Shown in pieces: positions 1 to 64,000 of a DNA stretch of 64,000 nucleotides. The notes under the pieces were generated by a model that did no database searches, had not been told where the DNA came from, and worked only from the letters and a program-made list of their open reading frames with translations. Every line of letters begins with the position of its first letter. The stretch's first letter is position 1. The position numbers were made by a program, and so were the translations under genes. Source of the DNA: Bacteroidales bacterium (lineage in GTDB: Bacteria; Bacteroidota; Bacteroidia; Bacteroidales; UBA3824); the NCBI GenBank assembly GCA_017541145.1, contig JAFXZT010000137.1, positions 45,078 to 109,077 of the forward strand, written 5' to 3'.

Positions 1-1561
1 TACTGCAATTTCCGGCAACGAACATTCTGTTATGACATTGAATGTACAAATCCGCGAACCGAATGTTAAACAGCAACAGACTATTACTAAGGTTGTTGCA
101 GCAGGTGAAACTATCGATTTGGATTTTACACCGATTGGAAGAAAAAATACCAATTCGGCGAAAATCAATGTTAGCGGTATTTTACCGATTAATCTTGATT
201 ACCATATCGACAACCTTTTGAACAATCCGTATGTTTCGCTGGCTCAAATAGTTAACGAAGCATTTCCATTGCTTTACATATCGAAAATTACAGATTTGTC
301 AAACAAAGACAAAGACAAGTACGAAAACATCATCAGAAATTCAATCAAAGAAATCTACAATTACCAAACTTCGGGAGGCGGATTGAGTTACTGGAGAAAC
401 ACTTCGTATTCCGACGTAGAACTTACCAACTATGCAGGACATTTCTTGCTGGAGGCTCAAAAAGCCGGTTATACTGTAAAAACCGATTTTATAAGTAAAT
501 GGAAGAAATACCAAAGACTCAAAGCCGAATCTTGGACTCCTGACAATCGATACAGCTATACAAACCAAGCATACAGGCTCTACACTTTGGCGTTGGCAAA
601 TGAGGCTAACAACGGTCAAATGAACAGGTTGAAACAACAGAAAAATATCACCGAAGAAGCACAAATTTACCTTGCCGGAGCATACGCTCTCAGCGGCAAA
701 GAATCGATCGGAACAGGTATTATCAATCAGTTGAAAAAGACTTATACTACAAACAGTCCGGAAAAACTGATAGTACTTTGCGATCTCAATATTAAAAACG
801 AAGCTTTCAACGCGGCAAAATATCTTTCTGACGAACTCAACAGCGAAGATTATTGGGAAACATACGAACGTGAATCTCAATCACTTGTAGCAGTTGGCAA
901 GTATTTTACCAAATATACTCCGGCATCGCAAGTAAATTGCAGCTACGTAGCAAACGGTAAAACAGAAAATATCAACAGTCAGATGATTTACGTATCCAAC
1001 AATCTGGATATCAAATCAAACGAACCTCAAAGCATAAGCTTTACCAACAAGACGAAAGGTACACTTTACGTAGAAATTGTAAACCAAGGTATACCTGAAG
1101 TCGGCAAAGAAAAAGAGGAAAGTTCAATACTGAAAGCCGAAATAAAATATGTATTTAACGGCAAAGAAATTTCGCCGAAATCGTTACCTCAAGGTACTGA
1201 GTTCCAAGCTATTGTAAAGATTACGAACCCGACAAACGAATATATGAACAGGTTGGCAATTACCGAAATATTCCCATCAGGCTGGGAAATTAGCAACTCA
1301 TCCATTTCGTCGAACAGCGACGACGACGATGACTATGGCTGGGGTTACAATTCGTCACGCGCACGAATCGACTACACCGACATACGCGACGACAGAAAAT
1401 ACACATATTTCACACTACCGTCCAAATGTTCAATAGAATTCAGAACCCAATTGGTAGCCGCCTACCAAGGCACTTACTACCTGCCGGGCGTAGTCTGCAA
1501 CAACCTCGAAAACAGCAAGATATTTGTTAAAACCAAAGGAACGATGGTTGAAGTAGAATAA
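1..1561 (+). CDS. Alpha-2-macroglobulin family protein, C-terminal part
   Basis: The reading frame is open from base 2, so the gene begins before the window; the ATG at 32 is internal. The visible 520 residues match the C-terminal half of bacterial alpha-2-macroglobulin (YfhM/MagC-like) proteins: an alpha-helical toroid (thioester-type) domain with the family's SGGGLSYW and TNYAGHFLLEA stretches, a beta-rich complement-type segment, and an acidic DDDDDYGWGY loop near the C-terminus. These large envelope proteins are thought to trap foreign proteases. The CxEQ thioester, if any, would lie upstream of the visible part. The gene ends at a strong terminator hairpin. Confidence 0.85.
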   Translation, partial: TAISGNEHSVMTLNVQIREPNVKQQQTITKVVAAGETIDLDFTPIGRKNTNSAKINVSGILPINLDYHIDNLLNNPYVSLAQIVNEAFPLLYISKITDLSNKDKDKYENIIRNSIKEIYNYQTSGGGLSYWRNTSYSDVELTNYAGHFLLEAQKAGYTVKTDFISKWKKYQRLKAESWTPDNRYSYTNQAYRLYTLALANEANNGQMNRLKQQKNITEEAQIYLAGAYALSGKESIGTGIINQLKKTYTTNSPEKLIVLCDLNIKNEAFNAAKYLSDELNSEDYWETYERESQSLVAVGKYFTKYTPASQVNCSYVANGKTENINSQMIYVSNNLDIKSNEPQSISFTNKTKGTLYVEIVNQGIPEVGKEKEESSILKAEIKYVFNGKEISPKSLPQGTEFQAIVKITNPTNEYMNRLAITEIFPSGWEISNSSISSNSDDDDDYGWGYNSSRARIDYTDIRDDRKYTYFTLPSKCSIEFRTQLVAAYQGTYYLPGVVCNNLENSKIFVKTKGTMVEVE

Positions 1562-1571
1562 GAAAATTAAT

Positions 1572-1619
1572 GAAAAGCAATAATAATGAAAAAAAATACT
1601 TCAATTATTATTGCTTTTC
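1572..1619 (+). terminator. Intrinsic terminator after the macroglobulin gene
   Basis: A perfect 16-bp inverted repeat (1572-1587 with 1604-1619) with a 16-nt loop starts 10 bases after the stop codon. It separates the macroglobulin gene from the downstream SiaC-like gene on the same strand. Confidence 0.75.
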
Positions 1620-1661
1620 TTAAATTTATTTCTTATAATTGCAAGTTGAAATTATAAAACC

Positions 1662-2234
1662 ATGAAAATCTGTCCAAATTGTAATACGGAATTTGAAACC
1701 GGTCATTTTTGCAACAATTGCGGAGGCGAACTGGTGGATGTTAACAGCAATCAGGAGATAAATCCTATAAACCAAGAAAACGGAGAAACTAAAGGTTACT
1801 TCGACTCGGATATATTTGGTCATAGGGAAGTTACGATTGCTGAATATCCAAACGATGTAGATGCTAAAGAAACTGAATGTACACCAAATATCTCATTTAA
1901 TCACGAAAACGGTGTATTTGAAATTTCAGGACGATCAATTCCTGAAGACGCCATAAAATTCTATGGTCCGATATTCCGCTGGCTTGACGAATACTCAAAA
2001 TCGCCGGCTCAAAGCACAAATTTTTCTTTCAAGATGGGGTATTTCAACACTACTACTTCCAAAATTATTTTGGGAATAGCCCAAAAACTTGAAAAAATAA
2101 GCAAAAGCGGTCACGAAGTTCATCTTAAATGGTACTACATGGAAGATGACGAAGAAATGGAAGAATATGGCGAAGTTTTGTCAGAATTGCTGAAATTAGA
2201 TGTACAAATGATTCCGGTAAGTGAACAATTTTAG
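1662..2234 (+). CDS. SiaC-family regulatory protein (DUF1987) with N-terminal zinc ribbon
   Basis: 190 residues. Residues 4-20 form a zinc ribbon (CPNC...CNNC: C4, C7, C17, C20). After a linker, residues 73-187 match the SiaC/DUF1987 family: a TPNISFN start, the SGRSIPE motif at 89-95, and YFNTTTSK at 127-134, which aligns with the LNTSS segment of Pseudomonas SiaC whose threonine is phosphorylated (Thr130 is the likely equivalent). In Pseudomonas, SiaC is phosphorylated by the SiaB kinase, dephosphorylated by the PP2C-like SiaA, and controls a diguanylate cyclase. Neither partner is adjacent here. The added zinc ribbon suggests a protein- or membrane-docking role (inference). The gene is convergent with the T9SS cargo gene, 10 bases away. 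A near-consensus -7 box (TATAATTG, 1633-1640) lies upstream. Confidence 0.85.
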   Translation: MKICPNCNTEFETGHFCNNCGGELVDVNSNQEINPINQENGETKGYFDSDIFGHREVTIAEYPNDVDAKETECTPNISFNHENGVFEISGRSIPEDAIKFYGPIFRWLDEYSKSPAQSTNFSFKMGYFNTTTSKIILGIAQKLEKISKSGHEVHLKWYYMEDDEEMEEYGEVLSELLKLDVQMIPVSEQF

Positions 2235-2244
2235 AAAAAACTTT

Positions 2245-3744
2245 TTAATAAACTAAATTTACATATCCGTTTTTCTTGTAAATTTTGTTAGCAGAAGACT
2301 TATAACTGATTTGATATATATATGTGTCCATCGGACAGAGTTTTCCTTTTCTGTTGGTTCCATCCCACCCTTTGGAAAGCTCTGCGGACTCAAATATATT
2401 TTCACCACGTTTATCATAAATCACTAATTTGTAATCTTTTAAGAAATCTGCTTTGGGTTTGAATTCCCAATTTTCAGAATTAGTAGACTTGGGATTTAAC
2501 GCATTCGGAATATAGACAACAGGCTCTCTGTCAATACAGCTAAATTGAGACCTTGCTTCTACCCCACCCGATGCCGCAACTGCTGATATTTGATAACAAA
2601 AACGACCTTCATAAATATCTGAATTTGCAATCATATTCGACAACGATTCGGTATACTCCGAATATCTGAAATTTACACTGTTAACTTCTTCCAAATCAGA
2701 ACCGTCAACAGAGCGGAAAATCTTATAATTTTCTACACCGTTTTGCCAATACGCAATAGGATTCCAATCCAAAACATTTGTATTTTCCGTTCCTACTGAT
2801 ACTTGCAAAACGATATTATTTGCCGGATTGGAAAAAGCAATTACTTTTCCGCACTCGTTAATTGCCGCAATTGTATACTCGTAAACTATTGATACATAGG
2901 CAGTTTCGTCTACAAAATGATAATTATTAAATTCTGTGGAATTCAGCGGAATAGTATCCGTAACAAAAGCGGAATGATTGCTACGAAGCAACAAAAGATG
3001 TTTTGTACTTTTTGACTGTGTTACATCAATCACAAGCTCCAACGCGTTGTCAGAATTTACTGTCACACAAGAAATTTCGATTTTATCGGGCGCAATTACC
3101 TCTTCAGACTTGATTTCAATCACCGGTGAATACGCAGATTCTCCGTTCGGCAAAATACATTCTACGGCGAAATTTCTTACAAGCTGAAAATCATCAAACG
3201 AAAAACTGCAAATTGTATCTTTTGTTACAACATATTTTGATGACTTCGGAAACCCGGAATGTAAACAATATGTAACAGACTCAGTGCCGGCGTCATAACT
3301 CGAAAAATTGAAGTTAAAAGAATTTTCACAATTATCGAAACTTCCTGATAACAAAATAGTTGAAGCTTCGTTTGACATCAAACTGTAAATAGTTTGTCCA
3401 TTTTGAATTTTATAAGACGAAATTCTGTAAAACTCTTTTCTTTCGTAAGGTTTCGCCGAAGTTCCGTACGCATTGGAATTGTCGGTATAAGAAAAAACTG
3501 AATTTGATTCGATAACTTCCACATTGTTGTAAGTGCCTGAAATTACACCGTTTCCATCCACAATCAAACGCTTAACGATATATCCGTCAACTAGTTCCGG
3601 ATGTTGCAATTTCCATTTTACTACAGGTTTTCCGGAAATGGTATCCACACTGACAGAGGTAATTTCCGGCACTTCCAATGTTTGTGCACCGAGCTGACAA
3701 ATTGATGTCAACGATAAAACCAAAATAAAAAATAAGTTTTTCAT
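2245..3744 (-). CDS. Secreted protein with T9SS type B (gliding-motility-type) C-terminal sorting domain
   Basis: About 499 residues. An Sec signal peptide (MKNLFFILVLSLTSICQLGAQ) is followed by fibronectin-type-III-like beta domains, for instance the segment TSVSVDTISGKPVVKWKLQ. The last ~85 residues (YIPNALNPKS...LVIYDKRGENIF...GWDGTNRKGK...DTYIYQISYK) are the gliding-motility-associated/CHU_C sorting domain used by the type IX secretion system. ATGs occur at 3753, 3747 and 3744; 3744 gives the best signal peptide, and its A is shared with the TGA of the upstream transporter gene, so the two are translationally coupled. No catalytic domain is recognised; a surface or adhesin-like role is inferred. 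Confidence 0.85.
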   Translation of the reverse strand: MKNLFFILVLSLTSICQLGAQTLEVPEITSVSVDTISGKPVVKWKLQHPELVDGYIVKRLIVDGNGVISGTYNNVEVIESNSVFSYTDNSNAYGTSAKPYERKEFYRISSYKIQNGQTIYSLMSNEASTILLSGSFDNCENSFNFNFSSYDAGTESVTYCLHSGFPKSSKYVVTKDTICSFSFDDFQLVRNFAVECILPNGESAYSPVIEIKSEEVIAPDKIEISCVTVNSDNALELVIDVTQSKSTKHLLLLRSNHSAFVTDTIPLNSTEFNNYHFVDETAYVSIVYEYTIAAINECGKVIAFSNPANNIVLQVSVGTENTNVLDWNPIAYWQNGVENYKIFRSVDGSDLEEVNSVNFRYSEYTESLSNMIANSDIYEGRFCYQISAVAASGGVEARSQFSCIDREPVVYIPNALNPKSTNSENWEFKPKADFLKDYKLVIYDKRGENIFESAELSKGWDGTNRKGKLCPMDTYIYQISYKSSANKIYKKNGYVNLVY

Positions 3745-6700
3745 CATCTCCAAAAACTCCGCTCAAAGAAAGATTTCTTATGTCTGGTTTCAAGACCTTT
3801 GTGAAGTAATTTTTGCTCTTCACGAGTTTCAATCCTGCCTTTGATATTTCCAATGAAGGTTACAACCTTATTAAACACTCTGTAATACAGCAAGATATAC
3901 AACACAATTGTTTGAATCCAAATCACAATAAAATTCACCCAATATGTCTCAAGAAAATAATCTGAAATACGTTTTCGCGGTGCGTAAAAATGCGCCTGCA
4001 AAAACTTATTACGAGGATCAAGATAAATTGGGTTGGTCTTTTGGTAAAGTTTATTTTTATATTCAATAACTCTTTCTGTTTCGCGATTATTTGTAACAAA
4101 ATCACTTAAAGCCTCGTTATGATAACGACGTTTCAAATCCAAATACGCAATACGCTGTTCTTCTGTAGCTTGCTGAGCTGCCACGTAATTATCTTTTTCT
4201 GAATTTGCGGTTTTGAACTGTTGCATGTATAATGCACGCAATTTTGAACAATAATCTTTTACTTCTGCTACAATTGCCGGCGTTACCTTGCTCGGATACA
4301 GCATATCAATTGAAAATGAAGCTTTTACAGAAGGATTATCTTCCATTTCAAACTTAAATTCGTTTCTCAAAGTCTCGAAATCGGCTTCAATGGTTTCAGC
4401 TTTTGAAGGATCATTTTGATTTCGTTCGTAATAATCAATCTTGTTTTCCAAAAGTTTCAACCACAAATCCCTCTTAATGAGCGCATTTTGCATTTGCTTT
4501 TCGTACGGATACAGCGGACGCTCGTAATCATTATTGATAAACTGCTCAACAGCAAGACCTTCGTAAGCCCAACGCGCAACAAGCATATCTCCGTAAAACG
4601 GAACATTTCCCGGACCCGAAATTGTCGGATTCAGCTTGTCAAAACTTACCAAAACTCCGGTTAAAGCAATTTGCGGAATTATTAGGAAAGGTATTGTAAT
4701 ATAGATTGTTACGCTTGTTTTGAAACAATCGGAAATATTCAATCCCATGATATTAGCATTCACCCAAACAGCAAAAAGCATCAGCCAATATTTGAAATAC
4801 ATATCATGAATCTCTAAAACCGAATTGCCAATTGCGATAAACGCAAACGACTGATATGCAGAGATAAACAATAATATCACAAGTTTTGACATCAAATAAG
4901 CACCCTTGCTGAGATTCAAGAACTGCTCACGATTTCTAATCGCCCGATCTTTAATAATTTCCTGCGCACTTACAGTAAGACCTACAAAAAGTCCGACAAT
5001 AATTGCCATGAAAATATAAACCGGTAAATTGCAGTTATTCAACAAATTATAACCGTCCAACGCATCTTTTGAAACGTTGCGGTATTTGATGATGTAACTG
5101 AGAATCAAGGCTATCAAAGGAGATTCCACAAAGTTGATCAACACGTTTTGCTTGTTGGTAAATTTTGCAATAACGTCGCGCTTCATGAAAATCAAAAACT
5201 GCTTAAAAAATCCCGGAATTTTGAAATTAATCTCCGGAAGATGTTTTACTAAAAACGATCTTTTGCGCTCCTTGCTTGCCTCATTTACGTACAATTCATT
5301 CCACTCACGGGGACTACGTTTACGTTGCTGAGTGGTGTTGCCGGATTCGTCAATTACCCTACTTTCCAAGATATTAAAAATCTGTTCCGGATTTACATTA
5401 CCGCAAGTAGGACATTCAGAATCGTTCCAGTTAACTTGTTTAATGCTTGATTTAAAATAAGTTATAGCCTCAACAGGATCACCTTTGTAAACGAGGTAAC
5501 CGCCATTGTCAAGAATTATAAGGTCGGAAAACATCTTGAAAATCTCGCTTGACGGCTGATGAATAACCACAAAAACGAGTTTTCCTTTGTAAGTAAGTTC
5601 TTTAAGCAAGTCCATGATGTTTTCGGAATCGCGGGAAGAAAGCCCCGAAGTAGGTTCGTCCAAAAACAAAATCGAAGGCTCACGGATAAGTTCGAGTGCG
5701 ATGTTAAGACGCTTGCGTTGCCCACCGCTAATACGTTTGTTCAACGGACTGCCAACCACCATGTTACGGATTTCGTAAAGTCCCAATGTAACAAGTAGTT
5801 TGCAAACGGTACGATAAAGCTTGAACCTCGAATAATTGTCGAAACACTGTTTTGCAGCGTAATAAAGATTCTGAAATACAGTAAGTTCCTCAATCAAAAA
5901 ATCGTCTTGAGAAACGTAACCGATAAGGCCGTTGAGTTCGCCTTTGTTGTTATGAAGGTCGATACCGTTTACAAGTACTTGACCCTGAGTAGGTTTCTCC
6001 GTACCGTTCAAAACACTCAAAAGCGTGGTTTTACCTGCGCCGGAAGCTCCCATAATTCCAACAAGATTGCCGCCGCGCTCCAAAAAACTCATATTGTAAA
6101 GTCCGGTAGTACCGTTTGGAAATTTGTAAACGAGCTTGTCAACCTCAAAACTGATACGGGATTTCAGTTTATCGAAATTGTATGCACTTACGATGTCGCT
6201 GTAATAAATCGGCTTGAATTTGCCACCACGCACCGACGAACCGGTAGAAAAAACATGTAAACGATTGATATTCAGACTCTGACCGTTCATCACAAGATCT
6301 TTGTCACCTCGCAATACAAAAACATACACATTTACCGAAACAATCTGAAAGACAACAATTTGTCCCGAGAAACCTTCTTTGTAAATGTGTCTTATACGTT
6401 CGTGCTGAAAACTGTAATCGTTGTCAATAAGAAGAATACCGGAAGAATCCGGAATATGATTTTCAGGACTGAAAACAAAGTCAAAAAGAGCTTTGTATTC
6501 CACAGGCGCAATATTGAAACATTCTGCAATGGCCGTTACATAGTCCATTTCCCACGAAGAGATGTCGTCAACATTGTCGCCCCTTACAAAATCCAAAACC
6601 CGAACCAAAATCTTAACTCGCTGTTCCTGAATAAGTTCCTTATTGATTTCCTCGCAAGTATTCAAAATTTTGGTGCTGGCTCTGGCGATAAATTTCATTG

Positions 6701-6902
6701 GCTCTTTGGCAGAAAGACGTTTGTTTCGCAATTCTGCATATCTAGAATTGTACAAATCCATGTACTCGTGTACATGTTTCGGGTTAACCTCATGGCTTAA
6801 AAAACCCTCTACAATATTTGTAGCACACAATTCCGCCCGCTCCTTGGTAGCCGCGATATACGCAAACAAGTGCATCAATGATTTTAAAATTTGTTCACTC
6901 AT
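3744..6902 (-). CDS. ABCG-type ABC transporter (ATPase fused to ABC-2 permease) with N-terminal helical domain
   Basis: 1052 residues. Residues 1-160 are helical and resemble a TerB-like domain (weak). An FHA-like or linker stretch follows, then an ABC ATPase: Walker A GASGAGKTT at about 285-293, signature SGGQRKRLN near 391, Walker B ILFLDEPTSG near 412. The ATPase-before-permease order is that of ABCG/White exporters. A Cys pair (CPTCG) lies near residue 495. An ABC-2 permease follows from about 570, with a large soluble insertion (about 830-990) before the last membrane segment FIVIWIQTIVLYILLYY. The substrate is unknown. It is first in an operon with the T9SS cargo gene, which begins at its stop codon. 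Confidence 0.85.
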   Translation of the reverse strand: MSEQILKSLMHLFAYIAATKERAELCATNIVEGFLSHEVNPKHVHEYMDLYNSRYAELRNKRLSAKEPMKFIARASTKILNTCEEINKELIQEQRVKILVRVLDFVRGDNVDDISSWEMDYVTAIAECFNIAPVEYKALFDFVFSPENHIPDSSGILLIDNDYSFQHERIRHIYKEGFSGQIVVFQIVSVNVYVFVLRGDKDLVMNGQSLNINRLHVFSTGSSVRGGKFKPIYYSDIVSAYNFDKLKSRISFEVDKLVYKFPNGTTGLYNMSFLERGGNLVGIMGASGAGKTTLLSVLNGTEKPTQGQVLVNGIDLHNNKGELNGLIGYVSQDDFLIEELTVFQNLYYAAKQCFDNYSRFKLYRTVCKLLVTLGLYEIRNMVVGSPLNKRISGGQRKRLNIALELIREPSILFLDEPTSGLSSRDSENIMDLLKELTYKGKLVFVVIHQPSSEIFKMFSDLIILDNGGYLVYKGDPVEAITYFKSSIKQVNWNDSECPTCGNVNPEQIFNILESRVIDESGNTTQQRKRSPREWNELYVNEASKERKRSFLVKHLPEINFKIPGFFKQFLIFMKRDVIAKFTNKQNVLINFVESPLIALILSYIIKYRNVSKDALDGYNLLNNCNLPVYIFMAIIVGLFVGLTVSAQEIIKDRAIRNREQFLNLSKGAYLMSKLVILLFISAYQSFAFIAIGNSVLEIHDMYFKYWLMLFAVWVNANIMGLNISDCFKTSVTIYITIPFLIIPQIALTGVLVSFDKLNPTISGPGNVPFYGDMLVARWAYEGLAVEQFINNDYERPLYPYEKQMQNALIKRDLWLKLLENKIDYYERNQNDPSKAETIEADFETLRNEFKFEMEDNPSVKASFSIDMLYPSKVTPAIVAEVKDYCSKLRALYMQQFKTANSEKDNYVAAQQATEEQRIAYLDLKRRYHNEALSDFVTNNRETERVIEYKNKLYQKTNPIYLDPRNKFLQAHFYAPRKRISDYFLETYWVNFIVIWIQTIVLYILLYYRVFNKVVTFIGNIKGRIETREEQKLLHKGLETRHKKSFFERSFWR

Positions 6903-6990
6903 AAAAGCGGAATTAAAAAATTGAATACTTTAGTTATTATTTAGTTGTTAAAAAAAAGAAGAAGCTTCTAAAAAAACAGAAATAAAATTT

Positions 6991-7410
6991 CTAATTTTTG
7001 AAACCGATTAGCAATATAGCAAACCCGCTTGGCGGCGCCATTTCGTCGAGCTGAGCCTCAATAATGCAATCAACCGTAGAATTGAATTTGAAATCCCATA
7101 ACGGAGTATTTTTTTGATTTTTACTACAGAAAAGTTCGTTTCTATCCTTGTCGTAAACAGTAAAAATCAAATTACCATCTTCCAGACCGCTACAAGCAGC
7201 AATTCTGTATTGACTTCCGCCATAGAAAGTTACATTAAATTCAGCGGTTTCGCCGGCTGAAATAGGTGTTTGGTAAACTTGTCCGTCACTTATATAATCG
7301 GATGGAATATGTCGTGCACAAAATCTCATAAGAGTATCAGCTTGGGCTCTTGCATCCAACACCGATAACAATGATATTGCAAATATAATTAATGGTAATA
7401 TCCTTTTCAT
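6991..7410 (-). CDS. Small secreted protein, function unknown
   Basis: 139 residues. The signal peptide (MKRILPLIIFAISLLSVLDARAQ) predicts export; there is no lipobox. The mature part is a compact beta-rich domain (AEFNVTFYGGSQYRIAACSG, DGNLIFTVYDKDRNELF, SGFAILLIGFKN) resembling the short secreted Bacteroidetes proteins that follow transport or surface operons. No catalytic motif is visible. It lies 88 bases upstream of the ABCG gene on the same strand and could be cotranscribed with it. Confidence 0.65.
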   Translation of the reverse strand: MKRILPLIIFAISLLSVLDARAQADTLMRFCARHIPSDYISDGQVYQTPISAGETAEFNVTFYGGSQYRIAACSGLEDGNLIFTVYDKDRNELFCSKNQKNTPLWDFKFNSTVDCIIEAQLDEMAPPSGFAILLIGFKN

Positions 7411-7452
7411 TTTTTAAAATTTTTATCCGGTTTTGCAAAGTTTTTTTATCAG

Positions 7453-8376
7453 CTATTTAACGATGTCCGCACGCAATTTTTCGATTTTTTCGGTAATAGC
7501 TTTTACCTGAGTTTTATCCAAAATTGCTTGCGATTCACTATTGATTATTGTCAATTTTTTTTCTTCATCGGTTTGAGCCGGCTTATAAGTATATTTGATT
7601 TCAATTTCATCAAATATATTCGCAATATCGGACAAATTTTCCAAAAAAGAATCATAATCGCTGTTGAGTTTGCCGTAATACGGTCTTAATAGTTCGATCA
7701 GATTATTTAAAGGACGTTTTTGTTGACCGATTATTTCCATGAGATCGGAGTTGATTTCGTCGGTTTTTATCACATGAGTCATCAAATAAAGACCCTCAAT
7801 CCAACCACCGGCAATTATAAGTGCTCCAATTTCATTACGGTCGGTATTCATAAGATATGAATCTGACTCTCTGTAAATTACAGATGCAATATACTGCAAC
7901 GAATCCTTGTCGCCGTTGTTGCGCTCAATGCGTTTCATGGTAGCATCACTAAAAGAATTCAGGATGCCAAGTTCGGTTGATAAAGCACGGATGGCTCCAA
8001 AATAGGCTGCTGCTTCGGGCAACTGCTCGTATACATTGATATAGCCCAAATCGGCTCCGTAGATACCTATATTCAACGATTGTTTGAAACTTGTAGTATA
8101 ATTTTGCCTCAAATTAACATCGTTTAAGAGTTCCTTGTGAAAAGGAATATCAAGTTTTTTAAACATGTTGGCCAATTGTAAAGGCGACGGCACATTAAAC
8201 AATCTGTTGTTTACTTTTACAAGCGCAGATTTGTTCGGATCCAATTGCTGTTCCACTTTGGATGTATCAGCAGCCTCTCCCGTTTTTTTCTCCTGGTTAG
8301 CATTGCCAGCACATCCGGCTGACAGAAGACTGACCGCTAACACAAAAACATGATATTTTTTTGTCAGTATTCTCAT
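7453..8376 (-). CDS. Lipoprotein, function unknown
   Basis: 307 residues. The lipoprotein signal peptide ends at LLSAGC (Cys22). An acidic, low-complexity linker (GNANQEKKTGEAADTSKVEQQ) follows, then a wholly alpha-helical domain with no recognised motif. It is probably anchored in the outer membrane or on the periplasmic side. A promoter box reading TATATTTG on the minus strand (8423-8430) lies about 47 bases upstream of the start. Confidence 0.65.
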   Translation of the reverse strand: MRILTKKYHVFVLAVSLLSAGCAGNANQEKKTGEAADTSKVEQQLDPNKSALVKVNNRLFNVPSPLQLANMFKKLDIPFHKELLNDVNLRQNYTTSFKQSLNIGIYGADLGYINVYEQLPEAAAYFGAIRALSTELGILNSFSDATMKRIERNNGDKDSLQYIASVIYRESDSYLMNTDRNEIGALIIAGGWIEGLYLMTHVIKTDEINSDLMEIIGQQKRPLNNLIELLRPYYGKLNSDYDSFLENLSDIANIFDEIEIKYTYKPAQTDEEKKLTIINSESQAILDKTQVKAITEKIEKLRADIVK

Positions 8377-8422
8377 TTTTAGTTATAAATTACAATTCTG
8401 TCAAAACACTGATTTATATCCA

Positions 8423-8430
8423 CAAATATA
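8423..8430 (-). promoter_or_regulatory. -7 promoter box (TATATTTG) of the 7453-8376 lipoprotein
   Basis: CAAATATA on the plus strand reads TATATTTG on the minus strand, a full match to the Bacteroidota TAnnTTTG consensus, 46 bases before the start codon. Confidence 0.5.
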
Positions 8431-8520
8431 AATCCAATTTTTGACAATTGACTTCTTTTTAGTCCTTTTTTTTTAATTTTATATAAAAATAATTTCCAAC
8501 CTGTTGATAATCAGATAATT

Positions 8521-9558
8521 TTATTTTACATAAACCAACGTTGCTCCTCCCCCATATTCTTCAAAAGATGCATCTTGATATTCATAACGTTTGTAATTGT
8601 GATCCAAGCATCTACGAATTTCAAGCTTGAGCGTTCCGTTGCCTTTGCCGTGTATAAAAACTGCTTTTTTTACATGCGGATCTTTGATAAATTCATCCAT
8701 TTTTTCGCGGAAAACTTTCATCTGATAATCGAGTTTTTCTTTGGGACTCATACCGCTTTCGTCTTCCAAAAGTTCGGTAAGATGAAGATCAACTACTTGT
8801 TTATCAGCAGTTTTCTTGAATGTTTTCTTTACAATATTTCCGCTGTCGGCTTTGTTTTTAAACAAATCGGCTGCCGAAAGATTTTTGGTTGCTTCTATCA
8901 TTTCTGATGATTGTTTTACAGGAATTATCACTGCATCTTCATCAAAAAAGTCGTTAACTTTGTAAGAATTTGACTGATAGAATTTTGGAGCATGAAGTTT
9001 TACATCGAATTCTTCAGGTTGTTTTACTTTGTGCAAACCGTCTTTTGCATACAAGAATTGAAATTTGAAATATGTTAAATCTCCCAAATCCTTGCGGGCA
9101 ATAGTTTCCACATATTCTTTGCTATCCGGTTCCAAAACGCCGGAAACACTGGTAAACAATGTGTTATCTTTGTTCGGACGCATAAAATTGTAACAGATTC
9201 TAAAATCGCTGTCGTTTACAAAATATAAATCCAAATCACACTGATCCAATGCTTTGCGGTCGGCAGGTACAAAACCGAGATAAATTCCGTAATCATCATT
9301 TTTTGGTGTTACAGTCTGATTATTATTAACGGTTTTCTTAGCTTCGGGTTTCATTTGAACTTTCACTTGTGAATAATCTGCCGCAACTTCCTTATCCTGA
9401 GCCTTATCGGGATCAAGAATAAGTTCTGAAGTTTTAGCCGGAACTTCAAAATCGTCCGAGTTTAATACCATAACAATACCGTTGTCCATCACTCGGGTAA
9501 TTGTTCCATAATCATTTTCGTTAAGGAACTTTACTTTATCACCTTTTTTAAAAATCAT
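8521..9558 (-). CDS. DUF2027 / Smr-domain protein
   Basis: 345 residues. The N-terminus (GDKVKFLNENDYGTITRV) is an SH3-like beta-barrel as found in DUF2027 proteins and MutS2 relatives. The middle (95-215) is a beta-sandwich. The C-terminal 85 residues are a Small MutS-Related domain with VDLHLTEL near 260 and the HGKGNGTLK motif near 308. Smr domains of this type bind or nick DNA or RNA; MutS2/SmrB-type Smr domains act in ribosome rescue. The exact role of DUF2027 proteins is not established. It is transcribed divergently from queA from back-to-back promoters. Confidence 0.85.
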   Translation of the reverse strand: MIFKKGDKVKFLNENDYGTITRVMDNGIVMVLNSDDFEVPAKTSELILDPDKAQDKEVAADYSQVKVQMKPEAKKTVNNNQTVTPKNDDYGIYLGFVPADRKALDQCDLDLYFVNDSDFRICYNFMRPNKDNTLFTSVSGVLEPDSKEYVETIARKDLGDLTYFKFQFLYAKDGLHKVKQPEEFDVKLHAPKFYQSNSYKVNDFFDEDAVIIPVKQSSEMIEATKNLSAADLFKNKADSGNIVKKTFKKTADKQVVDLHLTELLEDESGMSPKEKLDYQMKVFREKMDEFIKDPHVKKAVFIHGKGNGTLKLEIRRCLDHNYKRYEYQDASFEEYGGGATLVYVK

Positions 9559-9583
9559 CGCGTTAATTCTTTTTATTGTGCGC

Positions 9584-9600
9584 CAAAGTTAATAATTTTG
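9584..9600. promoter_or_regulatory. Back-to-back -7 boxes for the Smr gene (-) and queA (+)
   Basis: CAAAGTTA at 9584-9591 is TAACTTTG on the minus strand (Smr gene), and TAATTTTG at 9593-9600 is the plus-strand box for queA. One base separates the two -7 boxes, so polymerase can probably serve only one promoter at a time. Confidence 0.6.
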
Positions 9601-9617
9601 CAGAAAATTAGAAAAAA

Positions 9618-10823
9618 ATGAGTGCACCAAAAAATATCGAAATTGCAGATTTCAATTATAATCTGCCTGACGAAAAAATTGCGAAATTTCCATTGAAGGA
9701 AAGAGACAAATGCAAATTACTGATTTACAAAAACAAACAAATTTCAGAAGGTATCTTCCGCGACGTTGAAAAATTATTGGACCCAAGCGGACTTTTGGTA
9801 GTAAATAACACAAAAGTAATACCCGCAAGATTGGAATTTTTCACTGCAAACGGCGCAAGAATAGAGATTTTTTGTCTTGAACCGTACTCTCCGGCAGATT
9901 ATGATTCCAATTTTTCATTAAAAGGCAGTTGTCAATGGAAATGTCTTGCAGGAAATTTGAAACGTTGGAAAAATTTTAATCTAAAACGCGAATTCAATTA
10001 CAACGGCGAAGATTTACAAATTGAAGTAGAAAAAATACAAGTATCAGGCGGCGAGATAATTGCAAAATTTTCGTGGAATGGCAACTATACATTTTCCGAC
10101 ATCATAGATATCGCCGGTTCAATACCGATTCCGCCATACTTAAACCGCAAAGCCGAAGAATCGGATACTATTGATTATCAAACAATTTACTCACATTACA
10201 AAGGTTCGGTAGCAGCACCGACAGCGGGATTGCATTTCACTGAAGAAATGATGAAAAATCTAAAATGTGAACTCGGACAACTTACTTTGCATGTTGGCGC
10301 GGGAACTTTCAAACCTGTAAAATCCCAAACAATCGGCGAACACGAAATGCACAGAGAATTTTTTTCTGTCACAAAAGAGTTCCTGAAAAAAATATTGAAA
10401 TATAAAGGAAAAATTACAGCTGTAGGCACTACTTCGGTACGAACTTTGGAATCATTGTATTGGCTGGGCACAAAAATTCTCTCCTGCAAAGACGGTTTAA
10501 ACCTCTCACAATGGGAATGTTACGAAACCGACGGCAATTTTTCAGTGGAAGAATCAATAAACGCGATTATAAATTATATCGAACAAAAAGGAGAAGATAC
10601 TTTTAAAGCGGCTACCGGAATTATGATTTGTCCGGGCTACAGTTATAAAATTGTTAACAATATTATTACAAACTTCCATCAGCCGGAAAGTACACTGCTA
10701 CTGCTTGTTTCGGCAGCGGTAGGATCAAAATGGAAAGAAATTTACGATTATGCCCTCAACAACAATTTCAGGTTTCTAAGCTACGGCGACAGCAGTTTCC
10801 TGGAAATACAAAAACTTGAATAA
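9618..10823 (+). CDS. queA: S-adenosylmethionine:tRNA ribosyltransferase-isomerase QueA
   Basis: 401 residues, typical for the Bacteroidota form. QueA transfers and isomerises the ribosyl group of SAM onto preQ1-modified tRNA to form epoxyqueuosine. Family blocks seen: FNYNLPDEKIAKFPLKERD at the N-terminus, LLVVNNTKVIPARL near 60, PIPPYLNR near 174, SVAAPTAGLHFTEE near 198, LHVGAGTFKPVK near 221, ITAVGTTSVRTLES near 268, and TNFHQPESTLLLLVSAAVG near 353. It has a short leader after a consensus -7 box and is followed after 12 bases by the GH3/beta-lactamase gene. Confidence 0.97.
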   Translation: MSAPKNIEIADFNYNLPDEKIAKFPLKERDKCKLLIYKNKQISEGIFRDVEKLLDPSGLLVVNNTKVIPARLEFFTANGARIEIFCLEPYSPADYDSNFSLKGSCQWKCLAGNLKRWKNFNLKREFNYNGEDLQIEVEKIQVSGGEIIAKFSWNGNYTFSDIIDIAGSIPIPPYLNRKAEESDTIDYQTIYSHYKGSVAAPTAGLHFTEEMMKNLKCELGQLTLHVGAGTFKPVKSQTIGEHEMHREFFSVTKEFLKKILKYKGKITAVGTTSVRTLESLYWLGTKILSCKDGLNLSQWECYETDGNFSVEESINAIINYIEQKGEDTFKAATGIMICPGYSYKIVNNIITNFHQPESTLLLLVSAAVGSKWKEIYDYALNNNFRFLSYGDSSFLEIQKLE

Positions 10824-10835
10824 ATAAACAAAAAA

Positions 10836-13652
10836 ATGAAAAAGAAATTTGTCATAAAAAATTGGGCTTTAGCAACTATTGCGTTATTTTTGGTAACATA
10901 TTTTTGTACCAAACAAATTACTGCAAATCCTCAGCACCAAGCAATTTTGGAAGCTGATCCTCAGGCAGATACAATTTTTAAATATTTGTCGCTTGACGAC
11001 AAAATTATGCAGATGTATATTTTTGACGCAAGAAACCGCAAACCCGATTTTTTTGACGAAATTCCTTCAGGAATCATCTTTGGAGACTGCAATCTTAAAA
11101 CAATTGAAGAACATACCTCGAAACTTGGTAAAAAAGCCAAAGTTCCGATGATAAATATCTGTAACACAGACATCATCGCTAAAAATTTTCCTAACTATAT
11201 GAACAACAATGCGGTGCTGTCTACAGGCTGCGATTCTGCCATTTTGAGAAATTTCGCACATTATTTGGCGGACACTCTCAAAAAGGCGGGAATCAATGCT
11301 GTTACCGGATTTTTTGCTGACTATAAATTCAAAAATCACAACTTCAAAATTCACGAATTGGAGCAATTCAACAAAACCAGCAGAATTGCAATTCAAGAGT
11401 TAAACAAATTCAACATCTTTTCAATCATAACAGGCACTTTCGCAAAAGAATACGATTCTACACGTAGAAACCTGATTAACAAATCGATAGAAGAAAATTT
11501 CAGAAACGGAGCGCAAATAAAATTTACAACTTCTCAATACAAAAATCAACAGAAATACGATGGACTTTCGATAACAACAATCGAAAAAAATGAAGAAATA
11601 AAACAAGCGTTATTATCTAACAATGAATTTGTTACAAGTTCAATAAATCCGGATTTGTATTTGAAAACGGTAAAAGAATTGCTCAGAAAAGATAAAGGCA
11701 AAATCAAAAAAATGATTGATGTAAAAGCATTGAAAATTTTGCGAATGAAATACCAAAAATTCAATACCGAAAACAATACTCAGGATTCATTATTCAACAA
11801 AGTTTATGCTGCAAAGTTATGTGCATCAAAATCAATCACTTGTATAAAAAATGATTCAAAATTTTTACCGATAAAAAATCTTAACGACGTAGTAATAATT
11901 CAGATTGGCGGAATACGTCAAAACGGATTTTTATCAAGATCGTCAAGTTACTGTCAAACAAAATATTACTACGCTAAAAACGATTACAAAGAAATAAAAA
12001 ATGCAGTAGCCGGAAACGCTAAAAAGAATGTTATATTCTTGATTGACTGCAAGTTGGCAGGCAAACAAACTCTCGACATGATAAAAGCCGTTGCCAAATC
12101 GCGTCATGCTTGCGTTATCAACTTCAATCATCCTGAAAATCTAAACTCAATAGAGGCAAAATCAATATTGCAAGTTTTTGGAAACAATTATCAATCAGGC
12201 GATTATCTTGCACAGGCTGTATTTGGCGGACTTTATGTTTGCGGCAAATTTCCGTTTGACGGTTACGACGGAATCAAGCAAATGGAAGGCGTAACAATTC
12301 GTCCGACAAGACTTCAATATTGTTTGGATGACGAAACCGGATTCAAAACAAATTACAAAGACACAATTGATTCAATTGTAAAATACGCAATCGATAATAC
12401 ATGTTTTCCCGGCTGTCAAATTTTTGCAAGTTTCAACGGTAAAGTGGTGATTAACAAAGGATTCGGACATCTAACATACGATACTTTATCCCGAAAAGTA
12501 AGTACCAACGACCTTTATGACATTGCATCGCTGACCAAGATTTGCGCTACAACTATACTTTCCATTTATTTGACCGGCGAGAAAAAACTCGATCCTAAAG
12601 CCAATTTAGGCAGCTATTTCAAAGGACAAGAAATTGATTGGAGCAATCTTCCGGCGGACACAATTTTCAAAGGTAAAGATACGATTTTGATTCGTGATAT
12701 CCCCAAAACAACAGTTTATGATGTTACGATAAAATCGATTTTGGAGCACCGCAGCGGCATCGAACCTTACGTTCCAATTTACAAATTCACGTACTCAAAA
12801 AGTGCGATGAAACGTTGCGCCAAGGCATTGGAAATCAATCCCGACGAACTTACAAACGAACAACTTCAACAATTGATGTTTGATGAATATTACAGAGATC
12901 ATTATATCAAAGACAGCGCGGAAGTACGTGTAACTGAGGGAGTTTGGCTGAGAAACAATTATGCCGATTCGCTTTACAATTATATCATGCGACTGAAAGT
13001 TTCCGACAAAAAAACTTATAAATATTCGGATGTTAACATGATTTTGTTGCAATGGGCAGAAGAAAATATTTTGAAATGCAAGGCAGATAAGTACTTGAAT
13101 GACAATTTCTACAAGCCGCTCGGAATGCGTAACACATGTTATAATCCGCATGAAATTTTCAATAAAAGCCGCATTGCCCCAACCGAAACGGACAAGTGGA
13201 CAAATCAATTTATTTGCGGTGACGTACACGACCCCTCGGCAGCGCTTTTGGGCGGAGTTGCCGGAAATGCGGGATTGTTTTCTACGGCTTCCAACCTCGG
13301 AATTTTGTTTCAAATGATGCTGAATTACGGCACTTACGGCGGCAAAAGATATCTGGATTCGCTCACAATCAAGGATTTTACAAGCAAGCAGCCATATACC
13401 GGTCGTGCCCTTGGTTTTGACATGGTTCCGTCGAAATTTGCCGCTCTTACAGCCTCGCCCTCTACTTACGGACATACCGGATTTACAGGTACTTGCGCTT
13501 GGGTAGATCCCGAAAACAAAATTGTAATAGTATTCTTGTCAAACCGTGTTCATCCTACAAGCAACAATCAAAATATCAACAAATTACTAATCAGAAGAAA
13601 GATTTGTCAAGCAATTTACGACGGTTTGGGATTGCAACCGCAAGCATTGTAA
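10836..13652 (+). CDS. Degenerate GH3-like domain fused to a class C beta-lactamase-family domain
   Basis: 938 residues with an N-terminal signal or anchor segment (ALATIALFLVTYF). Residues ~45-480 have the outline of a glycoside hydrolase 3 (NagZ-like) domain, but the usual KHFPGHGDT motif is absent: the corresponding region reads ITGTFAKEYDSTR. The C-terminal ~420 residues are a serine beta-lactamase/DD-peptidase fold with SLTK at 565-568, YSDVN at 730-734 and HTG at 880-882, so all three active-site motifs are intact. The same fusion is common in Bacteroidota and is thought to act on peptidoglycan fragments in the periplasm. Here the glycosidase half is probably inactive (inference). Confidence 0.85.
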   Translation: MKKKFVIKNWALATIALFLVTYFCTKQITANPQHQAILEADPQADTIFKYLSLDDKIMQMYIFDARNRKPDFFDEIPSGIIFGDCNLKTIEEHTSKLGKKAKVPMINICNTDIIAKNFPNYMNNNAVLSTGCDSAILRNFAHYLADTLKKAGINAVTGFFADYKFKNHNFKIHELEQFNKTSRIAIQELNKFNIFSIITGTFAKEYDSTRRNLINKSIEENFRNGAQIKFTTSQYKNQQKYDGLSITTIEKNEEIKQALLSNNEFVTSSINPDLYLKTVKELLRKDKGKIKKMIDVKALKILRMKYQKFNTENNTQDSLFNKVYAAKLCASKSITCIKNDSKFLPIKNLNDVVIIQIGGIRQNGFLSRSSSYCQTKYYYAKNDYKEIKNAVAGNAKKNVIFLIDCKLAGKQTLDMIKAVAKSRHACVINFNHPENLNSIEAKSILQVFGNNYQSGDYLAQAVFGGLYVCGKFPFDGYDGIKQMEGVTIRPTRLQYCLDDETGFKTNYKDTIDSIVKYAIDNTCFPGCQIFASFNGKVVINKGFGHLTYDTLSRKVSTNDLYDIASLTKICATTILSIYLTGEKKLDPKANLGSYFKGQEIDWSNLPADTIFKGKDTILIRDIPKTTVYDVTIKSILEHRSGIEPYVPIYKFTYSKSAMKRCAKALEINPDELTNEQLQQLMFDEYYRDHYIKDSAEVRVTEGVWLRNNYADSLYNYIMRLKVSDKKTYKYSDVNMILLQWAEENILKCKADKYLNDNFYKPLGMRNTCYNPHEIFNKSRIAPTETDKWTNQFICGDVHDPSAALLGGVAGNAGLFSTASNLGILFQMMLNYGTYGGKRYLDSLTIKDFTSKQPYTGRALGFDMVPSKFAALTASPSTYGHTGFTGTCAWVDPENKIVIVFLSNRVHPTSNNQNINKLLIRRKICQAIYDGLGLQPQAL

Positions 13653-13669
13653 AAAATACTCCCGGTGAA

Positions 13670-13763
13670 CTTCTGAATAGTCCGTAATGCGATATTGTAA
13701 CTGCAAGGATAAAAAAAATCAGAAAAAAACAGGCACAAAAAAAGCAGAACCTCTATTCAGAAG
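13670..13763. repeat. Spaced 11-bp inverted repeat between convergent genes
   Basis: CTTCTGAATAG (13670-13680) is repeated in reverse complement at 13753-13763 with 72 bases between, in the gap between the GH3 fusion gene and the convergent small secreted protein. It may be the base of a shared termination structure; no clear U-tract follows it. Confidence 0.35.
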
Positions 13764-13798
13764 CCCTGCCAGCAAAAATTTAAAAGTTTCTAATAATT

Positions 13799-14158
13799 TT
13801 ATTGCTTGGTGAATGATCCTAACTTATTTCCGACTTTTACAGTGTATGCACCAGGGATAAGCGTCTCAATATTAATGCTTTGACCCTTGTCTACTTTCTG
13901 TGTTTTTACCAAACGACCCGTGCAATTATAGATTTCCACTTCTTGCAGATTTTGCACATCAACCATAATTTTTACAGTGCTTACTTGTGGCCAAACTTTA
14001 ATTTGTTGAGCCGCCTCTACTGTCTCTGTCAATGCGGCTTCATCCACAGCTTGGCTTGTTACTGAAGCTACAGCCTCTGAATCTAATGTTTGTGCGTTTA
14101 CTACATTAACTGCAAGCAAAAATGCTACTGTTGCAAAAATTGCCTTTAATTGTTTCAT
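13799..14158 (-). CDS. Small secreted protein ending in a T9SS type A-like sorting domain
   Basis: 119 residues. The signal peptide ends ...VNVVNAQ; an Ala/Glu-rich linker of about 35 residues follows; then a domain with the shape of a type A (Por) secretion sorting domain: VEIYNCTGRLVKTQKV, then INIETLIPGAYTVKVG and a short terminal strand. There is almost no passenger between signal and sorting domain. It may be a minimal surface protein or the remnant of a larger cargo protein. A minus-strand TAATTTTG box at 14257-14264 is its likely promoter. Confidence 0.7.
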   Translation of the reverse strand: MKQLKAIFATVAFLLAVNVVNAQTLDSEAVASVTSQAVDEAALTETVEAAQQIKVWPQVSTVKIMVDVQNLQEVEIYNCTGRLVKTQKVDKGQSINIETLIPGAYTVKVGNKLGSFTKQ

Positions 14159-14288
14159 AATGTTATCCCTAATTAAATTTGTCTTTTTTAATTCTTATTA
14201 ACTATTAAATAGATAAATTTGTTGCAGAAAATCCATAAATATTTTTGCAAATTCTACAAAATTAATATTCTCTTAACATAGCGATAGT

Positions 14289-14897
14289 CTACAATTTTGA
14301 GATTTCTCGCTCTAAGATAGTGAGTTGCATTATCGAATTGTCATCCAAGTTAACATCAGTTTTTGATTGTGATTCTGATCTAACTAATTGAACCCAATGA
14401 CGATTTTTTTCTTGTTTATCAAATAAATCTACTTTAGTTGTTTCTATTTGTGACATCTGAGCTTGATAAAACTCTTTGTCTTTTTGAGATATTGTACTGT
14501 CTTCCAAAAATTTACGATACTGTTTTTCTCCTTCTTCCAAGAATGATAAATCAGCAGTACCAATTCCCGGATAACGTTCCACATCCGGATTTTGACTGAT
14601 TACTTTTACAACCGGATCCAATTTGGAATGCACCGCCATAAAATATTCTATATCAGGAAATCCCTGTAAATTAAGGATGTGCATTATATCGTTGTAATCT
14701 TTTAGTTGCGTAGTATCAACTTCCGAATTTTCACCTATATATATTAGAAAATCTTTATGATTAGCATCAAGTTGGGTGAATGCGTTTACGTATCCAAGTA
14801 TATCTTCGTTATCTACCTGAATATTAGAATATTTGCCTTTGCAACCTATCAGCGTTGCGGCAATAACAGCTAATAATATGGATTTCTTTATGCGCAT
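14289..14897 (-). CDS. Lipoprotein, function unknown
   Basis: 202 residues. The signal peptide ends in the lipobox TLIGC (Cys19). The mature protein is mostly helical and charged, with a predicted coiled segment near residues 135-170. No known domain recognised. A minus-strand TAACTTTG box is present at 14917-14924. Confidence 0.65.
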   Translation of the reverse strand: MRIKKSILLAVIAATLIGCKGKYSNIQVDNEDILGYVNAFTQLDANHKDFLIYIGENSEVDTTQLKDYNDIMHILNLQGFPDIEYFMAVHSKLDPVVKVISQNPDVERYPGIGTADLSFLEEGEKQYRKFLEDSTISQKDKEFYQAQMSQIETTKVDLFDKQEKNRHWVQLVRSESQSKTDVNLDDNSIMQLTILEREISKL

Positions 14898-15026
14898 ATT
14901 TTTCGTTTATTCGGTGCAAAGTTACAAATTTTCCATAAACAAAATTATAAAATGAGATTTTTTTTATTTTTTTTTCGACTTTTTACTGTCTGCGGACTTC
15001 ATTTTTTGTTTATCAACTAAATTAAT

Positions 15027-15034
15027 TATCTTTG
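15027..15034 (+). promoter_or_regulatory. -7 promoter box (TATCTTTG)
   Basis: Full TAnnTTTG match 26 bases before the ATG of the 15061 lipoprotein gene; it supports that ATG over the upstream TTG codon at 15049, which would leave almost no leader. Confidence 0.55.
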
Positions 15035-15060
15035 CAACCGAAAACTAATTGAAAAAAATT

Positions 15061-15510
15061 ATGAAAAAATTCGTTACTTTATTAATTGCTTTGTTCGGAT
15101 TTTTTGCTTGTCAAGAATCTGATGTTGTAGATTCTGATAACGGCGATTCTTATTTTCAAGACGAAAAGGATTGCAATTGCGACAAAAGATATGTTAACAA
15201 TACTCCGGATACAGCAACCGTTACTTTTAGGGTAACAATCAACAAACAAAATCCCGAAGTAAAAGTTTACATCTACGAAGGCTCGATGACCAGCGGCACT
15301 TTGGACACTGTTTTCACTATGAAAAAAGGTCGCGACGAACTGGAACTTACTCTTGGTCACAATTATACTTATGTTGCTAAGTATCAGAAAGACAACGATT
15401 CTATAATTGTTCCGGTAAAAGCAAGACTATATTGTGAAGGTAAACAATGTCGCGGTTTTTACTGCTACGAAATTATTAACAATGTAATTGATTTGAGTTT
15501 AAAATTTTAA
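15061..15510 (+). CDS. Small lipoprotein, function unknown
   Basis: 149 residues from ATG 15061. The signal peptide ends at GFFAC (lipobox). The mature part has a CNCDKRY stretch and a beta-rich domain (TVTFRVTINKQNPEVKVYIYEG) like the small beta-sandwich lipoproteins of Bacteroidota; four more Cys lie toward the C-terminus (CEGKQCRGFYCYE). The downstream metal-binding lipoprotein starts 13 bases later, so the two are probably one operon. Confidence 0.65.
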   Translation: MKKFVTLLIALFGFFACQESDVVDSDNGDSYFQDEKDCNCDKRYVNNTPDTATVTFRVTINKQNPEVKVYIYEGSMTSGTLDTVFTMKKGRDELELTLGHNYTYVAKYQKDNDSIIVPVKARLYCEGKQCRGFYCYEIINNVIDLSLKF

Positions 15511-15523
15511 TATAATTAAAGAA

Positions 15524-15802
15524 ATGAAAAAAATATTATTCACAATTTGTGCAGTTGCAACAGCAACTACATTTTTGGTATCATGCAGCGGCAATGCTCA
15601 ACAAAACAACGCTGAAAAAGCTGATTCTACAGCTGCTCCGGCTCAACAACAAACCACAGCTCCTGCCGAGGCTAAACCGGCTGCCGATTCTGCTGCTGCT
15701 TTGGATTTAACTAAGAAATTTATTTGTCCTAACCGCTGCGAATCTGCTGACCAAGAAGGTGCTTGCTCAGTTTGCGGTATGGATTTGGTTCCAAACGAAT
15801 AA
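15524..15802 (+). CDS. Lipoprotein with heavy-metal-binding (HMBD) motif
   Basis: 92 residues. The lipobox is LVSC near residue 21. A low-complexity Ala/Pro/Gln linker follows. The C-terminal ~25 residues (FICPNRCESADQEGACSVCGMDLVPNE) match the heavy-metal-binding domain found in efflux-system and copper-related lipoproteins (usual form YTCPMHPE...GKCPKCGMxL); the usual CPMHP is CPNRC here. Likely to bind a soft metal in the periplasm. Paired with the upstream lipoprotein and closed by a two-way terminator. Confidence 0.8.
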   Translation: MKKILFTICAVATATTFLVSCSGNAQQNNAEKADSTAAPAQQQTTAPAEAKPAADSAAALDLTKKFICPNRCESADQEGACSVCGMDLVPNE

Positions 15803-15829
15803 TCCATAGTCAACAACAAAATAAAAACA

Positions 15830-15875
15830 AAACAGGCTGTCCGATAAAATCATAATCGAACAGCCTGTTTTTTTT
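15830..15875. terminator. Two-way intrinsic terminator
   Basis: AACAGGCTGT (15831-15840) pairs with ACAGCCTGTT (15860-15869), flanked by A-rich and T-rich tracts on the two sides, so it can stop transcription from both convergent genes. Confidence 0.8.
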
Positions 15876-15876
15876 A

Positions 15877-16923
15877 CTACTTTTCGAGAAAATTGTATTT
15901 TGACTGACGCAATTTCCAACGCTCACGGGCATATTGCTGCATGTCGGCAACGGTATCTTTTTCGTCAAGAATTTCAATACCGAGAAGCGTTTCGATAATA
16001 TCTTCCATCGTAACAATGCCGTCCATTCCGCCGTATTCGTCAACCACAAGCGCGATTTGTTCTTTCTTTTTCAACATGTCTTCCCAAAGCGAGAAAACAG
16101 GTTTGGTGTTTGGAACTATCAGTATTTTTCGCTTTAAAGTTTTAAGTTTCAATGTATTGTGGTCTTCGGCAAGACTTTCCATCACTTGCTGTCGAAACAC
16201 ATATCCGGTAATATTTTCATCGTTTTCGGAATAAACCGGAATGCGCGAAAATCTGAGATAATTTTTGTTATCAAGAAATTCACCCAAAGTCATTTCTTCG
16301 TCAGCCGTAGACACCACAACCCTCGGAGTCATCACATCAGAAGCTTTGTAGTTTTTCAACTTCATAAGATTCTGAATGATAGCATTTTCGTTGGCCTTGA
16401 AAATTCCTTCTTCTGCACCGATATTTACCAACGCCGAAATTTCTTCGCGACTGGTAGTATGTCCGTTGTCGTTTTTCTTAAGAAGTCGCGTAAGTTGCTG
16501 TGCCATAATCACAAGCGGATATGTAATGATAGCAACTGTTGTAATAAGATGACCGACTATTCCGGCGAGACGCTCCCAGTAACTTGTACCCAATGTCTTC
16601 GGCAAAATCTCTGAAAATACAAGTATAAGCACTGTAAGCAAGGCTGAAATTATGCCCAAAGCCTCTGAGCCTAAAACACTTGTAGCCTGCGCTCCCACCA
16701 TAGATGCTCCTGCCGTATTTGCAATTGTGTTCAACGAGAGTATCGCTGACAGGGATTTGTCGATATTGTTTTTACATTTACAAAGTTTTCTAACACCTTT
16801 TTTGGGTGAGTTCTCGTTGATTTTCACAAAGATAGGCGAAGTGCTAAGCAAAACACTTTCCATCAACGAACAAGTAAAAGATATGAGCAAAGTGCTCAAA
16901 AAGTAAAAAATGAGTAGACCCAT
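15877..16923 (-). CDS. CNNM/CorC-type transmembrane protein with CBS pair
   Basis: 348 residues. Residues 1-145 form a CNNM (DUF21) membrane domain with about four segments and the motif ILVFSEILPKTLG. Two CBS domains follow (about 190-310), including VMTPRVVV and LVVDEYGGMDGIVTMEDIIE. The C-terminal CorC_HlyC transporter-associated domain seen in many relatives is missing, so this is the short form. Members are linked to Mg2+ or Co2+ export, or regulate other transporters. A TAACTTTG box lies on the minus strand at 16951-16958. Confidence 0.9.
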   Translation of the reverse strand: MGLLIFYFLSTLLISFTCSLMESVLLSTSPIFVKINENSPKKGVRKLCKCKNNIDKSLSAILSLNTIANTAGASMVGAQATSVLGSEALGIISALLTVLILVFSEILPKTLGTSYWERLAGIVGHLITTVAIITYPLVIMAQQLTRLLKKNDNGHTTSREEISALVNIGAEEGIFKANENAIIQNLMKLKNYKASDVMTPRVVVSTADEEMTLGEFLDNKNYLRFSRIPVYSENDENITGYVFRQQVMESLAEDHNTLKLKTLKRKILIVPNTKPVFSLWEDMLKKKEQIALVVDEYGGMDGIVTMEDIIETLLGIEILDEKDTVADMQQYARERWKLRQSKYNFLEK

Positions 16924-17035
16924 TTAATATTTAGATTGATAATTATGCCGCAAAGTTACAAATAATTCTGAATAAAAAAAATCCCCAAATCTTGTAAAAA
17001 AGAAATGAGGATTCTTAATTGGTATGATGAAAACT

Positions 17036-18046
17036 TTATTTTACGTTGCCAACTTTAATAAGATATTCCGCAATCTGAACTGCGTTGAGAGCAGCACCTT
17101 TACGAATTTGGTCACCTGAAAGCCAAAGTGTTAAACCGTTTTCGTCTGAAATATCTTTGCGAACACGACCTACGTAAACATCGTCGTGACCGGCTGTTTC
17201 CAAAGGCATCGGATAAACCAAATTTGCAGGATCGTCCACCAATTGACAACCCTCAGCAGCTGCAATCGCTTTTTGTGCTTCTTCTACTGAGATTGGTTTT
17301 TCGGTTTCAATCCAAACTGACTCAGAATGAGAACGTAATGAAGATACACGTACACATGTAGCAGAACATTTTGCATCGGTATGCATAATTTTCTGTGTTT
17401 CGTTGTACATCTTCATTTCTTCTTTTGTATAACCGTTTGGCTGGAAAACATCAATTTGTGGAATTACGTTGTAAGCCAATTGGTGTGGAAATTTCTTTAC
17501 TGTAACAGGTTGACCGTTAAGGATTTCCTTATATTGTTGCTGAAGCTCAGCCATAGCAGCTGCACCTGCGCCCGATGCCGATTGATAACTTGCAACATGT
17601 ATTCTCTTGATGTGAGAAATTTTCTCAAGCGGCTGCAAAACCACTACCATCATAATAGTAGTACAATTAGGATTTGCAATAATTCCGCGAGGACGGTTCA
17701 ACGCATCTTCAGGGTTGCATTCAGGAACTACCAATGGAACATCGTTATCCATACGGAATGCTGACGAATTGTCAATCATAACTGCACCGTATTTTGTGAT
17801 GTCTTCTGCAAATTCCTTTGAGGTACCTGCACCTGCTGAGGTGAAAGCTATATCAACACCTTTGAAATCGTCATTGTGCTGAAGAAGTTTTACTTCGATT
17901 TCTTTGCCCCTGAATGTGTATTTTGTACCGGCACTTCTTTCTGACCCAAACAAAACTAACTCATCCATCGGGAAATTTCTTTCATCAAGAATTCTTAAAA
18001 ATTCCTGTCCAACAGCGCCTGAGGCACCTACTATTGCAACTTTCAT
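17036..18046 (-). CDS. asd: Aspartate-semialdehyde dehydrogenase
   Basis: 336 residues. It reduces aspartyl phosphate to aspartate semialdehyde with NADPH, at the branch to lysine/diaminopimelate, threonine and methionine. Seen: dinucleotide-binding [10 protein letters not shown] at 7-16, catalytic Cys128 in NPNCTT, the SASGAG loop at 156-161, and catalytic His240 in LRSHSES. A TATATTTG box on the minus strand at 18088-18095 is its probable promoter. Confidence 0.97.
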
Positions 18047-18176
18047 AGTTTTTCTTATTGTTTTATATTTGTTAATCTAAATTTTGGCAAATATACGTTT
18101 TTTTCGTAATCTAAATCTAATTTTCTCCCTTAATTTTATTTTAACTACTATTAATGATAATTTTACATTGTAATAC

Positions 18177-18184
18177 TACTTTTG
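18177..18184 (+). promoter_or_regulatory. -7 promoter box (TACTTTTG) of the M13 peptidase
   Basis: A full TAnnTTTG match 36 bases before ATG 18221. Confidence 0.5.
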
Positions 18185-18220
18185 CGTCAAAATCCTATTT
18201 TTTTTAAAACACGTAAACTT

Positions 18221-20248
18221 ATGAAACATTTGAAATTAACATTAATGTTAATGTTTTTGTCAGTCGGCGAAATTTTCGCTCAAGGGCTTTCGTCAGGTAT
18301 CGACAAAAACAGAATGGATTTGTCAATAAATCCGGGAACTGATTTTTATAATTATGCAAACGGTAAATGGATTGAACAAAATCCTATTAAACCGGAATTA
18401 AGCAGATTGTCACAGTTTGACAAGCTCCATGAAGAAAATCAAAAAAGACAAAAAGAAATCATTCAAGAAGTTGCAAAATCTAATCCCCGCGAAGGCAGCA
18501 ACGAACAAAAAATCGCGTATCTTTACAATCAATTTATGGACAGTCTCGCCAGAAACAATGCGGGAAGTGCTCCTGTAAAACCTTATCTTACAATGGTAAA
18601 CGCTGCTATCGACAAACCTGTATTGATGGGTGTTGTAGCAAAACTTCAGAATTTGGGTGTTTCTGAAATTTTCTTTGAAGCAGGTGCAAGCAGCGATATC
18701 AGAAATGCTGAACAAAACCTTGTAGAAATTTATCAAGGCGGTCTTTCGCTCCCAAGCAGAAGTTACTACATCGACAAAGATTCTGCGACTCTTTCTGTAA
18801 TGGAAGGTTACACAAAATATATTCAGAAACTTTTTGAACTTGCCGGCAACTCTACCAACGATGCCAAGAAAAAAACTGATGCCGTACTCGCAATTGAAAA
18901 CAAAATTGCGGCTGTAAACCACAGCGAAGTGCAGCTCCGTGATGTTTCTGACAATTATCATAAAATGAGTTACGATCAATTCAAAAAAGATTTCAGCGGA
19001 ATAGATTGGGACAATTATTTCAAAACATCAGGTTATCCTAAATTCAACGAAATTTCTGTAGGTCAGATTGATGCGCTTCACAATATCGAAAAACTTTTGA
19101 AAGAAGAAAGCCTCGAAACCTTGAAAGCTTATATCGAATTCAAAGTTTTGGCAACAGCTCAACCTTATCTCGACGACAATTTTGAACTTGCAGGTTACGA
19201 ATTTATGAAAGTACTCTACGGTGTTGAAAAACAAAATCCAAGATGGAAAAAAGCTATCAACTTGGTTAACAACACAATGGGCATGGCAATTGGTAAACTT
19301 TATGTTGAAAAATATTTCTCAGCAAATTCCAAAGACGCTGTTATAAAAATGGTAAAAAACCTTCAAGCAGCATTGGCAGAAGAAGTTGAAAATTCTACAT
19401 GGATGAGCGAAGCTACTAAAGCTCAAGCACTTGACAAGCTCAAGAATTTCTACATCAAAATCGGCTATCCTGACAAATGGATGGATTATTATTCAATGAA
19501 ATTGAATCCGAAAAATTCGTTGCTTGACAATATTTTTACAGCGTGGAAATTCCAAATTGATTACATGATTCAAACCCGTGTAAACAAGCCGGTTGACAAA
19601 ACAGAATGGTTGATGACTCCACAAACTGTAAATGCATATTACAATCCAACCACCAACGAAATCAATTTTCCGGCAGGTATTCTTCAAGCTCCATTCTACG
19701 ACCCAAGTGCCGACGAGGCAGCTAATTACGGCGGTATCGGTTGTGTAATCGGTCACGAAATGACTCACGGTTTTGATGACCAAGGTTGTCAGTTTGACAA
19801 ACACGGTAATCAGAAAAACTGGTGGACAGAAAATGATAAAAAGGAATTTGACAAACGAGCAAAAGTTTTGAAAGAATATTTTGACAAATTGGAAGTTTTG
19901 CCGGGCGCATTTGTAAACGGCTCACTCACTTTGGGCGAAAATATTGCAGACAACGGAGGTATCAAAATGTCATATCTCGCACTCAAAAATGTAATGAAAA
20001 CCAAAGATTTAGGAGTAAAAGACGGTTTCACACCGGAACAAAGATTCTTCCTTTCATACGCATTTATTTGGGCAGGCAGCACACGTGAAAAAACAGCAAG
20101 AGTAAGACTTCAAACAGATCCTCACTCTCCTATGCAAATGCGTGTAAACGGTCAACTTCCGCACCTTCAACCTTGGTACGACGCTTTTAAAATTGATAAA
20201 AAATCACCGATGTACATCAAACCTAAAAAACGTGTAAACATCTGGTAA
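18221..20248 (+). CDS. M13 family zinc metallopeptidase (PepO/neprilysin-like)
   Basis: 675 residues from ATG 18221, which gives a proper signal peptide ending ...GEIFAQ, so it is secreted to the periplasm or surface. Neprilysin-family motifs: NAYYNPTTNEINFPAGIL (substrate binding), zinc motif HEMTH at 512-516, and ENIAD with the third ligand Glu573. The C-terminal CxxW seen in eukaryotic members is absent (the protein ends KPKKRVNIW). It cleaves short peptides on the N-terminal side of hydrophobic residues. Confidence 0.95.
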   Translation: MKHLKLTLMLMFLSVGEIFAQGLSSGIDKNRMDLSINPGTDFYNYANGKWIEQNPIKPELSRLSQFDKLHEENQKRQKEIIQEVAKSNPREGSNEQKIAYLYNQFMDSLARNNAGSAPVKPYLTMVNAAIDKPVLMGVVAKLQNLGVSEIFFEAGASSDIRNAEQNLVEIYQGGLSLPSRSYYIDKDSATLSVMEGYTKYIQKLFELAGNSTNDAKKKTDAVLAIENKIAAVNHSEVQLRDVSDNYHKMSYDQFKKDFSGIDWDNYFKTSGYPKFNEISVGQIDALHNIEKLLKEESLETLKAYIEFKVLATAQPYLDDNFELAGYEFMKVLYGVEKQNPRWKKAINLVNNTMGMAIGKLYVEKYFSANSKDAVIKMVKNLQAALAEEVENSTWMSEATKAQALDKLKNFYIKIGYPDKWMDYYSMKLNPKNSLLDNIFTAWKFQIDYMIQTRVNKPVDKTEWLMTPQTVNAYYNPTTNEINFPAGILQAPFYDPSADEAANYGGIGCVIGHEMTHGFDDQGCQFDKHGNQKNWWTENDKKEFDKRAKVLKEYFDKLEVLPGAFVNGSLTLGENIADNGGIKMSYLALKNVMKTKDLGVKDGFTPEQRFFLSYAFIWAGSTREKTARVRLQTDPHSPMQMRVNGQLPHLQPWYDAFKIDKKSPMYIKPKKRVNIW

Positions 20249-20325
20249 TTTTTTCACTTTTATTATAACAATTGATACCACCGGAATTCAACAAAAATTT
20301 CGGTGGTATTTTTTTTATAATCCGA

Positions 20326-20982
20326 TTAAAAATCAATTCCACAAAGTTTTAACATCATGCTATCATCAGCATTGCCATTTTTTGCAGATTCGATAGTAGA
20401 TGATTTATAATAATCACCTTGGCAACTACTGTTAATTGCAAGCATAAAATAATGTTTAGCCATTTCATCATCCTTTGGTACACCCTCGCCCTTCAAATAA
20501 CAAAACGCCAAATTATTTTGAGCCGAAGCGGCACAAGGCAAATCTGTATCAACCAATTGTTTTAAATATTCTACAGATTTTTCATAATTTTTTTCAACAC
20601 CAATTCCCATATAATAATAATTGGCAAGTTCTGAAATTGCAAACGGAACACAACCAATATCAGCAGCTTCTTTCATCCAAAAAAACGCTTCATCAGGATT
20701 AGGATCACAGCCTTCACCATCTTTGTAACAAGACGCTAACATCCACTGACACATACCGTCACCACGAACCGCACCTTGCAAAAAAGCGTCAAAAGCCTTT
20801 TTTTCGTCAACTTCGCACTCCCAACCGTATTTCAAAAATCTTCCATATTCAAAATAGGCTTCAGGTACACAATCTTCCACCAACCCTTCGTAAAGACTGA
20901 ATGCTACACGATAATTTTCTTTATTAAACTCATTTTCAGCCATTTTGAGCGTACTTTCTTTTACTTTACTTGTCATTGTCAT
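20326..20982 (-). CDS. SEL1-repeat protein
   Basis: 218 residues made of five or so SEL1-like (TPR-type) repeats, e.g. AYFEYGRFLKYGWECEVDEKKAF and NLAFCYLKGEGVPKDDEMAKHYF. No signal peptide. Such proteins are scaffolds for protein-protein contacts. A TATATTTG box on the minus strand (21056-21063) lies upstream. Confidence 0.85.
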   Translation of the reverse strand: MTMTSKVKESTLKMAENEFNKENYRVAFSLYEGLVEDCVPEAYFEYGRFLKYGWECEVDEKKAFDAFLQGAVRGDGMCQWMLASCYKDGEGCDPNPDEAFFWMKEAADIGCVPFAISELANYYYMGIGVEKNYEKSVEYLKQLVDTDLPCAASAQNNLAFCYLKGEGVPKDDEMAKHYFMLAINSSCQGDYYKSSTIESAKNGNADDSMMLKLCGIDF

Positions 20983-21177
20983 AATTGTAGTTCATTATAT
21001 TAATCGATTAAAAATCAGTAATTTCTGCATTAGTTATTAGCAGATAACATTTTTACAAATATAAACAAATGACTAAAAATCCAATATTAAATTCAATAAA
21101 AAATTAAAAAAAATCAGTAAAAAAAATTATTGTAATCAAAATATTATTTACCTTTAGCCCAAAAAGCAACAACAATT

Positions 21178-22014
21178 ATGAGTGAATCTATTAATATCAT
21201 CACCAAAAAGAAAATTACACCGGACAATTATTTCGATGAATTAATGAAATTAGGCGAAAAAATTTGCGTAATTTCAGATGAATTTCCATGTCTAAAGCTC
21301 GGCAATTTTTCAACTTCATTGCGAGGAATAGAAATTTCGGAAATAGAAAAAGGTTATGAAATCAGAGTTTGTACATTTGCATCCATAGCTGATTATCAAT
21401 TGTTTAGGAAATCAATCGATATCATAAAAAAAATCACTGGAGGCAAAGTAGAATACGAAGGAGAAATCATTAACCGCTTTGATTCTTACAAACAATTCGA
21501 TGACAAATGGCTTTATTCGCAGCTGGAAATGGCTATTGATATAAGTACGATGTTAGCTAAACAATCAGACAAACCAATTGTATATTTTGGAATGTTCGCT
21601 CCATTTTGTTTTGGTAAAAAGATGATGAAAAAGTTTGGGATTGAAAATAATAAGCCAAATGAAACTGACATTTTCAAAATCAGAAAATATTTTCGTGATA
21701 TGCAATGGTTTTTGGAAGATAAAACAAGTACCAAAAGCAATCTCGTAATTCAAGACGATGATGGAAAACAAAAAAGTATTTCGTTGATAGCGATTAAAAA
21801 TAATAAAGTATCTGATTTTGACTTTATTTCATACGCAGAGATGATTCTGTTTCATGATTTGGACAATCAAAAATTTGCAATAATGCCGTTTGAAGAATCA
21901 ATTAACAAAATTCCGAAAGAGAAATATTCTCTTTTGGATGAATGTCAAATGCTCTTGAAAGAACCGTTAACAACAGATGAAATAAGGAAAATAATCGCAG
22001 AATCACAAAAATAA
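21178..22014 (+). CDS. Protein of unknown function
   Basis: 278 residues, no signal peptide, cytoplasmic. A central region (GKVEYEGEIINRFDSY; WFLEDKTSTKSNLVIQDDDGKQKSISLIAIKNNKVSDFDFISYAEMILFHD) suggests an alpha/beta fold. It vaguely recalls DUF4299-type proteins, but I cannot confirm this. It precedes the AAA ATPase gene on the same strand by about 80 bases. Confidence 0.6.
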   Translation: MSESINIITKKKITPDNYFDELMKLGEKICVISDEFPCLKLGNFSTSLRGIEISEIEKGYEIRVCTFASIADYQLFRKSIDIIKKITGGKVEYEGEIINRFDSYKQFDDKWLYSQLEMAIDISTMLAKQSDKPIVYFGMFAPFCFGKKMMKKFGIENNKPNETDIFKIRKYFRDMQWFLEDKTSTKSNLVIQDDDGKQKSISLIAIKNNKVSDFDFISYAEMILFHDLDNQKFAIMPFEESINKIPKEKYSLLDECQMLLKEPLTTDEIRKIIAESQK

Positions 22015-22047
22015 CTTTTGAATTTTGCAAAATTTGTAAAAAAAATA

Positions 22048-22055
22048 TAATTTTG
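22048..22055 (+). promoter_or_regulatory. -7 promoter box (TAATTTTG) of the AAA ATPase gene
   Basis: A full consensus match 39 bases before ATG 22095; it also argues against the upstream in-frame ATG at 22053, which overlaps the box. Confidence 0.5.
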
Positions 22056-22094
22056 CATAAACTTCACGATGTTTCAACAGTTAAAAGGAAAAAA

Positions 22095-23213
22095 ATGTCA
22101 GATATTTTTTCAGTATCTAATCTCGGACCAATATTAAATGCAGAAGTCGAATTTGGTGATTTAACGATTTTGACCGGTCCTCAGGCAACGGGAAAAACAC
22201 TATTTTTGGAATCGTTCGCATTATTTTGCAATAGTAAATATATTGCGTACGATTTTCTGGAATCCAACGGCATTAGTAGTGATACTAAGACTTTTTTGGA
22301 TTATTACTATGGAGAAAATATGCACAATATTATACAAACAAATACAGTTTTCAATTTTCTCAATAGGATATATTCTCCAAATAACTTATCAACAGAAATA
22401 AGTGAAAACATCAAAATGTGGATGCAACAAAAATATCCGTTAAACTTTGATGTTGTACTTCCAAATGCCTATTATATTCCGGCACAAAGAAGTTTAGCAA
22501 TTTCGGAAGGTAGAATAAAAACGTCTGACGATTTTATAAATTCACCATATTCTCTTGTAAAATTTTGCAAATTTTTGCAAGATTATGTCAAAAAAAATCA
22601 AACAGAATTATTAAAAGATAAAATAAAAGATTTTGAGTTTTTTAAAGCTTCCAAAATAAACATGAAAAGAAATGCCGGAAGCCCGAGATTAGAAATGACT
22701 GTTGACAATCAGACAGTTCCATACATGGCATGGAGTACAGGTCAGCGTGAATTAGCTCCACTTTTGATGTCTATAGAATACTTTGAAAAATATACACCTA
22801 AGTCCTACATCATCATCGAAGAACCGGAACTTGGTCTGCATCCACGTGCAATTATAGAATTTATGTTGACAGTTTTGCAAATAATGCAGACAGGAACAAA
22901 AGTAATTATTTCTACGCATTCAAGTACACCGTTGGATTTTGTATGGACAATCAAACACTTGAAAGAAAATGGTGCAAAAACTTCTGAATTATCAAAGATG
23001 TTTGATTTCAAAATCAAAGACAAATCCGTTTTTGATAACATCTTTGAAAAAACATTCAAAACATATTATTTTGCGCCTGACAAAAAAACAAAAAAAGTTA
23101 CAACCAAAGATATTTCTTCTCTCGACGTTTATTCAGAAGACGAAGAAATTGCATCTTGGGGCGGAATGTCGCTATCTGCTGACAGAGCCGGAAGTATTGT
23201 TTCCAAATTTTAA
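22095..23213 (+). CDS. AAA/ABC-type ATPase (AAA15-like)
   Basis: 372 residues from ATG 22095. Walker A GPQATGKT at 28-35; a degenerate ABC signature WSTGQRE near 214; Walker B YIIIEEPELGLHP at 238-250 with tandem acidic residues; and the switch histidine in ISTHSSTPLD near 276. This is the compact SMC/RecF-like ATPase class that recurs in two-gene phage-defence modules (e.g. PARIS AriA, OLD/Gabija-type) and in a few housekeeping roles. The next gene starts 11 bases downstream, so the two are almost surely a pair. No TOPRIM domain is attached. Confidence 0.85.
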   Translation: MSDIFSVSNLGPILNAEVEFGDLTILTGPQATGKTLFLESFALFCNSKYIAYDFLESNGISSDTKTFLDYYYGENMHNIIQTNTVFNFLNRIYSPNNLSTEISENIKMWMQQKYPLNFDVVLPNAYYIPAQRSLAISEGRIKTSDDFINSPYSLVKFCKFLQDYVKKNQTELLKDKIKDFEFFKASKINMKRNAGSPRLEMTVDNQTVPYMAWSTGQRELAPLLMSIEYFEKYTPKSYIIIEEPELGLHPRAIIEFMLTVLQIMQTGTKVIISTHSSTPLDFVWTIKHLKENGAKTSELSKMFDFKIKDKSVFDNIFEKTFKTYYFAPDKKTKKVTTKDISSLDVYSEDEEIASWGGMSLSADRAGSIVSKF

Positions 23214-23224
23214 TTACAATAATC

Positions 23225-23686
23225 ATGACATTCAAAGAAGCCTCAAACAAAGATTTTCCAAAAGATTACAAAATAGGTCTTCAAGCCGTAAAGGGAAATG
23301 ACAGAAATAAATTTGATTTTATAAAAAATACCCGCAACATCAATGGTAGTATTGACATCGATAAAAGTTTCAAACATGAAATGCAATACGACAACCGTTG
23401 GGATTATGTTATCGGGTATAATGAATTAGCGTATTTCTTTGAAGTTCACCCGATGACAGTAGGAGAAATTACAGACAAAATGATTAACAAAGTAAAATGG
23501 TTGGAAAATATTTTATCTAAAAAAGCGCAAAACATCAACAGTTTAAAGCAATATCCACTATTTTGGATATCAACAAATGCCGGCGATCAACTAAAAATAA
23601 CTCCGAAATCAAAATATTGGAAAATGTTAACAAAAATGCGAATTGAATGGCGCAAAACAGAAATAAACAAACAATTCATAAAATAA
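23225..23686 (+). CDS. Small protein paired with the AAA ATPase, possible nuclease-like fold
   Basis: 153 residues, not recognised. A stretch around residues 58-76 (RWDYVIGYNELAYFFEVHP) has a D-x12-ExH pattern that recalls the D...ExK core of PD-(D/E)XK nucleases, but with His in the Lys position (D60, E73, H75). A helical part (81-100) and a strand with YPLFWISTNAGD follow. The tight spacing to the ATPase gene suggests an effector-ATPase pair. The nuclease assignment is inference only. Confidence 0.6.
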   Translation: MTFKEASNKDFPKDYKIGLQAVKGNDRNKFDFIKNTRNINGSIDIDKSFKHEMQYDNRWDYVIGYNELAYFFEVHPMTVGEITDKMINKVKWLENILSKKAQNINSLKQYPLFWISTNAGDQLKITPKSKYWKMLTKMRIEWRKTEINKQFIK

Positions 23687-23710
23687 TCATTTCATTTTTT
23701 TTAACTTCTT

Positions 23711-24313
23711 CTATTTTTCTTTCAAAAACTCTTCAATTAATTCCGGTTTGTAAACTTTTTCGCGAGTGGAATTTCTGACTTTTGACCATAAAAATGCTGC
23801 GGTTTTCAATTTGTTAGGGAACCTATTGCTCTGAGAATCAGCACAAAAATCTTTCAAAAACTTGTTCCACTGACACGCCGATTTGTCATAACGGGCATAT
23901 ACTTTTTTGCCGTTCCAAATGTCCAACAAATCTCCTAAGGTAAATTCCGTATCGTTGTCAGTTTTTACTTTTTTAACTGTTGCTACCATGTCTACGGTAA
24001 ACTTAAAATTCTGAATACCTGTTGTTTGTGAAAAAAATTCTCGAAATTTTGGTCCGAAACTAAATCCGCATTCCAAAAGTTTAGTATCGGGCGTAAGTTC
24101 CGTTACTACACTTTTGGATTTGTGCAACGGCTTGGTTTCCAATATTTTGTTACCGGAAAAATATTCCTCAATATTATGACAAAGCTCGGTTTTCATGCCG
24201 CGCGAGGATATGCCTAACTGTTTGCAAATCAATATCAATTCTTCTCTGTACCAATAATATTTTGAAAATTCTTGATATGATGTAATTTTACTAAATTCCG
24301 GACGATGTTCCAT
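23711..24313 (-). CDS. SAP-domain / DUF6434 protein
   Basis: 200 residues. An N-terminal SAP-like helical domain (FSKYYWYREELILICKQLG; ISSRGMKTELCHNIEEYFSG) is followed by a linker and a domain resembling DUF6434 (FKFTVDMVATVKKV...TLGDLLDIWNGKK). SAP motifs usually bind DNA. It is convergent with the AAA/partner pair, 24 bases away; whether it belongs to that unit is unclear. Confidence 0.7.
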   Translation of the reverse strand: MEHRPEFSKITSYQEFSKYYWYREELILICKQLGISSRGMKTELCHNIEEYFSGNKILETKPLHKSKSVVTELTPDTKLLECGFSFGPKFREFFSQTTGIQNFKFTVDMVATVKKVKTDNDTEFTLGDLLDIWNGKKVYARYDKSACQWNKFLKDFCADSQSNRFPNKLKTAAFLWSKVRNSTREKVYKPELIEEFLKEK

Positions 24314-24393
24314 TTTAATTTATAAGTAAAAAAATTACAACGAAAATACTGAAAATCAGAAACTTTTAGCATTTCCCGTTGCAAAAAAATAAT

Positions 24394-25677
24394 TTATTTT
24401 TGCGTTTTTACAGTTTCAATCTTTTTGTTGTAAAAACTCTTGAAATCCAACCACTTGTAATAAGGGAAATTAGTTGTTTGAACAGGAAGTTTTGCCTCCG
24501 CACCGTTGAGCAGACATTTCACCAAAATATCATTAGGATTTTTCTTGTTACGATAAAAAATCAACTGAATATTGCACGCCTTACAAGTCTGCCAATTTTG
24601 ATAACAATTCTTTACTTCAAACGGGTCTTCGGGATCGATGTCGGCGCCGTTGATCCCCATAAAAATCGTTAAAGGTCCGATATAAGTATCGTGTCCAAAA
24701 CGCAAATCGGCTACTCTGTTAATTTTGCCGTCAATTACCGCATCTGCCTTATTCATAATATCTTGCAGTATCGGAATTGTTTCGTATTGAGGACCGAAAA
24801 CCCACGCGTAAGAGCCGAGGTTAGAGCGTTCCCACATCTTAACAATTTCGTCGTCGATGATGATATTTCCCATCATTCCTTCGTGCAATATATTTGGCAA
24901 AGAGGTATACAAATTTATCAAATTGCTGCCAATATGATGAAGATTGCCGGGAAGTCCGTCGGTAGAGGTAAAAACCCGAGATAAGATTTTTTCCCGCACC
25001 GAATTGTTTTCCGGTATCTTGTCCCAATTCTTCTCAAACCGTGGCTTAACTCTTGGGAATGAATGTTTTACCGGATTTTGACGATCGGAAGGAACAACGC
25101 CATCAAGAGTAAAACGCGACGACTGTTCACGAATTTCAAGTTTTGGGTTGCATTGTACAAGTTCCTGACAAAATGCGGACATACTTAAAACGCAACGTCC
25201 TACAAGCGAGGAAATTGCATAAATATCTCCACCTTTTTTGAAAACTTCGGGAAAGTTGTTGTACATCTGTCTTGCAATTTTTTGATGTTGTTCCCAGCCA
25301 AGTTGCGTGAGTTCGCTTACACCGGTTGAAAGTTCATCTTTTGCCGCCATAAAATTTTTGTAAAACTTTTCACCTTCTTCGGTTAACTGATGATTGTTGT
25401 GAGCCGTAGTAAGCAGTGTATCAAGCTCTTTGTAAAGATTATCAGTCCAATAATAACGCGAACCGTGTCGGGCGTAATGACTGATATAAAACGGCGTATA
25501 TCCCACAGGAGTTTTGGTAAGCTGATGACTCTCAAAAGGATATGGACAATCATTGCCGTAAGCCTTTTGGGGATTGGCGTTAAGTTGTTCAAATACAGCA
25601 TTTTGCTGACAAAAAGAGGTCAAGGCAAAAAATGTAAAAAAAGTAGTAATTGTGATTTTTTTAATTGAAATTTTCAT
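24394..25677 (-). CDS. Secreted histidine-type (acid) phosphatase, branch 2
   Basis: 427 residues with a signal peptide ending ...LTSFCQ. The catalytic RHGSR motif is at 70-74 (ISHYARHGSRYYW) and the proton-donor region is FGHDTYIGPLT near 331. This is the histidine acid phosphatase/phytase-like (MINPP) group seen in Bacteroidales. Substrate is probably a phosphate ester such as inositol phosphate (inference). The gene stands alone. Confidence 0.85.
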   Translation of the reverse strand: MKISIKKITITTFFTFFALTSFCQQNAVFEQLNANPQKAYGNDCPYPFESHQLTKTPVGYTPFYISHYARHGSRYYWTDNLYKELDTLLTTAHNNHQLTEEGEKFYKNFMAAKDELSTGVSELTQLGWEQHQKIARQMYNNFPEVFKKGGDIYAISSLVGRCVLSMSAFCQELVQCNPKLEIREQSSRFTLDGVVPSDRQNPVKHSFPRVKPRFEKNWDKIPENNSVREKILSRVFTSTDGLPGNLHHIGSNLINLYTSLPNILHEGMMGNIIIDDEIVKMWERSNLGSYAWVFGPQYETIPILQDIMNKADAVIDGKINRVADLRFGHDTYIGPLTIFMGINGADIDPEDPFEVKNCYQNWQTCKACNIQLIFYRNKKNPNDILVKCLLNGAEAKLPVQTTNFPYYKWLDFKSFYNKKIETVKTQK

Positions 25678-25970
25678 AGGTTTAGTCTTTTTTTTGATTG
25701 AGAAAAATTCAACGGCGAAAGTAAAAAAATTATAGTGATTTTTGAAATATTATTTTCTCAAATCACTGCTCTTTTATTAAATTTTTTCAAGAATCTCAAT
25801 TCACTCATAATTAATTAGCCATAAAAGAATTTCCTATTTTTTTGATACTGTAGTGAAAAAATGGAATTATTTTTGAGGTCATGAATCTTATAAATTTCTA
25901 TTTTTGGGGAACAAAAACGGAAAGAAACATCCCAAAATTTTTTTTAACTTTGCACAAAAAAAAGATACTG

Positions 25971-28022
25971 ATGAAATTACTTTTTACCATTGTATTGATA
26001 ACATTTTTATTTTTAACGGGTTCAGCACAAAACAACCAAGAAACAAAGGCAGAGCAATACAACGAAATCGCAGCGAAAACTTCTAACAGCGACACGATGT
26101 TAAAATATGCATTGCTCGCACTCGACCTTTTTGAAAAGTCAGACACAATGCCACGCGCCATCGCATCGTATTATGTCGGCAAGGCGTATTATATGCTCGA
26201 CGAAGCCGAAAAGGCAATGCCGTATTTTTTTCAATCTGCTGATTTGTGCCAACTTGCCGGAATGTATTCCAAAGCAGCTACTTCCTATATCGCTATCGGC
26301 AGCTGTTACGAGGATTTGAATATACAAGACAGTATTTTTTACTATTACAACAAGGCTCTGAAAATTTTTATCGAGGAAAAAGATACTGCCCGCATTTCGT
26401 ATGCTTACCTGATGATCGGACAAATACAATCGAACCTCGAACTCTATTCCAACGCCGAAGAAAATTACCGCAATGCACTGCATTACACAACACTTTCTGC
26501 CGATACGTTGGATATGGCGTATTGCAAATTTCTTATAGGTCAAGCAATTATGAATATTTCTGACACTTTGTATTACAAGTCAATCAATGATTTGAAAACA
26601 TCGGTTACACTTTTTGAATCCATACAAACCGACGATGCTTATTACATCCAAGGCAAATATTTGGCGTATTCGTCGCTCGCAGAGGCATATATCAATGCTG
26701 CCAAAGCAACCGGAAAAAGCTGTTATGCTGACAGTTGCAAAATTTACCTTGACAAAATCGGTAATTACGACCTCGATAACGGTAATATCTCAAATCATGT
26801 AAATACATGTTATACCAAAGCAGAGTATTTGATATTTTATAAGCTTTATACCGAGGCGCTTACAGTTCTCAACGGTTTGGAAAATTACATGACGGACGAT
26901 TTGCCGAAAAACATATTGAAAAAATTTCACAAAAAATTATACGACGTTTACAAACTTGTAGGTGATTACAAAAAAGCATTGCAACATTTTGAAAAAAGCG
27001 AGGAATACAAGTTTGCAACCTTAAACGACAACACGTTGACTTCAATAAAAAAAGCAGAAGTGGAACGTACCAAAATGATAGAAGAATTGAAACGCGAAAA
27101 CGCTGAAAAACTGCATCATGCCGAAAAAGTAAAATTTCAAATCCTCATCACGGCGTTGATAATAGGCTTAGGATTGGGTTTTATTGTTTTTTGGAACAAA
27201 CGCAAATCAGCCAAAGCCCTTGCCGAAAAAAATACAATTCTTGCCCGTCAACGAAAAGAAATTCTTGACAGTATTAATTACGCCAAACGTATTCAGTTTG
27301 CCGCAATTTCAACCATCGAAGAAGTTAAAACATTATTTCCGGAAAGTTTTGTGTATTACAGGCCATGCAACATCGTAAGCGGCGACTTTTACCGCGTTGC
27401 CAAATGCGGGAAATATCACGTTTTGATAACTGCGGATTGTACAGGTCACGGCATTCCCGGCGGTTTTCTTTCGATGCTCGGCATTTCGGCTCTAAAAGAA
27501 TATTGCATTACGGAAAACGATGCAGAAAATCCGGGCTCGATTCTCGACCGTATGCGCGATTTTATCAAAACTACTTTAACCAAAGATACCAACGGCAAAG
27601 AGGTAAACGACGGAATGGATATTACAATCTGTTCTTTTGACTTTTCCGCTATGAAAATGCACTATGCAACGGCAAATCAAACAGCGTTGTTGATTCGCAA
27701 CGGTGAAATAAAAAAACTAAAAGGCGACCGCATGCCCGTAGGCAGATATTTGATAGAAAAAGAGCATTTTGATTCTTTCACATTCGACCTTGAAAAAGGA
27801 GATATTGTTTACACATTTTCTGACGGAATTCAAGACCAACCTGGCGGCGATGAAGACGAATTGGGTAAACGTTTTATGTCAAAAAATCTTTTTAACCTCT
27901 TGAAAGACAACAGCGAAAAAACATTGGACGAACAATGTAAAATTTTAGACACTTGCATCACAAATTGGCGTCGCAACCGATCTCAAGTAGACGATATGAC
28001 AATGATTGCAGTAAAAGTCTGA
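25971..28022 (+). CDS. TPR sensor with SpoIIE/PP2C-type serine phosphatase domain
   Basis: 683 residues from ATG 25971, which gives a signal peptide (LLFTIVLITFLFLTGSAQ). Periplasmic TPR repeats span about 30-360, a transmembrane helix (ILITALIIGLGLGFIVFW) lies near 390, then a short coiled coil and a PP2C/SpoIIE phosphatase domain (SGDFYRV, ADCTGHGIPGGFLSMLG, DGMDITICSFD, YTFSDGIQDQ, DDMTMIAVKV). In Bacteroidota this architecture often acts with SiaC/DUF1987 and a SiaB-type kinase; a SiaC-like gene is at 1662 in this window but not adjacent. A TAACTTTG box at 25945-25952 precedes the start. Confidence 0.9.
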   Translation: MKLLFTIVLITFLFLTGSAQNNQETKAEQYNEIAAKTSNSDTMLKYALLALDLFEKSDTMPRAIASYYVGKAYYMLDEAEKAMPYFFQSADLCQLAGMYSKAATSYIAIGSCYEDLNIQDSIFYYYNKALKIFIEEKDTARISYAYLMIGQIQSNLELYSNAEENYRNALHYTTLSADTLDMAYCKFLIGQAIMNISDTLYYKSINDLKTSVTLFESIQTDDAYYIQGKYLAYSSLAEAYINAAKATGKSCYADSCKIYLDKIGNYDLDNGNISNHVNTCYTKAEYLIFYKLYTEALTVLNGLENYMTDDLPKNILKKFHKKLYDVYKLVGDYKKALQHFEKSEEYKFATLNDNTLTSIKKAEVERTKMIEELKRENAEKLHHAEKVKFQILITALIIGLGLGFIVFWNKRKSAKALAEKNTILARQRKEILDSINYAKRIQFAAISTIEEVKTLFPESFVYYRPCNIVSGDFYRVAKCGKYHVLITADCTGHGIPGGFLSMLGISALKEYCITENDAENPGSILDRMRDFIKTTLTKDTNGKEVNDGMDITICSFDFSAMKMHYATANQTALLIRNGEIKKLKGDRMPVGRYLIEKEHFDSFTFDLEKGDIVYTFSDGIQDQPGGDEDELGKRFMSKNLFNLLKDNSEKTLDEQCKILDTCITNWRRNRSQVDDMTMIAVKV

Positions 28023-28209
28023 AAAAAAAATAGTAAAATACAACAATGCGGCAATTATAAAAACTCTTTTCATTTTTGTTGACATTTTTTGATAAAACAA
28101 TTCACCATACATTGTGTGTTCATGGTATAATTATTTAAGATTAATATGGGCAAATGTAATAAAAAATTTTTTAAAATGAAAAGTTTTTTCGGAAAAATAT
28201 AACAAAATA

Positions 28210-28386
28210 ATGAAGTATATTTCTTGCATACAAGAGAAAAACAATTTGGCAATGAACAAATATTTAGTACGTAATATAATAGTTGAGAATCAACAACTTA
28301 TACAAGGAGTTGAATTAATAGAGCGTCAATTTGTGTACAACAAGCAGGAAAGTCGTATATGCTTTTTCAACGAGCAAAAAGCTTGA
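28210..28386 (+). CDS. Possible small protein (58 residues)
   Basis: An open frame from ATG 28210 (a second ATG at 28252 gives 44 residues) inside a 620-base gap between the phosphatase gene and the ABC permease. The product is soluble and charged (e.g. IIVENQQLIQGVELIERQF). No family recognised and no consensus -7 box close by. The rest of the gap (28023-28209, 28387-28556) shows only AT-rich sequence. Low confidence. Confidence 0.3.
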   Translation: MKYISCIQEKNNLAMNKYLVRNIIVENQQLIQGVELIERQFVYNKQESRICFFNEQKA

Positions 28387-28556
28387 CATAATATTACAAG
28401 CACACCGTCTTTTAACTGATTTTAAAACCGATTTTGTTTCTTGACGAAACACAAAACATCAACAGAAGGGAACATTTTGCACGCCGACTTGCAAAAAAGT
28501 TTTGTCAACAACAAAAAAATACTTACATTTAAAAAGTATGACAATTTTCTGCAAGG

Positions 28557-28599
28557 TTTCGGGCTAAATCGTGTTTTTTTTGATAGATTTAGCCCGAAA
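28557..28599. repeat. Perfect 14-bp inverted repeat (terminator or operator)
   Basis: TTTCGGGCTAAATC (28557-28570) pairs perfectly with 28586-28599; the loop is T-rich. It ends 27 bases before the -7 box (TATTTTTG, 28627-28634) of the ABC permease gene. It could terminate upstream transcription or be an operator for the transporter operon. Confidence 0.55.
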
Positions 28600-28642
28600 G
28601 TCTGCATTTTTTTTAGAAAATTGTGTTATTTTTGCTGCAATT

Positions 28643-29563
28643 ATGGAAATAAAATCATATCTGCGCTTACAGTTAACGCTGATTAATAGAAAAATACGGG
28701 ATTTTGGAATGAATCCGGTGTTGGGGCATATTGTTATATTAACACTAATTGCCCTTGCCGGATGGTTGCTTTTTATAAAAATTCCCTCGTATGCACCTTA
28801 TATAACACTATTGTTTTGTATCTATGGACAGTCAATTTTGTCGCAAAAGCAACGCTCTGATTTTCTGTATATTGTCTATGGCGACAAAACTAAACGGCGA
28901 ATAAGAATTATTGAAAACCTGATTGTAAATATTCCTTTTATTACCTTGCTTTTAATTGAAAGTCAATACATTGAGGCGGCTGTATTGCCGGTTGTTAGCG
29001 TAATTATGGCTTTTGTTGAGGTAAATTCAAAGAGTATCGTGTTGCCAACACCTTTTTCAAAAAAGCCATACGAATTTGCCGTCGGATTCAGAAAAACTTT
29101 TTTATTTGTTTTGTTGATTTATGCTCTGTCTGTTATTTCGGTATGTGTCAACAATTTGAACCTCGGATTATTTTCTGTTTTTGTACTTTGCCTGTTATGT
29201 GCGACGTATTATGGCAAAGTGGAAAACGAGTATTATGTTTGGATTTTTTCAGAAAGTCCTAACAAGTATTTGATGCACAAGATATTGACGGCAATTCAAC
29301 ACACATTTTTGATGACACTTCCGGCGGTGGTGCTGCTAACAGTGTTTTTCCCTGATAATTGGTGGCTCGTTTTGCTTGCAACGGCAATCGGGGCGTTTTT
29401 GGTAATCACATTTTTGCTTGCGGCATATTCGGTCTATCCCGGTGAAATTGGGTTGCTGGAACTTATATTCATTTTATTGGTGTTTATTCCGCCGTTTGTC
29501 TTGGTTGTGATACCATATTTCTATGTTCGTTCTGTTAATCGTCTAAAAAATATACTTGTATGA
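28643..29563 (+). CDS. ABC transporter membrane protein
   Basis: 306 residues from ATG 28643. About seven to nine hydrophobic segments, e.g. HIVILTLIALAGWLLFI, TLLFCIYGQSIL and LIFILLVFIPPFVLVVIPYF. It looks like the membrane partner of an ABC-2-like exporter; its stop overlaps the start of the ATPase gene (ATGA). The -7 box TATTTTTG ends only 8 bases before the ATG, so the transcript would be almost leaderless from this promoter. The longer in-frame start at 28571 lies inside the inverted repeat and is unlikely. Confidence 0.75.
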   Translation: MEIKSYLRLQLTLINRKIRDFGMNPVLGHIVILTLIALAGWLLFIKIPSYAPYITLLFCIYGQSILSQKQRSDFLYIVYGDKTKRRIRIIENLIVNIPFITLLLIESQYIEAAVLPVVSVIMAFVEVNSKSIVLPTPFSKKPYEFAVGFRKTFLFVLLIYALSVISVCVNNLNLGLFSVFVLCLLCATYYGKVENEYYVWIFSESPNKYLMHKILTAIQHTFLMTLPAVVLLTVFFPDNWWLVLLATAIGAFLVITFLLAAYSVYPGEIGLLELIFILLVFIPPFVLVVIPYFYVRSVNRLKNILV

Positions 29564-30237
29564 TTAAGATTGTCGATTTGCACAAAAGTTACGATTCAAA
29601 ATCCATTCTCAAAGGCATCAACACCGAGTTTTCGCGTGGCAAAATTTACGGAATCATCGGCGAAAATGGCGCGGGAAAAACTACTCTGTTCCGCTGCATT
29701 GCCGGTCTTGAACGTTTTGACGGCGAAATCACCTCCGATTTGCAGCCGTTGAAAAACTATTTAGGGCTGCTTTTTGCCGAGCCGTATTTCTTCGACAAAA
29801 TCACCGGCGAGGAGTACATCCGCCTTTTGTGCAACGCCCGGCACAAGGTCATTAACGGCATCACCGACAAGAATATTTTAGACCTGCCGCTGTCGCAGTA
29901 TGTTTCGACGTATTCAACAGGAATGAAAAAGAAACTGGCTCTGCTTGCGGTGCTTTTGCAGGGCAACGAGTTTTTTGTTTTGGACGAGCCTTACAACGGC
30001 ATTGACATCAACGGCAGCATTGTCCTGACAGAGATTTTGCTGAAACTCAAAGAGTTGAATAAGATTGTCCTTTTGTCGTCGCACATTTTTTCCACCTTGC
30101 GCGACACTTGCGATGAGATTTTAGTATTGAAAAACGGAACTTTCACAAAACACGTCTATCGTGATAATTTTGACACACTTGAAGATGAATTGAAAAGTTC
30201 AGGCGTGAAGGATTTGGTGGGAAGGCTGGGGCTATGA
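29560..30237 (+). CDS. ABC transporter ATP-binding protein
   Basis: 225 residues. Walker A GENGAGKTT near 34, signature YSTGMKKKL near 119 (a usual exporter variant of LSGGQ), Walker B FFVLDEPYNG near 140, and H-loop SSH near 173. It is translationally coupled to the upstream membrane protein. The base composition is GC-richer than its partner gene. The substrate is unknown. Confidence 0.9.
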   Translation: MIKIVDLHKSYDSKSILKGINTEFSRGKIYGIIGENGAGKTTLFRCIAGLERFDGEITSDLQPLKNYLGLLFAEPYFFDKITGEEYIRLLCNARHKVINGITDKNILDLPLSQYVSTYSTGMKKKLALLAVLLQGNEFFVLDEPYNGIDINGSIVLTEILLKLKELNKIVLLSSHIFSTLRDTCDEILVLKNGTFTKHVYRDNFDTLEDELKSSGVKDLVGRLGL

Positions 30238-30352
30238 ATTCTTGCCGTAAAACACGCAGTCCTTGCATATCTTATCCAATGCAATTTCTTGAAGTTTAAA
30301 GTCCTTACCTACTATATTTCTTATCAGATTAGTGATGTTCCCAATTTTTTAT

Positions 30353-30360
30353 TATTTTTG
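30353..30360 (+). promoter_or_regulatory. -7 promoter box (TATTTTTG)
   Basis: A full consensus match 22 bases before ATG 30383. Unlike the three related genes at 37290, 41427 and 58228, there is no GCGGT...ACCGC hairpin in this leader. Confidence 0.5.
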
Positions 30361-30382
30361 CAAAAACTAAAACGGCATTATT

Positions 30383-31954
30383 ATGGGACTCTATATCAAT
30401 TTAGGCAACAATGGATTCCGCACGGCGAGAAACAGTGAATATGTGGACAAGTCGGGACTGATTGGCGTTGTCAACAGAACACTCGACACAGAATATAAGT
30501 TTACTTGTGTAAGCCGTTGCCGCAGGTTCGGCAAATCTATGGCAGCGAAAATGCTAAGCGCGTATTACGACAGAACTTGCGATTCGCGTGATTTGTTCAA
30601 AGATTTAGAGATTACAAACGACCCGACATTTGAGACACATCTCAACAAATATTCGGTGATTTTCATCGATATGAGCAATTTTACGCCAAGATTCAAGGAC
30701 GAACCTAACATCATCGGACATATTGACAGCGAGGTTAAAAACGAACTTCTCTCAATGAATCCCGATGTCAAAGTATCTGACACTGACGATCTTATGAACT
30801 GCCTTGTGCGTGTTCACGACGCCACTGGCGAAAGATTTGTGTTAATAATCGACGAGTGGGATGCAATCTGCCGCGAGTTTAAGGCGGGCAGCGAGGCTAT
30901 GGACAGATACGTTACGTGGCTTAGACGGATGTTTAAGAGTGTCAACGCAGCCGACGTGTTTGCAGGCGTTTATATGACCGGAATTCTGCCAATAAAAAAA
31001 TACAAAACAGAATCAGCATTGAATAATTTTATAGAATATTCGATGATTGTGCCGGGACAAATGGCACGATATTTTGGTTTTACTAAAGACGAGGTATCCG
31101 CTCTCTGCAAAAAAAACGATATGGATTTTGACGAGGTTGAGCGTTGGTACGACGGATATATCATTGGCAAGCAAAAGTCGATGTTCAATCCCAACAGCGT
31201 AATGACCGCAATGCGAATGAATGTCTGTGCCAACAATTGGGGCAAGACTGGCGCATACGATTCGGTTTCTACATATATTCAAATGAATTTTGAGGGCTTG
31301 AAAGACGACATCATAAAAATGCTTGCGGGTAATCGTGTAAAGGTCAACACTACTAAGTTTCAAAACGATATGTCCATCATCCGCAGCAAAGACGATGCGC
31401 TTACGGTGCTGATTCACTTGGGATATTTGTGCTACTATTTTGAAGACCGTACCTGTGGAATACCTAATTTTGAGGTTTGGGAAGAAATGAAAAACGCCGT
31501 TGAAAATACCGATTGGTCCAACATCGTAGAAGTTATCCAAAACTCTGAAAATCTGTTGGATGCCGTTATCGACTGTGACGAATCTGCCGTAGCTCGTGCG
31601 GTTGACAAAGCCCATGACGACAACACTTCCATTCTGTCATACAACAACGAAAATTCAATGGCATGCGTGCTGTTTATGGCTTTCATCGCCGCCAAAAACG
31701 ATTATATAATTCACCGCGAACTTGCTTCGGGAAAAGGTTTTGCTGATTTAGTTTTGATTCCGCGTTGCCATATTAACAAGCCCGCAATGATTTTGGAGTT
31801 GAAATTCAACAAAGACGCCGATTCCGCCATACGCCAAATTCACGAAAAGCGTTACACCGGCAAAGTGCTTGAATATACCGGAAATATCATTTTAGTCGGC
31901 ATCAATTACGACAAAACAAGCAAGACCCACGAATGCAAAATTGAAAAGGTGTAA
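30383..31954 (+). CDS. AAA-ATPase-like / PD-(D/E)XK nuclease-like protein (divergent member)
   Basis: 523 residues. The N-terminal AAA-ATPase_like domain has Walker A SRCRRFGKS near 44-52 and Walker B FVLIIDEWDAI near 152; the C-terminal PD-(D/E)XK_9-like domain has ADLVLIP...MILELKFNKD near 453-478 (D, E, K). It belongs to the same broad family as the genes at 37290, 41427, 53256 and 58228 but is far in sequence from the trio. Function of the family is not established; a DNA-targeting or defence role is possible. Confidence 0.85.
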   Translation: MGLYINLGNNGFRTARNSEYVDKSGLIGVVNRTLDTEYKFTCVSRCRRFGKSMAAKMLSAYYDRTCDSRDLFKDLEITNDPTFETHLNKYSVIFIDMSNFTPRFKDEPNIIGHIDSEVKNELLSMNPDVKVSDTDDLMNCLVRVHDATGERFVLIIDEWDAICREFKAGSEAMDRYVTWLRRMFKSVNAADVFAGVYMTGILPIKKYKTESALNNFIEYSMIVPGQMARYFGFTKDEVSALCKKNDMDFDEVERWYDGYIIGKQKSMFNPNSVMTAMRMNVCANNWGKTGAYDSVSTYIQMNFEGLKDDIIKMLAGNRVKVNTTKFQNDMSIIRSKDDALTVLIHLGYLCYYFEDRTCGIPNFEVWEEMKNAVENTDWSNIVEVIQNSENLLDAVIDCDESAVARAVDKAHDDNTSILSYNNENSMACVLFMAFIAAKNDYIIHRELASGKGFADLVLIPRCHINKPAMILELKFNKDADSAIRQIHEKRYTGKVLEYTGNIILVGINYDKTSKTHECKIEKV

Positions 31955-32132
31955 TTTATTTTTTGAAACAATTGAAAATTCAAAACCAGAAATCTTTTCT
32001 GTAACAATATTTTTAAAATTTAACAATCAACATAACAATCTAAAATTCAACACAATATCCCGAATAGTAAAAATTAAATTAATAATGGCTTAAAAAAAAC
32101 GATAAAAATGTATTATTTCTTAAAATTAATTA

Positions 32133-32140
32133 TAACTTTG
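32133..32140 (+). promoter_or_regulatory. -7 promoter box (TAACTTTG)
   Basis: A full consensus match in the 270-base gap before the 32227 lipoprotein, implying a leader of about 80 nt. Nothing else is apparent in 31955-32226. Confidence 0.5.
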
Positions 32141-32226
32141 CCGCTGAAAAAAATATGAAACGATTAAATCGACATCAAGACTTTAAATAATAATAAATTT
32201 AATTAACATTTTAACTATTACTCACA

Positions 32227-32802
32227 ATGAAAAAAAGAATTCTTATGACATTTGTAGCAGCGTCATCTTTGATGTTTGCAGCATGTGGCGGTGGCAACAA
32301 CAATGTAACTCCGGCAGATAACCAAACTGCTACTGATAACAAAACAGCTACAGAATCTAATGCAGCAAACGATGCAATCATCCCTGTTGATGCATCAGCA
32401 ACACTCGACAAAACTTTTGAAAACGACAAATTCTCAGTTCAATATCCTTCTGCTCTTACTCCAAAAACAGTAGAAGGTTCTGATTTTTTCATCGCTAACG
32501 AATCTGGAGAAGTTACATTCAACTTTACATGGAATACCGAAGGTCCGGCTATTTCTGATCTTCAGTCTTTGCTTGAAAACTATGTTTACATGTTGAAATC
32601 TCAAGGTACAGTTGAAACTCAAGCTGTAAAAGGCAACAAATTCGTTATCAAAGTTTCTGACGAAAATACTACAAAATACGCTTTCGGTGTTATGAAAGAA
32701 GACAAAGTTGGCGTTATGGGCGAATATTCTTACCCGAAAGAAAATGCTGCTGATTTTGAAAAATATGCAGGCGCATTAATCAACTCTATTAAATTTAAAT
32801 AG
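32227..32802 (+). CDS. Lipoprotein, function unknown
   Basis: 191 residues. Lipobox MFAAC (Cys20), a Gly/Asn/Thr-rich linker to about residue 60, then a domain (FENDKFSVQYPSALTP...FIANESGEVTFNFTW) with the look of the PsbP/DUF1795-like fold. Probably a surface or periplasmic lipoprotein. It is closed by a strong terminator. Confidence 0.7.
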   Translation: MKKRILMTFVAASSLMFAACGGGNNNVTPADNQTATDNKTATESNAANDAIIPVDASATLDKTFENDKFSVQYPSALTPKTVEGSDFFIANESGEVTFNFTWNTEGPAISDLQSLLENYVYMLKSQGTVETQAVKGNKFVIKVSDENTTKYAFGVMKEDKVGVMGEYSYPKENAADFEKYAGALINSIKFK

Positions 32803-32830
32803 GCTATTTTTTCAATTACTGTTTTATATC

Positions 32831-32880
32831 AAACACGAAATTTGCGTTTCTTTATTCGCAGGTTTCGTGTTTTCTTTTTT
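32831..32880 (+). terminator. Intrinsic terminator
   Basis: AAACACGAAA (32831-32840) pairs with TTTCGTGTTT (32863-32872), with a further inner TGCG/CGCA stem; a T-rich tail follows to 32880. Confidence 0.75.
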
Positions 32881-33089
32881 TATGACTTTTCTATTTCTAA
32901 GATTATTTCAATAAAACACGATTTTTTTTGGATTTTAAGAAAGTAATTTGTTTTTTTGTAAAAATTATTTAAGTAACATCCACTTTCGTAAGTATTTTTC
33001 CGTTGTTAAATATTTGCGAAACATGAGTAAGTAACATCAATTATATCAGATAATAACTTTAATTACTAACCTAAAAAAAAAGATTGAAT

Positions 33090-33716
33090 ATGAAACATCT
33101 TATAATTTTAATTTTGGCAATTGTATTGAATATCAATGCATTTGCACAGACGTTTGAATGTGGTTTCGCTCTTGGTGAAGGTCCGATAAATCATAATGAA
33201 AAACGCACAGCAATCGAAATGTCGATGCATGCCGGTGTAAAAAGGGACTACAGTTTTTCTTTCGGCGGCTATTACACATTGTTTTTAACAAATTCCAAAG
33301 AAGATACCCGATTCGAAGATTTTTTCGACGATTATAAATTCCGTTATCGTGGAATTTATGCCGGATTTTATGTTGAAAAATGTGTATTTCAACGTGCATT
33401 TTTTTCTGTAAATATCGGTACAAAATTAGGTTTTGGAGGTATTAACTACGGCAACGACAGCGAAAACTACGATGAAGACGACGAATATTATGAGAATAAT
33501 GCCACTTATGACAAACTTGACCAAAGCTTTGTAATGGCGTTAGAACCGTATATTTCAGCCGATTTTGCTATTTCGGACGATTTATCACTTTCGGCAGTTA
33601 CCGAATACAGAACATTGAATTGTATGCATCTGAATTACAACAATTGTAACATCGCAAGCGGAAGCAGTCTCAACGGCTGTACTTATTTCCTAAAATTAAC
33701 AGTATACTTTGATTAA
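33090..33716 (+). CDS. Secreted protein, possible small outer-membrane beta-barrel
   Basis: 208 residues from ATG 33090 (the in-frame TTG at 33084 is less likely). The signal peptide ends ...NINAFAQ. The mature part alternates aromatic/hydrophobic strands (YSFSFGGYYTLFLTN, YAGFYVEKC, FFSVNIGTKLGFGGINYG, LSLSAVTEYRTLNC) and ends in a strand TYFLKLTVYFD, as in outer-membrane beta-barrel proteins. An acidic loop (DEDDEYYEN) is in the middle. No specific family recognised. Confidence 0.6.
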   Translation: MKHLIILILAIVLNINAFAQTFECGFALGEGPINHNEKRTAIEMSMHAGVKRDYSFSFGGYYTLFLTNSKEDTRFEDFFDDYKFRYRGIYAGFYVEKCVFQRAFFSVNIGTKLGFGGINYGNDSENYDEDDEYYENNATYDKLDQSFVMALEPYISADFAISDDLSLSAVTEYRTLNCMHLNYNNCNIASGSSLNGCTYFLKLTVYFD

Positions 33717-33902
33717 TTAAAATATTAATTTACCGAGGATCCCCCAAAAGTGGTATTTTTCAAACGGGAAATATCAAATACCTCAGAAAAGTGGAACATT
33801 TACTATAACCAATATCGACGTTAATGGCTGTAATATAAAACCTCAAATTAGCTCTAACAGGTGCAAAATTAAAGAAAAATAAAATTAAATATGATTAAAA
33901 AC

Positions 33903-33939
33903 AATAAAGCCTGAAACTAATTATGTTTCAGGCTTTATT
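33903..33939 (-). terminator. Intrinsic terminator of the 33944 lipoprotein gene
   Basis: A perfect 15-bp inverted repeat (33903-33917 with 33925-33939) with a 7-base loop and flanking A/T tracts directly after the stop of the minus-strand gene. The rest of 33717-33902 holds two AAAAGTGG words and no gene. Confidence 0.75.
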
Positions 33940-33943
33940 ATGA

Positions 33944-35017
33944 TTATTCATCTTCATCATCCTTATCTTCGTCAGAAAAATTATTATTTCCTTGAATTTT
34001 GATATATTCTACGACTCCTTCCGGTGCATAAAATTCAATAATGCTCATCTCATTTTTTATAAAATAAGAATCACCGGAAATGGAATCAATACCAATTAAA
34101 TTTTGAAGATCTTCACTATCCAAATAATCACGACCAACCCAAAGATACTCATAGGCTCCGGCGTTCCAATACGGATACATATAATCTGAAGTTTTTACTG
34201 TTATAGTTACGATTTTACCGAGAGAATCAGTTTCCAAACTAAACAAATTTTTACCATTTCGTTTATAATTCGCAATATTATTCTTTTTGTTGACAGTAAT
34301 ACCTGCTAAATCACCCGGAAGAAAATCTCCCAACCGTATCGGTCCCAAACCATCTTTTTTAATAAATCCCAATTGACTTTTAGAATCGCAAACAGAAAAG
34401 CATACACCATTCCAATTGTACAAAAACTCTATAATATTATAAGTCTCATCGGAAACAAAAGCTCTTAATTTTTTGTCTTTTCGAACCCAAATCTTTAAAT
34501 CGCTTTCAAATGTAGATTCTGCATTGTCACGATTGTAATACCAAAGAGCTTCTGTTTTATTAAATTTGTCAAAAGTAATTTTGGGTAATACATTTATTGA
34601 TTTAGTAAGTCTGCCTTTTTTATACATAAATGTCTTAAAATCCAAAATCTCCCAATCGCAACCATCGCCTTCACACAATGTTTTATCTTTCTCATACACA
34701 ACAACATAGTTACCGGCAGTATCTTGATAACAAATTACAATTTCATTGAAAACATAATCCTCTTCGTCTTTATATTCGTAACAATAATAATAACGATCTT
34801 CCACTTTACTATTTTTCGGAGACGGTGAATCGGGATTCAACAATTTGAAAATATCGTAAGCTAAATATACGGTATCTTCATTCTCAACTTTCGTTGTAGT
34901 AGTCGTAGTGTCAACTGTCTGTGTCGGAATAGTTTGGACTTTATTTTGTTCCGAACTGTAGGAACAAGAACCAAATGTTATTCCCAAAATTGCAAGCAAT
35001 ATTATTTTCTTTTTCAT
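33944..35017 (-). CDS. Lipoprotein, function unknown
   Basis: 357 residues. The lipobox is FGSC (Cys18), followed by a Thr-rich linker (TVDTTTTTTKV). The mature domain is rich in Tyr and acidic residues; it ends with an Asp/Glu tail (DEDKDDEDE). No motif recognised. A minus-strand TATCTTTG box (plus-strand CAAAGATA) is at 35039-35046. Confidence 0.65.
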   Translation of the reverse strand: MKKKIILLAILGITFGSCSYSSEQNKVQTIPTQTVDTTTTTTKVENEDTVYLAYDIFKLLNPDSPSPKNSKVEDRYYYCYEYKDEEDYVFNEIVICYQDTAGNYVVVYEKDKTLCEGDGCDWEILDFKTFMYKKGRLTKSINVLPKITFDKFNKTEALWYYNRDNAESTFESDLKIWVRKDKKLRAFVSDETYNIIEFLYNWNGVCFSVCDSKSQLGFIKKDGLGPIRLGDFLPGDLAGITVNKKNNIANYKRNGKNLFSLETDSLGKIVTITVKTSDYMYPYWNAGAYEYLWVGRDYLDSEDLQNLIGIDSISGDSYFIKNEMSIIEFYAPEGVVEYIKIQGNNNFSDEDKDDEDE

Positions 35018-35084
35018 AAATTTTTATAATAATTTATGCAAAGATATAAATATTTTGTCGATTTTTTTAAAAAAAATTACAAAT

Positions 35085-36005
35085 TTAGTTCGTTAAAATT
35101 TCGACCTTATACCTCAATTCTTTGGCGTGATTGTACACATAATTACAAATATTCAAGGCTTCCGGCTCACGGAAACTGACACGATTTTGTACCAAATTGT
35201 CACCAACTGTAAATTTAAACGAAACTTCTGACGGATTGCCTTGTTTATCGGTAACTGTAATTGTGTATTTATCACCGAGTTGAGAATTTTTGATATTAGG
35301 AGTGGCAAAACGAAATGCCACCAAACAATCTCCGGCTTGTGTTCCTTTGCCCGGATTGATGTTAACAAGAAATAGCTGAATATCTGACGGCGTTTGCTCT
35401 GAATCAAACGGTTTAATTACTGCAAACGGAGTTTTGGGTTCAAGATTGAAAAATTCAGCTGCCTTGGAAAATTCACCGCAATTGTCTTCCCGATGAATAT
35501 TTTCAAGATCATCACGAAGAAAAGTGTTATCCGTTACAAATGAGTGAATTAACAATCCGGAAAGTATCGCCACGTACAACCAGTAAATTACATTCATTAC
35601 TATTTTGTATGACTTTTTTTTCTTTTCAACACGCTCCAATTCCTCATCAATTTCCTCAGCATATTTTTTTACATCAGGAAAATTTTCCATAGAAATCAGA
35701 GTTTTACGAAGATTATTTACTTGATCCGGAGAAACCTCTTTTGACTTGTAACTTAGCAATATCGCAGCAAAAAACATCGGCAACGATACAAAAAAAGCCA
35801 TCATTAGATTAGCAGTAGATGTAAACGCAATAGCCGAAAGTACACAATACCCCGCAAATGTAAAACAAATTAAAGATATTTTGCTACGAAACATGTCGCC
35901 AAAATTTTTCGGAAACGATGTTTTGTATTCTGCAATTGAAGTCTCAATATCTTTTATTGAGTTTTGAAAAGCAGTTCTAAATGAATTTTTTGATATTTTG
36001 TTCAT
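35085..36005 (-). CDS. Membrane protein of unknown function
   Basis: 306 residues from the ATG at 36005, 4 bases after the stop of the upstream gene. Two hydrophobic hairpin segments near 40-80 (SLICFTFAGYCVLSAIAF, MAFFVSLPMFFAAILLSY), a charged coiled-coil stretch (EEIDEELERVEKKKKSYK), one more TM segment (VIYWLYVAILSGLLI), then a soluble C-terminal domain. Operon with the zinc-ribbon membrane protein upstream. Confidence 0.65.
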   Translation of the reverse strand: MNKISKNSFRTAFQNSIKDIETSIAEYKTSFPKNFGDMFRSKISLICFTFAGYCVLSAIAFTSTANLMMAFFVSLPMFFAAILLSYKSKEVSPDQVNNLRKTLISMENFPDVKKYAEEIDEELERVEKKKKSYKIVMNVIYWLYVAILSGLLIHSFVTDNTFLRDDLENIHREDNCGEFSKAAEFFNLEPKTPFAVIKPFDSEQTPSDIQLFLVNINPGKGTQAGDCLVAFRFATPNIKNSQLGDKYTITVTDKQGNPSEVSFKFTVGDNLVQNRVSFREPEALNICNYVYNHAKELRYKVEILTN

Positions 36006-36009
36006 GGTG

Positions 36010-37080
36010 TTATTCGTTAGATTCTGAGGTTTTGAAAATTGTGTAATTACTTTGTAAAACATCGCTGAAATATGTTTGAACCGACGGTCTGATAAACAGC
36101 GGCAAAAGAACAATAACAGCAATTATAGCTACAAAAACAGCGAGTTTGAGTCGGTTGGAACGTCGCTTACTATCAGCCTTTTGAATCTCGCCGCCAAGCT
36201 GAGCGATAAATTTTCGGGCTTCAGGATTGTCGCCATAAACCGCTTTTGTAAGTCTTACATACTTATTGTAATCGTTGAGAGCCGTGTAATAAACTTCGTC
36301 AGCAATTGCAACAGGAGATGCCTCAATTTCAAAATCTTTATCATCAAATTTTACTTCGCTTTCACTTTTATATACTTTTACTTTGGAAGAATCGAAATTC
36401 ATTTTCCATTTTACACCGAAAAATCCTAACGGCAAAGCAATTACAAGAATGCATCCTCCGGTAGCTCCGGGATACGAAAATGCCGAAACAAACAACACGA
36501 TACCAATAAAAAGCATCAATGTTCCCTTATGAAATTTCAGTAAATCGAGAAACGTCGGTTTCGGGGCATTACTGATATTTTTAATACTTGCAGTGATATT
36601 GTCAATCAGATTTTTGATATTAAAATCAGAATCCTGACGAGCGTGCAAAACATGTCCGCAATGACTACAAATATTGCTAATCAACGGAAACGGTGCGCCA
36701 CAATCGGGACAGTTATCTATATTTTGCTCCTCTAACTCGGTTTTGAGATTTTCGGAACGGATAATATCAGCATCTTTGCCGTCCAAAACACCGGAATTCA
36801 ACGAATTAACACCGCTATTTGAAAGGATTTTTCCACAAAATTGACATTGATCGGCAATCAACGGAATCTGCGAACCGCACGACGGACAACTTTTGAGTTC
36901 TTCCTTTGAGAAAGATTTCAACCTTTGAGTTAACATATTGTCCAAAAAAGCGTTAATCTCAGCCTCGGAAACGCCCTCAGCAATAGCATTTTTCACAATA
37001 ACCTCACGCTCCTTGTAAGTAAGCACGCGGTCAACAAGAGCAAGTTTAGTTAGTTCAATTATTTTTTTTGAAACTGCCAT
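36010..37080 (-). CDS. Double zinc-ribbon membrane protein
   Basis: 356 residues. After an N-terminal helical region (SHOCT-like, residues 1-60) there are two zinc ribbons: CPSCGSQIPLIADQCQFCG near 65-83 and CPDCGAPFPLISNICSHCG near 124-142. Two TM segments follow (LMLFIGIVLFVSAF, CILVIALPLGFFGV) and another near the C-terminus (AVFVAIIAVIVLLPLFI). It is probably a membrane-bound regulatory or scaffolding protein. First gene of a two-gene unit. Confidence 0.75.
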   Translation of the reverse strand: MAVSKKIIELTKLALVDRVLTYKEREVIVKNAIAEGVSEAEINAFLDNMLTQRLKSFSKEELKSCPSCGSQIPLIADQCQFCGKILSNSGVNSLNSGVLDGKDADIIRSENLKTELEEQNIDNCPDCGAPFPLISNICSHCGHVLHARQDSDFNIKNLIDNITASIKNISNAPKPTFLDLLKFHKGTLMLFIGIVLFVSAFSYPGATGGCILVIALPLGFFGVKWKMNFDSSKVKVYKSESEVKFDDKDFEIEASPVAIADEVYYTALNDYNKYVRLTKAVYGDNPEARKFIAQLGGEIQKADSKRRSNRLKLAVFVAIIAVIVLLPLFIRPSVQTYFSDVLQSNYTIFKTSESNE

Positions 37081-37256
37081 AGTTCAATTTATTTGGAGTT
37101 AAATTTCAGCAATGTTATCAATTATTTTTGAAAAATAAAAAATCAAAATCGGGAAAATTACCACAACAAAAAGTAATATGTCACAAAATGCAAAATACAA
37201 GGAAGAATGATTTTATAAAAATTGGCATCTGCATCCCGTTTTTTGTAAAAAAGATG

Positions 37257-37288
37257 TATCTTTGCGGTGGAAGAAAAACTTTTACCGC
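37257..37288 (+). promoter_or_regulatory. Promoter box plus start-codon-proximal hairpin, nuclease copy 1
   Basis: The -7 box TATCTTTG (37257-37264) runs directly into a 10-bp stem: GCGGTGGAAG (37264-37273), loop AAAAA, CTTTTACCGC (37279-37288), with two G-U pairs. The ATG starts one base later. The same structure with compensating changes precedes the paralogs at 41427 and 58228. Confidence 0.7.
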
Positions 37289-37289
37289 T

Positions 37290-38885
37290 ATGAAAGAGTT
37301 ACCTATTGGCATACAGACGTTCGACAAAATCATCAACAAGGATATGGTTTATGTCGATAAGACAGAATTGATTTTCAATTTGGTCAAGTTGAATTATGTT
37401 TTTCTTTCCCGTCCGCGAAGGTTCGGCAAATCGTTGCTAATTAGCACATTGCAGGCATATTTTGAGGGGAAGAAAGATTTATTCAAGGGTTGCAAAATCG
37501 AAAACCTTGAAACCCAATGGGAACAATATCCCGTGGTGACTTTGTCGTTTGCAAGTTGCAAATCGAACGATCTGGAGGTGATTGTCAGACACGTATCTAT
37601 TGAATTGTCCAAAGAAGAATTCAAATACGGACTTGCTGACAAGGTGGAAACATCCAAAGACAAGGATGCTCCTGACATTAATTTCAATGACAGATTTAAG
37701 AATATTATCGAATCCGCCTATCAACAGACCGGCAAACAGGTTGTTCTTCTTATCGACGAATACGATGCCCTGATGCTCAACACAATCACCGATTTAAAAG
37801 TTCAGGATGCTGTGCGCGTTCACATGAACAATCTCTTTTCGCCGATAAAAGATTTGGACCCGAAACTGAAATTTGTGTTCATAACGGGAATCACCAAACT
37901 GAGCCAAATGTCGATTTTCTCAACTCTCAACAATCTGTCAGACATAAGTTTGGATTCGCGGTATTGCACTCTTTGCGGCTTTACGGAAAAGGAAGTCCGC
38001 ACCGAACTAAAACCATACGTAGAGGCTTTTGCCGAAAAGTTAAAATGCAGTTTCGACGATGCCATCACAAGGCTCAAACAGCGTTATGACGGCTACAAGT
38101 TTTCTGACGAGGACGAAGGCGTTTTTAATCCGTACAGTCTTTTGAGGGCATTGGATTCAAAAGTTTTCAAAAATTATTGGGTTGAAACGGCGACACCTTC
38201 ATCGTTGATTTCGCTTTTAAGACAAGGCAAATCAGTAAAAATCAACGAATTGGAGGATATTTATATGAGTAGCGGACGTTTTGACACGCCCATCGAGCGG
38301 GTTACCGACATCGTGCCGTTCCTGTATCAAAGCGGATACTTGAGCATCAAGAGTTACGACCCCGATTTTGACCAATATGTCATTGGATTTCCCAACCGTG
38401 AGGTAAGATACGGATTTTCAGAAAGTTTAATCAAAAATTATATCGAGGAAGACATCGGCTTCAACAACGATATTTTCCGCCGCTCGGTGGTAACCGCCAT
38501 CAAGGAAGACAATCCCGAAATCCTTTTGCAACATCTCCAAGATTTCTTGTGCAAAATTCCATATCCTAACGATGCCGCTAACACCCCTGAATGGTATTAT
38601 CAAAACCTTTTGTATGCGATTTTGGCGACCTGCGGACTCAATGTTCAAACCGAAATCCGAACTTCCGACGGACGAATTGATTTTGTGTTGTTCTCGCCGA
38701 AATCAATTTTTCTTTTCGAGTTTAAACTCAACAAAACGGCGCAAGAAGCATTATCTCAAATCGACGAAAAAGATTACGCCCAAAAGTTCTCGTTTGAGGA
38801 CAGAAAAATTTGGAAAATCGGCGTGAACTTTTCAAGCGAAAAGAGGACTGTGAACGAGTGGAAGATTGAAAATCCGCAAATCTGA
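37290..38885 (+). CDS. AAA-ATPase-like / PD-(D/E)XK nuclease-like protein, copy 1
   Basis: 531 residues from ATG 37290 (start MKELPIGIQTF, as in copies 2 and 3). Walker A SRPRRFGKSLL near 40-50, Walker B VVLLIDEYDAL near 150, a sensor-like VFITGITKLSQMSIFS near 195, and a C-terminal PD-(D/E)XK_9-type core GRIDFVLFSP...FLFEFKLNK near 463-485. Copies 1 and 3 are almost identical over most of the protein, but in the stretch about 220-310 copy 1 matches copy 2 instead. The last four residues (NPQI) do not align with the other copies: they are encoded by a pstB-like tail fused to the 3' end. Role of the family unknown. Confidence 0.9.
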   Translation: MKELPIGIQTFDKIINKDMVYVDKTELIFNLVKLNYVFLSRPRRFGKSLLISTLQAYFEGKKDLFKGCKIENLETQWEQYPVVTLSFASCKSNDLEVIVRHVSIELSKEEFKYGLADKVETSKDKDAPDINFNDRFKNIIESAYQQTGKQVVLLIDEYDALMLNTITDLKVQDAVRVHMNNLFSPIKDLDPKLKFVFITGITKLSQMSIFSTLNNLSDISLDSRYCTLCGFTEKEVRTELKPYVEAFAEKLKCSFDDAITRLKQRYDGYKFSDEDEGVFNPYSLLRALDSKVFKNYWVETATPSSLISLLRQGKSVKINELEDIYMSSGRFDTPIERVTDIVPFLYQSGYLSIKSYDPDFDQYVIGFPNREVRYGFSESLIKNYIEEDIGFNNDIFRRSVVTAIKEDNPEILLQHLQDFLCKIPYPNDAANTPEWYYQNLLYAILATCGLNVQTEIRTSDGRIDFVLFSPKSIFLFEFKLNKTAQEALSQIDEKDYAQKFSFEDRKIWKIGVNFSSEKRTVNEWKIENPQI

Positions 38886-38906
38886 CCAAAAAGTATTTGA
38901 AGGGCG
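38868..38906 (+). pseudogene. Remnant of a pstB 3' end
   Basis: 38882-38906 matches the intact pstB tail at 58112-58136 in 23 of 25 bases; in that frame it reads LTKKYLKG, against LTKKYLQG in pstB. The weaker match upstream (AATCC...CAAA) supplies the last codons of nuclease copy 1. It suggests that a pstB gene once stood directly upstream of cysD. AGGGCG/CGCCCT (38901-38906 with 38921-38926) may form a hairpin. Confidence 0.55.
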
Positions 38907-38941
38907 TAGAGGATTTAACGCGCCCTCTTCCTAAAAAAAAC

Positions 38942-39017
38942 TGTAAAACTACACTTTCTAAAATGTAATATTCCACCTTCAAAAATGCATTTTACAATGA
39001 TATAATTCTGACTTTTG
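38942..39017 (+). promoter_or_regulatory. Shared two-site regulatory element and promoter of cysD (element A)
   Basis: Site 1 TGTAAAACTACA (38942-38953), site 2 TGTAATATTCCA (38964-38975), 22 bp apart; then 34 nt to a -7-like box GACTTTTG (39010-39017, one mismatch to TAnnTTTG). Each site fits the dyad TGnAA-nn-YTnCA. The same layout precedes cysH, pstS, pstC and pstA. Confidence 0.75.
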
Positions 39018-39040
39018 CAGCAAGAAAAATTTCATTGAAA

Positions 39041-39931
39041 ATGACACATTTAAACGAATTAGAAGCTGAATCAATTTATATTCTAAGGGAAACCGCAGCA
39101 CAGTTTCAACGTCCGGCAATTTTGTTTTCGGGCGGAAAAGATTCAATTGTGGTTACTCACTTGGCATACAAGGCGTTTTACCCTGCAAAACTGCCTTTCC
39201 CGCTCGTTCATATTGACACGGGACACAATTTTAAGGAAACTATCGAATACCGCGACAACCTCGTTAAAAAACTCGGTGCTGACCTCATCGTCGGCTCGGT
39301 TCAGGAGAGCATCGACAAGGGTCGCGTAAAGGAGGAAACAGGTTACAATGCTTCACGCAACGCATTGCAGACCACCACTTTGCTCGACACCATCGAAAGC
39401 AACAAATTCGACGCTTGCATTGGCGGAGCACGCCGCGACGAGGAAAAAGCGAGAGCGAAAGAACGTATTTTTTCACACCGTGACGAGTTCGGTCAATGGA
39501 ACCCTAAAAACCAACGTCCCGAACTTTGGAACATCTTCAACGGCAAGAAAAATCAGGGCGAACATTTCCGCGTCTTCCCGATTTCAAATTGGACTGAAAT
39601 GGACGTTTGGCAGTACATTTACAAAGAAAAAATCGAACTTCCGAGCCTCTATTACACCCACACCCGCAAATGTTTTTACCGCGACGGTCAGTGGCTCGCA
39701 GCCGAGGACTGCATCAAACGCCGCCCCGAAGAGGAAGTTGTGGAAAAGCAAGTACGCTGCCGCACCATCGGCGACATAACTTGCACAGGCTTAACGCTTT
39801 CCACTGCTCACACCATTGAAGACATCATAGCCGAAACCGCTGCAACACGCGTTACAGAACGTGGCGGACGCGCCGACGACAAACGCAGCGAAACCGCAAT
39901 GGAGGACAGAAAAATTAACGGCTATTTTTAG
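39041..39931 (+). CDS. cysD: Sulfate adenylyltransferase subunit 2
   Basis: 296 residues from ATG 39041 (the upstream TTG is not needed). CysD is the catalytic subunit of ATP sulfurylase; with the GTPase CysN it turns sulfate and ATP into APS. PP-loop FSGGKDSIVV near residues 29-38, then LVHIDTGHNFKE, the GGARRDEEKARAKER block, and RPELWNIFNG and FPISNWTEMDVWQYI. Followed by cysN after a gap filled with palindromes. Confidence 0.96.
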   Translation: MTHLNELEAESIYILRETAAQFQRPAILFSGGKDSIVVTHLAYKAFYPAKLPFPLVHIDTGHNFKETIEYRDNLVKKLGADLIVGSVQESIDKGRVKEETGYNASRNALQTTTLLDTIESNKFDACIGGARRDEEKARAKERIFSHRDEFGQWNPKNQRPELWNIFNGKKNQGEHFRVFPISNWTEMDVWQYIYKEKIELPSLYYTHTRKCFYRDGQWLAAEDCIKRRPEEEVVEKQVRCRTIGDITCTGLTLSTAHTIEDIIAETAATRVTERGGRADDKRSETAMEDRKINGYF

Positions 39932-39947
39932 TCGCTCGCCGCGTGGC

Positions 39948-40072
39948 GTTCTTTTTTGGAAAAAAGAACCAAAAAACTTTTATACTCGCACTTCGTGCGG
40001 ATTATCACTTAAACCGGCGAGCATAGCGAGCCGAATATAAAAATTTTCCGGTTCCCTTTTTTAAAAGGGAAC
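39948..40072. repeat. Array of palindromes between cysD and cysN
   Basis: In 125 bases: GTTCTTTTTT-GG-AAAAAAGAAC (39948-39969), CGCAC-TTC-GTGCG (39987-39999), an imperfect CGGC...GCCG palindrome near 40014-40033, and GTTCCCTTTT-TT-AAAAGGGAAC (40051-40072). The outer two share the GTTC.../...GAAC ends. The layout resembles the mobile or REP-like intergenic palindromic units of Bacteroidota; it lies inside the cysDN operon and could affect mRNA processing or partial termination. Confidence 0.6.
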
Positions 40073-40086
40073 AAAAAGACAAAAAT

Positions 40087-41349
40087 ATGGCAAACGGATA
40101 TTTAGATATGCAACTCCTGCGCTTTACGACGGCGGGGAGCGTTGACGACGGAAAATCGACTCTTATCGGACGACTTTTGTACGATTCAAAATCGATTTTC
40201 GAAGATCAGTTGGAGGCAGTGGAACAGGCTTCTAAAAGTCGTGGAAATGAGGATGTAAACCTCGCACTGTTGACCGACGGACTTAAAGCCGAACGTGAAC
40301 AGGGAATCACTATCGACGTGGCTTACAGATATTTTGCCACGCCCAAGCGCAAATTCATCATTGCCGACACTCCCGGGCACATTCAGTACACACGAAATAT
40401 GGTGACGGGTGCTTCAACGGCAGATTTGGCGATAATTTTGATTGACGCAAGACACGGCGTTATGGAACAGACTATCCGACATTCGTACATTGCAACGTTA
40501 CTCGGAATTTCGCGTATCGTGGTGTGTGTCAACAAGATGGACTTGGTTGATTTTTCAAAGGACGTTTTCGACAAAATCATTGTCGACTACAAAGAAATGT
40601 CAAAACACCTTGACATTCCCGACACGGATTTTATTCCAATAAGTGCAAAAAACGGCGATAATGTTGTCAACAAATCCGACAACACAGCTTGGTACACCGG
40701 CAAACCGCTTTTGGAATATTTGGAAACCGTGGAAATCAAAAAGTCTGAAAATCAGGAATTTCGTATGGCGGTTCAATATGTTGTCCGTCCGATTTCCGAC
40801 AAGTTTGCAGATTTCAGGGGTTATGCCGGACGAATTGCGCAGGGCGTCCTCCACATAGGCGACAAAATCAAGGTTTTGCCTTCGGGAACGGTGTCAACGG
40901 TGAAAGGAATTTACAACGGTACGCAGGAATTGAACGAGGCTCAGGAAGGCGAATCGGTAAACATCACCCTCAACGACGACATCGACATTTCGCGCGGGGA
41001 TTATCTCGTTGCCGACGATGGCAATTTGCCGAAGGTTGACAATCTGTTCGTTCTCAACATCTGTTGGTTCAACACTACGCCGATGCAACTCCGCAAAAAA
41101 TACATCGTCCGCCACGCCACGCAAGAGGTTCAGGGACTTTTTACGGCGATTGATTTCAAAACCGACATCTCCACGCAGGAGAAAATTCACGAGGTCAACG
41201 AACTGCAACTCAACGACATCGCACAGGTTCAACTCAAAACCGCCAATCCTTTGGTTTTTGAAAGTTACAAACAAAACAAAGTTTTGGGTTCGCTGATTTT
41301 CGTTGATCCGTTCAGTTTTGAAACCGTCGGAGCAGGAATGATCATTTAA
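40087..41349 (+). CDS. cysN: Sulfate adenylyltransferase subunit 1 (GTPase)
   Basis: 420 residues, an EF-Tu-like GTPase. G1 GSVDDGKST at 17-25 or so, the EREQGITIDVAYRYF switch, G3 DTPGHIQYTRNM, G4 NKMD. CysN regulates CysD by GTP hydrolysis. The length is that of CysN alone; there is no C-terminal APS kinase (CysC) domain. The last 44 bases occur again at 47633-47676. Nuclease copy 2 begins about 78 bases after the stop. Confidence 0.96.
   Translation: MANGYLDMQLLRFTTAGSVDDGKSTLIGRLLYDSKSIFEDQLEAVEQASKSRGNEDVNLALLTDGLKAEREQGITIDVAYRYFATPKRKFIIADTPGHIQYTRNMVTGASTADLAIILIDARHGVMEQTIRHSYIATLLGISRIVVCVNKMDLVDFSKDVFDKIIVDYKEMSKHLDIPDTDFIPISAKNGDNVVNKSDNTAWYTGKPLLEYLETVEIKKSENQEFRMAVQYVVRPISDKFADFRGYAGRIAQGVLHIGDKIKVLPSGTVSTVKGIYNGTQELNEAQEGESVNITLNDDIDISRGDYLVADDGNLPKVDNLFVLNICWFNTTPMQLRKKYIVRHATQEVQGLFTAIDFKTDISTQEKIHEVNELQLNDIAQVQLKTANPLVFESYKQNKVLGSLIFVDPFSFETVGAGMII
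41306..41349 (+). repeat. 44-bp direct repeat, first copy (cysN 3' end)
   Basis: The last 44 bases of cysN including the stop codon; 43 of 44 bases are identical to 47633-47676 (C41343 against T47670). The copies are 6327 bases apart and enclose nuclease copy 2, the DUF262 pair and a broken gene. Confidence 0.85.
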
Positions 41350-41390
41350 GAAAATTGGGCAAACTTTTGTCCCGTTTCGTAAAAAAAATG

Positions 41391-41425
41391 TATCTTTGCG
41401 GTTGAAGACGAAAAACTTTAACCGC
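41391..41425 (+). promoter_or_regulatory. Promoter box plus start-codon-proximal hairpin, nuclease copy 2
   Basis: TATCTTTG (41391-41398); stem GCGGTTGAAG (41398-41407), an 8-base loop, CTTTAACCGC (41416-41425). At the sixth stem pair this copy has U-A where copy 1 has G-U and copy 3 has A-U. ATG at 41427. Confidence 0.7.
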
Positions 41426-41426
41426 T

Positions 41427-43013
41427 ATGAGAGAGTTACCTATCGGCATACAGACGTTTTCGGAGATTGTCAACCGAAATTGCGTTTATGTGGACAAAAC
41501 CGAGTTGATTTACAAGATGGTTTCGTCCCAAAAATATATTTTTCTTTCCCGTCCGCGTAGATTTGGCAAATCGTTGCTAATTAGCACGTTACAGTCATAC
41601 TTCGAGGGCAGGAAAGATTTGTTCAATGGTTGCAAAATCAACGAACTTGATACCCAATGGATACAATATCCCGTTGTAACATTGAGTTTCGCTTCTTGCA
41701 AATCGGACAAGTTGGATGCGATTGTTAAATTTATTTCAATCACCTTGTCGGAACAAGAATTTAAATTCGGGCTTGTTGACCAAGTGGAATCATCAAAAGA
41801 CGATAAGGCTATTGATATTAATTTCAATGTTCGTCTTAGCAACATCGTCGATGCCGCCTATCAAAAAAACGGCAAACAAGTTGCCATCCTTATTGACGAG
41901 TACGATGCGCTGATGTTCAACACAATAACAGATTTGAAAACACAGGATGCGGTGCGTGTTCACTTGAACAATCTTTTTTCGCCGATTAAGGATTTGGACC
42001 CGAAACTCAAATTTGTGTTCATAACGGGAATCACAAAACTGAGCCAAATGTCGATTTTCTCAACGCTCAACAATCTGACTGACATAAGTTTGGATTCGCG
42101 TTACTGTACTCTTTGCGGCTTTACAGAAAACGAAGTCCGCACCGAACTCAAACCATACGTGGAGGATTTCGCCAACAAATTCAAATGCAATTTCGACGAT
42201 GCCATCGCAAGGCTCAAACAGCGTTACGATGGCTATAAATTCTCTGACGAGGACGAAGGCGTTTTTAATCCGTATAGTCTTTTAAGGGCTTTGGATTCAA
42301 AGGTTTTCAAAAATTATTGGGTTGAAACCGCCACACCTTCCTCTTTGTTGGCTTTGCTGCGCGAAAACGAAAACTTACAAATAGGTGATTTGGAAAGCGT
42401 TATGCTTAGTAGCGACTTTTTTGATACGCCGGTTGAGCGTGTTACCGACATTATTCCGTTGCTTTACCAAAGCGGTTACCTTTCGATAAAGAATTATGAT
42501 GCAGATTTTGATCAATATGAGATAGGTTTTCCAAATTCGGAAGTCAAGTTTGGATTCTTAAACACTTTGATGAAAAAATACGCCGTTGTTGACAATGGCA
42601 AGGAAAATTCGCTTTTCCGCCGCTCGGTGGTAACGTCCGTCAAGGAAGACAATCCCGAAATCCTATTGAAACAGTTGCAGGATTTTATGCGCAAAATTCC
42701 GTACCCCAACACCGCCGACACACCCGAATGGTACTATCAAAACCTTCTCTATGCCATTCTTGCCACCTGCGGCCTCAACGTCCAAACCGAAATCCGCACA
42801 TCCGACGGACGCATCGATTTTGTGTTGTTTTCGCCGAAATCAATTTTTATTTTCGAGTTTAAACTCAACAAATCCGCCGAAGAAGCATTATCGCAAATCG
42901 ATGAAAAACAATACGCAAATAAATACTCGTTTGACGACAGAAAAATTTGGAAAATCGGCGTAAACTTTTCAAGCGAAGAAAGGACTGTGGATGAGTGGAA
43001 GGTGGGGAAATAA
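41427..43013 (+). CDS. AAA-ATPase-like / PD-(D/E)XK nuclease-like protein, copy 2
   Basis: 528 residues, start MRELPIGIQTF. Walker A SRPRRFGKSLL, Walker B VAILIDEYDAL, nuclease core GRIDFVLFSP...FIFEFKLNK. It is the most divergent of the trio, but its 220-310 stretch (SRYCTLCGFTE, VRTELKPYV, KQRYDGYKFSDEDEGVFNP) is near identical to copy 1 and unlike copy 3. It lies just after the cysN 3' end and before the DUF262 pair. Confidence 0.9.
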   Translation: MRELPIGIQTFSEIVNRNCVYVDKTELIYKMVSSQKYIFLSRPRRFGKSLLISTLQSYFEGRKDLFNGCKINELDTQWIQYPVVTLSFASCKSDKLDAIVKFISITLSEQEFKFGLVDQVESSKDDKAIDINFNVRLSNIVDAAYQKNGKQVAILIDEYDALMFNTITDLKTQDAVRVHLNNLFSPIKDLDPKLKFVFITGITKLSQMSIFSTLNNLTDISLDSRYCTLCGFTENEVRTELKPYVEDFANKFKCNFDDAIARLKQRYDGYKFSDEDEGVFNPYSLLRALDSKVFKNYWVETATPSSLLALLRENENLQIGDLESVMLSSDFFDTPVERVTDIIPLLYQSGYLSIKNYDADFDQYEIGFPNSEVKFGFLNTLMKKYAVVDNGKENSLFRRSVVTSVKEDNPEILLKQLQDFMRKIPYPNTADTPEWYYQNLLYAILATCGLNVQTEIRTSDGRIDFVLFSPKSIFIFEFKLNKSAEEALSQIDEKQYANKYSFDDRKIWKIGVNFSSEERTVDEWKVGK

Positions 43014-43054
43014 TTATTATTCGGACACTTAACAAATATTAAAACAGCATAAAA

Positions 43055-44785
43055 ATGTCGAACACAAAACTCGAAACAAAATTAGTAGGCAACATCAGCG
43101 GCGACTTCTTTATTGCCGATTACCAACGAGGTTATCGGTGGAAAGAAGAAGTTGAAATGTTGCTCAACGATATATCAGAGATAGAAGAAGGCAAAAATTA
43201 TTGTCTCCAACCTATTGTGGTGAAGAATGTTGACGGTAAATATGAATTGATAGACGGTCAACAACGTCTTACCACATTGTATTTGATTCAAAAATTCACA
43301 AAGATATATCGACCAAAGATCCAAATTAAATACACTATTTCGTATGAAACGAGGGAGGACAGCAAAAACTTTCTTGAAAATTTAAATTTTGAATGCATTA
43401 ACGACAACCCACACAACATTGATGAATATTTTATCAATGAAGCCGCAACAATAATCAAAAATTGGTTTGAGAAATTCAACAATGAAAACCAACCAAAATA
43501 TACCGACGATGACGATGCCGCCAATGACATTCAAACAAAACTTAATAACAAAGTTCACGTAATTTGGTATGAAGTTGATGCCGAAGAAAATTCGACAAAA
43601 TTATTCACACGCTTGAATATCGGAAAAATACCGCTGACAAATGCAGAACTTGTAAAAGCCTTGTTTTTAAGTAGAAACAATGGGATTGACGACCAAAAAC
43701 AATTGGAAATTGCAACTCAGTGGGATATCATAGAAAAAGAACTCAGAAACGACAATTTGTGGTGTTTCATCACAAACGAAGACGTTGAAAACTATGCCAC
43801 AAGGATAGAATTGATTTTCAATCTGATGGCAAACAAAAAAAGTTCGGACAAAGAGCAATTTAGAACATTTTTCTATTTCAACGACAAGATTAAAGGCGAG
43901 AAAAACAAAGCGGACGTTTGGGAGGAGATAATGCGCTATTATCAAAAAATAAAAGAATGGCACGAAAATTTCGAAGTGTATCATAAAGTTGGATATCTCA
44001 TTGCAACAGAATCAATTACACTACAACAACTTCTTAACGAGTCCGTTGATAAAACAAAATCTGATTTCCAAATATCGTTAAACGAAAAAATCGCACAAAG
44101 CATAAACTTTAACAAAGCATACGCAGATTTGTCTTATGATAATGATAAAGCACAAATTGCTAAAATGCTACTTTTGTTCAATGTTGAAACCATCAGGCAA
44201 AAGAAGGATGATTTTATGCGGTTCCCATTTGAGAGGCACAAAAAAGAGTGTTGGAGTTTGGAACATATTCACGCGCAACATTCCGAAGGTTTGAACAAAG
44301 ATGAAGCAAGAAAAGAATGGCTTCTCAATCATAAACAATCTTTAATATCCCTTAAAGATGAGAAACTTAGCGACATTATTAGACGTTGCGACGAGTTGAT
44401 TTCAAAGATTGAGAATCCCAACGACAAATCGAATGTCGGCGACATCTTCGACCCTCTGTTTACAGATGTTGTAAAATGCCTTTCAGAAAACGGCGAAACC
44501 GAAGAAATTGATACTTTGGATAATATGGCGTTGCTGTCGACAAAAGACAACTCCACCCTAAATAATTCTACCTTTGACGTTAAGCGTAATAGAATTATTG
44601 CAATGGATCAAACAATTAACTATATTCCTGTTTGCACAAAAAGGGTATTCCTCAAATATTACACACAGTCCGCCGACAACCAACTCCATTTTTGGGGCAA
44701 AGCGGACAGAAAGGCATACATTCAAAATATGAATGACGTGCTAAAACCATATTTTGCTATTATCAACAAAACAATTGAATTATGA
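43055..44785 (+). CDS. DUF262 / DUF1524 (GmrSD-like) protein with HNH domain
   Basis: 576 residues. The N-terminal DUF262 domain, a ParB/Srx-like fold found in GmrS, has IADYQRGYRW at 20-29 and DGQQR at 67-71. The C-terminal part is DUF1524-like with a His-Me/HNH core SLEHIHAQHS (E403, H404, H406) and the second family block LDNMALLSTKDNSTLNN. GmrSD is a type IV restriction enzyme that cuts modified phage DNA. Its stop overlaps the start of the next DUF262 gene (ATGA), so the two are produced together. Base composition is AT-richer than the cys genes. Confidence 0.9.
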   Translation: MSNTKLETKLVGNISGDFFIADYQRGYRWKEEVEMLLNDISEIEEGKNYCLQPIVVKNVDGKYELIDGQQRLTTLYLIQKFTKIYRPKIQIKYTISYETREDSKNFLENLNFECINDNPHNIDEYFINEAATIIKNWFEKFNNENQPKYTDDDDAANDIQTKLNNKVHVIWYEVDAEENSTKLFTRLNIGKIPLTNAELVKALFLSRNNGIDDQKQLEIATQWDIIEKELRNDNLWCFITNEDVENYATRIELIFNLMANKKSSDKEQFRTFFYFNDKIKGEKNKADVWEEIMRYYQKIKEWHENFEVYHKVGYLIATESITLQQLLNESVDKTKSDFQISLNEKIAQSINFNKAYADLSYDNDKAQIAKMLLLFNVETIRQKKDDFMRFPFERHKKECWSLEHIHAQHSEGLNKDEARKEWLLNHKQSLISLKDEKLSDIIRRCDELISKIENPNDKSNVGDIFDPLFTDVVKCLSENGETEEIDTLDNMALLSTKDNSTLNNSTFDVKRNRIIAMDQTINYIPVCTKRVFLKYYTQSADNQLHFWGKADRKAYIQNMNDVLKPYFAIINKTIEL

Positions 44786-46992
44786 CACCAAAACTATATA
44801 CATTTAAAAATTTAATAGGTTCTGATTTTCCAATTGATGATGAAAAATCAGTTCGGATAGACGACGTTATAATCCCTCGTATACAGCGAGATTATGCGCA
44901 AGGAAGAGTCGGCAAAACGGTCACCAAGATAAGGAAACGTTTTTTGGATGCCCTTTACGATGCTGTTGTATACCCAAAGCCTATCACATTGGATTTTATT
45001 TATGGTGATGTTGAAAATGGCAAACTTACATTACTCGATGGACAACAACGGCTTACGACTTTATTTTTGCTCCATTGGTACGCCGCTAAAAAAGATAATA
45101 TAGCAAAAACTGAATATGATTTTCTGAATCATTTTTCGTATGCTACGCGATTTAGTTCAAGGGATTTTTGTAAGGTTATAGTCGAAAAAGAAATCGAATT
45201 TGGCACTAACAAACTCTCTGAAACTATTGAAAATCAAGCGTGGTATCCATACGATTGGAAAAATGATCCGACAATACAAAGTATGTTGATAATGATAGAT
45301 GCTATCAATAGTCAGTTTTCAAATGTCAGCAATTTGTGGCAGGCACTGACAGATAAAAATCTCATCTCTTTCTATTTCCTACCGTTGGAAAAAATGGGAT
45401 TAAGCGACGAATTGTACATAAAGATGAATTCTCGTGGCAAACCTTTGACAGATTTTGAACATTTTAAGGCTGAATTTTTGGAAGTAATTAAAGAACAGAA
45501 TGAGGATTTGTATAAGGAATTCAGTCACAAAATAGACATTGAATGGACTGATATGCTCTTCCCTTATCGTGGCGATAATCAGATTATTGACGACGAATTT
45601 ATGAGATATTTTAAATTTGTCAGCCATATTATTTGCTATCAGAATGACATACGCCCTATTGAAGACGACGAATTTAAAATTTTAAAACAACTTTACTCAA
45701 AAGGCAATCCAAGTTCCGTCAAGAATTTAGAGTTCTTAAAATCTGCATTTGATTGTTGGTGTGGCATTGATATAGAACAGTTTTTCACTTCATTTTTTTA
45801 CTTGGACGTTTACGAAATTGGTAAAACAAGAATTCTCCTTAAAGAAAGGGAATCAGTGAATTTGTTCAATGATTGCTGTAAATATCACTCAGAGTTTACT
45901 AACAACGGAAGAAACCGTTTGTTTTCCCTAAATAGTATGTTGTTGTTTTACGCCGTGTTGCTGTATCGTTTAAATACCGACTCTATCAGCGAGAAAGATT
46001 TTAGGCGCAGAATCCGCATTGTGCGAAATCTAACTGAAAATTCGCAGTTTGAAATCCGTGAATTTGACCAATACGGCAACAACCAAATGCAACGTTTGTT
46101 GAATGATGTATCAGAAATTATACTCAACGGCAATGTCATAACAGAGGACAGAGGTTTTAACCTGTTACAGAAAAACGAGGAAAAGCAAAAACTCGAATGG
46201 CAACAAAATAATAATCAGTATCTTGACGAACTTTTCAAACTTGAAGACCATAAACTTCTGAAAGGCACAATATCAATTGTAGGATTGAACACTCCCAATA
46301 ATTTTACAAAATTCCATACGCTCTTCGACAATGTTAATTTTGACCTGATTAACAGAGCATTGCTCTGTATAGGTGAATTCTGCCAAAATTTAGGTTGGCG
46401 CACACAGTTAGGCGTAGCATCAAGAGAGTCTGTTTGGATTGATTTGTTCCATCCCACAAAAAAACGTAATGAAAATAATAGTTTCGAAAACACATCTCGT
46501 ATTTTAAACATCTTACTCTCACAATTACCTGATAATGAAGCCGATATTCAGGCGTATTTGGAAAACTTAGTGTCTAATTATTTGAACGATTCAAATACAT
46601 TAAAAGAATGGCGTTATTATTTCGTGAAATACGAACCAATGCGTTATGACACTTACGGAATGTACTGGTGGAAGGACAAAACTAACAAACCTTACGAAGT
46701 AATAATGATGCACACAGAAAAAGGCATTAATGGTAGGAACTGGAATGTATTTGCCTACACTTTATGGAAGTTACATCCGTTGCTGTTTGAACTAAATAAT
46801 TATGCTTATCAAGGTGACAAATTGAAACTTAAAAACAAAGAGGCTTATATTGACATTCTCAACGACAAATTCATCATCGAAGAAGAAAATCAAGAACCAA
46901 TAACTTTTCCGATACTACAAAATGATGATGGAATAGATTTAATAGATAGAGTTGAATATTTATATGATAAAATTTTAGAATATGTGAAATAA
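44782..46992 (+). CDS. DUF262 protein without HNH domain, partner of the preceding gene
   Basis: 736 residues. DUF262 motifs IPRIQRDYAQGR at 31-42 and DGQQR at 86-90, and the family's MNSRGKPLTDFEHFKAEFLE near 213. The remaining ~500 residues are helical; no DUF1524/HNH motif is visible, so it may rely on the partner for cutting. Translationally coupled to the upstream gene. Likely one two-protein restriction system. Confidence 0.85.
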   Translation: MTPKLYTFKNLIGSDFPIDDEKSVRIDDVIIPRIQRDYAQGRVGKTVTKIRKRFLDALYDAVVYPKPITLDFIYGDVENGKLTLLDGQQRLTTLFLLHWYAAKKDNIAKTEYDFLNHFSYATRFSSRDFCKVIVEKEIEFGTNKLSETIENQAWYPYDWKNDPTIQSMLIMIDAINSQFSNVSNLWQALTDKNLISFYFLPLEKMGLSDELYIKMNSRGKPLTDFEHFKAEFLEVIKEQNEDLYKEFSHKIDIEWTDMLFPYRGDNQIIDDEFMRYFKFVSHIICYQNDIRPIEDDEFKILKQLYSKGNPSSVKNLEFLKSAFDCWCGIDIEQFFTSFFYLDVYEIGKTRILLKERESVNLFNDCCKYHSEFTNNGRNRLFSLNSMLLFYAVLLYRLNTDSISEKDFRRRIRIVRNLTENSQFEIREFDQYGNNQMQRLLNDVSEIILNGNVITEDRGFNLLQKNEEKQKLEWQQNNNQYLDELFKLEDHKLLKGTISIVGLNTPNNFTKFHTLFDNVNFDLINRALLCIGEFCQNLGWRTQLGVASRESVWIDLFHPTKKRNENNSFENTSRILNILLSQLPDNEADIQAYLENLVSNYLNDSNTLKEWRYYFVKYEPMRYDTYGMYWWKDKTNKPYEVIMMHTEKGINGRNWNVFAYTLWKLHPLLFELNNYAYQGDKLKLKNKEAYIDILNDKFIIEEENQEPITFPILQNDDGIDLIDRVEYLYDKILEYVK

Positions 46993-47026
46993 CATTTTTT
47001 TTGGAATTCAATAATCTCAACCTACT

Positions 47027-47580
47027 ATGAATGAAGGGAAACATCCATTTGAATTATTGTCCGAGAATGACAACTTTATTGCCACAAAAATATGGTTTCG
47101 CGGTGGTTTTGGTCCTCGCAGTAGAAAACCTTTATATTATCTATACGATAAAAAGGCAAATTCTATCAAGTGTGCTGAATGTACCGATCCAATACGATAT
47201 GTTCGTATCCCTATTGTATTGAAATTTTTATTCTGGGTCTCTCATATCTTCCGAAAGTTGATAATAGACGACTTCTATTATATCATAAACGAAGATAATT
47301 TATATTCTCATTTTCACTCTGAATTTGCAGATTATCACTTCATTATAAAAAGTAATAAACATTTAAAAGAATATGTTATGATACGATGTTGGATGATGAA
47401 GATGTGAATGGGTGTAAACAAATTCTTAGTAGACCATTAAAAATCATTGTATTAATGTACGACATAATGACAAAATCTGTTCCATATGGTTTTGAAATAG
47501 GTCTTATGAAGACAAGGATATTTTTATGTCACTTTAAATTCATCCGTTCGTTCTTAATTAGCGAAAATAAAATCCCATAA
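47027..47580 (+). pseudogene. Probable frameshifted small gene
   Basis: A frame from ATG 47027 runs 126 residues to a TGA at 47405-47407; a second frame, open from 47359 to 47580, continues in a different phase (CYDTMLDDEDVNGCKQIL...RSFLISENKIP). The overlap zone around 47370-47400 and the similar composition suggest one ~180-residue gene with a frameshift. Not recognised; it starts 35 bases after the DUF262 pair. It could instead be two small genes. Confidence 0.4.
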
Positions 47581-47593
47581 CATCCTAAAAAAC

Positions 47594-47626
47594 TGCAATC
47601 TTCCATTTTTTTGCTGCAATCTTCCA
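47594..47626 (+). promoter_or_regulatory. Orphan copy of the shared two-site regulatory element (element B)
   Basis: Two identical sites TGCAATCTTCCA at 47594-47605 and 47615-47626 (21 bp apart), followed by the conserved CCG. Seven bases later the cysN tail copy begins, so the usual 34-nt spacer and -7 box are missing. It looks like the start of an element-driven operon joined to a cysN 3' end by deletion. Confidence 0.6.
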
Positions 47627-47632
47627 CCGCTA

Positions 47633-47676
47633 ATCCGTTCAGTTTTGAAACCGTCGGAGCAGGAATGATTATTTAA
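47633..47676 (+). pseudogene. 44-bp direct repeat, second copy (cysN 3' remnant)
   Basis: Matches 41306-41349 in 43 of 44 bases, including the TAA stop. In frame it reads PFSFETVGAGMII as in the end of CysN. The single difference is a silent change in the penultimate Ile codon. Confidence 0.85.
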
Positions 47677-47719
47677 ATTTGAGATTGGAAGTTTTTTTTG
47701 ATATATAAAAATTAAATGC

Positions 47720-47775
47720 TATATTTGTAATGCGGAAGGAAGTTACTTCAAAGTATGCCTTCCGTACTTTTTTTG
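47720..47775 (+). ncRNA. Candidate short RNA with own promoter and terminator-like hairpin
   Basis: -7 box TATATTTG (47720-47727), then CGGAAGG (47733-47739) that can pair with CCTTCCG (47758-47764). A competing stem AAGTA/TACTT (47751-47755 with 47765-47769) runs straight into seven T. The two stems exclude each other. The segment also contains a 28-codon open frame from ATG 47730, so a leader peptide is an alternative. Confidence 0.35.
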
Positions 47776-47905
47776 CCAAAATTCCATCCACAATAACGCA
47801 GCAATTTTTTTCTTGAATAAGTAAACATTTTTATAAAAATAATTGGGGAATTGAGTCAAGACAAATTAAGAAAAGGACATAACTATTTTAAGCTCCGACA
47901 TCAGT

Positions 47906-47935
47906 TGCAAACCTCCAAATAATCCATTAATTTTG
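47906..47935 (+). promoter_or_regulatory. Promoter of the HAD gene with a single shared-type site
   Basis: TGCAAACCTCCA (47906-47917) fits the TGnAAnnYTnCA dyad of the cys/pst elements, but only one clear site is present and it lies 10 bases, not 34, before the -7 box TAATTTTG (47928-47935). Confidence 0.4.
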
Positions 47936-47956
47936 CGGCGTAAAACGATAGAATTT

Positions 47957-48691
47957 ATGTTAGAAAAAGAAATTGCGGACTATTTAGTCAAAAGTGGTAA
48001 TAAATCATTGAATGTCAAGGCGTTTTTGTTTGATATGGACGGTGTTTTGTTTAATTCGATGCCGTTTCATGCTGTTTCGTGGTGCAGAGCGGCGAAAGAG
48101 TTTGGTCTTGAAATCTCTGAACGTCAGGCTTATATGAACGAAGGACGCACAGGCGCAGGCACTATCAACGAACTCGCCATGCAGCAGTGGGGACGTGAAG
48201 CCACTCAAAAAGAAATAGAGGATATTTACAAGCGCAAGGCTGAAATTTTTGTTTCATGCGGTACGGCAGAGCCGATGAAAGGCGCAGTAAATTTGCTCAA
48301 CTCCATAAAAAAATCAGGTTTAAAAATTGTTCTTGTTACAGGTAGCGGTCAAAAATCGTTATTGGACAAACTCAATCATAGTTTTCCGGGAATTTTCGCC
48401 ACTGAAAATATGGTAACTGCATTTGACGTTAAATATGGAAAACCTAACCCTGAACCTTATCTCATGGGACTGAAAAAAGCCGGTGTTTTACCGACAGAAG
48501 CCGTTGTTGTTGAAAATGCACCTTTGGGCGTTAGAGCGGGTGTTGCCGCAGGAATTTTTACGATTGCCGTTAATACGGGTCCGCTGCCCGATGAATGTCT
48601 GTTAAAAGAAGGCGCGAACGTAATTTTCCCGTCAATGGAATTTTTTGCAGAACATTGGGACGATGTGAGGAATATTATTAAATGCGAATAA
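47957..48691 (+). CDS. HAD-family hydrolase (beta-phosphoglucomutase-like)
   Basis: 244 residues from ATG 47957; the upstream in-frame start at 47933 lies within the -7 box. HAD motif I FLFDMDGVLFNS (nucleophile and acid Asp), cap domain, motif II VLVTGSG, motif III Lys in GKPNPEPY, motif IV VVVENAPLGVRAG. This is the DxDGVLxxS/PGMB subgroup that acts on sugar phosphates or small phosphomonoesters. A single cys-type site in its promoter hints at a link with sulfur metabolism (weak). Confidence 0.85.
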   Translation: MLEKEIADYLVKSGNKSLNVKAFLFDMDGVLFNSMPFHAVSWCRAAKEFGLEISERQAYMNEGRTGAGTINELAMQQWGREATQKEIEDIYKRKAEIFVSCGTAEPMKGAVNLLNSIKKSGLKIVLVTGSGQKSLLDKLNHSFPGIFATENMVTAFDVKYGKPNPEPYLMGLKKAGVLPTEAVVVENAPLGVRAGVAAGIFTIAVNTGPLPDECLLKEGANVIFPSMEFFAEHWDDVRNIIKCE

Positions 48692-49036
48692 CTTTTGAAA
48701 TCCTAAATTCTATAATTAATTTTTGCGGCATAACAAAACGACTGAAATATTATACCAAAATCATAAGCAAATTACCGACAAATTATTGTCTGAACAATTT
48801 GTTTTTTCCACGTCCACAAGGGCAACTTTGCCGGAAGATTGTATCTGAATTGCTTTTGTTGATTTATGTTTTTAACATTTACAACGTCCCAAATCAGAGT
48901 TTTTTGGGAACGGACGAAAGATTTTTATTATTTTTAAAACAGACTTTATTAGATACAATTATATCTGTAAAGCGCATTTTTAACGGTTAAGAGATACAAT
49001 AATATATCTTTGTTATACACATACGAAACAGAAACG
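48692..49036. other. Gap without convincing gene
   Basis: A 102-codon open frame crosses this stretch (48682-48990) but has poor codon quality and no recognisable product. The only signal seen is the -7 box TATCTTTG (49005-49012) ahead of the XRE gene. Confidence 0.4.
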
Positions 49037-49333
49037 GTGGAAGATTTACTAAAAATATTGGCAGACAACCTTCATCGGCGGCGGTTGGAAAAAGGGCTGT
49101 CTCACGAAGCACTTTTTATGATGAGCGGCGTGCCTGCCCCGACAATTGCAAAATTTGAACAAAAACACACAATTTCGCTATCGTCGTTTGTGGCGTTGGC
49201 AAAGGCTTTGGGATATACCGACGACATCAAATCCCTGATTTCCAAACCGTTGTTTACAACGATGGAGTAACTCGAAAACATCAACAAGAATAAAAACCGA
49301 AAACGCGGCAGAAATGAATTCAAAAGTGTTTGA
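49037..49333 (+). pseudogene. XRE-type helix-turn-helix regulator with premature stop
   Basis: From GTG 49037 (no ATG follows the -7 box at 49005-49012 in good position) the frame gives a 77-residue XRE HTH: LADNLHRRRLEKGLSHEAL, then MSGVPAPTIAKFEQKHTISLSS. A TAA at 49268-49270 interrupts it; beyond it the same frame continues LENINKNKNRKRGRNEFKSV to a TGA at 49331-49333, which is the basic tail typical of these HipB-like regulators. The core HTH may still be made. No hipA-like toxin gene follows. Confidence 0.6.
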
Positions 49334-49432
49334 AATGTGAAAAACACAGTGAATGAGGAACTTGGCTTATAAAATTCACGTTCTGAATTATGTTGATGAA
49401 AAATTTCAGTTCTCGAACGTTAACAAAAAAAA

Positions 49433-49508
49433 TGCAATCCTACATCTTTTTTACTGCAACATTCCACCGATATTTTTCCTTTTTGTAATGATAAATATCA
49501 GAATTTTG
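49433..49508 (+). promoter_or_regulatory. Shared two-site regulatory element and promoter of cysH (element C)
   Basis: Sites TGCAATCCTACA (49433-49444) and TGCAACATTCCA (49455-49466), 22 bp apart; 34 nt to the -7-like box GAATTTTG (49501-49508, one mismatch). Confidence 0.75.
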
Positions 49509-49535
49509 CAACGTTGAAAAAAATTAACAATCAAA

Positions 49536-50240
49536 ATGGAAAATTTAATCGAAAATCTGAATAAAAAGTTTGCAGGCGAGAGTGCCGAAACTGTCTTAAA
49601 ATATTTTTTGTCAGAATATAAAGGCGAAATCGGATTGTCATCGTCGCTGAGTTACGAAGACCAAATCTTAACGCATATCATTTGCACAATTGACAAATCG
49701 GCAAAAATTTTCACGCTTGATACGGGAAGATTTTTCCCCGAAACTTATTCTTTGATTGACAATACCAATATGCGTTACGGTATTAAAATTCAGGTTTATT
49801 TCCCTGATTACCAAAAAGTTGAGCAAATGGTAACAGAAAATGGCATCAACCTTTTTTATGAATCGGTTGAAAAACGCCATCTCTGTTGTCAAATCCGCAA
49901 AATTGAACCTTTGAAACGTGCTTTGAAAGGTTTGAAAGTTTGGATAACGGGACTCCGCCGTTCGCAGTCCGTCACCCGCAAAAATATGCAACTCGTGGAA
50001 TACGACAAGGACGATAATATCATCAAACTCAATCCGTTAATAGATTGGAGCGAGGAAGACGTAAAGAATTTTGTCAAAGAAAATCATGTGCCTTACAACA
50101 AACTTCATGACAAGGGTTTTCCGTCAATTGGCTGTCAGCCCTGCACACGTGCCGTTGCCGAGGGTGAAGATATCCGCTCAGGCCGTTGGTGGTGGGAAAA
50201 TCCCGAACACAGGGAGTGCGGATTGCACGTGAGAAGTTAA
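49536..50240 (+). CDS. cysH: Adenylylsulfate (APS) reductase of the CysH family
   Basis: 234 residues. It reduces APS (or PAPS) to sulfite with thioredoxin. Two cysteine pairs, C117-C118 (HLCCQIRK) and C200-C203 (GCQPC), are the ligands of the [4Fe-4S] cluster that marks APS-using enzymes; the catalytic cysteine is C228 in ECGLH near the C-terminus. SSSLSYEDQ and LDTGRFFPET blocks bind the nucleotide. This fits the absence of a CysC kinase domain in CysN. Alone behind the shared element and closed by a terminator. Confidence 0.95.
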   Translation: MENLIENLNKKFAGESAETVLKYFLSEYKGEIGLSSSLSYEDQILTHIICTIDKSAKIFTLDTGRFFPETYSLIDNTNMRYGIKIQVYFPDYQKVEQMVTENGINLFYESVEKRHLCCQIRKIEPLKRALKGLKVWITGLRRSQSVTRKNMQLVEYDKDDNIIKLNPLIDWSEEDVKNFVKENHVPYNKLHDKGFPSIGCQPCTRAVAEGEDIRSGRWWWENPEHRECGLHVRS

Positions 50241-50270
50241 AAGTTTTTTTCGATGGAAATATTATCTATG

Positions 50271-50324
50271 TTCCGGCACGTGAAATATTTGTAAAACTTT
50301 ACAATGAACCCGTGCCGGAATTTT
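50271..50324 (+). terminator. Intrinsic terminator downstream of cysH
   Basis: TTCCGGCACG (50271-50280) pairs perfectly with CGTGCCGGAA (50311-50320) and is followed by TTTT. The remaining gap to 50609 contains only the -7 box listed next. Confidence 0.75.
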
Positions 50325-50562
50325 AATTCTTGTTTTCTTGCGCCAACGGCATTAGCGAATTTACAGTGATTATCAATTTCGATATCAACAAAAGCACAGC
50401 CAAAAAATTTGAAATCAAAATGCAAATCTACATTGTTCATAATACTATCAGATTAAAAATTTACCCCAACTTTCTGAGTTTCCCGTAAAAAAATTATTAA
50501 AGCGAATATATTAACAATTTAAACAATATACAACTTTTTTTTTTGCTTTTTATTTTTTTAGT

Positions 50563-50570
50563 TATATTTG
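50563..50570 (+). promoter_or_regulatory. -7 promoter box (TATATTTG) of the BspA-like gene
   Basis: Full consensus match 39 bases before ATG 50610; it overlaps the longer in-frame start at 50568, which is therefore rejected. Confidence 0.5.
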
Positions 50571-50609
50571 CCTTTGACAACTAATACAAATTCAAAAAAC
50601 CGCAAAATC

Positions 50610-52085
50610 ATGAAAAAAGAAATTAATCTTATAGAAAATCCGAATGCGATAAAAGAATTTATTGACTCAAAAGAAGCAGAAAAAACCTCGCATCTGACAA
50701 TTTCAGGCGAAATCACGGAAGAAGATTATGGGGCATTAATCGACTTCTACAATAATTTCAGATTTATTAAATCTCCTCTCGAATACCTGAATATGAGAGA
50801 TGCTTTTTTCGTGTCAAAAGGTGAAATCAGAAAAGAGACTTTTTCATTGGCGTTTATCCATTCTCTTAACAATCTAAAAGAATTTGTATTCCACAAAAAC
50901 TTGAAGACAATACCGAAAGCAATTTTTCATTTTAGTCATAACCTTTCAAAAATAACGTTGCCCGAAAACCTTGAAAGAATTGAATCATTTGGATTGGAAT
51001 GTCCGAAAGTTACAAAAATAAAACTTCCTGAAACACTAAAAGTAATTGAAGATTCGGCATTTGATTCGATGGGTATAAAAAAAATCTTCATTCCCGACAG
51101 TGTAGAAACAATAATTGGGCAACCGTTTTCTGAATGTAAAAATTTGGAAGAAATTATTGTTTCACCGGAAAACAAACGGTTCTCGGTTATTGACGGTGTT
51201 TTGTTTTCTAAGGATAAGAAAAAACTTCTTGCAGTACCGCCCGCTTTAAAACAGAAAAATTACAAAGTCCCGGTTGGTACAAAAATTATTGCGGAGGGAA
51301 GTTTTTATAGTTTTCTGGGCGAATCAGTTATTTTGCCGGACACTGTTAAAACTATTGAACCGAGAGTTTTTTACTATTGTTATAACCTTGAAAGAATTGA
51401 AATTCCTGACAGTGTGACACATATAGGTGTATTTATGTGCCACATGTGCGGCAAACTCAAATATGTAAGACTTTCTGAAAGTATTACAAAAATAGACGAA
51501 GTATTATTTATAAATTGTACAATGGATACACTAAAACTGCCTGACAATATTAAATATGTCCGTCCAAATAGTTTTTCACACGTAATCGGATTAAAAGAGA
51601 TACAACTAACTGATCAAAATCCTAATTATAAAGTAGTTGACGGTTCTCTATATTCAAAGGACATGAAGAGAATAATATGTGCACCTGATGGCAAAATAAA
51701 CAATCGGTTTCGTATCTGTGAGGGCGTTGAGGTTTTATCCGGCATTTATATGCAAACACATATCACCAAGGCAGTCCTCCCCGACTCTATCAAAAAAATA
51801 GAACGGAATACGTTTTACGGTTGTCGGGATTTGATATCTGTAAGTTTTGGCAAAAACATCGAAACTATTTATTATGACGCATTTATGGACTGTGATAAAT
51901 TGTCGGAATTTAGAATCACCGCGCCTAAACCACCCAAAATAGTTAAAACAAAACGAGGAATTACCGATCAGCCTTTTTGGTGTGATTTGGATTTCAAGAA
52001 ACTCACTGTCTATGTTCCCAAAAGCAGCGTAGAAACCTACAAAAATGCTAAATATTGGAAAGAATCAACAATAAAGGAATTATAA
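50610..52085 (+). CDS. BspA-type leucine-rich repeat (LRR_5) protein
   Basis: 491 residues from ATG 50610. No signal peptide. Many ~23-residue Treponema pallidum/BspA-type repeats, e.g. LEYLNMRD, ITLPENLERIESFGLE, KLPETLKVIEDSAFDSMGIKKIFIPDSVETI, LERIEIPDSVTHIGVFMC. BspA relatives are often cell-surface adhesins, but without a signal peptide this one is probably cytoplasmic. It sits between cysH and pstS without sharing their element. Confidence 0.9.
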   Translation: MKKEINLIENPNAIKEFIDSKEAEKTSHLTISGEITEEDYGALIDFYNNFRFIKSPLEYLNMRDAFFVSKGEIRKETFSLAFIHSLNNLKEFVFHKNLKTIPKAIFHFSHNLSKITLPENLERIESFGLECPKVTKIKLPETLKVIEDSAFDSMGIKKIFIPDSVETIIGQPFSECKNLEEIIVSPENKRFSVIDGVLFSKDKKKLLAVPPALKQKNYKVPVGTKIIAEGSFYSFLGESVILPDTVKTIEPRVFYYCYNLERIEIPDSVTHIGVFMCHMCGKLKYVRLSESITKIDEVLFINCTMDTLKLPDNIKYVRPNSFSHVIGLKEIQLTDQNPNYKVVDGSLYSKDMKRIICAPDGKINNRFRICEGVEVLSGIYMQTHITKAVLPDSIKKIERNTFYGCRDLISVSFGKNIETIYYDAFMDCDKLSEFRITAPKPPKIVKTKRGITDQPFWCDLDFKKLTVYVPKSSVETYKNAKYWKESTIKEL

Positions 52086-52105
52086 CTGTCCCGCACAAAA
52101 AAAAT

Positions 52106-52181
52106 TGCAAAAACACATCTTTTAAATAGTAATATTCCATCATATATTTCTTAACAATATATAAAACTTATAATACCTTTG
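52106..52181 (+). promoter_or_regulatory. Shared two-site regulatory element and promoter of pstS (element D)
   Basis: Sites TGCAAAAACACA (52106-52117) and AGTAATATTCCA (52128-52139), 22 bp apart; 34 nt to the full-consensus -7 box TACCTTTG (52174-52181). Confidence 0.75.
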
Positions 52182-52205
52182 CAACGTAAAAAAATTTAGT
52201 ACAAT

Positions 52206-53168
52206 ATGAAAAAATCATTATTAATTGCCGCATTGTTTTTAACAGCATGCGGCGGAGGAACGGTAAAAAATTACGTTTCCGATGACGGCAAACTACACGG
52301 CGAACTCTCGCTTTCAGGTGCGTTTGCGCTTTATCCGTTGGCAGTGGAATGGGCTGACGAATTTCAGAAAAATAATCCGGACGTTAAGGTTGACGTTTCT
52401 GCCGGTGGCGCAGGTAAAGGTATGACCGACGTTTTGGCAGGTGTTGTGGATTTCGGTATGGTTTCACGCGAAGTTTATCCTCCTGAAGTTGAAAAAGGTG
52501 CAGTTGGATTTCCATCTGCTAAGGATGCCGTTGTGCCTACAATCAACGCTGCAAATCCTGCGCTTCAAGCCATTTTAGCAAAAGGTCTTACCAAAGAAGT
52601 GGCTCGCAAAATTTGGATTGACGGTTCTGTAAAAACTTGGGGTGATGTTCTTGGTACTCAAGACGAAACACCTATTCATATCTACACACGTAGCGACGCT
52701 TGTGGTGCCGCCGAAACATTTGCAAATTGGTTCGGCGCAAAACAAGAGGAACTCACGGGAACGGCTGTTTTTGGCGACCCCGGACTTGCCGCAGCAATTC
52801 AAAAAGACATCTACGGTATCGGTTTTAACAATATTGGATATGCCTACAACAATGACACTCACAAACTTAACGACGGTCTTGAAATTTTCCCCGTTGACGC
52901 TAACGAAGACGGCACAATCAGCGATGACGAAAAATTCTACGACGTTAAAGAGAACATCACAAAAGCGATAGCTGATGGCAAATATCCTTCACCGCCAGCC
53001 CGCGACCTCTATCTCGTTACCAAAGGCGTTCCGACTGACCCTGTTGTAAAGGCGTTTTTGCAGTACGTTCTCACCGACGGTCAGAAGAAAAACGATCCGG
53101 TTGGATACATCCAAATTTCGCAAGACAAACTCGACAAGGCTTTGAAAACATTGTCAGAGGGCAAGTAA
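52206..53168 (+). CDS. pstS: PstS-family oxyanion-binding lipoprotein
   Basis: 320 residues. Lipobox LTAC near 15, then a PBP-like domain: LSGAFALYPLAVEWADEF, SAGGAGKGMTDVLAGVVDFGMVSREV, IYTRSDACGAAETFANWFG. The ligand loop RSDACGAAETF differs from the RxDGSGT form of E. coli PstS, and a helper Asp (E. coli SDAPL) is replaced by SREVYP, as in several PstS-like subgroups. Cognate membrane and ATPase genes lie downstream but scattered. Sharing the cys element suggests a sulfur oxyanion rather than phosphate as ligand (inference). Confidence 0.85.
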   Translation: MKKSLLIAALFLTACGGGTVKNYVSDDGKLHGELSLSGAFALYPLAVEWADEFQKNNPDVKVDVSAGGAGKGMTDVLAGVVDFGMVSREVYPPEVEKGAVGFPSAKDAVVPTINAANPALQAILAKGLTKEVARKIWIDGSVKTWGDVLGTQDETPIHIYTRSDACGAAETFANWFGAKQEELTGTAVFGDPGLAAAIQKDIYGIGFNNIGYAYNNDTHKLNDGLEIFPVDANEDGTISDDEKFYDVKENITKAIADGKYPSPPARDLYLVTKGVPTDPVVKAFLQYVLTDGQKKNDPVGYIQISQDKLDKALKTLSEGK

Positions 53169-53184
53169 ATAAACAAATTAAAAC

Positions 53185-53222
53185 AAACCCGACAACATTT
53201 GATGAATCAAGTTGTCGGGTTT
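53185..53222 (+). terminator. Intrinsic terminator downstream of pstS
   Basis: A perfect 12-bp stem (53185-53196 with 53211-53222) with a 14-base loop, then a T-rich run. It isolates pstS from the rest of the transporter genes. Confidence 0.75.
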
Positions 53223-53255
53223 GGTGTTTTTTGTGGGATAATCAAGGAATTTTAA

Positions 53256-54812
53256 CTATATCACTGCCTCGTAAATCCTCTTGCCGTTATGCTCAATCCA
53301 TTCGGGTTTTTCCTGTACCACTTTTTCCTTTAAGAAAGAGAACGTAACAAGATAACCTTCTTCGAGATTGCGGGTTTCGAGGTATTCTGAAAGTTGGTCA
53401 CGACCCGAAAGTTCGTATTCCGTGCCATGCCAAATTTTCAACTCCACAACGTATTCCTTGTGGTTGTAGGTGATTACCAAGTCCATACGGCTGCCGTCGT
53501 CGTTTTCTGGTTCTGAATAATAAAATCCCGTGCCGTTGATTATCGGCTTCAAAAAACAGATGAACATAAAACGTCCTTCGCGTTCAAGAAACTCGTCTTC
53601 TTTGTCGTGCTTTTTAGATACCAAGTCTTTGAAACGGTTGATAATCAGCGGCATATTCAAGTCGCCTTGCTTGGTTAGGTAAGCCTTTGCCCCAACTTTG
53701 TCGTAAAATGCGTTGAGGGTGTTTTCCGAGATAAAATAGTTGATAAGTATCTGTTGGAAAATCAGATTGTGGATTTCCACTTTGCCGTCTTTGTTGGCTT
53801 TTATGATGGAAAACATATTGGCAAAGTCCATAGTCGGGTTGTTGACATCCATAGAAACCACTAAATTTTCCATCAGCACCGCCCTTATAAAAGCCTTCAA
53901 TTTAGGATAAAGGGCAAGATTGTTGGTCATATTTTCCGACAGATTGGTTTTTTTTGCGATGATGTTTTTAGCCGCTTGAAGAACGCCGTCCTTTGTCCAA
54001 TCTCGGTCTAAATTCTCGTCAATTTCCTTGCAAACACCGCTCACCAAAACGGGGTAGCCCGAAGTGTATTTGAAAATTTCCTCAGAAATCTCCTTGATGT
54101 CGAATCCGATATGGTTTTCGTTCTCGTAATCAACAAGCATTGTACTGATTTCCTGCGGATTAAAAGCCATATCGAGTTTGTAGTCGGCGGCAACGTTCCA
54201 CGGCGAATTGTATTTGTGATCTTCCTCGGGACGGGTTTTTATTTTCATACTTTTGATGTCGTAAACACCAGCAAGAATCACCGACCAAAAGGTGGAGTTG
54301 TATTTTTTGGTTCTTTCGCGTTCCAAATAAAGATTTCTGAGCATCGACAAGAAGTTGAGAAACAACTCATTATCAAGGCTTTTATCCACTTCGTCGATTG
54401 TAAGTACGACATTTTTGCCTATTGACTCGCAAAATTCAACAATTTTCAGCGAAAAACATTTGAAATCAATGACTTCAAACGATTTAGCCTTTGCCCAATA
54501 ATTATTCACGGCTTGACAACCACATTCAGTCGTCGCCAAATTTTCGCAAAAATAGTCATAAAACGTTTTGGTACTCAACCAATTGGCTTTGTCCGTAGTC
54601 TCAAAACTAATAGGAATCACCAAATATCTGTCGCTCAAATTGTTGTAAATCCAATTGAGCGAAGTGCTTTTCCCGAACTGACGCGCACGGTTGATGGTGA
54701 AATAGTTTCCGATGTCTATGAGACGTTCAAAAACCTTCATCTTATTGGTGGTGTCCACCATATAATGCTTCTCAGGGTCGCAAGTTACCGATGTATTGAA
54801 GTATTTTGCCAT
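53256..54812 (-). CDS. AAA-ATPase-like / PD-(D/E)XK nuclease-like protein, reverse-strand member
   Basis: 518 residues from the ATG at 54812 (start MAKYFNTS; the longer frame would cross its own promoter). Walker A NRARQFGKSTS near 42-52, Walker B NVVLTIDEVDKSL near 136, and a nuclease core SRMDLVITYNHKEYVVELKIW near 448-468. It is a separate branch of the family with the RxFGKS Walker A. It lies between pstS and pstC, in the opposite direction, and splits the transporter operon. Confidence 0.85.
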   Translation of the reverse strand: MAKYFNTSVTCDPEKHYMVDTTNKMKVFERLIDIGNYFTINRARQFGKSTSLNWIYNNLSDRYLVIPISFETTDKANWLSTKTFYDYFCENLATTECGCQAVNNYWAKAKSFEVIDFKCFSLKIVEFCESIGKNVVLTIDEVDKSLDNELFLNFLSMLRNLYLERERTKKYNSTFWSVILAGVYDIKSMKIKTRPEEDHKYNSPWNVAADYKLDMAFNPQEISTMLVDYENENHIGFDIKEISEEIFKYTSGYPVLVSGVCKEIDENLDRDWTKDGVLQAAKNIIAKKTNLSENMTNNLALYPKLKAFIRAVLMENLVVSMDVNNPTMDFANMFSIIKANKDGKVEIHNLIFQQILINYFISENTLNAFYDKVGAKAYLTKQGDLNMPLIINRFKDLVSKKHDKEDEFLEREGRFMFICFLKPIINGTGFYYSEPENDDGSRMDLVITYNHKEYVVELKIWHGTEYELSGRDQLSEYLETRNLEEGYLVTFSFLKEKVVQEKPEWIEHNGKRIYEAVI

Positions 54813-54838
54813 AATTCTTTCTCCAAAAATTGTAACTG

Positions 54839-54846
54839 CAAAGTTA
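54839..54846 (-). promoter_or_regulatory. -7 promoter box (TAACTTTG, minus strand) of the 53256-54812 gene
   Basis: CAAAGTTA on the plus strand, 27 bases upstream of the ATG at 54812 and only 26 bases from the first site of the divergent pstC element. Confidence 0.55.
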
Positions 54847-54871
54847 GCAAAAATTTCCGATAGCAAAAAAA

Positions 54872-54947
54872 TGCAAAACTCCATTTATTGAATTGCAATA
54901 CTCCACCGATTTTTTCTCGCCTCGTAACAACCACTGTTGTAATTTTG
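54872..54947 (+). promoter_or_regulatory. Shared two-site regulatory element and promoter of pstC (element E)
   Basis: Sites TGCAAAACTCCA (54872-54883) and TGCAATACTCCA (54894-54905), 22 bp apart, then CCGA; 34 nt to the full-consensus -7 box TAATTTTG (54940-54947). Confidence 0.8.
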
Positions 54948-54966
54948 CAACACATAAAAATTGAAA

Positions 54967-55857
54967 ATGACCAACAAATTTAGAATTATAAAAGACAAAA
55001 CAGCAAATGGAGTTATGATGGCAATCACCATAATCTCTATTATCTTTGTATTTGTAATGGGTATCGGATTGTATATCAAATCACAACCAATATTGGAAGA
55101 ACATTCTTTATGGGACCTTGTCAGCGCATCGTCATGGCAACCATTCAAAAATAATTTCGGCTTTTTGCCTTTTGTTATGGGAACAATTTGGGTAACCCTT
55201 ATTGCAATTATAATAGCCTTGCCATTGTCGCTTATGACCGCGGTATACTTGACTGAGTACGCCAAAAAACGTATTAAAAAGTTTGTTTTTCCGACACTTG
55301 ATATTTTAGCATCACTACCGAGCGTTATTTTCGGCGTTTGGGGTACAATTGTTATTGTACCGATAATTTCCGACCATATCGCACCAATTTTTTCCAATGA
55401 ATATTCTACGGGATACACAGTTTTGGCGGCGGGTATTGTACTGAGCCTTATGCTTGTACCGATTTTAGTAAGTTTGTTTGTGGAATTGTTTTCGTGTGTG
55501 CCCGATGACCTGAGAGCAGCGGCTTATTCTTTGGGCGCAACACGTTGGCAAACTGCAAAAAATGTCATCATAAAAAAATCAATTCCCGGTATTTTTGCGT
55601 CAGTAGTTCTTGCGGTTTCAAAAGCTTTAGGCGAAACAATCGCAGTATTAATGGTTTGCGGTTGTCTTCCTGAAGTTCCTCAAAAACTTTTCGATGCTTG
55701 TTATCCTTTACCGGCATTAATCGCAAATAATTACGGCGAAATGCTTTCATTGCCACTTTATGAATCAGCATTGATGTTTGCTGCATTGTTACTTTTTGTG
55801 GTAGTGATAATCTTTAACTTAGTTTCAAGACTGATTTTAAGGAAGATAGGTGAATAA
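54967..55857 (+). CDS. pstC: PstC-type ABC transporter permease
   Basis: 296 residues from ATG 54967. Six TM segments of the phosphate-type MetI-like permease: IISIIFVFVMGIGLYI, FVMGTIWVTLIAIIIALPLSL, and the EAA loop region DDLRAAAYSLGATRWQTAKNVI followed by SKALGETIAVLMVCG, which is the PstC signature (GETMAVLMVAG in E. coli). It has its own element-driven promoter and is separated from pstA by a minus-strand lipoprotein gene. Confidence 0.9.
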   Translation: MTNKFRIIKDKTANGVMMAITIISIIFVFVMGIGLYIKSQPILEEHSLWDLVSASSWQPFKNNFGFLPFVMGTIWVTLIAIIIALPLSLMTAVYLTEYAKKRIKKFVFPTLDILASLPSVIFGVWGTIVIVPIISDHIAPIFSNEYSTGYTVLAAGIVLSLMLVPILVSLFVELFSCVPDDLRAAAYSLGATRWQTAKNVIIKKSIPGIFASVVLAVSKALGETIAVLMVCGCLPEVPQKLFDACYPLPALIANNYGEMLSLPLYESALMFAALLLFVVVIIFNLVSRLILRKIGE

Positions 55858-55868
55858 ATTTCCACCTA

Positions 55869-56165
55869 TCATTTTTTTATACCGATTAATTTTACTACCG
55901 TATTTTTGATATTAGCAACAAGCGGTATTTTTTTAATATCATCCAAAATCGAATTATTAAACTTTCTGTCTGGTTCTATATTGTTAAAACAAATTCTGTT
56001 AGCATCCAAAGTCTTTATTAACAAACACTTATCATCAGTAATAATTAGAAGATGATCACCATCTAACAGTTCAGTTTGGTAATAAGAAGTCAAAACCTTG
56101 CGCGACATATCGCAACAAGATATCGAAATCAATACAACAATCAATATCAAAATTCTAAATATCAT
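55869..56165 (-). CDS. Small lipoprotein, function unknown
   Basis: 98 residues. The signal peptide ends in ISISCC (lipobox-like, Cys17 or Cys18). The mature part is a short beta-rich domain (TSYYQTELLDGDHLLIITDDKCLLIKTL). It lies between pstC and pstA in the opposite direction. Not recognised. Confidence 0.5.
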   Translation of the reverse strand: MIFRILILIVVLISISCCDMSRKVLTSYYQTELLDGDHLLIITDDKCLLIKTLDANRICFNNIEPDRKFNNSILDDIKKIPLVANIKNTVVKLIGIKK

Positions 56166-56345
56166 AACCGCAAAAATATAACATCATTAAAGACAAAAAA
56201 ACAATTAAATATTAAAATTCAATAACAAAATCTAAGCATTACTTTTTTTTTGACATCAAAATATCTTAGCCGCGAAACCTACTACGGAGAATCAATTTTT
56301 TTCAACAATAACGACTTAATCTTGTAAGAAAATTAAGCAAAAACT

Positions 56346-56421
56346 GCAAAACTCCATTTTTGAAAATGTAATATTCCACCGACTAACTTCGGGTGCGGAA
56401 AGTATTGTGTCGTAATTTTGC
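56346..56421 (+). promoter_or_regulatory. Shared two-site regulatory element and promoter of pstA (element F)
   Basis: Sites TGCAAAACTCCA (56346-56357) and TGTAATATTCCA (56368-56379), 22 bp apart, then CCGA; 34 nt to the full-consensus -7 box TAATTTTG (56414-56421). Confidence 0.8.
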
Positions 56422-56439
56422 AGCGAAAAAAATTGTATT

Positions 56440-57288
56440 ATGAAACCGAGTATTGTATTTGAAAAAATAGCCAAAGGCTTTATGATAATCTCCATTGCGG
56501 TGGTTTTCGTGATGGTTGCGAGCATTATCTACACGATTTTTAAGCGCGGATTCAGTTGCATAACGTGGGAGATGGTAACCTCGCTGCCTAAAGGCGGATT
56601 CTACATCGGCGGCGAAGGCGGCTTCCTCAACGCCACTGTCGGCTCGCTTTACATCGTAGTTTCTTCCACCATTATCGGACTGATTATCAGCATTCCCATA
56701 GTGTTTTACCTTAATGTTTTCAAGTCGCAGAAATCGCGTCTCGCATATTGGACGAGGCTTGCTTTCGACGTGCTTTACGGCATTCCGTCGATAGTTTACG
56801 GCGCATTTGCGTTTTCGTTGATGATTTACCTCGGCATCAGGACATCGCTTTTGGGCGGCATCATCGTGATAACTCTCTTGATAATACCGATTTTGATGCG
56901 TTCGATGGACGAAGTTGCGAGAAATTTTCCGCGCGATTTGTTGGAGGCGTCATATTCACTCGGAGCAACAAGATTGGAAACTATCGGCGTGGTTCTCAGA
57001 CAGATAGCACCCGGAATTGCAACGGCAACATTGCTTTCGGTAGGTCGTGCAATAGGCGACGCAGCGGGCGTGATGTTTACGGCGGGATTTTCGGATTCGA
57101 TACCCACGACACTTTCGCAACCGGCTGCAACTCTGCCGCTTAGCATATTCTTCCAACTGAGCGCACCTCAGGCGGAGGTTCAGAACAGAGCCTACGCCGC
57201 CGCTCTTGTTTTAACAATTATTGTGTTGGTAATCAGTCTTTTGGGACGTTTTATCACCAACCGTTTTTCAAAACACAAATTAAACTAA
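56440..57288 (+). CDS. pstA: PstA-type ABC transporter permease
   Basis: 282 residues, six TM segments. Family blocks include GGEGGFLNATVGSLYIVVSS, YGIPSIVYGAFAF (PstA-type VPSIVxG), the EAA loop RDLLEASYSLGATRLETIGVV, and GRAIGDAAGVMFTAGF (GETAPLLFTA in other PstA proteins; here GDAAGVMFTA). Cotranscribed with pstB, which starts 10 bases after it. Confidence 0.9.
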   Translation: MKPSIVFEKIAKGFMIISIAVVFVMVASIIYTIFKRGFSCITWEMVTSLPKGGFYIGGEGGFLNATVGSLYIVVSSTIIGLIISIPIVFYLNVFKSQKSRLAYWTRLAFDVLYGIPSIVYGAFAFSLMIYLGIRTSLLGGIIVITLLIIPILMRSMDEVARNFPRDLLEASYSLGATRLETIGVVLRQIAPGIATATLLSVGRAIGDAAGVMFTAGFSDSIPTTLSQPAATLPLSIFFQLSAPQAEVQNRAYAAALVLTIIVLVISLLGRFITNRFSKHKLN

Positions 57289-57298
57289 GAAAGATATT

Positions 57299-58147
57299 AT
57301 GTGGTTTAAAAATCTATTTTTGCGCAAGTTTTTGGCAAGCGACAGCAACGAGCCGTTTGTTGCCGACGAAAAATTCCAACACCCAGAAGAGGCAGCGGAA
57401 ATCAAGGTGGAAAATTTCAACCTTTGGATTGACAAATCGCACATTCTCAAAGATATAAACCTAACTATCCCAGCCAACAAAATCACTTGTATCATCGGTC
57501 CGTCGGGTTGTGGAAAGTCAACGCTTTTGAAGTCGTTCAACCGTCTGAACGATTCCATTGAGCACTTGAAAACTGACGGTAAGATAAAACTTGGCAACGA
57601 CGACATTGTAAACTGTTCTGAATCAGACCTTGTGGAACTCCGCCGCAAAATTGGACTTGTGCCGCAGCGTCCCACGCCGTTGCCGATGTCGATAATGAAC
57701 AACGTTGCATACGGCTGCAAGATTCACGGTATCAAAAAGATACGTCAGCTCCGCAAAATTGTCCGCCACTATCTCCGCGTGGTGGGACTTTGGGACGAGG
57801 TGAAAGACCGTCTCCGTTCTCCTGCCGTTCGTCTGTCGATTGGTCAGCAACAGCGTCTTTGCCTTGCGCGCAGCCTTGCCGTCGAGCCTGAATTTATCCT
57901 TGCCGACGAAGCCACATCAGCCCTCGACCCTGTTTCGAGCCGCATTGTGGAGGATCTGTTCGTAAAACTCAAAGAACATTATTCGATAATAATGGTAACT
58001 CATACTTTACGTCAGGCAATGCGCATCGCCGACTATGTCGTCTTCATTTATATGGGCGAAATCATTGAGGTCGGTGATGCTCGTGAAGTCTTCAAGAATC
58101 CCAAAAACGAACTGACCAAGAAGTATTTGCAGGGCGCGTTCAGTTGA
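57299..58147 (+). CDS. pstB: PstB-type ABC transporter ATPase
   Basis: 282 residues, about 30 longer at the N-terminus than usual PstB. Walker A GPSGCGKST at 67-75, the FNRLND block typical of PstB, GLVPQRPTPLPMSI Q-loop, signature LSIGQQQRL near 180 (Ile for the usual Gly), Walker B ILADEATSALDP near 200. The 3' end (LTKKYLQGAFS) has a partial copy at 38882-38906. Nuclease copy 3 starts its promoter 48 bases after the stop. Confidence 0.92.
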   Translation: MWFKNLFLRKFLASDSNEPFVADEKFQHPEEAAEIKVENFNLWIDKSHILKDINLTIPANKITCIIGPSGCGKSTLLKSFNRLNDSIEHLKTDGKIKLGNDDIVNCSESDLVELRRKIGLVPQRPTPLPMSIMNNVAYGCKIHGIKKIRQLRKIVRHYLRVVGLWDEVKDRLRSPAVRLSIGQQQRLCLARSLAVEPEFILADEATSALDPVSSRIVEDLFVKLKEHYSIIMVTHTLRQAMRIADYVVFIYMGEIIEVGDAREVFKNPKNELTKKYLQGAFS

Positions 58148-58194
58148 TTAATATTGAAAACAGAGATTTTTTTCCTGTTTTGACAAAAATAGTG

Positions 58195-58226
58195 TATCTT
58201 TGCGGTAGAAGAAAAACTTTTACCGC
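58195..58226 (+). promoter_or_regulatory. Promoter box plus start-codon-proximal hairpin, nuclease copy 3
   Basis: TATCTTTG (58195-58202); stem GCGGTAGAAG (58202-58211), loop AAAAA, CTTTTACCGC (58217-58226). The sixth stem pair is A-U here. The ATG begins at 58228. Confidence 0.7.
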
Positions 58227-58227
58227 A

Positions 58228-59817
58228 ATGAAACAACTACCTATCGGCATACAGACGTTTTCGGAGATAATCAACCGAAATATGGTATATGTGGACAAAA
58301 CCGAATTGATTTACAAGATGGTTTCGTCGCAGAAATACTATTTTCTTTCCCGTCCGCGAAGGTTCGGCAAATCGTTGCTAATTAGCACATTGCAGGCATA
58401 TTTTGAGGGGAAGAAAGATTTATTCAAAGGTTGCAAAATCGAAAACCTTGAAACCCAATGGGAACAATATCCCGTGGTGGATATTTCGTTTGCCAAATGC
58501 AAATCGGACAAGTTGGATGAGATTGTAAAATTCGTGTCAATTGAATTATCAAGACAAGAGTTCAAATACGGACTTGTTGACAAAGTAGAGACATCAAAAG
58601 GAAACGAGTCTGTTGACACAAATTTTAATGTACGTCTCAATAATATCATCGAATCCGCATTTCAACAGACCGGCAAACAGGTTGTTCTTCTTATCGACGA
58701 ATACGATGCATTGATGCTCAACACAATCACCGATTTGAAAGTTCAGGATGCTGTGCGCGTTCACATGAACAACCTCTTTTCGCCGATAAAAGATTTGGAC
58801 CCGAAACTGAAATTTGTGTTTATAACGGGAATCACCAAACTGAGCCAAATGTCGATTTTTTCAACTCTCAACAATTTAAAAGACATTTCGTTGAACCCAA
58901 AATTCGGTACTCTCTGCGGCATCACCGACCACGAACTTCAAACTACTTTGAAAGATTATGTTGACGAATTTGCCGAGGAATTGGATGTGGATTTTGCAAC
59001 AATGGTCTCGCTACTCAAACAGCGTTACGACGGCTATCATTTTGCTAAAAACTGCGACGGCGTGTTCAATCCGTTCAGTCTATTCAACGCATTAACTGAC
59101 AAGGATTTTCAGGATTATTGGGTGCGCACGTCCACACCGTCGTCGCTGATAGCATTGCTCAGGAAAAACGCCGGACTGCAAATCAACGAAATGGAGGGAA
59201 TTTTTATGAGTAGCGGACGTTTTGACGTGCCGATTGAGCGTGTAACCGACATCGTTCCGTTCCTCTATCAGAGCGGCTACCTTACAATCCAAAGTTACGA
59301 CAAGGATTTCAACCAATATATCATCGGCTTCCCTAATCAGGAGGTAAGAAACGGATTTTCAGAAAGTTTAATAAAAAATTACATCGAAGAGGACATCGGC
59401 TTCAACAACGATATTTTCCGCCGCTCGGTGGTAACCGCAATCAAGGAAGACAATCCCGAGATTCTTTTGCAACATCTACAAGATTTTTTGTGCAAAATTC
59501 CATACCCGAACGATGCCGCCAACACCCCGGAATGGTATTATCAAAACCTTTTGTATGCGATTTTGGCGACCTGCGGACTGAATATTCAATCAGAAATCCG
59601 CACTTCCGACGGACGCATTGATTTCGTATTGTTTTCTCCGAAATCAATTTTTCTTTTCGAGTTTAAACTCAACAAATCGGCGCAAGAAGCATTATCTCAA
59701 ATCGACGAAAAAGATTACGCCAGAAAGTTCTCGTTTGAGGACAGAAAAATTTGGAAAATCGGCGTGAACTTTTCAAGCGAAAAGAGGACTGTAGATGAAT
59801 GGAAGATTGAAAAATAA
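58228..59817 (+). CDS. AAA-ATPase-like / PD-(D/E)XK nuclease-like protein, copy 3
   Basis: 529 residues, start MKQLPIGIQTF. Same domain order as copy 1: Walker A SRPRRFGKSLL, Walker B VVLLIDEYDAL, nuclease core GRIDFVLFSP...FLFEFKLNK. N-terminal 36 residues resemble copy 2 (NRNMVYVDKTELIYKMVSSQKY); most of the rest is near identical to copy 1; residues about 220-310 are unlike both (LNPKFGTLCGITDHELQTTL; DGYHFAKNCDGVFNPFSLF). Such block-wise switching indicates recombination between copies. Confidence 0.9.
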   Translation: MKQLPIGIQTFSEIINRNMVYVDKTELIYKMVSSQKYYFLSRPRRFGKSLLISTLQAYFEGKKDLFKGCKIENLETQWEQYPVVDISFAKCKSDKLDEIVKFVSIELSRQEFKYGLVDKVETSKGNESVDTNFNVRLNNIIESAFQQTGKQVVLLIDEYDALMLNTITDLKVQDAVRVHMNNLFSPIKDLDPKLKFVFITGITKLSQMSIFSTLNNLKDISLNPKFGTLCGITDHELQTTLKDYVDEFAEELDVDFATMVSLLKQRYDGYHFAKNCDGVFNPFSLFNALTDKDFQDYWVRTSTPSSLIALLRKNAGLQINEMEGIFMSSGRFDVPIERVTDIVPFLYQSGYLTIQSYDKDFNQYIIGFPNQEVRNGFSESLIKNYIEEDIGFNNDIFRRSVVTAIKEDNPEILLQHLQDFLCKIPYPNDAANTPEWYYQNLLYAILATCGLNIQSEIRTSDGRIDFVLFSPKSIFLFEFKLNKSAQEALSQIDEKDYARKFSFEDRKIWKIGVNFSSEKRTVDEWKIEK

Positions 59818-59828
59818 TTAATGTAATT

Positions 59829-60593
59829 ATGGAAATTAACAGATTAAAACCATACCAAAGAGTTCTTTATAAAGAAGATGACTTGCCTGGTTGGAAAATG
59901 GCTTTGTTAATTGGTAATCAAAATATTATCGACAAAAAATGTAAAAAACTTTGGAAGAATTATATTATTTATCAGGGAGGTGAATGGGCAAATTTGACAG
60001 AAGATGATTATTCTTATCAACCTCCTGCTTGGATGATGCACCAAACTACTAATTTGGTATATTCCACAGAATTAGATAAATGGTTTTTGCCCGAAGAGAG
60101 CATTCCTATACCATCCTCTAAATGTTATAATACCAACGTGTTTAATATATCGTATGTTTTAGATGAAAATTTTAATACAGTATCAGAATTGAAATACCTC
60201 TATGAGGAATCATGTTGTAATAGTAATCATCCACACTTTAACTTGGAGGCAGAAACAACTGTAAAAACAAATACAGAAGATTACAACTTTACGTTTTTGT
60301 ATTCCAAGACTTAGAATAAAGATATTGATGTATTTTTGAACAATATTTCAAATGGGCATTTTGCAAAATTCATTATTGAGGAATATTATCAAATAAAAAT
60401 CTTAGTGTGGAGTAAAAATGGAATTTGTAGGGTTGTATTCCAAAATTATGATGGTGGAGATGTTAAAGTACCTATTCAATTTGAAATAGAAATTAATGAT
60501 TGTATATCTGTATTTAAAACATTTTTCAATAAATTGAAATCAGAATATGAATCATTAGAACGTCAAGTATTTGCAAACCTTAATAATGAATGA
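59829..60593 (+). pseudogene. Gene of unknown function split by an in-frame TAG
   Basis: The frame from ATG 59829 gives 161 residues to TAG 60312-60314 and then continues in the same frame, without another stop, for 92 more residues to TGA 60591-60593 (NKDIDVFLNNISNGHFAKFIIEEYY...). No start codon other than TTG 60336 is available for the second part, so a nonsense mutation in one 254-codon gene is the simplest reading. Composition is AT-rich. Family not recognised (PPAWMMHQTTN and WFLPEES are notable words). Confidence 0.5.
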
Positions 60594-60769
60594 CTTTTTA
60601 GGCATTTTTTAGCATATAATTTCACCAATAATATTTTTGCATAGAGCGTTTAGAGGGAAAAACTCGGGTGATGTTTTTTCTCCATAATAATGTCAACAGT
60701 CAATTTACCAATATAAACTTTCCACACAAAATACCAATTTTAGACATTTCTTCCAAAAAATTATTTTCT

Positions 60770-60801
60770 CTTGGTGAATTTTTCCAAGCTCTCTATCTTT
60801 G
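60770..60801 (+). promoter_or_regulatory. nifH promoter with CTTGG-N9-CCAAG dyad
   Basis: -7 box TATCTTTG (60794-60801), 39 bases before the ATG. A dyad CTTGG (60770-60774)/CCAAG (60784-60788) ends 5 bases before the box, where the -33 region would be, so a bound protein would compete with or contact polymerase. No -24/-12 (sigma-54) promoter is visible. The rest of 60594-60769 shows nothing definite. Confidence 0.5.
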
Positions 60802-60825
60802 CACCGTAATTAAAAACAAGTTTAA

Positions 60826-61689
<864 letters not shown>

Positions 61690-61710
61690 TACTTTTTTGA
61701 CCACGGAATG

Positions 61711-61757
61711 CACAGAAAACACAGACGAATTGATTCTTGTTTTCCGTGTTTTCTGTG
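61711..61757 (+). terminator. Hairpin between nifH and the NifX-like gene
   Basis: CACAGAAAACAC (61711-61722) pairs perfectly with GTGTTTTCTGTG (61746-61757); two further pairs lie inside an A-C mismatch. No strong U-tract follows, so partial termination or 3'-end protection of nifH mRNA is more likely than full stop. Confidence 0.55.
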
Positions 61758-61781
61758 TTAAATTTCAAAGACACCATAATT

Positions 61782-62210
61782 ATGAGTTACAAAATTGCGG
61801 TTGCCACATCCGACAGTGTGAATGTTGACTTGCATTTCGGCAGCACCGAAGTGTTTTTGATTTATCAGGTTGACGGACAGAAATATAAGTTTCTTGAAAG
61901 TCGCAAAGTTTTGGACAGAGCCAACGCCCCAAAAATCGGCTGCAACTGCGGTGACGGCGGTGGTAATTCTTGTGGCGGCGGCAACAATTCTTGCGGCGGC
62001 GGTGAACAATCCGAAGCTGTAGAACTCCTCTCCGACTGCCGTGCAATAGTTTGCGCAAAAATCGGTAGAAACATCATCCGTCAATTTGAACTCCGCGCAA
62101 TATCAACTTTCGACATCACACTTCCTGTAAAAGAAGCGTTAGAAAAAATTGTGGAGTATTATTATAAAGTAGACAACAGAAATTACGGGACGAAAAAAAG
62201 GATAGGATAG
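61782..62210 (+). CDS. NifX/NifB-C-like cofactor-binding protein with Cys/Gly-rich insert
   Basis: 142 residues from ATG 61782. Belongs to the dinitrogenase iron-molybdenum cofactor family: MSYKIAVATSDSVNVDLHFGSTEVFLIYQVDG has the family's IAVAT...vd.HFG start; CxAIVCAKIG near 86-95. Between is an insert with tandem NSCGGG words and Cys54, 56, 64, 71 (then 86, 91). Related proteins carry FeMo-co precursors (NifX, the C-terminus of NifB). Same strand as nifH, 92 bases after it; likely cotranscribed. Confidence 0.85.
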   Translation: MSYKIAVATSDSVNVDLHFGSTEVFLIYQVDGQKYKFLESRKVLDRANAPKIGCNCGDGGGNSCGGGNNSCGGGEQSEAVELLSDCRAIVCAKIGRNIIRQFELRAISTFDITLPVKEALEKIVEYYYKVDNRNYGTKKRIG

Positions 62211-62232
62211 TTTGTATTTTTATCATCGAAAT

Positions 62233-62271
62233 AAAGCACGTTTTTCAGAATGAAGAATGTGCTTTTTTTAT
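62233..62271 (+). terminator. Intrinsic terminator after the NifX-like gene
   Basis: AAAGCAC (62233-62239) pairs with GTGCTTT (62259-62265), with an inner TTTTTC/GAAGAA stem; the 3' arm runs into a T tract. Confidence 0.65.
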
Positions 62272-62349
62272 TTTTTTTAGTTTTTGGGTGTAATATTTTT
62301 CAAATTTGTGTGTCAATAGGGCAAAATTTATAAACATAATTAATTTACA

Positions 62350-63486
62350 ATGATGAAAAACACACTTATTTTTTCAGCCGCTATATCTGCGGCAATGGCG
62401 CTTTCGGGCTGCAACGGCGGCACACAATCGCAAGACGGAATGATAATCGTTGATGTAGAAAATCCTGCATTAAAGGATGCTCCGCCTTTGAGTCAACTTG
62501 TTGAATCAGCGTATCTTATCCCTTTGGAAAACGATACTGCATTGATAAAAATGATTACCAATTATCAGGTAACCGACAACAGAATTTATGTAGCCGATTT
62601 TCCGTATATGAGCCCCGAACCAATCAAGATTTACGACAGCAAAGGCAAGTTTATCAACTGTTTGCACAAAGGTAACGGTCCTGAGGAGGTGGATAATTTC
62701 AACAAATTCACCTACAACGAGCAAACACAGACCCTCATTGTTACCAACGACCAAAATTTTAAATTATACGATAGCAACGGCAAATTCAAAGAAACAATCA
62801 ATGCACCGTATAAATTTACCCACGTTATCAACACGGGCAATCAATACGCATTTTTTGTGGGAGATTTTCAGCAAAACGACAGCATAGAATGTAAGGTGAT
62901 AATCTCTGACAGTGATTTCAAATTGAAAGATATATTTTTCCCATTCAAGGTGCAACGGTCGTTTTCTCTTAGTGCCGGCACCCCTGTAATTGCTTACGGC
63001 GACCATATCAACATTTTGCGCGATACAGTTTATCAGTACAAAGATTCCAAACTTTCTCCGCGCTACTATTTTAAATATGGCAACCGATTCTCTGAAAGCA
63101 ATTTACCCGAAGGCGAGAATCTAATTTTCGACCAAATCAAAGGTTTTATGCCCGGCTCATTTCAAGAAAATGACAACACTATTATTTACGGCATCACAGA
63201 AATGTCTACCCGAATTGCCAAAAATGTGGTATACAACAAAAAATCAGGCAATTATTATGTTTACACATTCAACGGAGACGAAAACGGACGCTTTGAAATG
63301 CCATTTGGACATTCTATTAACGATTGCCACAACAACTATTTCAGCACCATCATAACAGATTCTAATTATGATAGTTACAAACCAGAACTGCTCCCGCTAT
63401 TGAGCGACAGCGACAAGGAAATTCTCAACTCATACAATCCCGACGACAATCCTATAATTGTGATGTTTAAGTTTAAAGATTTCTAA
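62350..63486 (+). CDS. 6-bladed beta-propeller lipoprotein
   Basis: 378 residues. Lipobox ALSGC (Cys21). The mature domain is a repeat of propeller blades: LVESAYLIPLENDTALI, DNRIYVADFP...IKIYDSKGKFI, FTYNEQTQTLIVTNDQ...FKLYDSNGKFKETI, with the HKGNGPEE turn (HKGKGPGE in relatives). This is the widespread Bacteroidales propeller lipoprotein group of unknown ligand. Alone, after the nif terminator. Confidence 0.85.
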   Translation: MMKNTLIFSAAISAAMALSGCNGGTQSQDGMIIVDVENPALKDAPPLSQLVESAYLIPLENDTALIKMITNYQVTDNRIYVADFPYMSPEPIKIYDSKGKFINCLHKGNGPEEVDNFNKFTYNEQTQTLIVTNDQNFKLYDSNGKFKETINAPYKFTHVINTGNQYAFFVGDFQQNDSIECKVIISDSDFKLKDIFFPFKVQRSFSLSAGTPVIAYGDHINILRDTVYQYKDSKLSPRYYFKYGNRFSESNLPEGENLIFDQIKGFMPGSFQENDNTIIYGITEMSTRIAKNVVYNKKSGNYYVYTFNGDENGRFEMPFGHSINDCHNNYFSTIITDSNYDSYKPELLPLLSDSDKEILNSYNPDDNPIIVMFKFKDF

Positions 63487-63611
63487 AAACTATATTTACC
63501 ATTTTGTCCGTTGTCAAGTATAGACGACGGGCTTGTGGTATGGTTTGGATTCTTACAAAATATATCTTTTTTCATTGCGTTTAAGTAATAAACAATTAAA
63601 CATTTAAAACA

Positions 63612-63902
63612 ATGATTTGTAACTCTCTCGACGAGGTACGCTCCAATATCGACCGTATCGACGACAATATCATCAAACTCATTGCCGAGCGTGGCACATA
63701 CGTATCGCAGGCGTCAAAATTCAAGAAAAACGAGGAAGGTGTAAAAGACACTTCGCGTGTGGAAAAAGTAATCCAAAAAGTCCGTGACAAGGCTGTAACC
63801 TACGGTGCAAATCCCGATATGGTGGCAACGCTTTACCGTCAGATGATTGCATCGTTTGTAAAAATGGAAATGAAAGAATTTCACCTTCATAACGGCGCAT
63901 AA
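63612..63902 (+). CDS. Chorismate mutase, AroQ class
   Basis: 96 residues, all helical. EVRSNIDRIDDNIIKLIAERGTYVSQASKFKK is the first helix of an AroQ chorismate mutase (catalytic Arg near residue 10, LIAxR and a Lys near 38), and EGVKDTSRVEKVIQKVRDKA the second. It rearranges chorismate to prephenate for phenylalanine and tyrosine. The isochorismate-pyruvate lyase PchB is a close relative, but no pch genes are near. Confidence 0.85.
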   Translation: MICNSLDEVRSNIDRIDDNIIKLIAERGTYVSQASKFKKNEEGVKDTSRVEKVIQKVRDKAVTYGANPDMVATLYRQMIASFVKMEMKEFHLHNGA

Positions 63903-63921
63903 AAAGTGAGGACAACCTTGT

Positions 63922-63999
63922 TTTACCTCAATTTTCCATACACCTCGTCGCTCACTGGTTCGAGCCATTCGTTGCTATTACTGGGTTTGGCGTTGGCGT
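63922..63999 (-). CDS. C-terminal end of a probable cupin-domain protein
   Basis: The minus strand ends the window in an open frame: the last 25 residues read HANAKPSNSNEWLEPVSDEVYGKLR before the TAA at 63922-63924. NEWLEPVSDEEY is a usual ending of small cupin proteins, often found with carboxymuconolactone decarboxylase-like enzymes. The gene continues beyond the window; the assignment is tentative. Confidence 0.5.
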
Positions 64000-64000
64000 G

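Follow-up and report, generated by a model that had tools for sequence, protein, structure and literature searches.

The window is a stretch of 64,000 nucleotides of a Bacteroidales genome. It carries the cysD, cysN and cysH genes together with four genes for a Pst-type ABC transporter (Table 1). Against the curated Pst models, PstC and PstA score over the cut-offs and PstS and PstB score under them. The genomic context indicates that the substrate of the PstS-like protein is likely sulfate. cysN begins about 155 nt behind cysD and the pstB-like gene about 10 nt behind pstA; neither has an element of its own.

Table 1. Genes and upstream elements in the window. R1 is a model built from the five window elements.
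Feature	Position	Strand	Site 1	Site 2	-7 box	Score
cysD element	38942-39017	+	38942-38953	38964-38975	39010-39017, GACTTTTG	66.4 bits, R1
cysD, sulfate adenylyltransferase small subunit	39035-39931	+				TIGR02039 417.2 bits (cut-off 396.6)
cysN, sulfate adenylyltransferase large subunit	40087-41349	+				TIGR02034 549 bits (cut-off 336.1)
Orphan site pair, 21 bp spacing	47594-47626	+	starts 47594	starts 47615		28.1 bits over model positions 2-63 only
cysH element	49433-49508	+	49433-49444	49455-49466	49501-49508, GAATTTTG	73.7 bits, R1
cysH, adenylylsulfate/PAPS reductase	49536-50240	+				TIGR02055 272.4 bits (cut-off 235.3)
pstS element	52106-52181	+	52106-52117	52128-52139	52174-52181, TACCTTTG	58.5 bits, R1
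PstS-like substrate-binding protein	52206-53168	+				TIGR02136 126.1 bits (under cut-off 206.6); PF12849
pstC element	54872-54947	+	54872-54883	54894-54905	54940-54947, TAATTTTG	74.9 bits, R1
PstC-like permease	54961-55857	+				TIGR02138 263.7 bits (cut-off 196.45)
pstA element	56345-56420	+	56345-56356	56367-56378	56413-56420, TAATTTTG	76.8 bits, R1
PstA-like permease	56440-57288	+				TIGR00974 194.8 bits (cut-off 193.45)
PstB-like ATPase	57299-58147	+				TIGR00972 320.9 bits (under cut-off 343.2)

The promoters of cysD, cysH, pstS, pstC and pstA display the same arrangement: two 12-bp sites 22 bp apart, followed after 34 nt by the -7 box. The strict pattern (TGnAA-nn-YTnCA, n10, the repeat, n34, -7 box) matches four times on the + strand of the window and nowhere on the - strand. 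The pstS promoter departs from it by three bases, two in TGCAAAAACACA and one in AGTAATATTCCA, the latter being its site 2 and the weakest site; a pattern loosened to admit pstS gives five matches. Neither pattern was found in 200 dinucleotide shuffles. A shared layout at these five promoters had been proposed by the sequence-only reading, and it is confirmed here at the positions proposed, except that the pstA sites begin one base to the left (56345/56367 and not 56346/56368).

Single 12-bp sites are abundant in the window, with 22 and 16 on the two strands against 11.85 expected, many palindromic places being entered twice, once per strand. A lone site without a partner thus means nothing. 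The orphan pair at 47594 and the lone site at 47906, both noted earlier, are present. They are not counted as working elements, since no -7 box follows the orphan at 34 nt, and 47906 lacks both a partner and the spacing.

A scan of the whole source genome with R1 gives 58–77 bits for the five elements, 25.9 bits for the orphan and 21.7 bits for the next place, so the genome has no second place of comparable strength. A divergent copy stands before a glutathione operon on another contig (23.9 bits with the R2 model). Single sites match 43 times in the genome, compared with 12 for the reversed pattern; among the 30 matches for which loci were available, none outside the window has a pair with a -7 box, as judged by eye.

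The matrix scan extends the element to related genomes. R1 finds 24 more strong copies in 10 of the 17 other genomes of the genus, every one of them before sulfur genes. Weaker copies precede glutathione operons, cysteine synthase/encapsulin/desulfurase operons and Hdr-like operons. Twenty loci with weak matches were read; four of them lie before sulfur-related genes (G002 cysK, G004 cysK, G012 Hdr and G004 SufE), the remaining 16 appear to be chance matches, and a match of 24 bits at a contig end (G015:C73) was dropped. No convincing element was seen in G008, G009, G013 and G014. Over 393 genomes of the order, with filters stricter beyond 40 genomes, R1 matched in five, namely four of the genus and G295, where a 26.4-bit match lies upstream of what by eye is an epimerase-like gene. 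R2 gave nothing over 23.7 bits in 36 other genomes, and in 93 loci its matches above 20 bits fall in two contigs of the genus only. As these wider scans are almost empty outside it, the element is treated as genus-restricted.

The genes behind the element serve sulfate reduction, the synthesis of cysteine and glutathione, and probably the uptake of sulfate. The link of a cys/pst regulon with sulfur genes is thus upheld, but its limits are too narrow: the weaker copies before the glutathione, cysK/encapsulin/desulfurase and Hdr-like operons make this a general sulfur regulon.

The position of the elements follows the layout of the operons. In a scripted recount of the loci read, 29 of 32 genes separated from their operon have an element of their own, as do 2 of 26 genes inside an operon; it should be noted that most of these loci were chosen by an R1 match, so that separated genes without an element could be missed. 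The three exceptions, in G001, G007 and G010, are pstS-like paralogues of 58% identity. A G006 cysD copy (29 bits, with a degenerate site 1) is included in this count and lies outside the 46 copies aligned below; not counted were a pstA located at the end of its contig, three partial pstS genes that start off the contig and the second fragment of one pstA.

The 46 aligned elements, of which 14 are weak matches (R2 17–40 bits, before glutathione, cysK and Hdr genes) picked by eye for the downstream gene, show that each site is a dyad with an even centre (6.5). G2 pairs with C11 in 100% of the copies at site 1 and 91% at site 2. The dyad is partial: the 5–8 pair is kept in 30% of copies at site 1 and in 65% at site 2, and the 3–10 pair in 17%–22%. 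The G and its partner C are nine positions apart, as in the consensus sites of Crp and FNR; the half-site TGYAA differs from the Crp/FNR half-sites TGTGA or TTGAT. Together the even centre and the nine-base distance point to a Crp/FNR-type site. The earlier proposal that a dimeric activator occupies both sites from the same side of the DNA would fit this symmetry and the spacing, and the reading of a shared two-site element of activator type is supported.

Three regulator families (HTH_1, Rrf2, HTH_Crp_2) were searched for across the genus. One full-length Fnr-like protein of the Crp family is found in 17 of 18 genomes, its gene lying outside the window in the source genome; the HTH_Crp_2 search also gave partial matches in longer open reading frames, five of them over the cut-off. 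The protein has a cyclic-nucleotide-type N-terminal domain, a long dimer helix and a C-terminal winged HTH, as in the Crp/FNR superfamily. Its cysteines are arranged as C9-x2-C12-x6-C19 plus C106/C109. FNR, which controls the aerobic/anaerobic switch, binds its 4Fe-4S cluster by C-x2-C-x5-C and a fourth cysteine. The candidate departs from FNR proper in this spacing, C-x2-C-x5-C also being that of Aliivibrio fischeri FNR, and scores 49.4 bits with the Fnr model NF008365 (cut-off 228). It is 24%–25% identical to the A. fischeri protein, with changed DNA-contact residues: an isoleucine and a histidine align with Gly184 and Arg185 of CRP and Ser212 and Arg213 of FNR, and its sequence preference is therefore not readable. 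No tandem site lies upstream of the gene in 17 loci, so autoregulation was rejected. The candidate is also present in G008, G009 and G013, which have no convincing element.

The explanation that we favour, at about an even chance, is that the element is a genus-wide operator of the sulfur regulon, switched on when sulfur is short. One dimer of a Crp/Fnr-type activator would bind each of the two dyads and recruit RNA polymerase. The Fnr-like protein is the probable activator. Its cysteines may bind an Fe-S cluster through which sulfur status is sensed, and the Pst-type transporter would carry sulfate.

Somewhat unlikely is a regulon of the same extent governed by another family (XRE, MarR, GntR, TetR, a response regulator or other), to which the three-family search leaves room. 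No regulator gene had been thought obvious in the window, but an XRE-like (HTH_3) open reading frame does lie at 49010–49270. It has no match in the 21 relatives' loci read, nine of them with cysH, and was rejected as the regulator; the even centre and the G-C distance also speak for Crp/FNR.

A LysR activator resembling CynR or CysB, acting as a tetramer on two sites about two turns apart, appears a good deal less probable. CysB and Cbl of Enterobacteria are the classical LysR activators of sulfate assimilation, and HTH_1 matches occur in 15 of the 18 genomes, exactly one in the source genome. That protein belongs to a group common to 14 of the 18 and is closest to CynR and weakly similar to CysB, all under cut-off. 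In contrast, no match is found in G006 (90% complete), which has elements before cysN, cysH, pstS, cysD and cysK, nor in the less complete G005 and G007. LysR boxes (T-N11-A) have an odd centre, a geometry unlike that of the dyad.

Repression, with the dyads occupied under sulfur sufficiency and transcription blocked, is doubtful. CymR-type sulfur regulons act in this way, and Rrf2 repressors of the CymR/IscR type regulate sulfur genes or Fe-S genes. In the three genomes that hold the nearest other cysD the element has no match, and in each of them an Rrf2 gene follows a PALP (cysK-like) gene; at two of these cysD loci an AACC-n-GGTT dyad sits near the -7 box. The genus element, however, lies further upstream, with both sites beyond -33 at a fixed distance and no conserved -33 sequence, which suits activation. 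Rrf2 was rejected as the regulator, as none of the 18 genus genomes has a match over the cut-off (four are weak and partial).

The element could also be a promoter copy that travels with the AAA-ATPase/PD-(D/E)XK cassettes interrupting the operon, the repeats being a mobile duplication. Some copies do lie at genes parted by these cassettes or by other inserts, but copies also precede unbroken operons (G010 cysH, L108) and unlinked sulfur operons. Copies before different genes share cores and differ in spacers, a pattern that either copying with later drift or convergence may have produced. R1 matches only the five promoters and the orphan in the window, so the cassette genes there have no element of their own; this origin is very improbable. 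A Pho box, with pst importing phosphate under a PhoB-type regulator and the cys genes secondary, is suggested by PstSCAB homology and by the direct repeats (11-bp steps) that OmpR/PhoB proteins bind, but is hardly credible. PstS and PstB fall under the family cut-offs, and copies stand in front of several kinds of sulfur operon (cysN, cysK, glutathione, Hdr-like, encapsulin). Three pstS-like paralogues that lie apart from cys genes lack the element, and a same-strand pst-like gene is found in 26 of 80 cysD loci, ending less than 300 nt before cysD in 21. From this context, the Pst-type transporter is most likely part of sulfate uptake and not of phosphate control.

The favoured Crp/Fnr-type activator has a possible parallel in CysR of Synechococcus elongatus PCC 7942, a Crp-family protein. 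CysR regulates sulfate transport genes, and its gene sits in the cys operon (PMC12016511). Sulfur starvation induces the SrpI encapsulin and cysteine desulfurase of that strain (PMC8049743), and a SrpI-like encapsulin/desulfurase operon bears the element in the genus. CysR belongs to another phylum, and the accessible part of the literature on it mentions neither an Fe-S cluster nor a tandem 22-bp layout nor a promoter of the Bacteroidota type. CrpPg of Porphyromonas gingivalis (PG0396, 2gau) is 25% identical to the candidate; the portions of the sources available link CrpPg, HcpR and PgRsp to nitrosative stress, to redox and to genes related to virulence, and not to sulfur.

A more tentative proposal, on the unlikely side, is that an Fe-S protein of the Crp/Fnr type took over from an Rrf2/CymR-type repressor the role of master switch for sulfur metabolism. 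Its cluster would read the sulfur supply, it would bind the new tandem 22-bp operator, and this operator would have been re-created before every gene torn by insertions from a cysH-pstSCAB-cysDN module. Among the matches listed in a narrow literature search, none describes a regulator that controls sulfate assimilation in Bacteroidota.

One genus thus gains a defined predicted operator, a list of regulon members and a candidate regulator. A switch of regulator between this genus and the genomes that hold the nearest cysD is now open to test. The cNMP-domain encapsulin/desulfurase operon is linked to a sulfur response beyond cyanobacteria. Since a Pst-type ABC transporter falls in with the genes of sulfate assimilation, transporters annotated for phosphate in operons of this kind probably have sulfate as their substrate.

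The sequence-only reading had placed double sites, each a pair of 12-bp dyads, before five genes of the window. They lie at the claimed positions for cysD, cysH, pstS and pstC; the pstA element is also present, one base further left than claimed. The proposed layout, i.e. sites 22 bp apart and 34 nt from site 2 to an eight-base -7 box, is true of all five promoters. Four places in the window (cysD, cysH, pstC and pstA), all on the plus strand, fit the strict layout, and five fit a slightly relaxed one; neither layout occurs in 200 dinucleotide shuffles of the window. A sequence-only model of the five window elements (termed R1), which includes no sequence from other genomes, gives them 58–77 bits. 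A scan of the 4.63-Mb genome with R1 shows nothing comparable beyond the five; the next match after an orphan pair (25.9 bits) scores 21.7 bits. This degenerate pair may be a former element of the HAD-type inorganic diphosphatase gene between the cys genes, since pyrophosphate removal by this enzyme would pull sulfate activation.

Positions of the elements and neighboring features (in the window unless a locus is given)
Feature	Position	Strand	Remark
cysD element	38942	+	
cysH element	49433	+	
pstS element	52106	+	
pstC element	54872	+	
pstA element	56345	+	
Orphan pair	47594		
HAD-type inorganic diphosphatase	47933-48691	+	NF053653, 329.9 bits (cut-off 245)
AAA-ATPase/PD-(D/E)XK-like gene	37128-38885		
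AAA-ATPase/PD-(D/E)XK-like gene	41427-43013		
AAA-ATPase/PD-(D/E)XK-like gene	53256-54884	-	
AAA-ATPase/PD-(D/E)XK-like gene	58144-59817		
nifH, full	60841-61689	+	TIGR01287, 465.5 bits (cut-off 394.35)
Mechanical ORF masking nifH	60793-61722	opposite to nifH	
NifX-like gene	61737-62210		next after nifH
Site or weak match before suf-type genes	L025:1501-1550 (G000:C85)		window's genome
Site or weak match before suf-type genes	L167:4895 (G004)		genus genome

Across the 18 genomes of the genus, R1 gives 24 matches of at least 30 bits besides those in the window's own genome, spread over 10 of the 17 others. All 24 precede cysD, cysN, cysH, pstC, pstA or a TusA-JAB-encapsulin-cysteine desulfurase operon. 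The next five matches in these other genomes score 25.5 to 26.1 bits. In G006 they precede cysH and pstS, in G001 an esterase/ATP-grasp/glutamate-cysteine ligase operon, and in G005 and G017 Hdr-like operons, where R1 had fitted the opposite strand of the quasi-palindrome. Hdr-like names are based on 4Fe-4S, CCG and FAD domains.

A second model (R2), built from 32 copies, adds copies at the glutathione operon in G000 (the window's genome), G010 and G017, at the glutamate-cysteine ligase gene itself in G016, at a cysK-ThiS-ThiF-DsrE-TusA-JAB operon in G006, G012 and G017, at cysK in G011, at the Hdr-like operon in G002, and a weak one at cysD in G006. Weak copies are also found at cysK (G002, G004) and Hdr (G012); in G002 the cysK operon continues into encapsulin and desulfurase genes. 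Pfam supports TusA, Prok-JAB, the SrpI-like encapsulin with a cNMP domain, class-V aminotransferase, glutamate-cysteine ligase, PALP, ThiS, ThiF and DsrE. Four of the 18 genomes (G008, G009, G013 and G014) have no convincing element. Suf-type (Fe-S assembly) genes preceded by a single site or weak match are possible extra regulon members below the score threshold used.

In G010, cysH-pstS-pstC-pstA-pstB is unbroken and has a single element, before cysH. Elsewhere pstC, pstA, cysN or pstS is split off by inserts, often AAA-ATPase/PD-(D/E)XK genes, and the split-off gene has its own element. By scripted count the element is present at 29 of 32 separated genes and 2 of 26 attached ones; the loci were mostly picked by R1 matches, which favors the first figure and affects the second less. 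The three separated genes without it are pstS-like paralogues (58% identity). In the window, sulfur genes are flanked or interrupted by AAA-ATPase/PD-(D/E)XK-like genes, as they are by related ORFs in relatives; these AAA-ATPase/PD-(D/E)XK-like genes resemble dispersed repeats.

The consensus is AAAAAcTGCAAaaCTCCATTTTTTnaATGYAATATTCCACCG, followed by a poorly conserved spacer and the -7 box. The site-to-site distance is 22 in all 32 aligned copies, and these show no conserved -33 hexamer. Among 46 copies, site 2 lies 34 nt from the -7 box in 35, 35 nt in four and 33 nt in three; in four Hdr copies (L147, L150, L152, L175) the distance is 17 or 18. There are thus two position classes, the Hdr-like copies forming the second. 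Cores are up to 95% identical between different genes while spacers match near background (e.g. G001 pstA and G010 cysD, core 95%, spacer 16%); therefore the position of the spacer is kept, not its sequence.

Both sites show a symmetry peak at center 6.5, with A4-T9, G2-C11 and T1-A12 paired in 91%–100% of copies; positions 5-8 and 3-10 pair poorly. An even center with nine bases from G to C is the geometry of the Crp and FNR consensus sites. LysR boxes are odd-centered. Of the three regulator families searched across the genus, a full-length Crp (HTH_Crp_2) protein is found once each in 17 of 18 genomes, the exception being a genome 81% complete; five further partial matches, inside longer ORFs, also exceed the cut-off. 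In 16 aligned proteins of the 17, cysteines 9, 12, 19, 106 and 109 and the recognition-helix core E-Q-x-I-H-T-L-R are invariant, and the predicted structure matches CrpPg and holo-FNR. An ORF whose end looks, by eye, like that of a RelA/SpoT-type protein precedes the gene at 14 of 17 loci. LysR matches occur in 15 of 18 genomes, with none in G006, where elements precede five genes. Rrf2 is over the cut-off in none of the 18. A Crp/Fnr-type regulator is the best of the tested candidates, with about an even chance of being correct.

Outside the genus sample, the closest cysD genes belong to three genomes (G406–G408). These have an Rrf2 gene directly after a cysK-like one, Crp proteins that are all distant (27%–31%), and no R2 match. 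This suggests a change of regulator between them and the genus, although three genomes are a small basis and some genus members that lack a clear element have the Crp protein too. An AACC-n-GGTT dyad lies upstream of cysD in both of the two inspected. Rrf2 is not general: 8 of 20 named genomes searched are over the cut-off. In the remaining genomes searched, the closest Crp homologues (39%–41%; G424, G023, G037) are each directly followed by an Rrf2 gene. A Crp-family gene directly before an Rrf2 gene, as at L355, L356 and L357 in three Bacteroidales genomes, is possibly a two-regulator sulfur or Fe-S module.

PstC and PstA are above their family cut-offs, PstS and PstB below. Among the best 80 of 585 cysD loci, taken from named genomes, 26 have a same-strand pst-like gene, which in 21 ends <300 nt before cysD, usually in the order pstSCAB-cysDN-cysH; 54 show none within the stretch covered. 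Judged by this gene context, the Pst-type transporter probably carries sulfate. The nifH- and nifX-like genes lie near pst genes in G002 and G001 as well, and G002 has NifB-like and NifX-like genes upstream of cysD.

A few narrow literature searches yielded no fitting Bacteroidota sulfur regulator. The CysR of Synechococcus belongs to the Crp family. Sulfate transport genes there are reported to be under CysR control (PMC12016511), and the SrpI encapsulin and its desulfurase to increase under sulfur starvation (PMC8049743). Family 2 encapsulins with cysteine desulfurase are reported from Bacteroidetes (PMC8346489). The tandem element of this genus is real, conserved and dedicated to sulfur genes, and is likely to be an activator operator.
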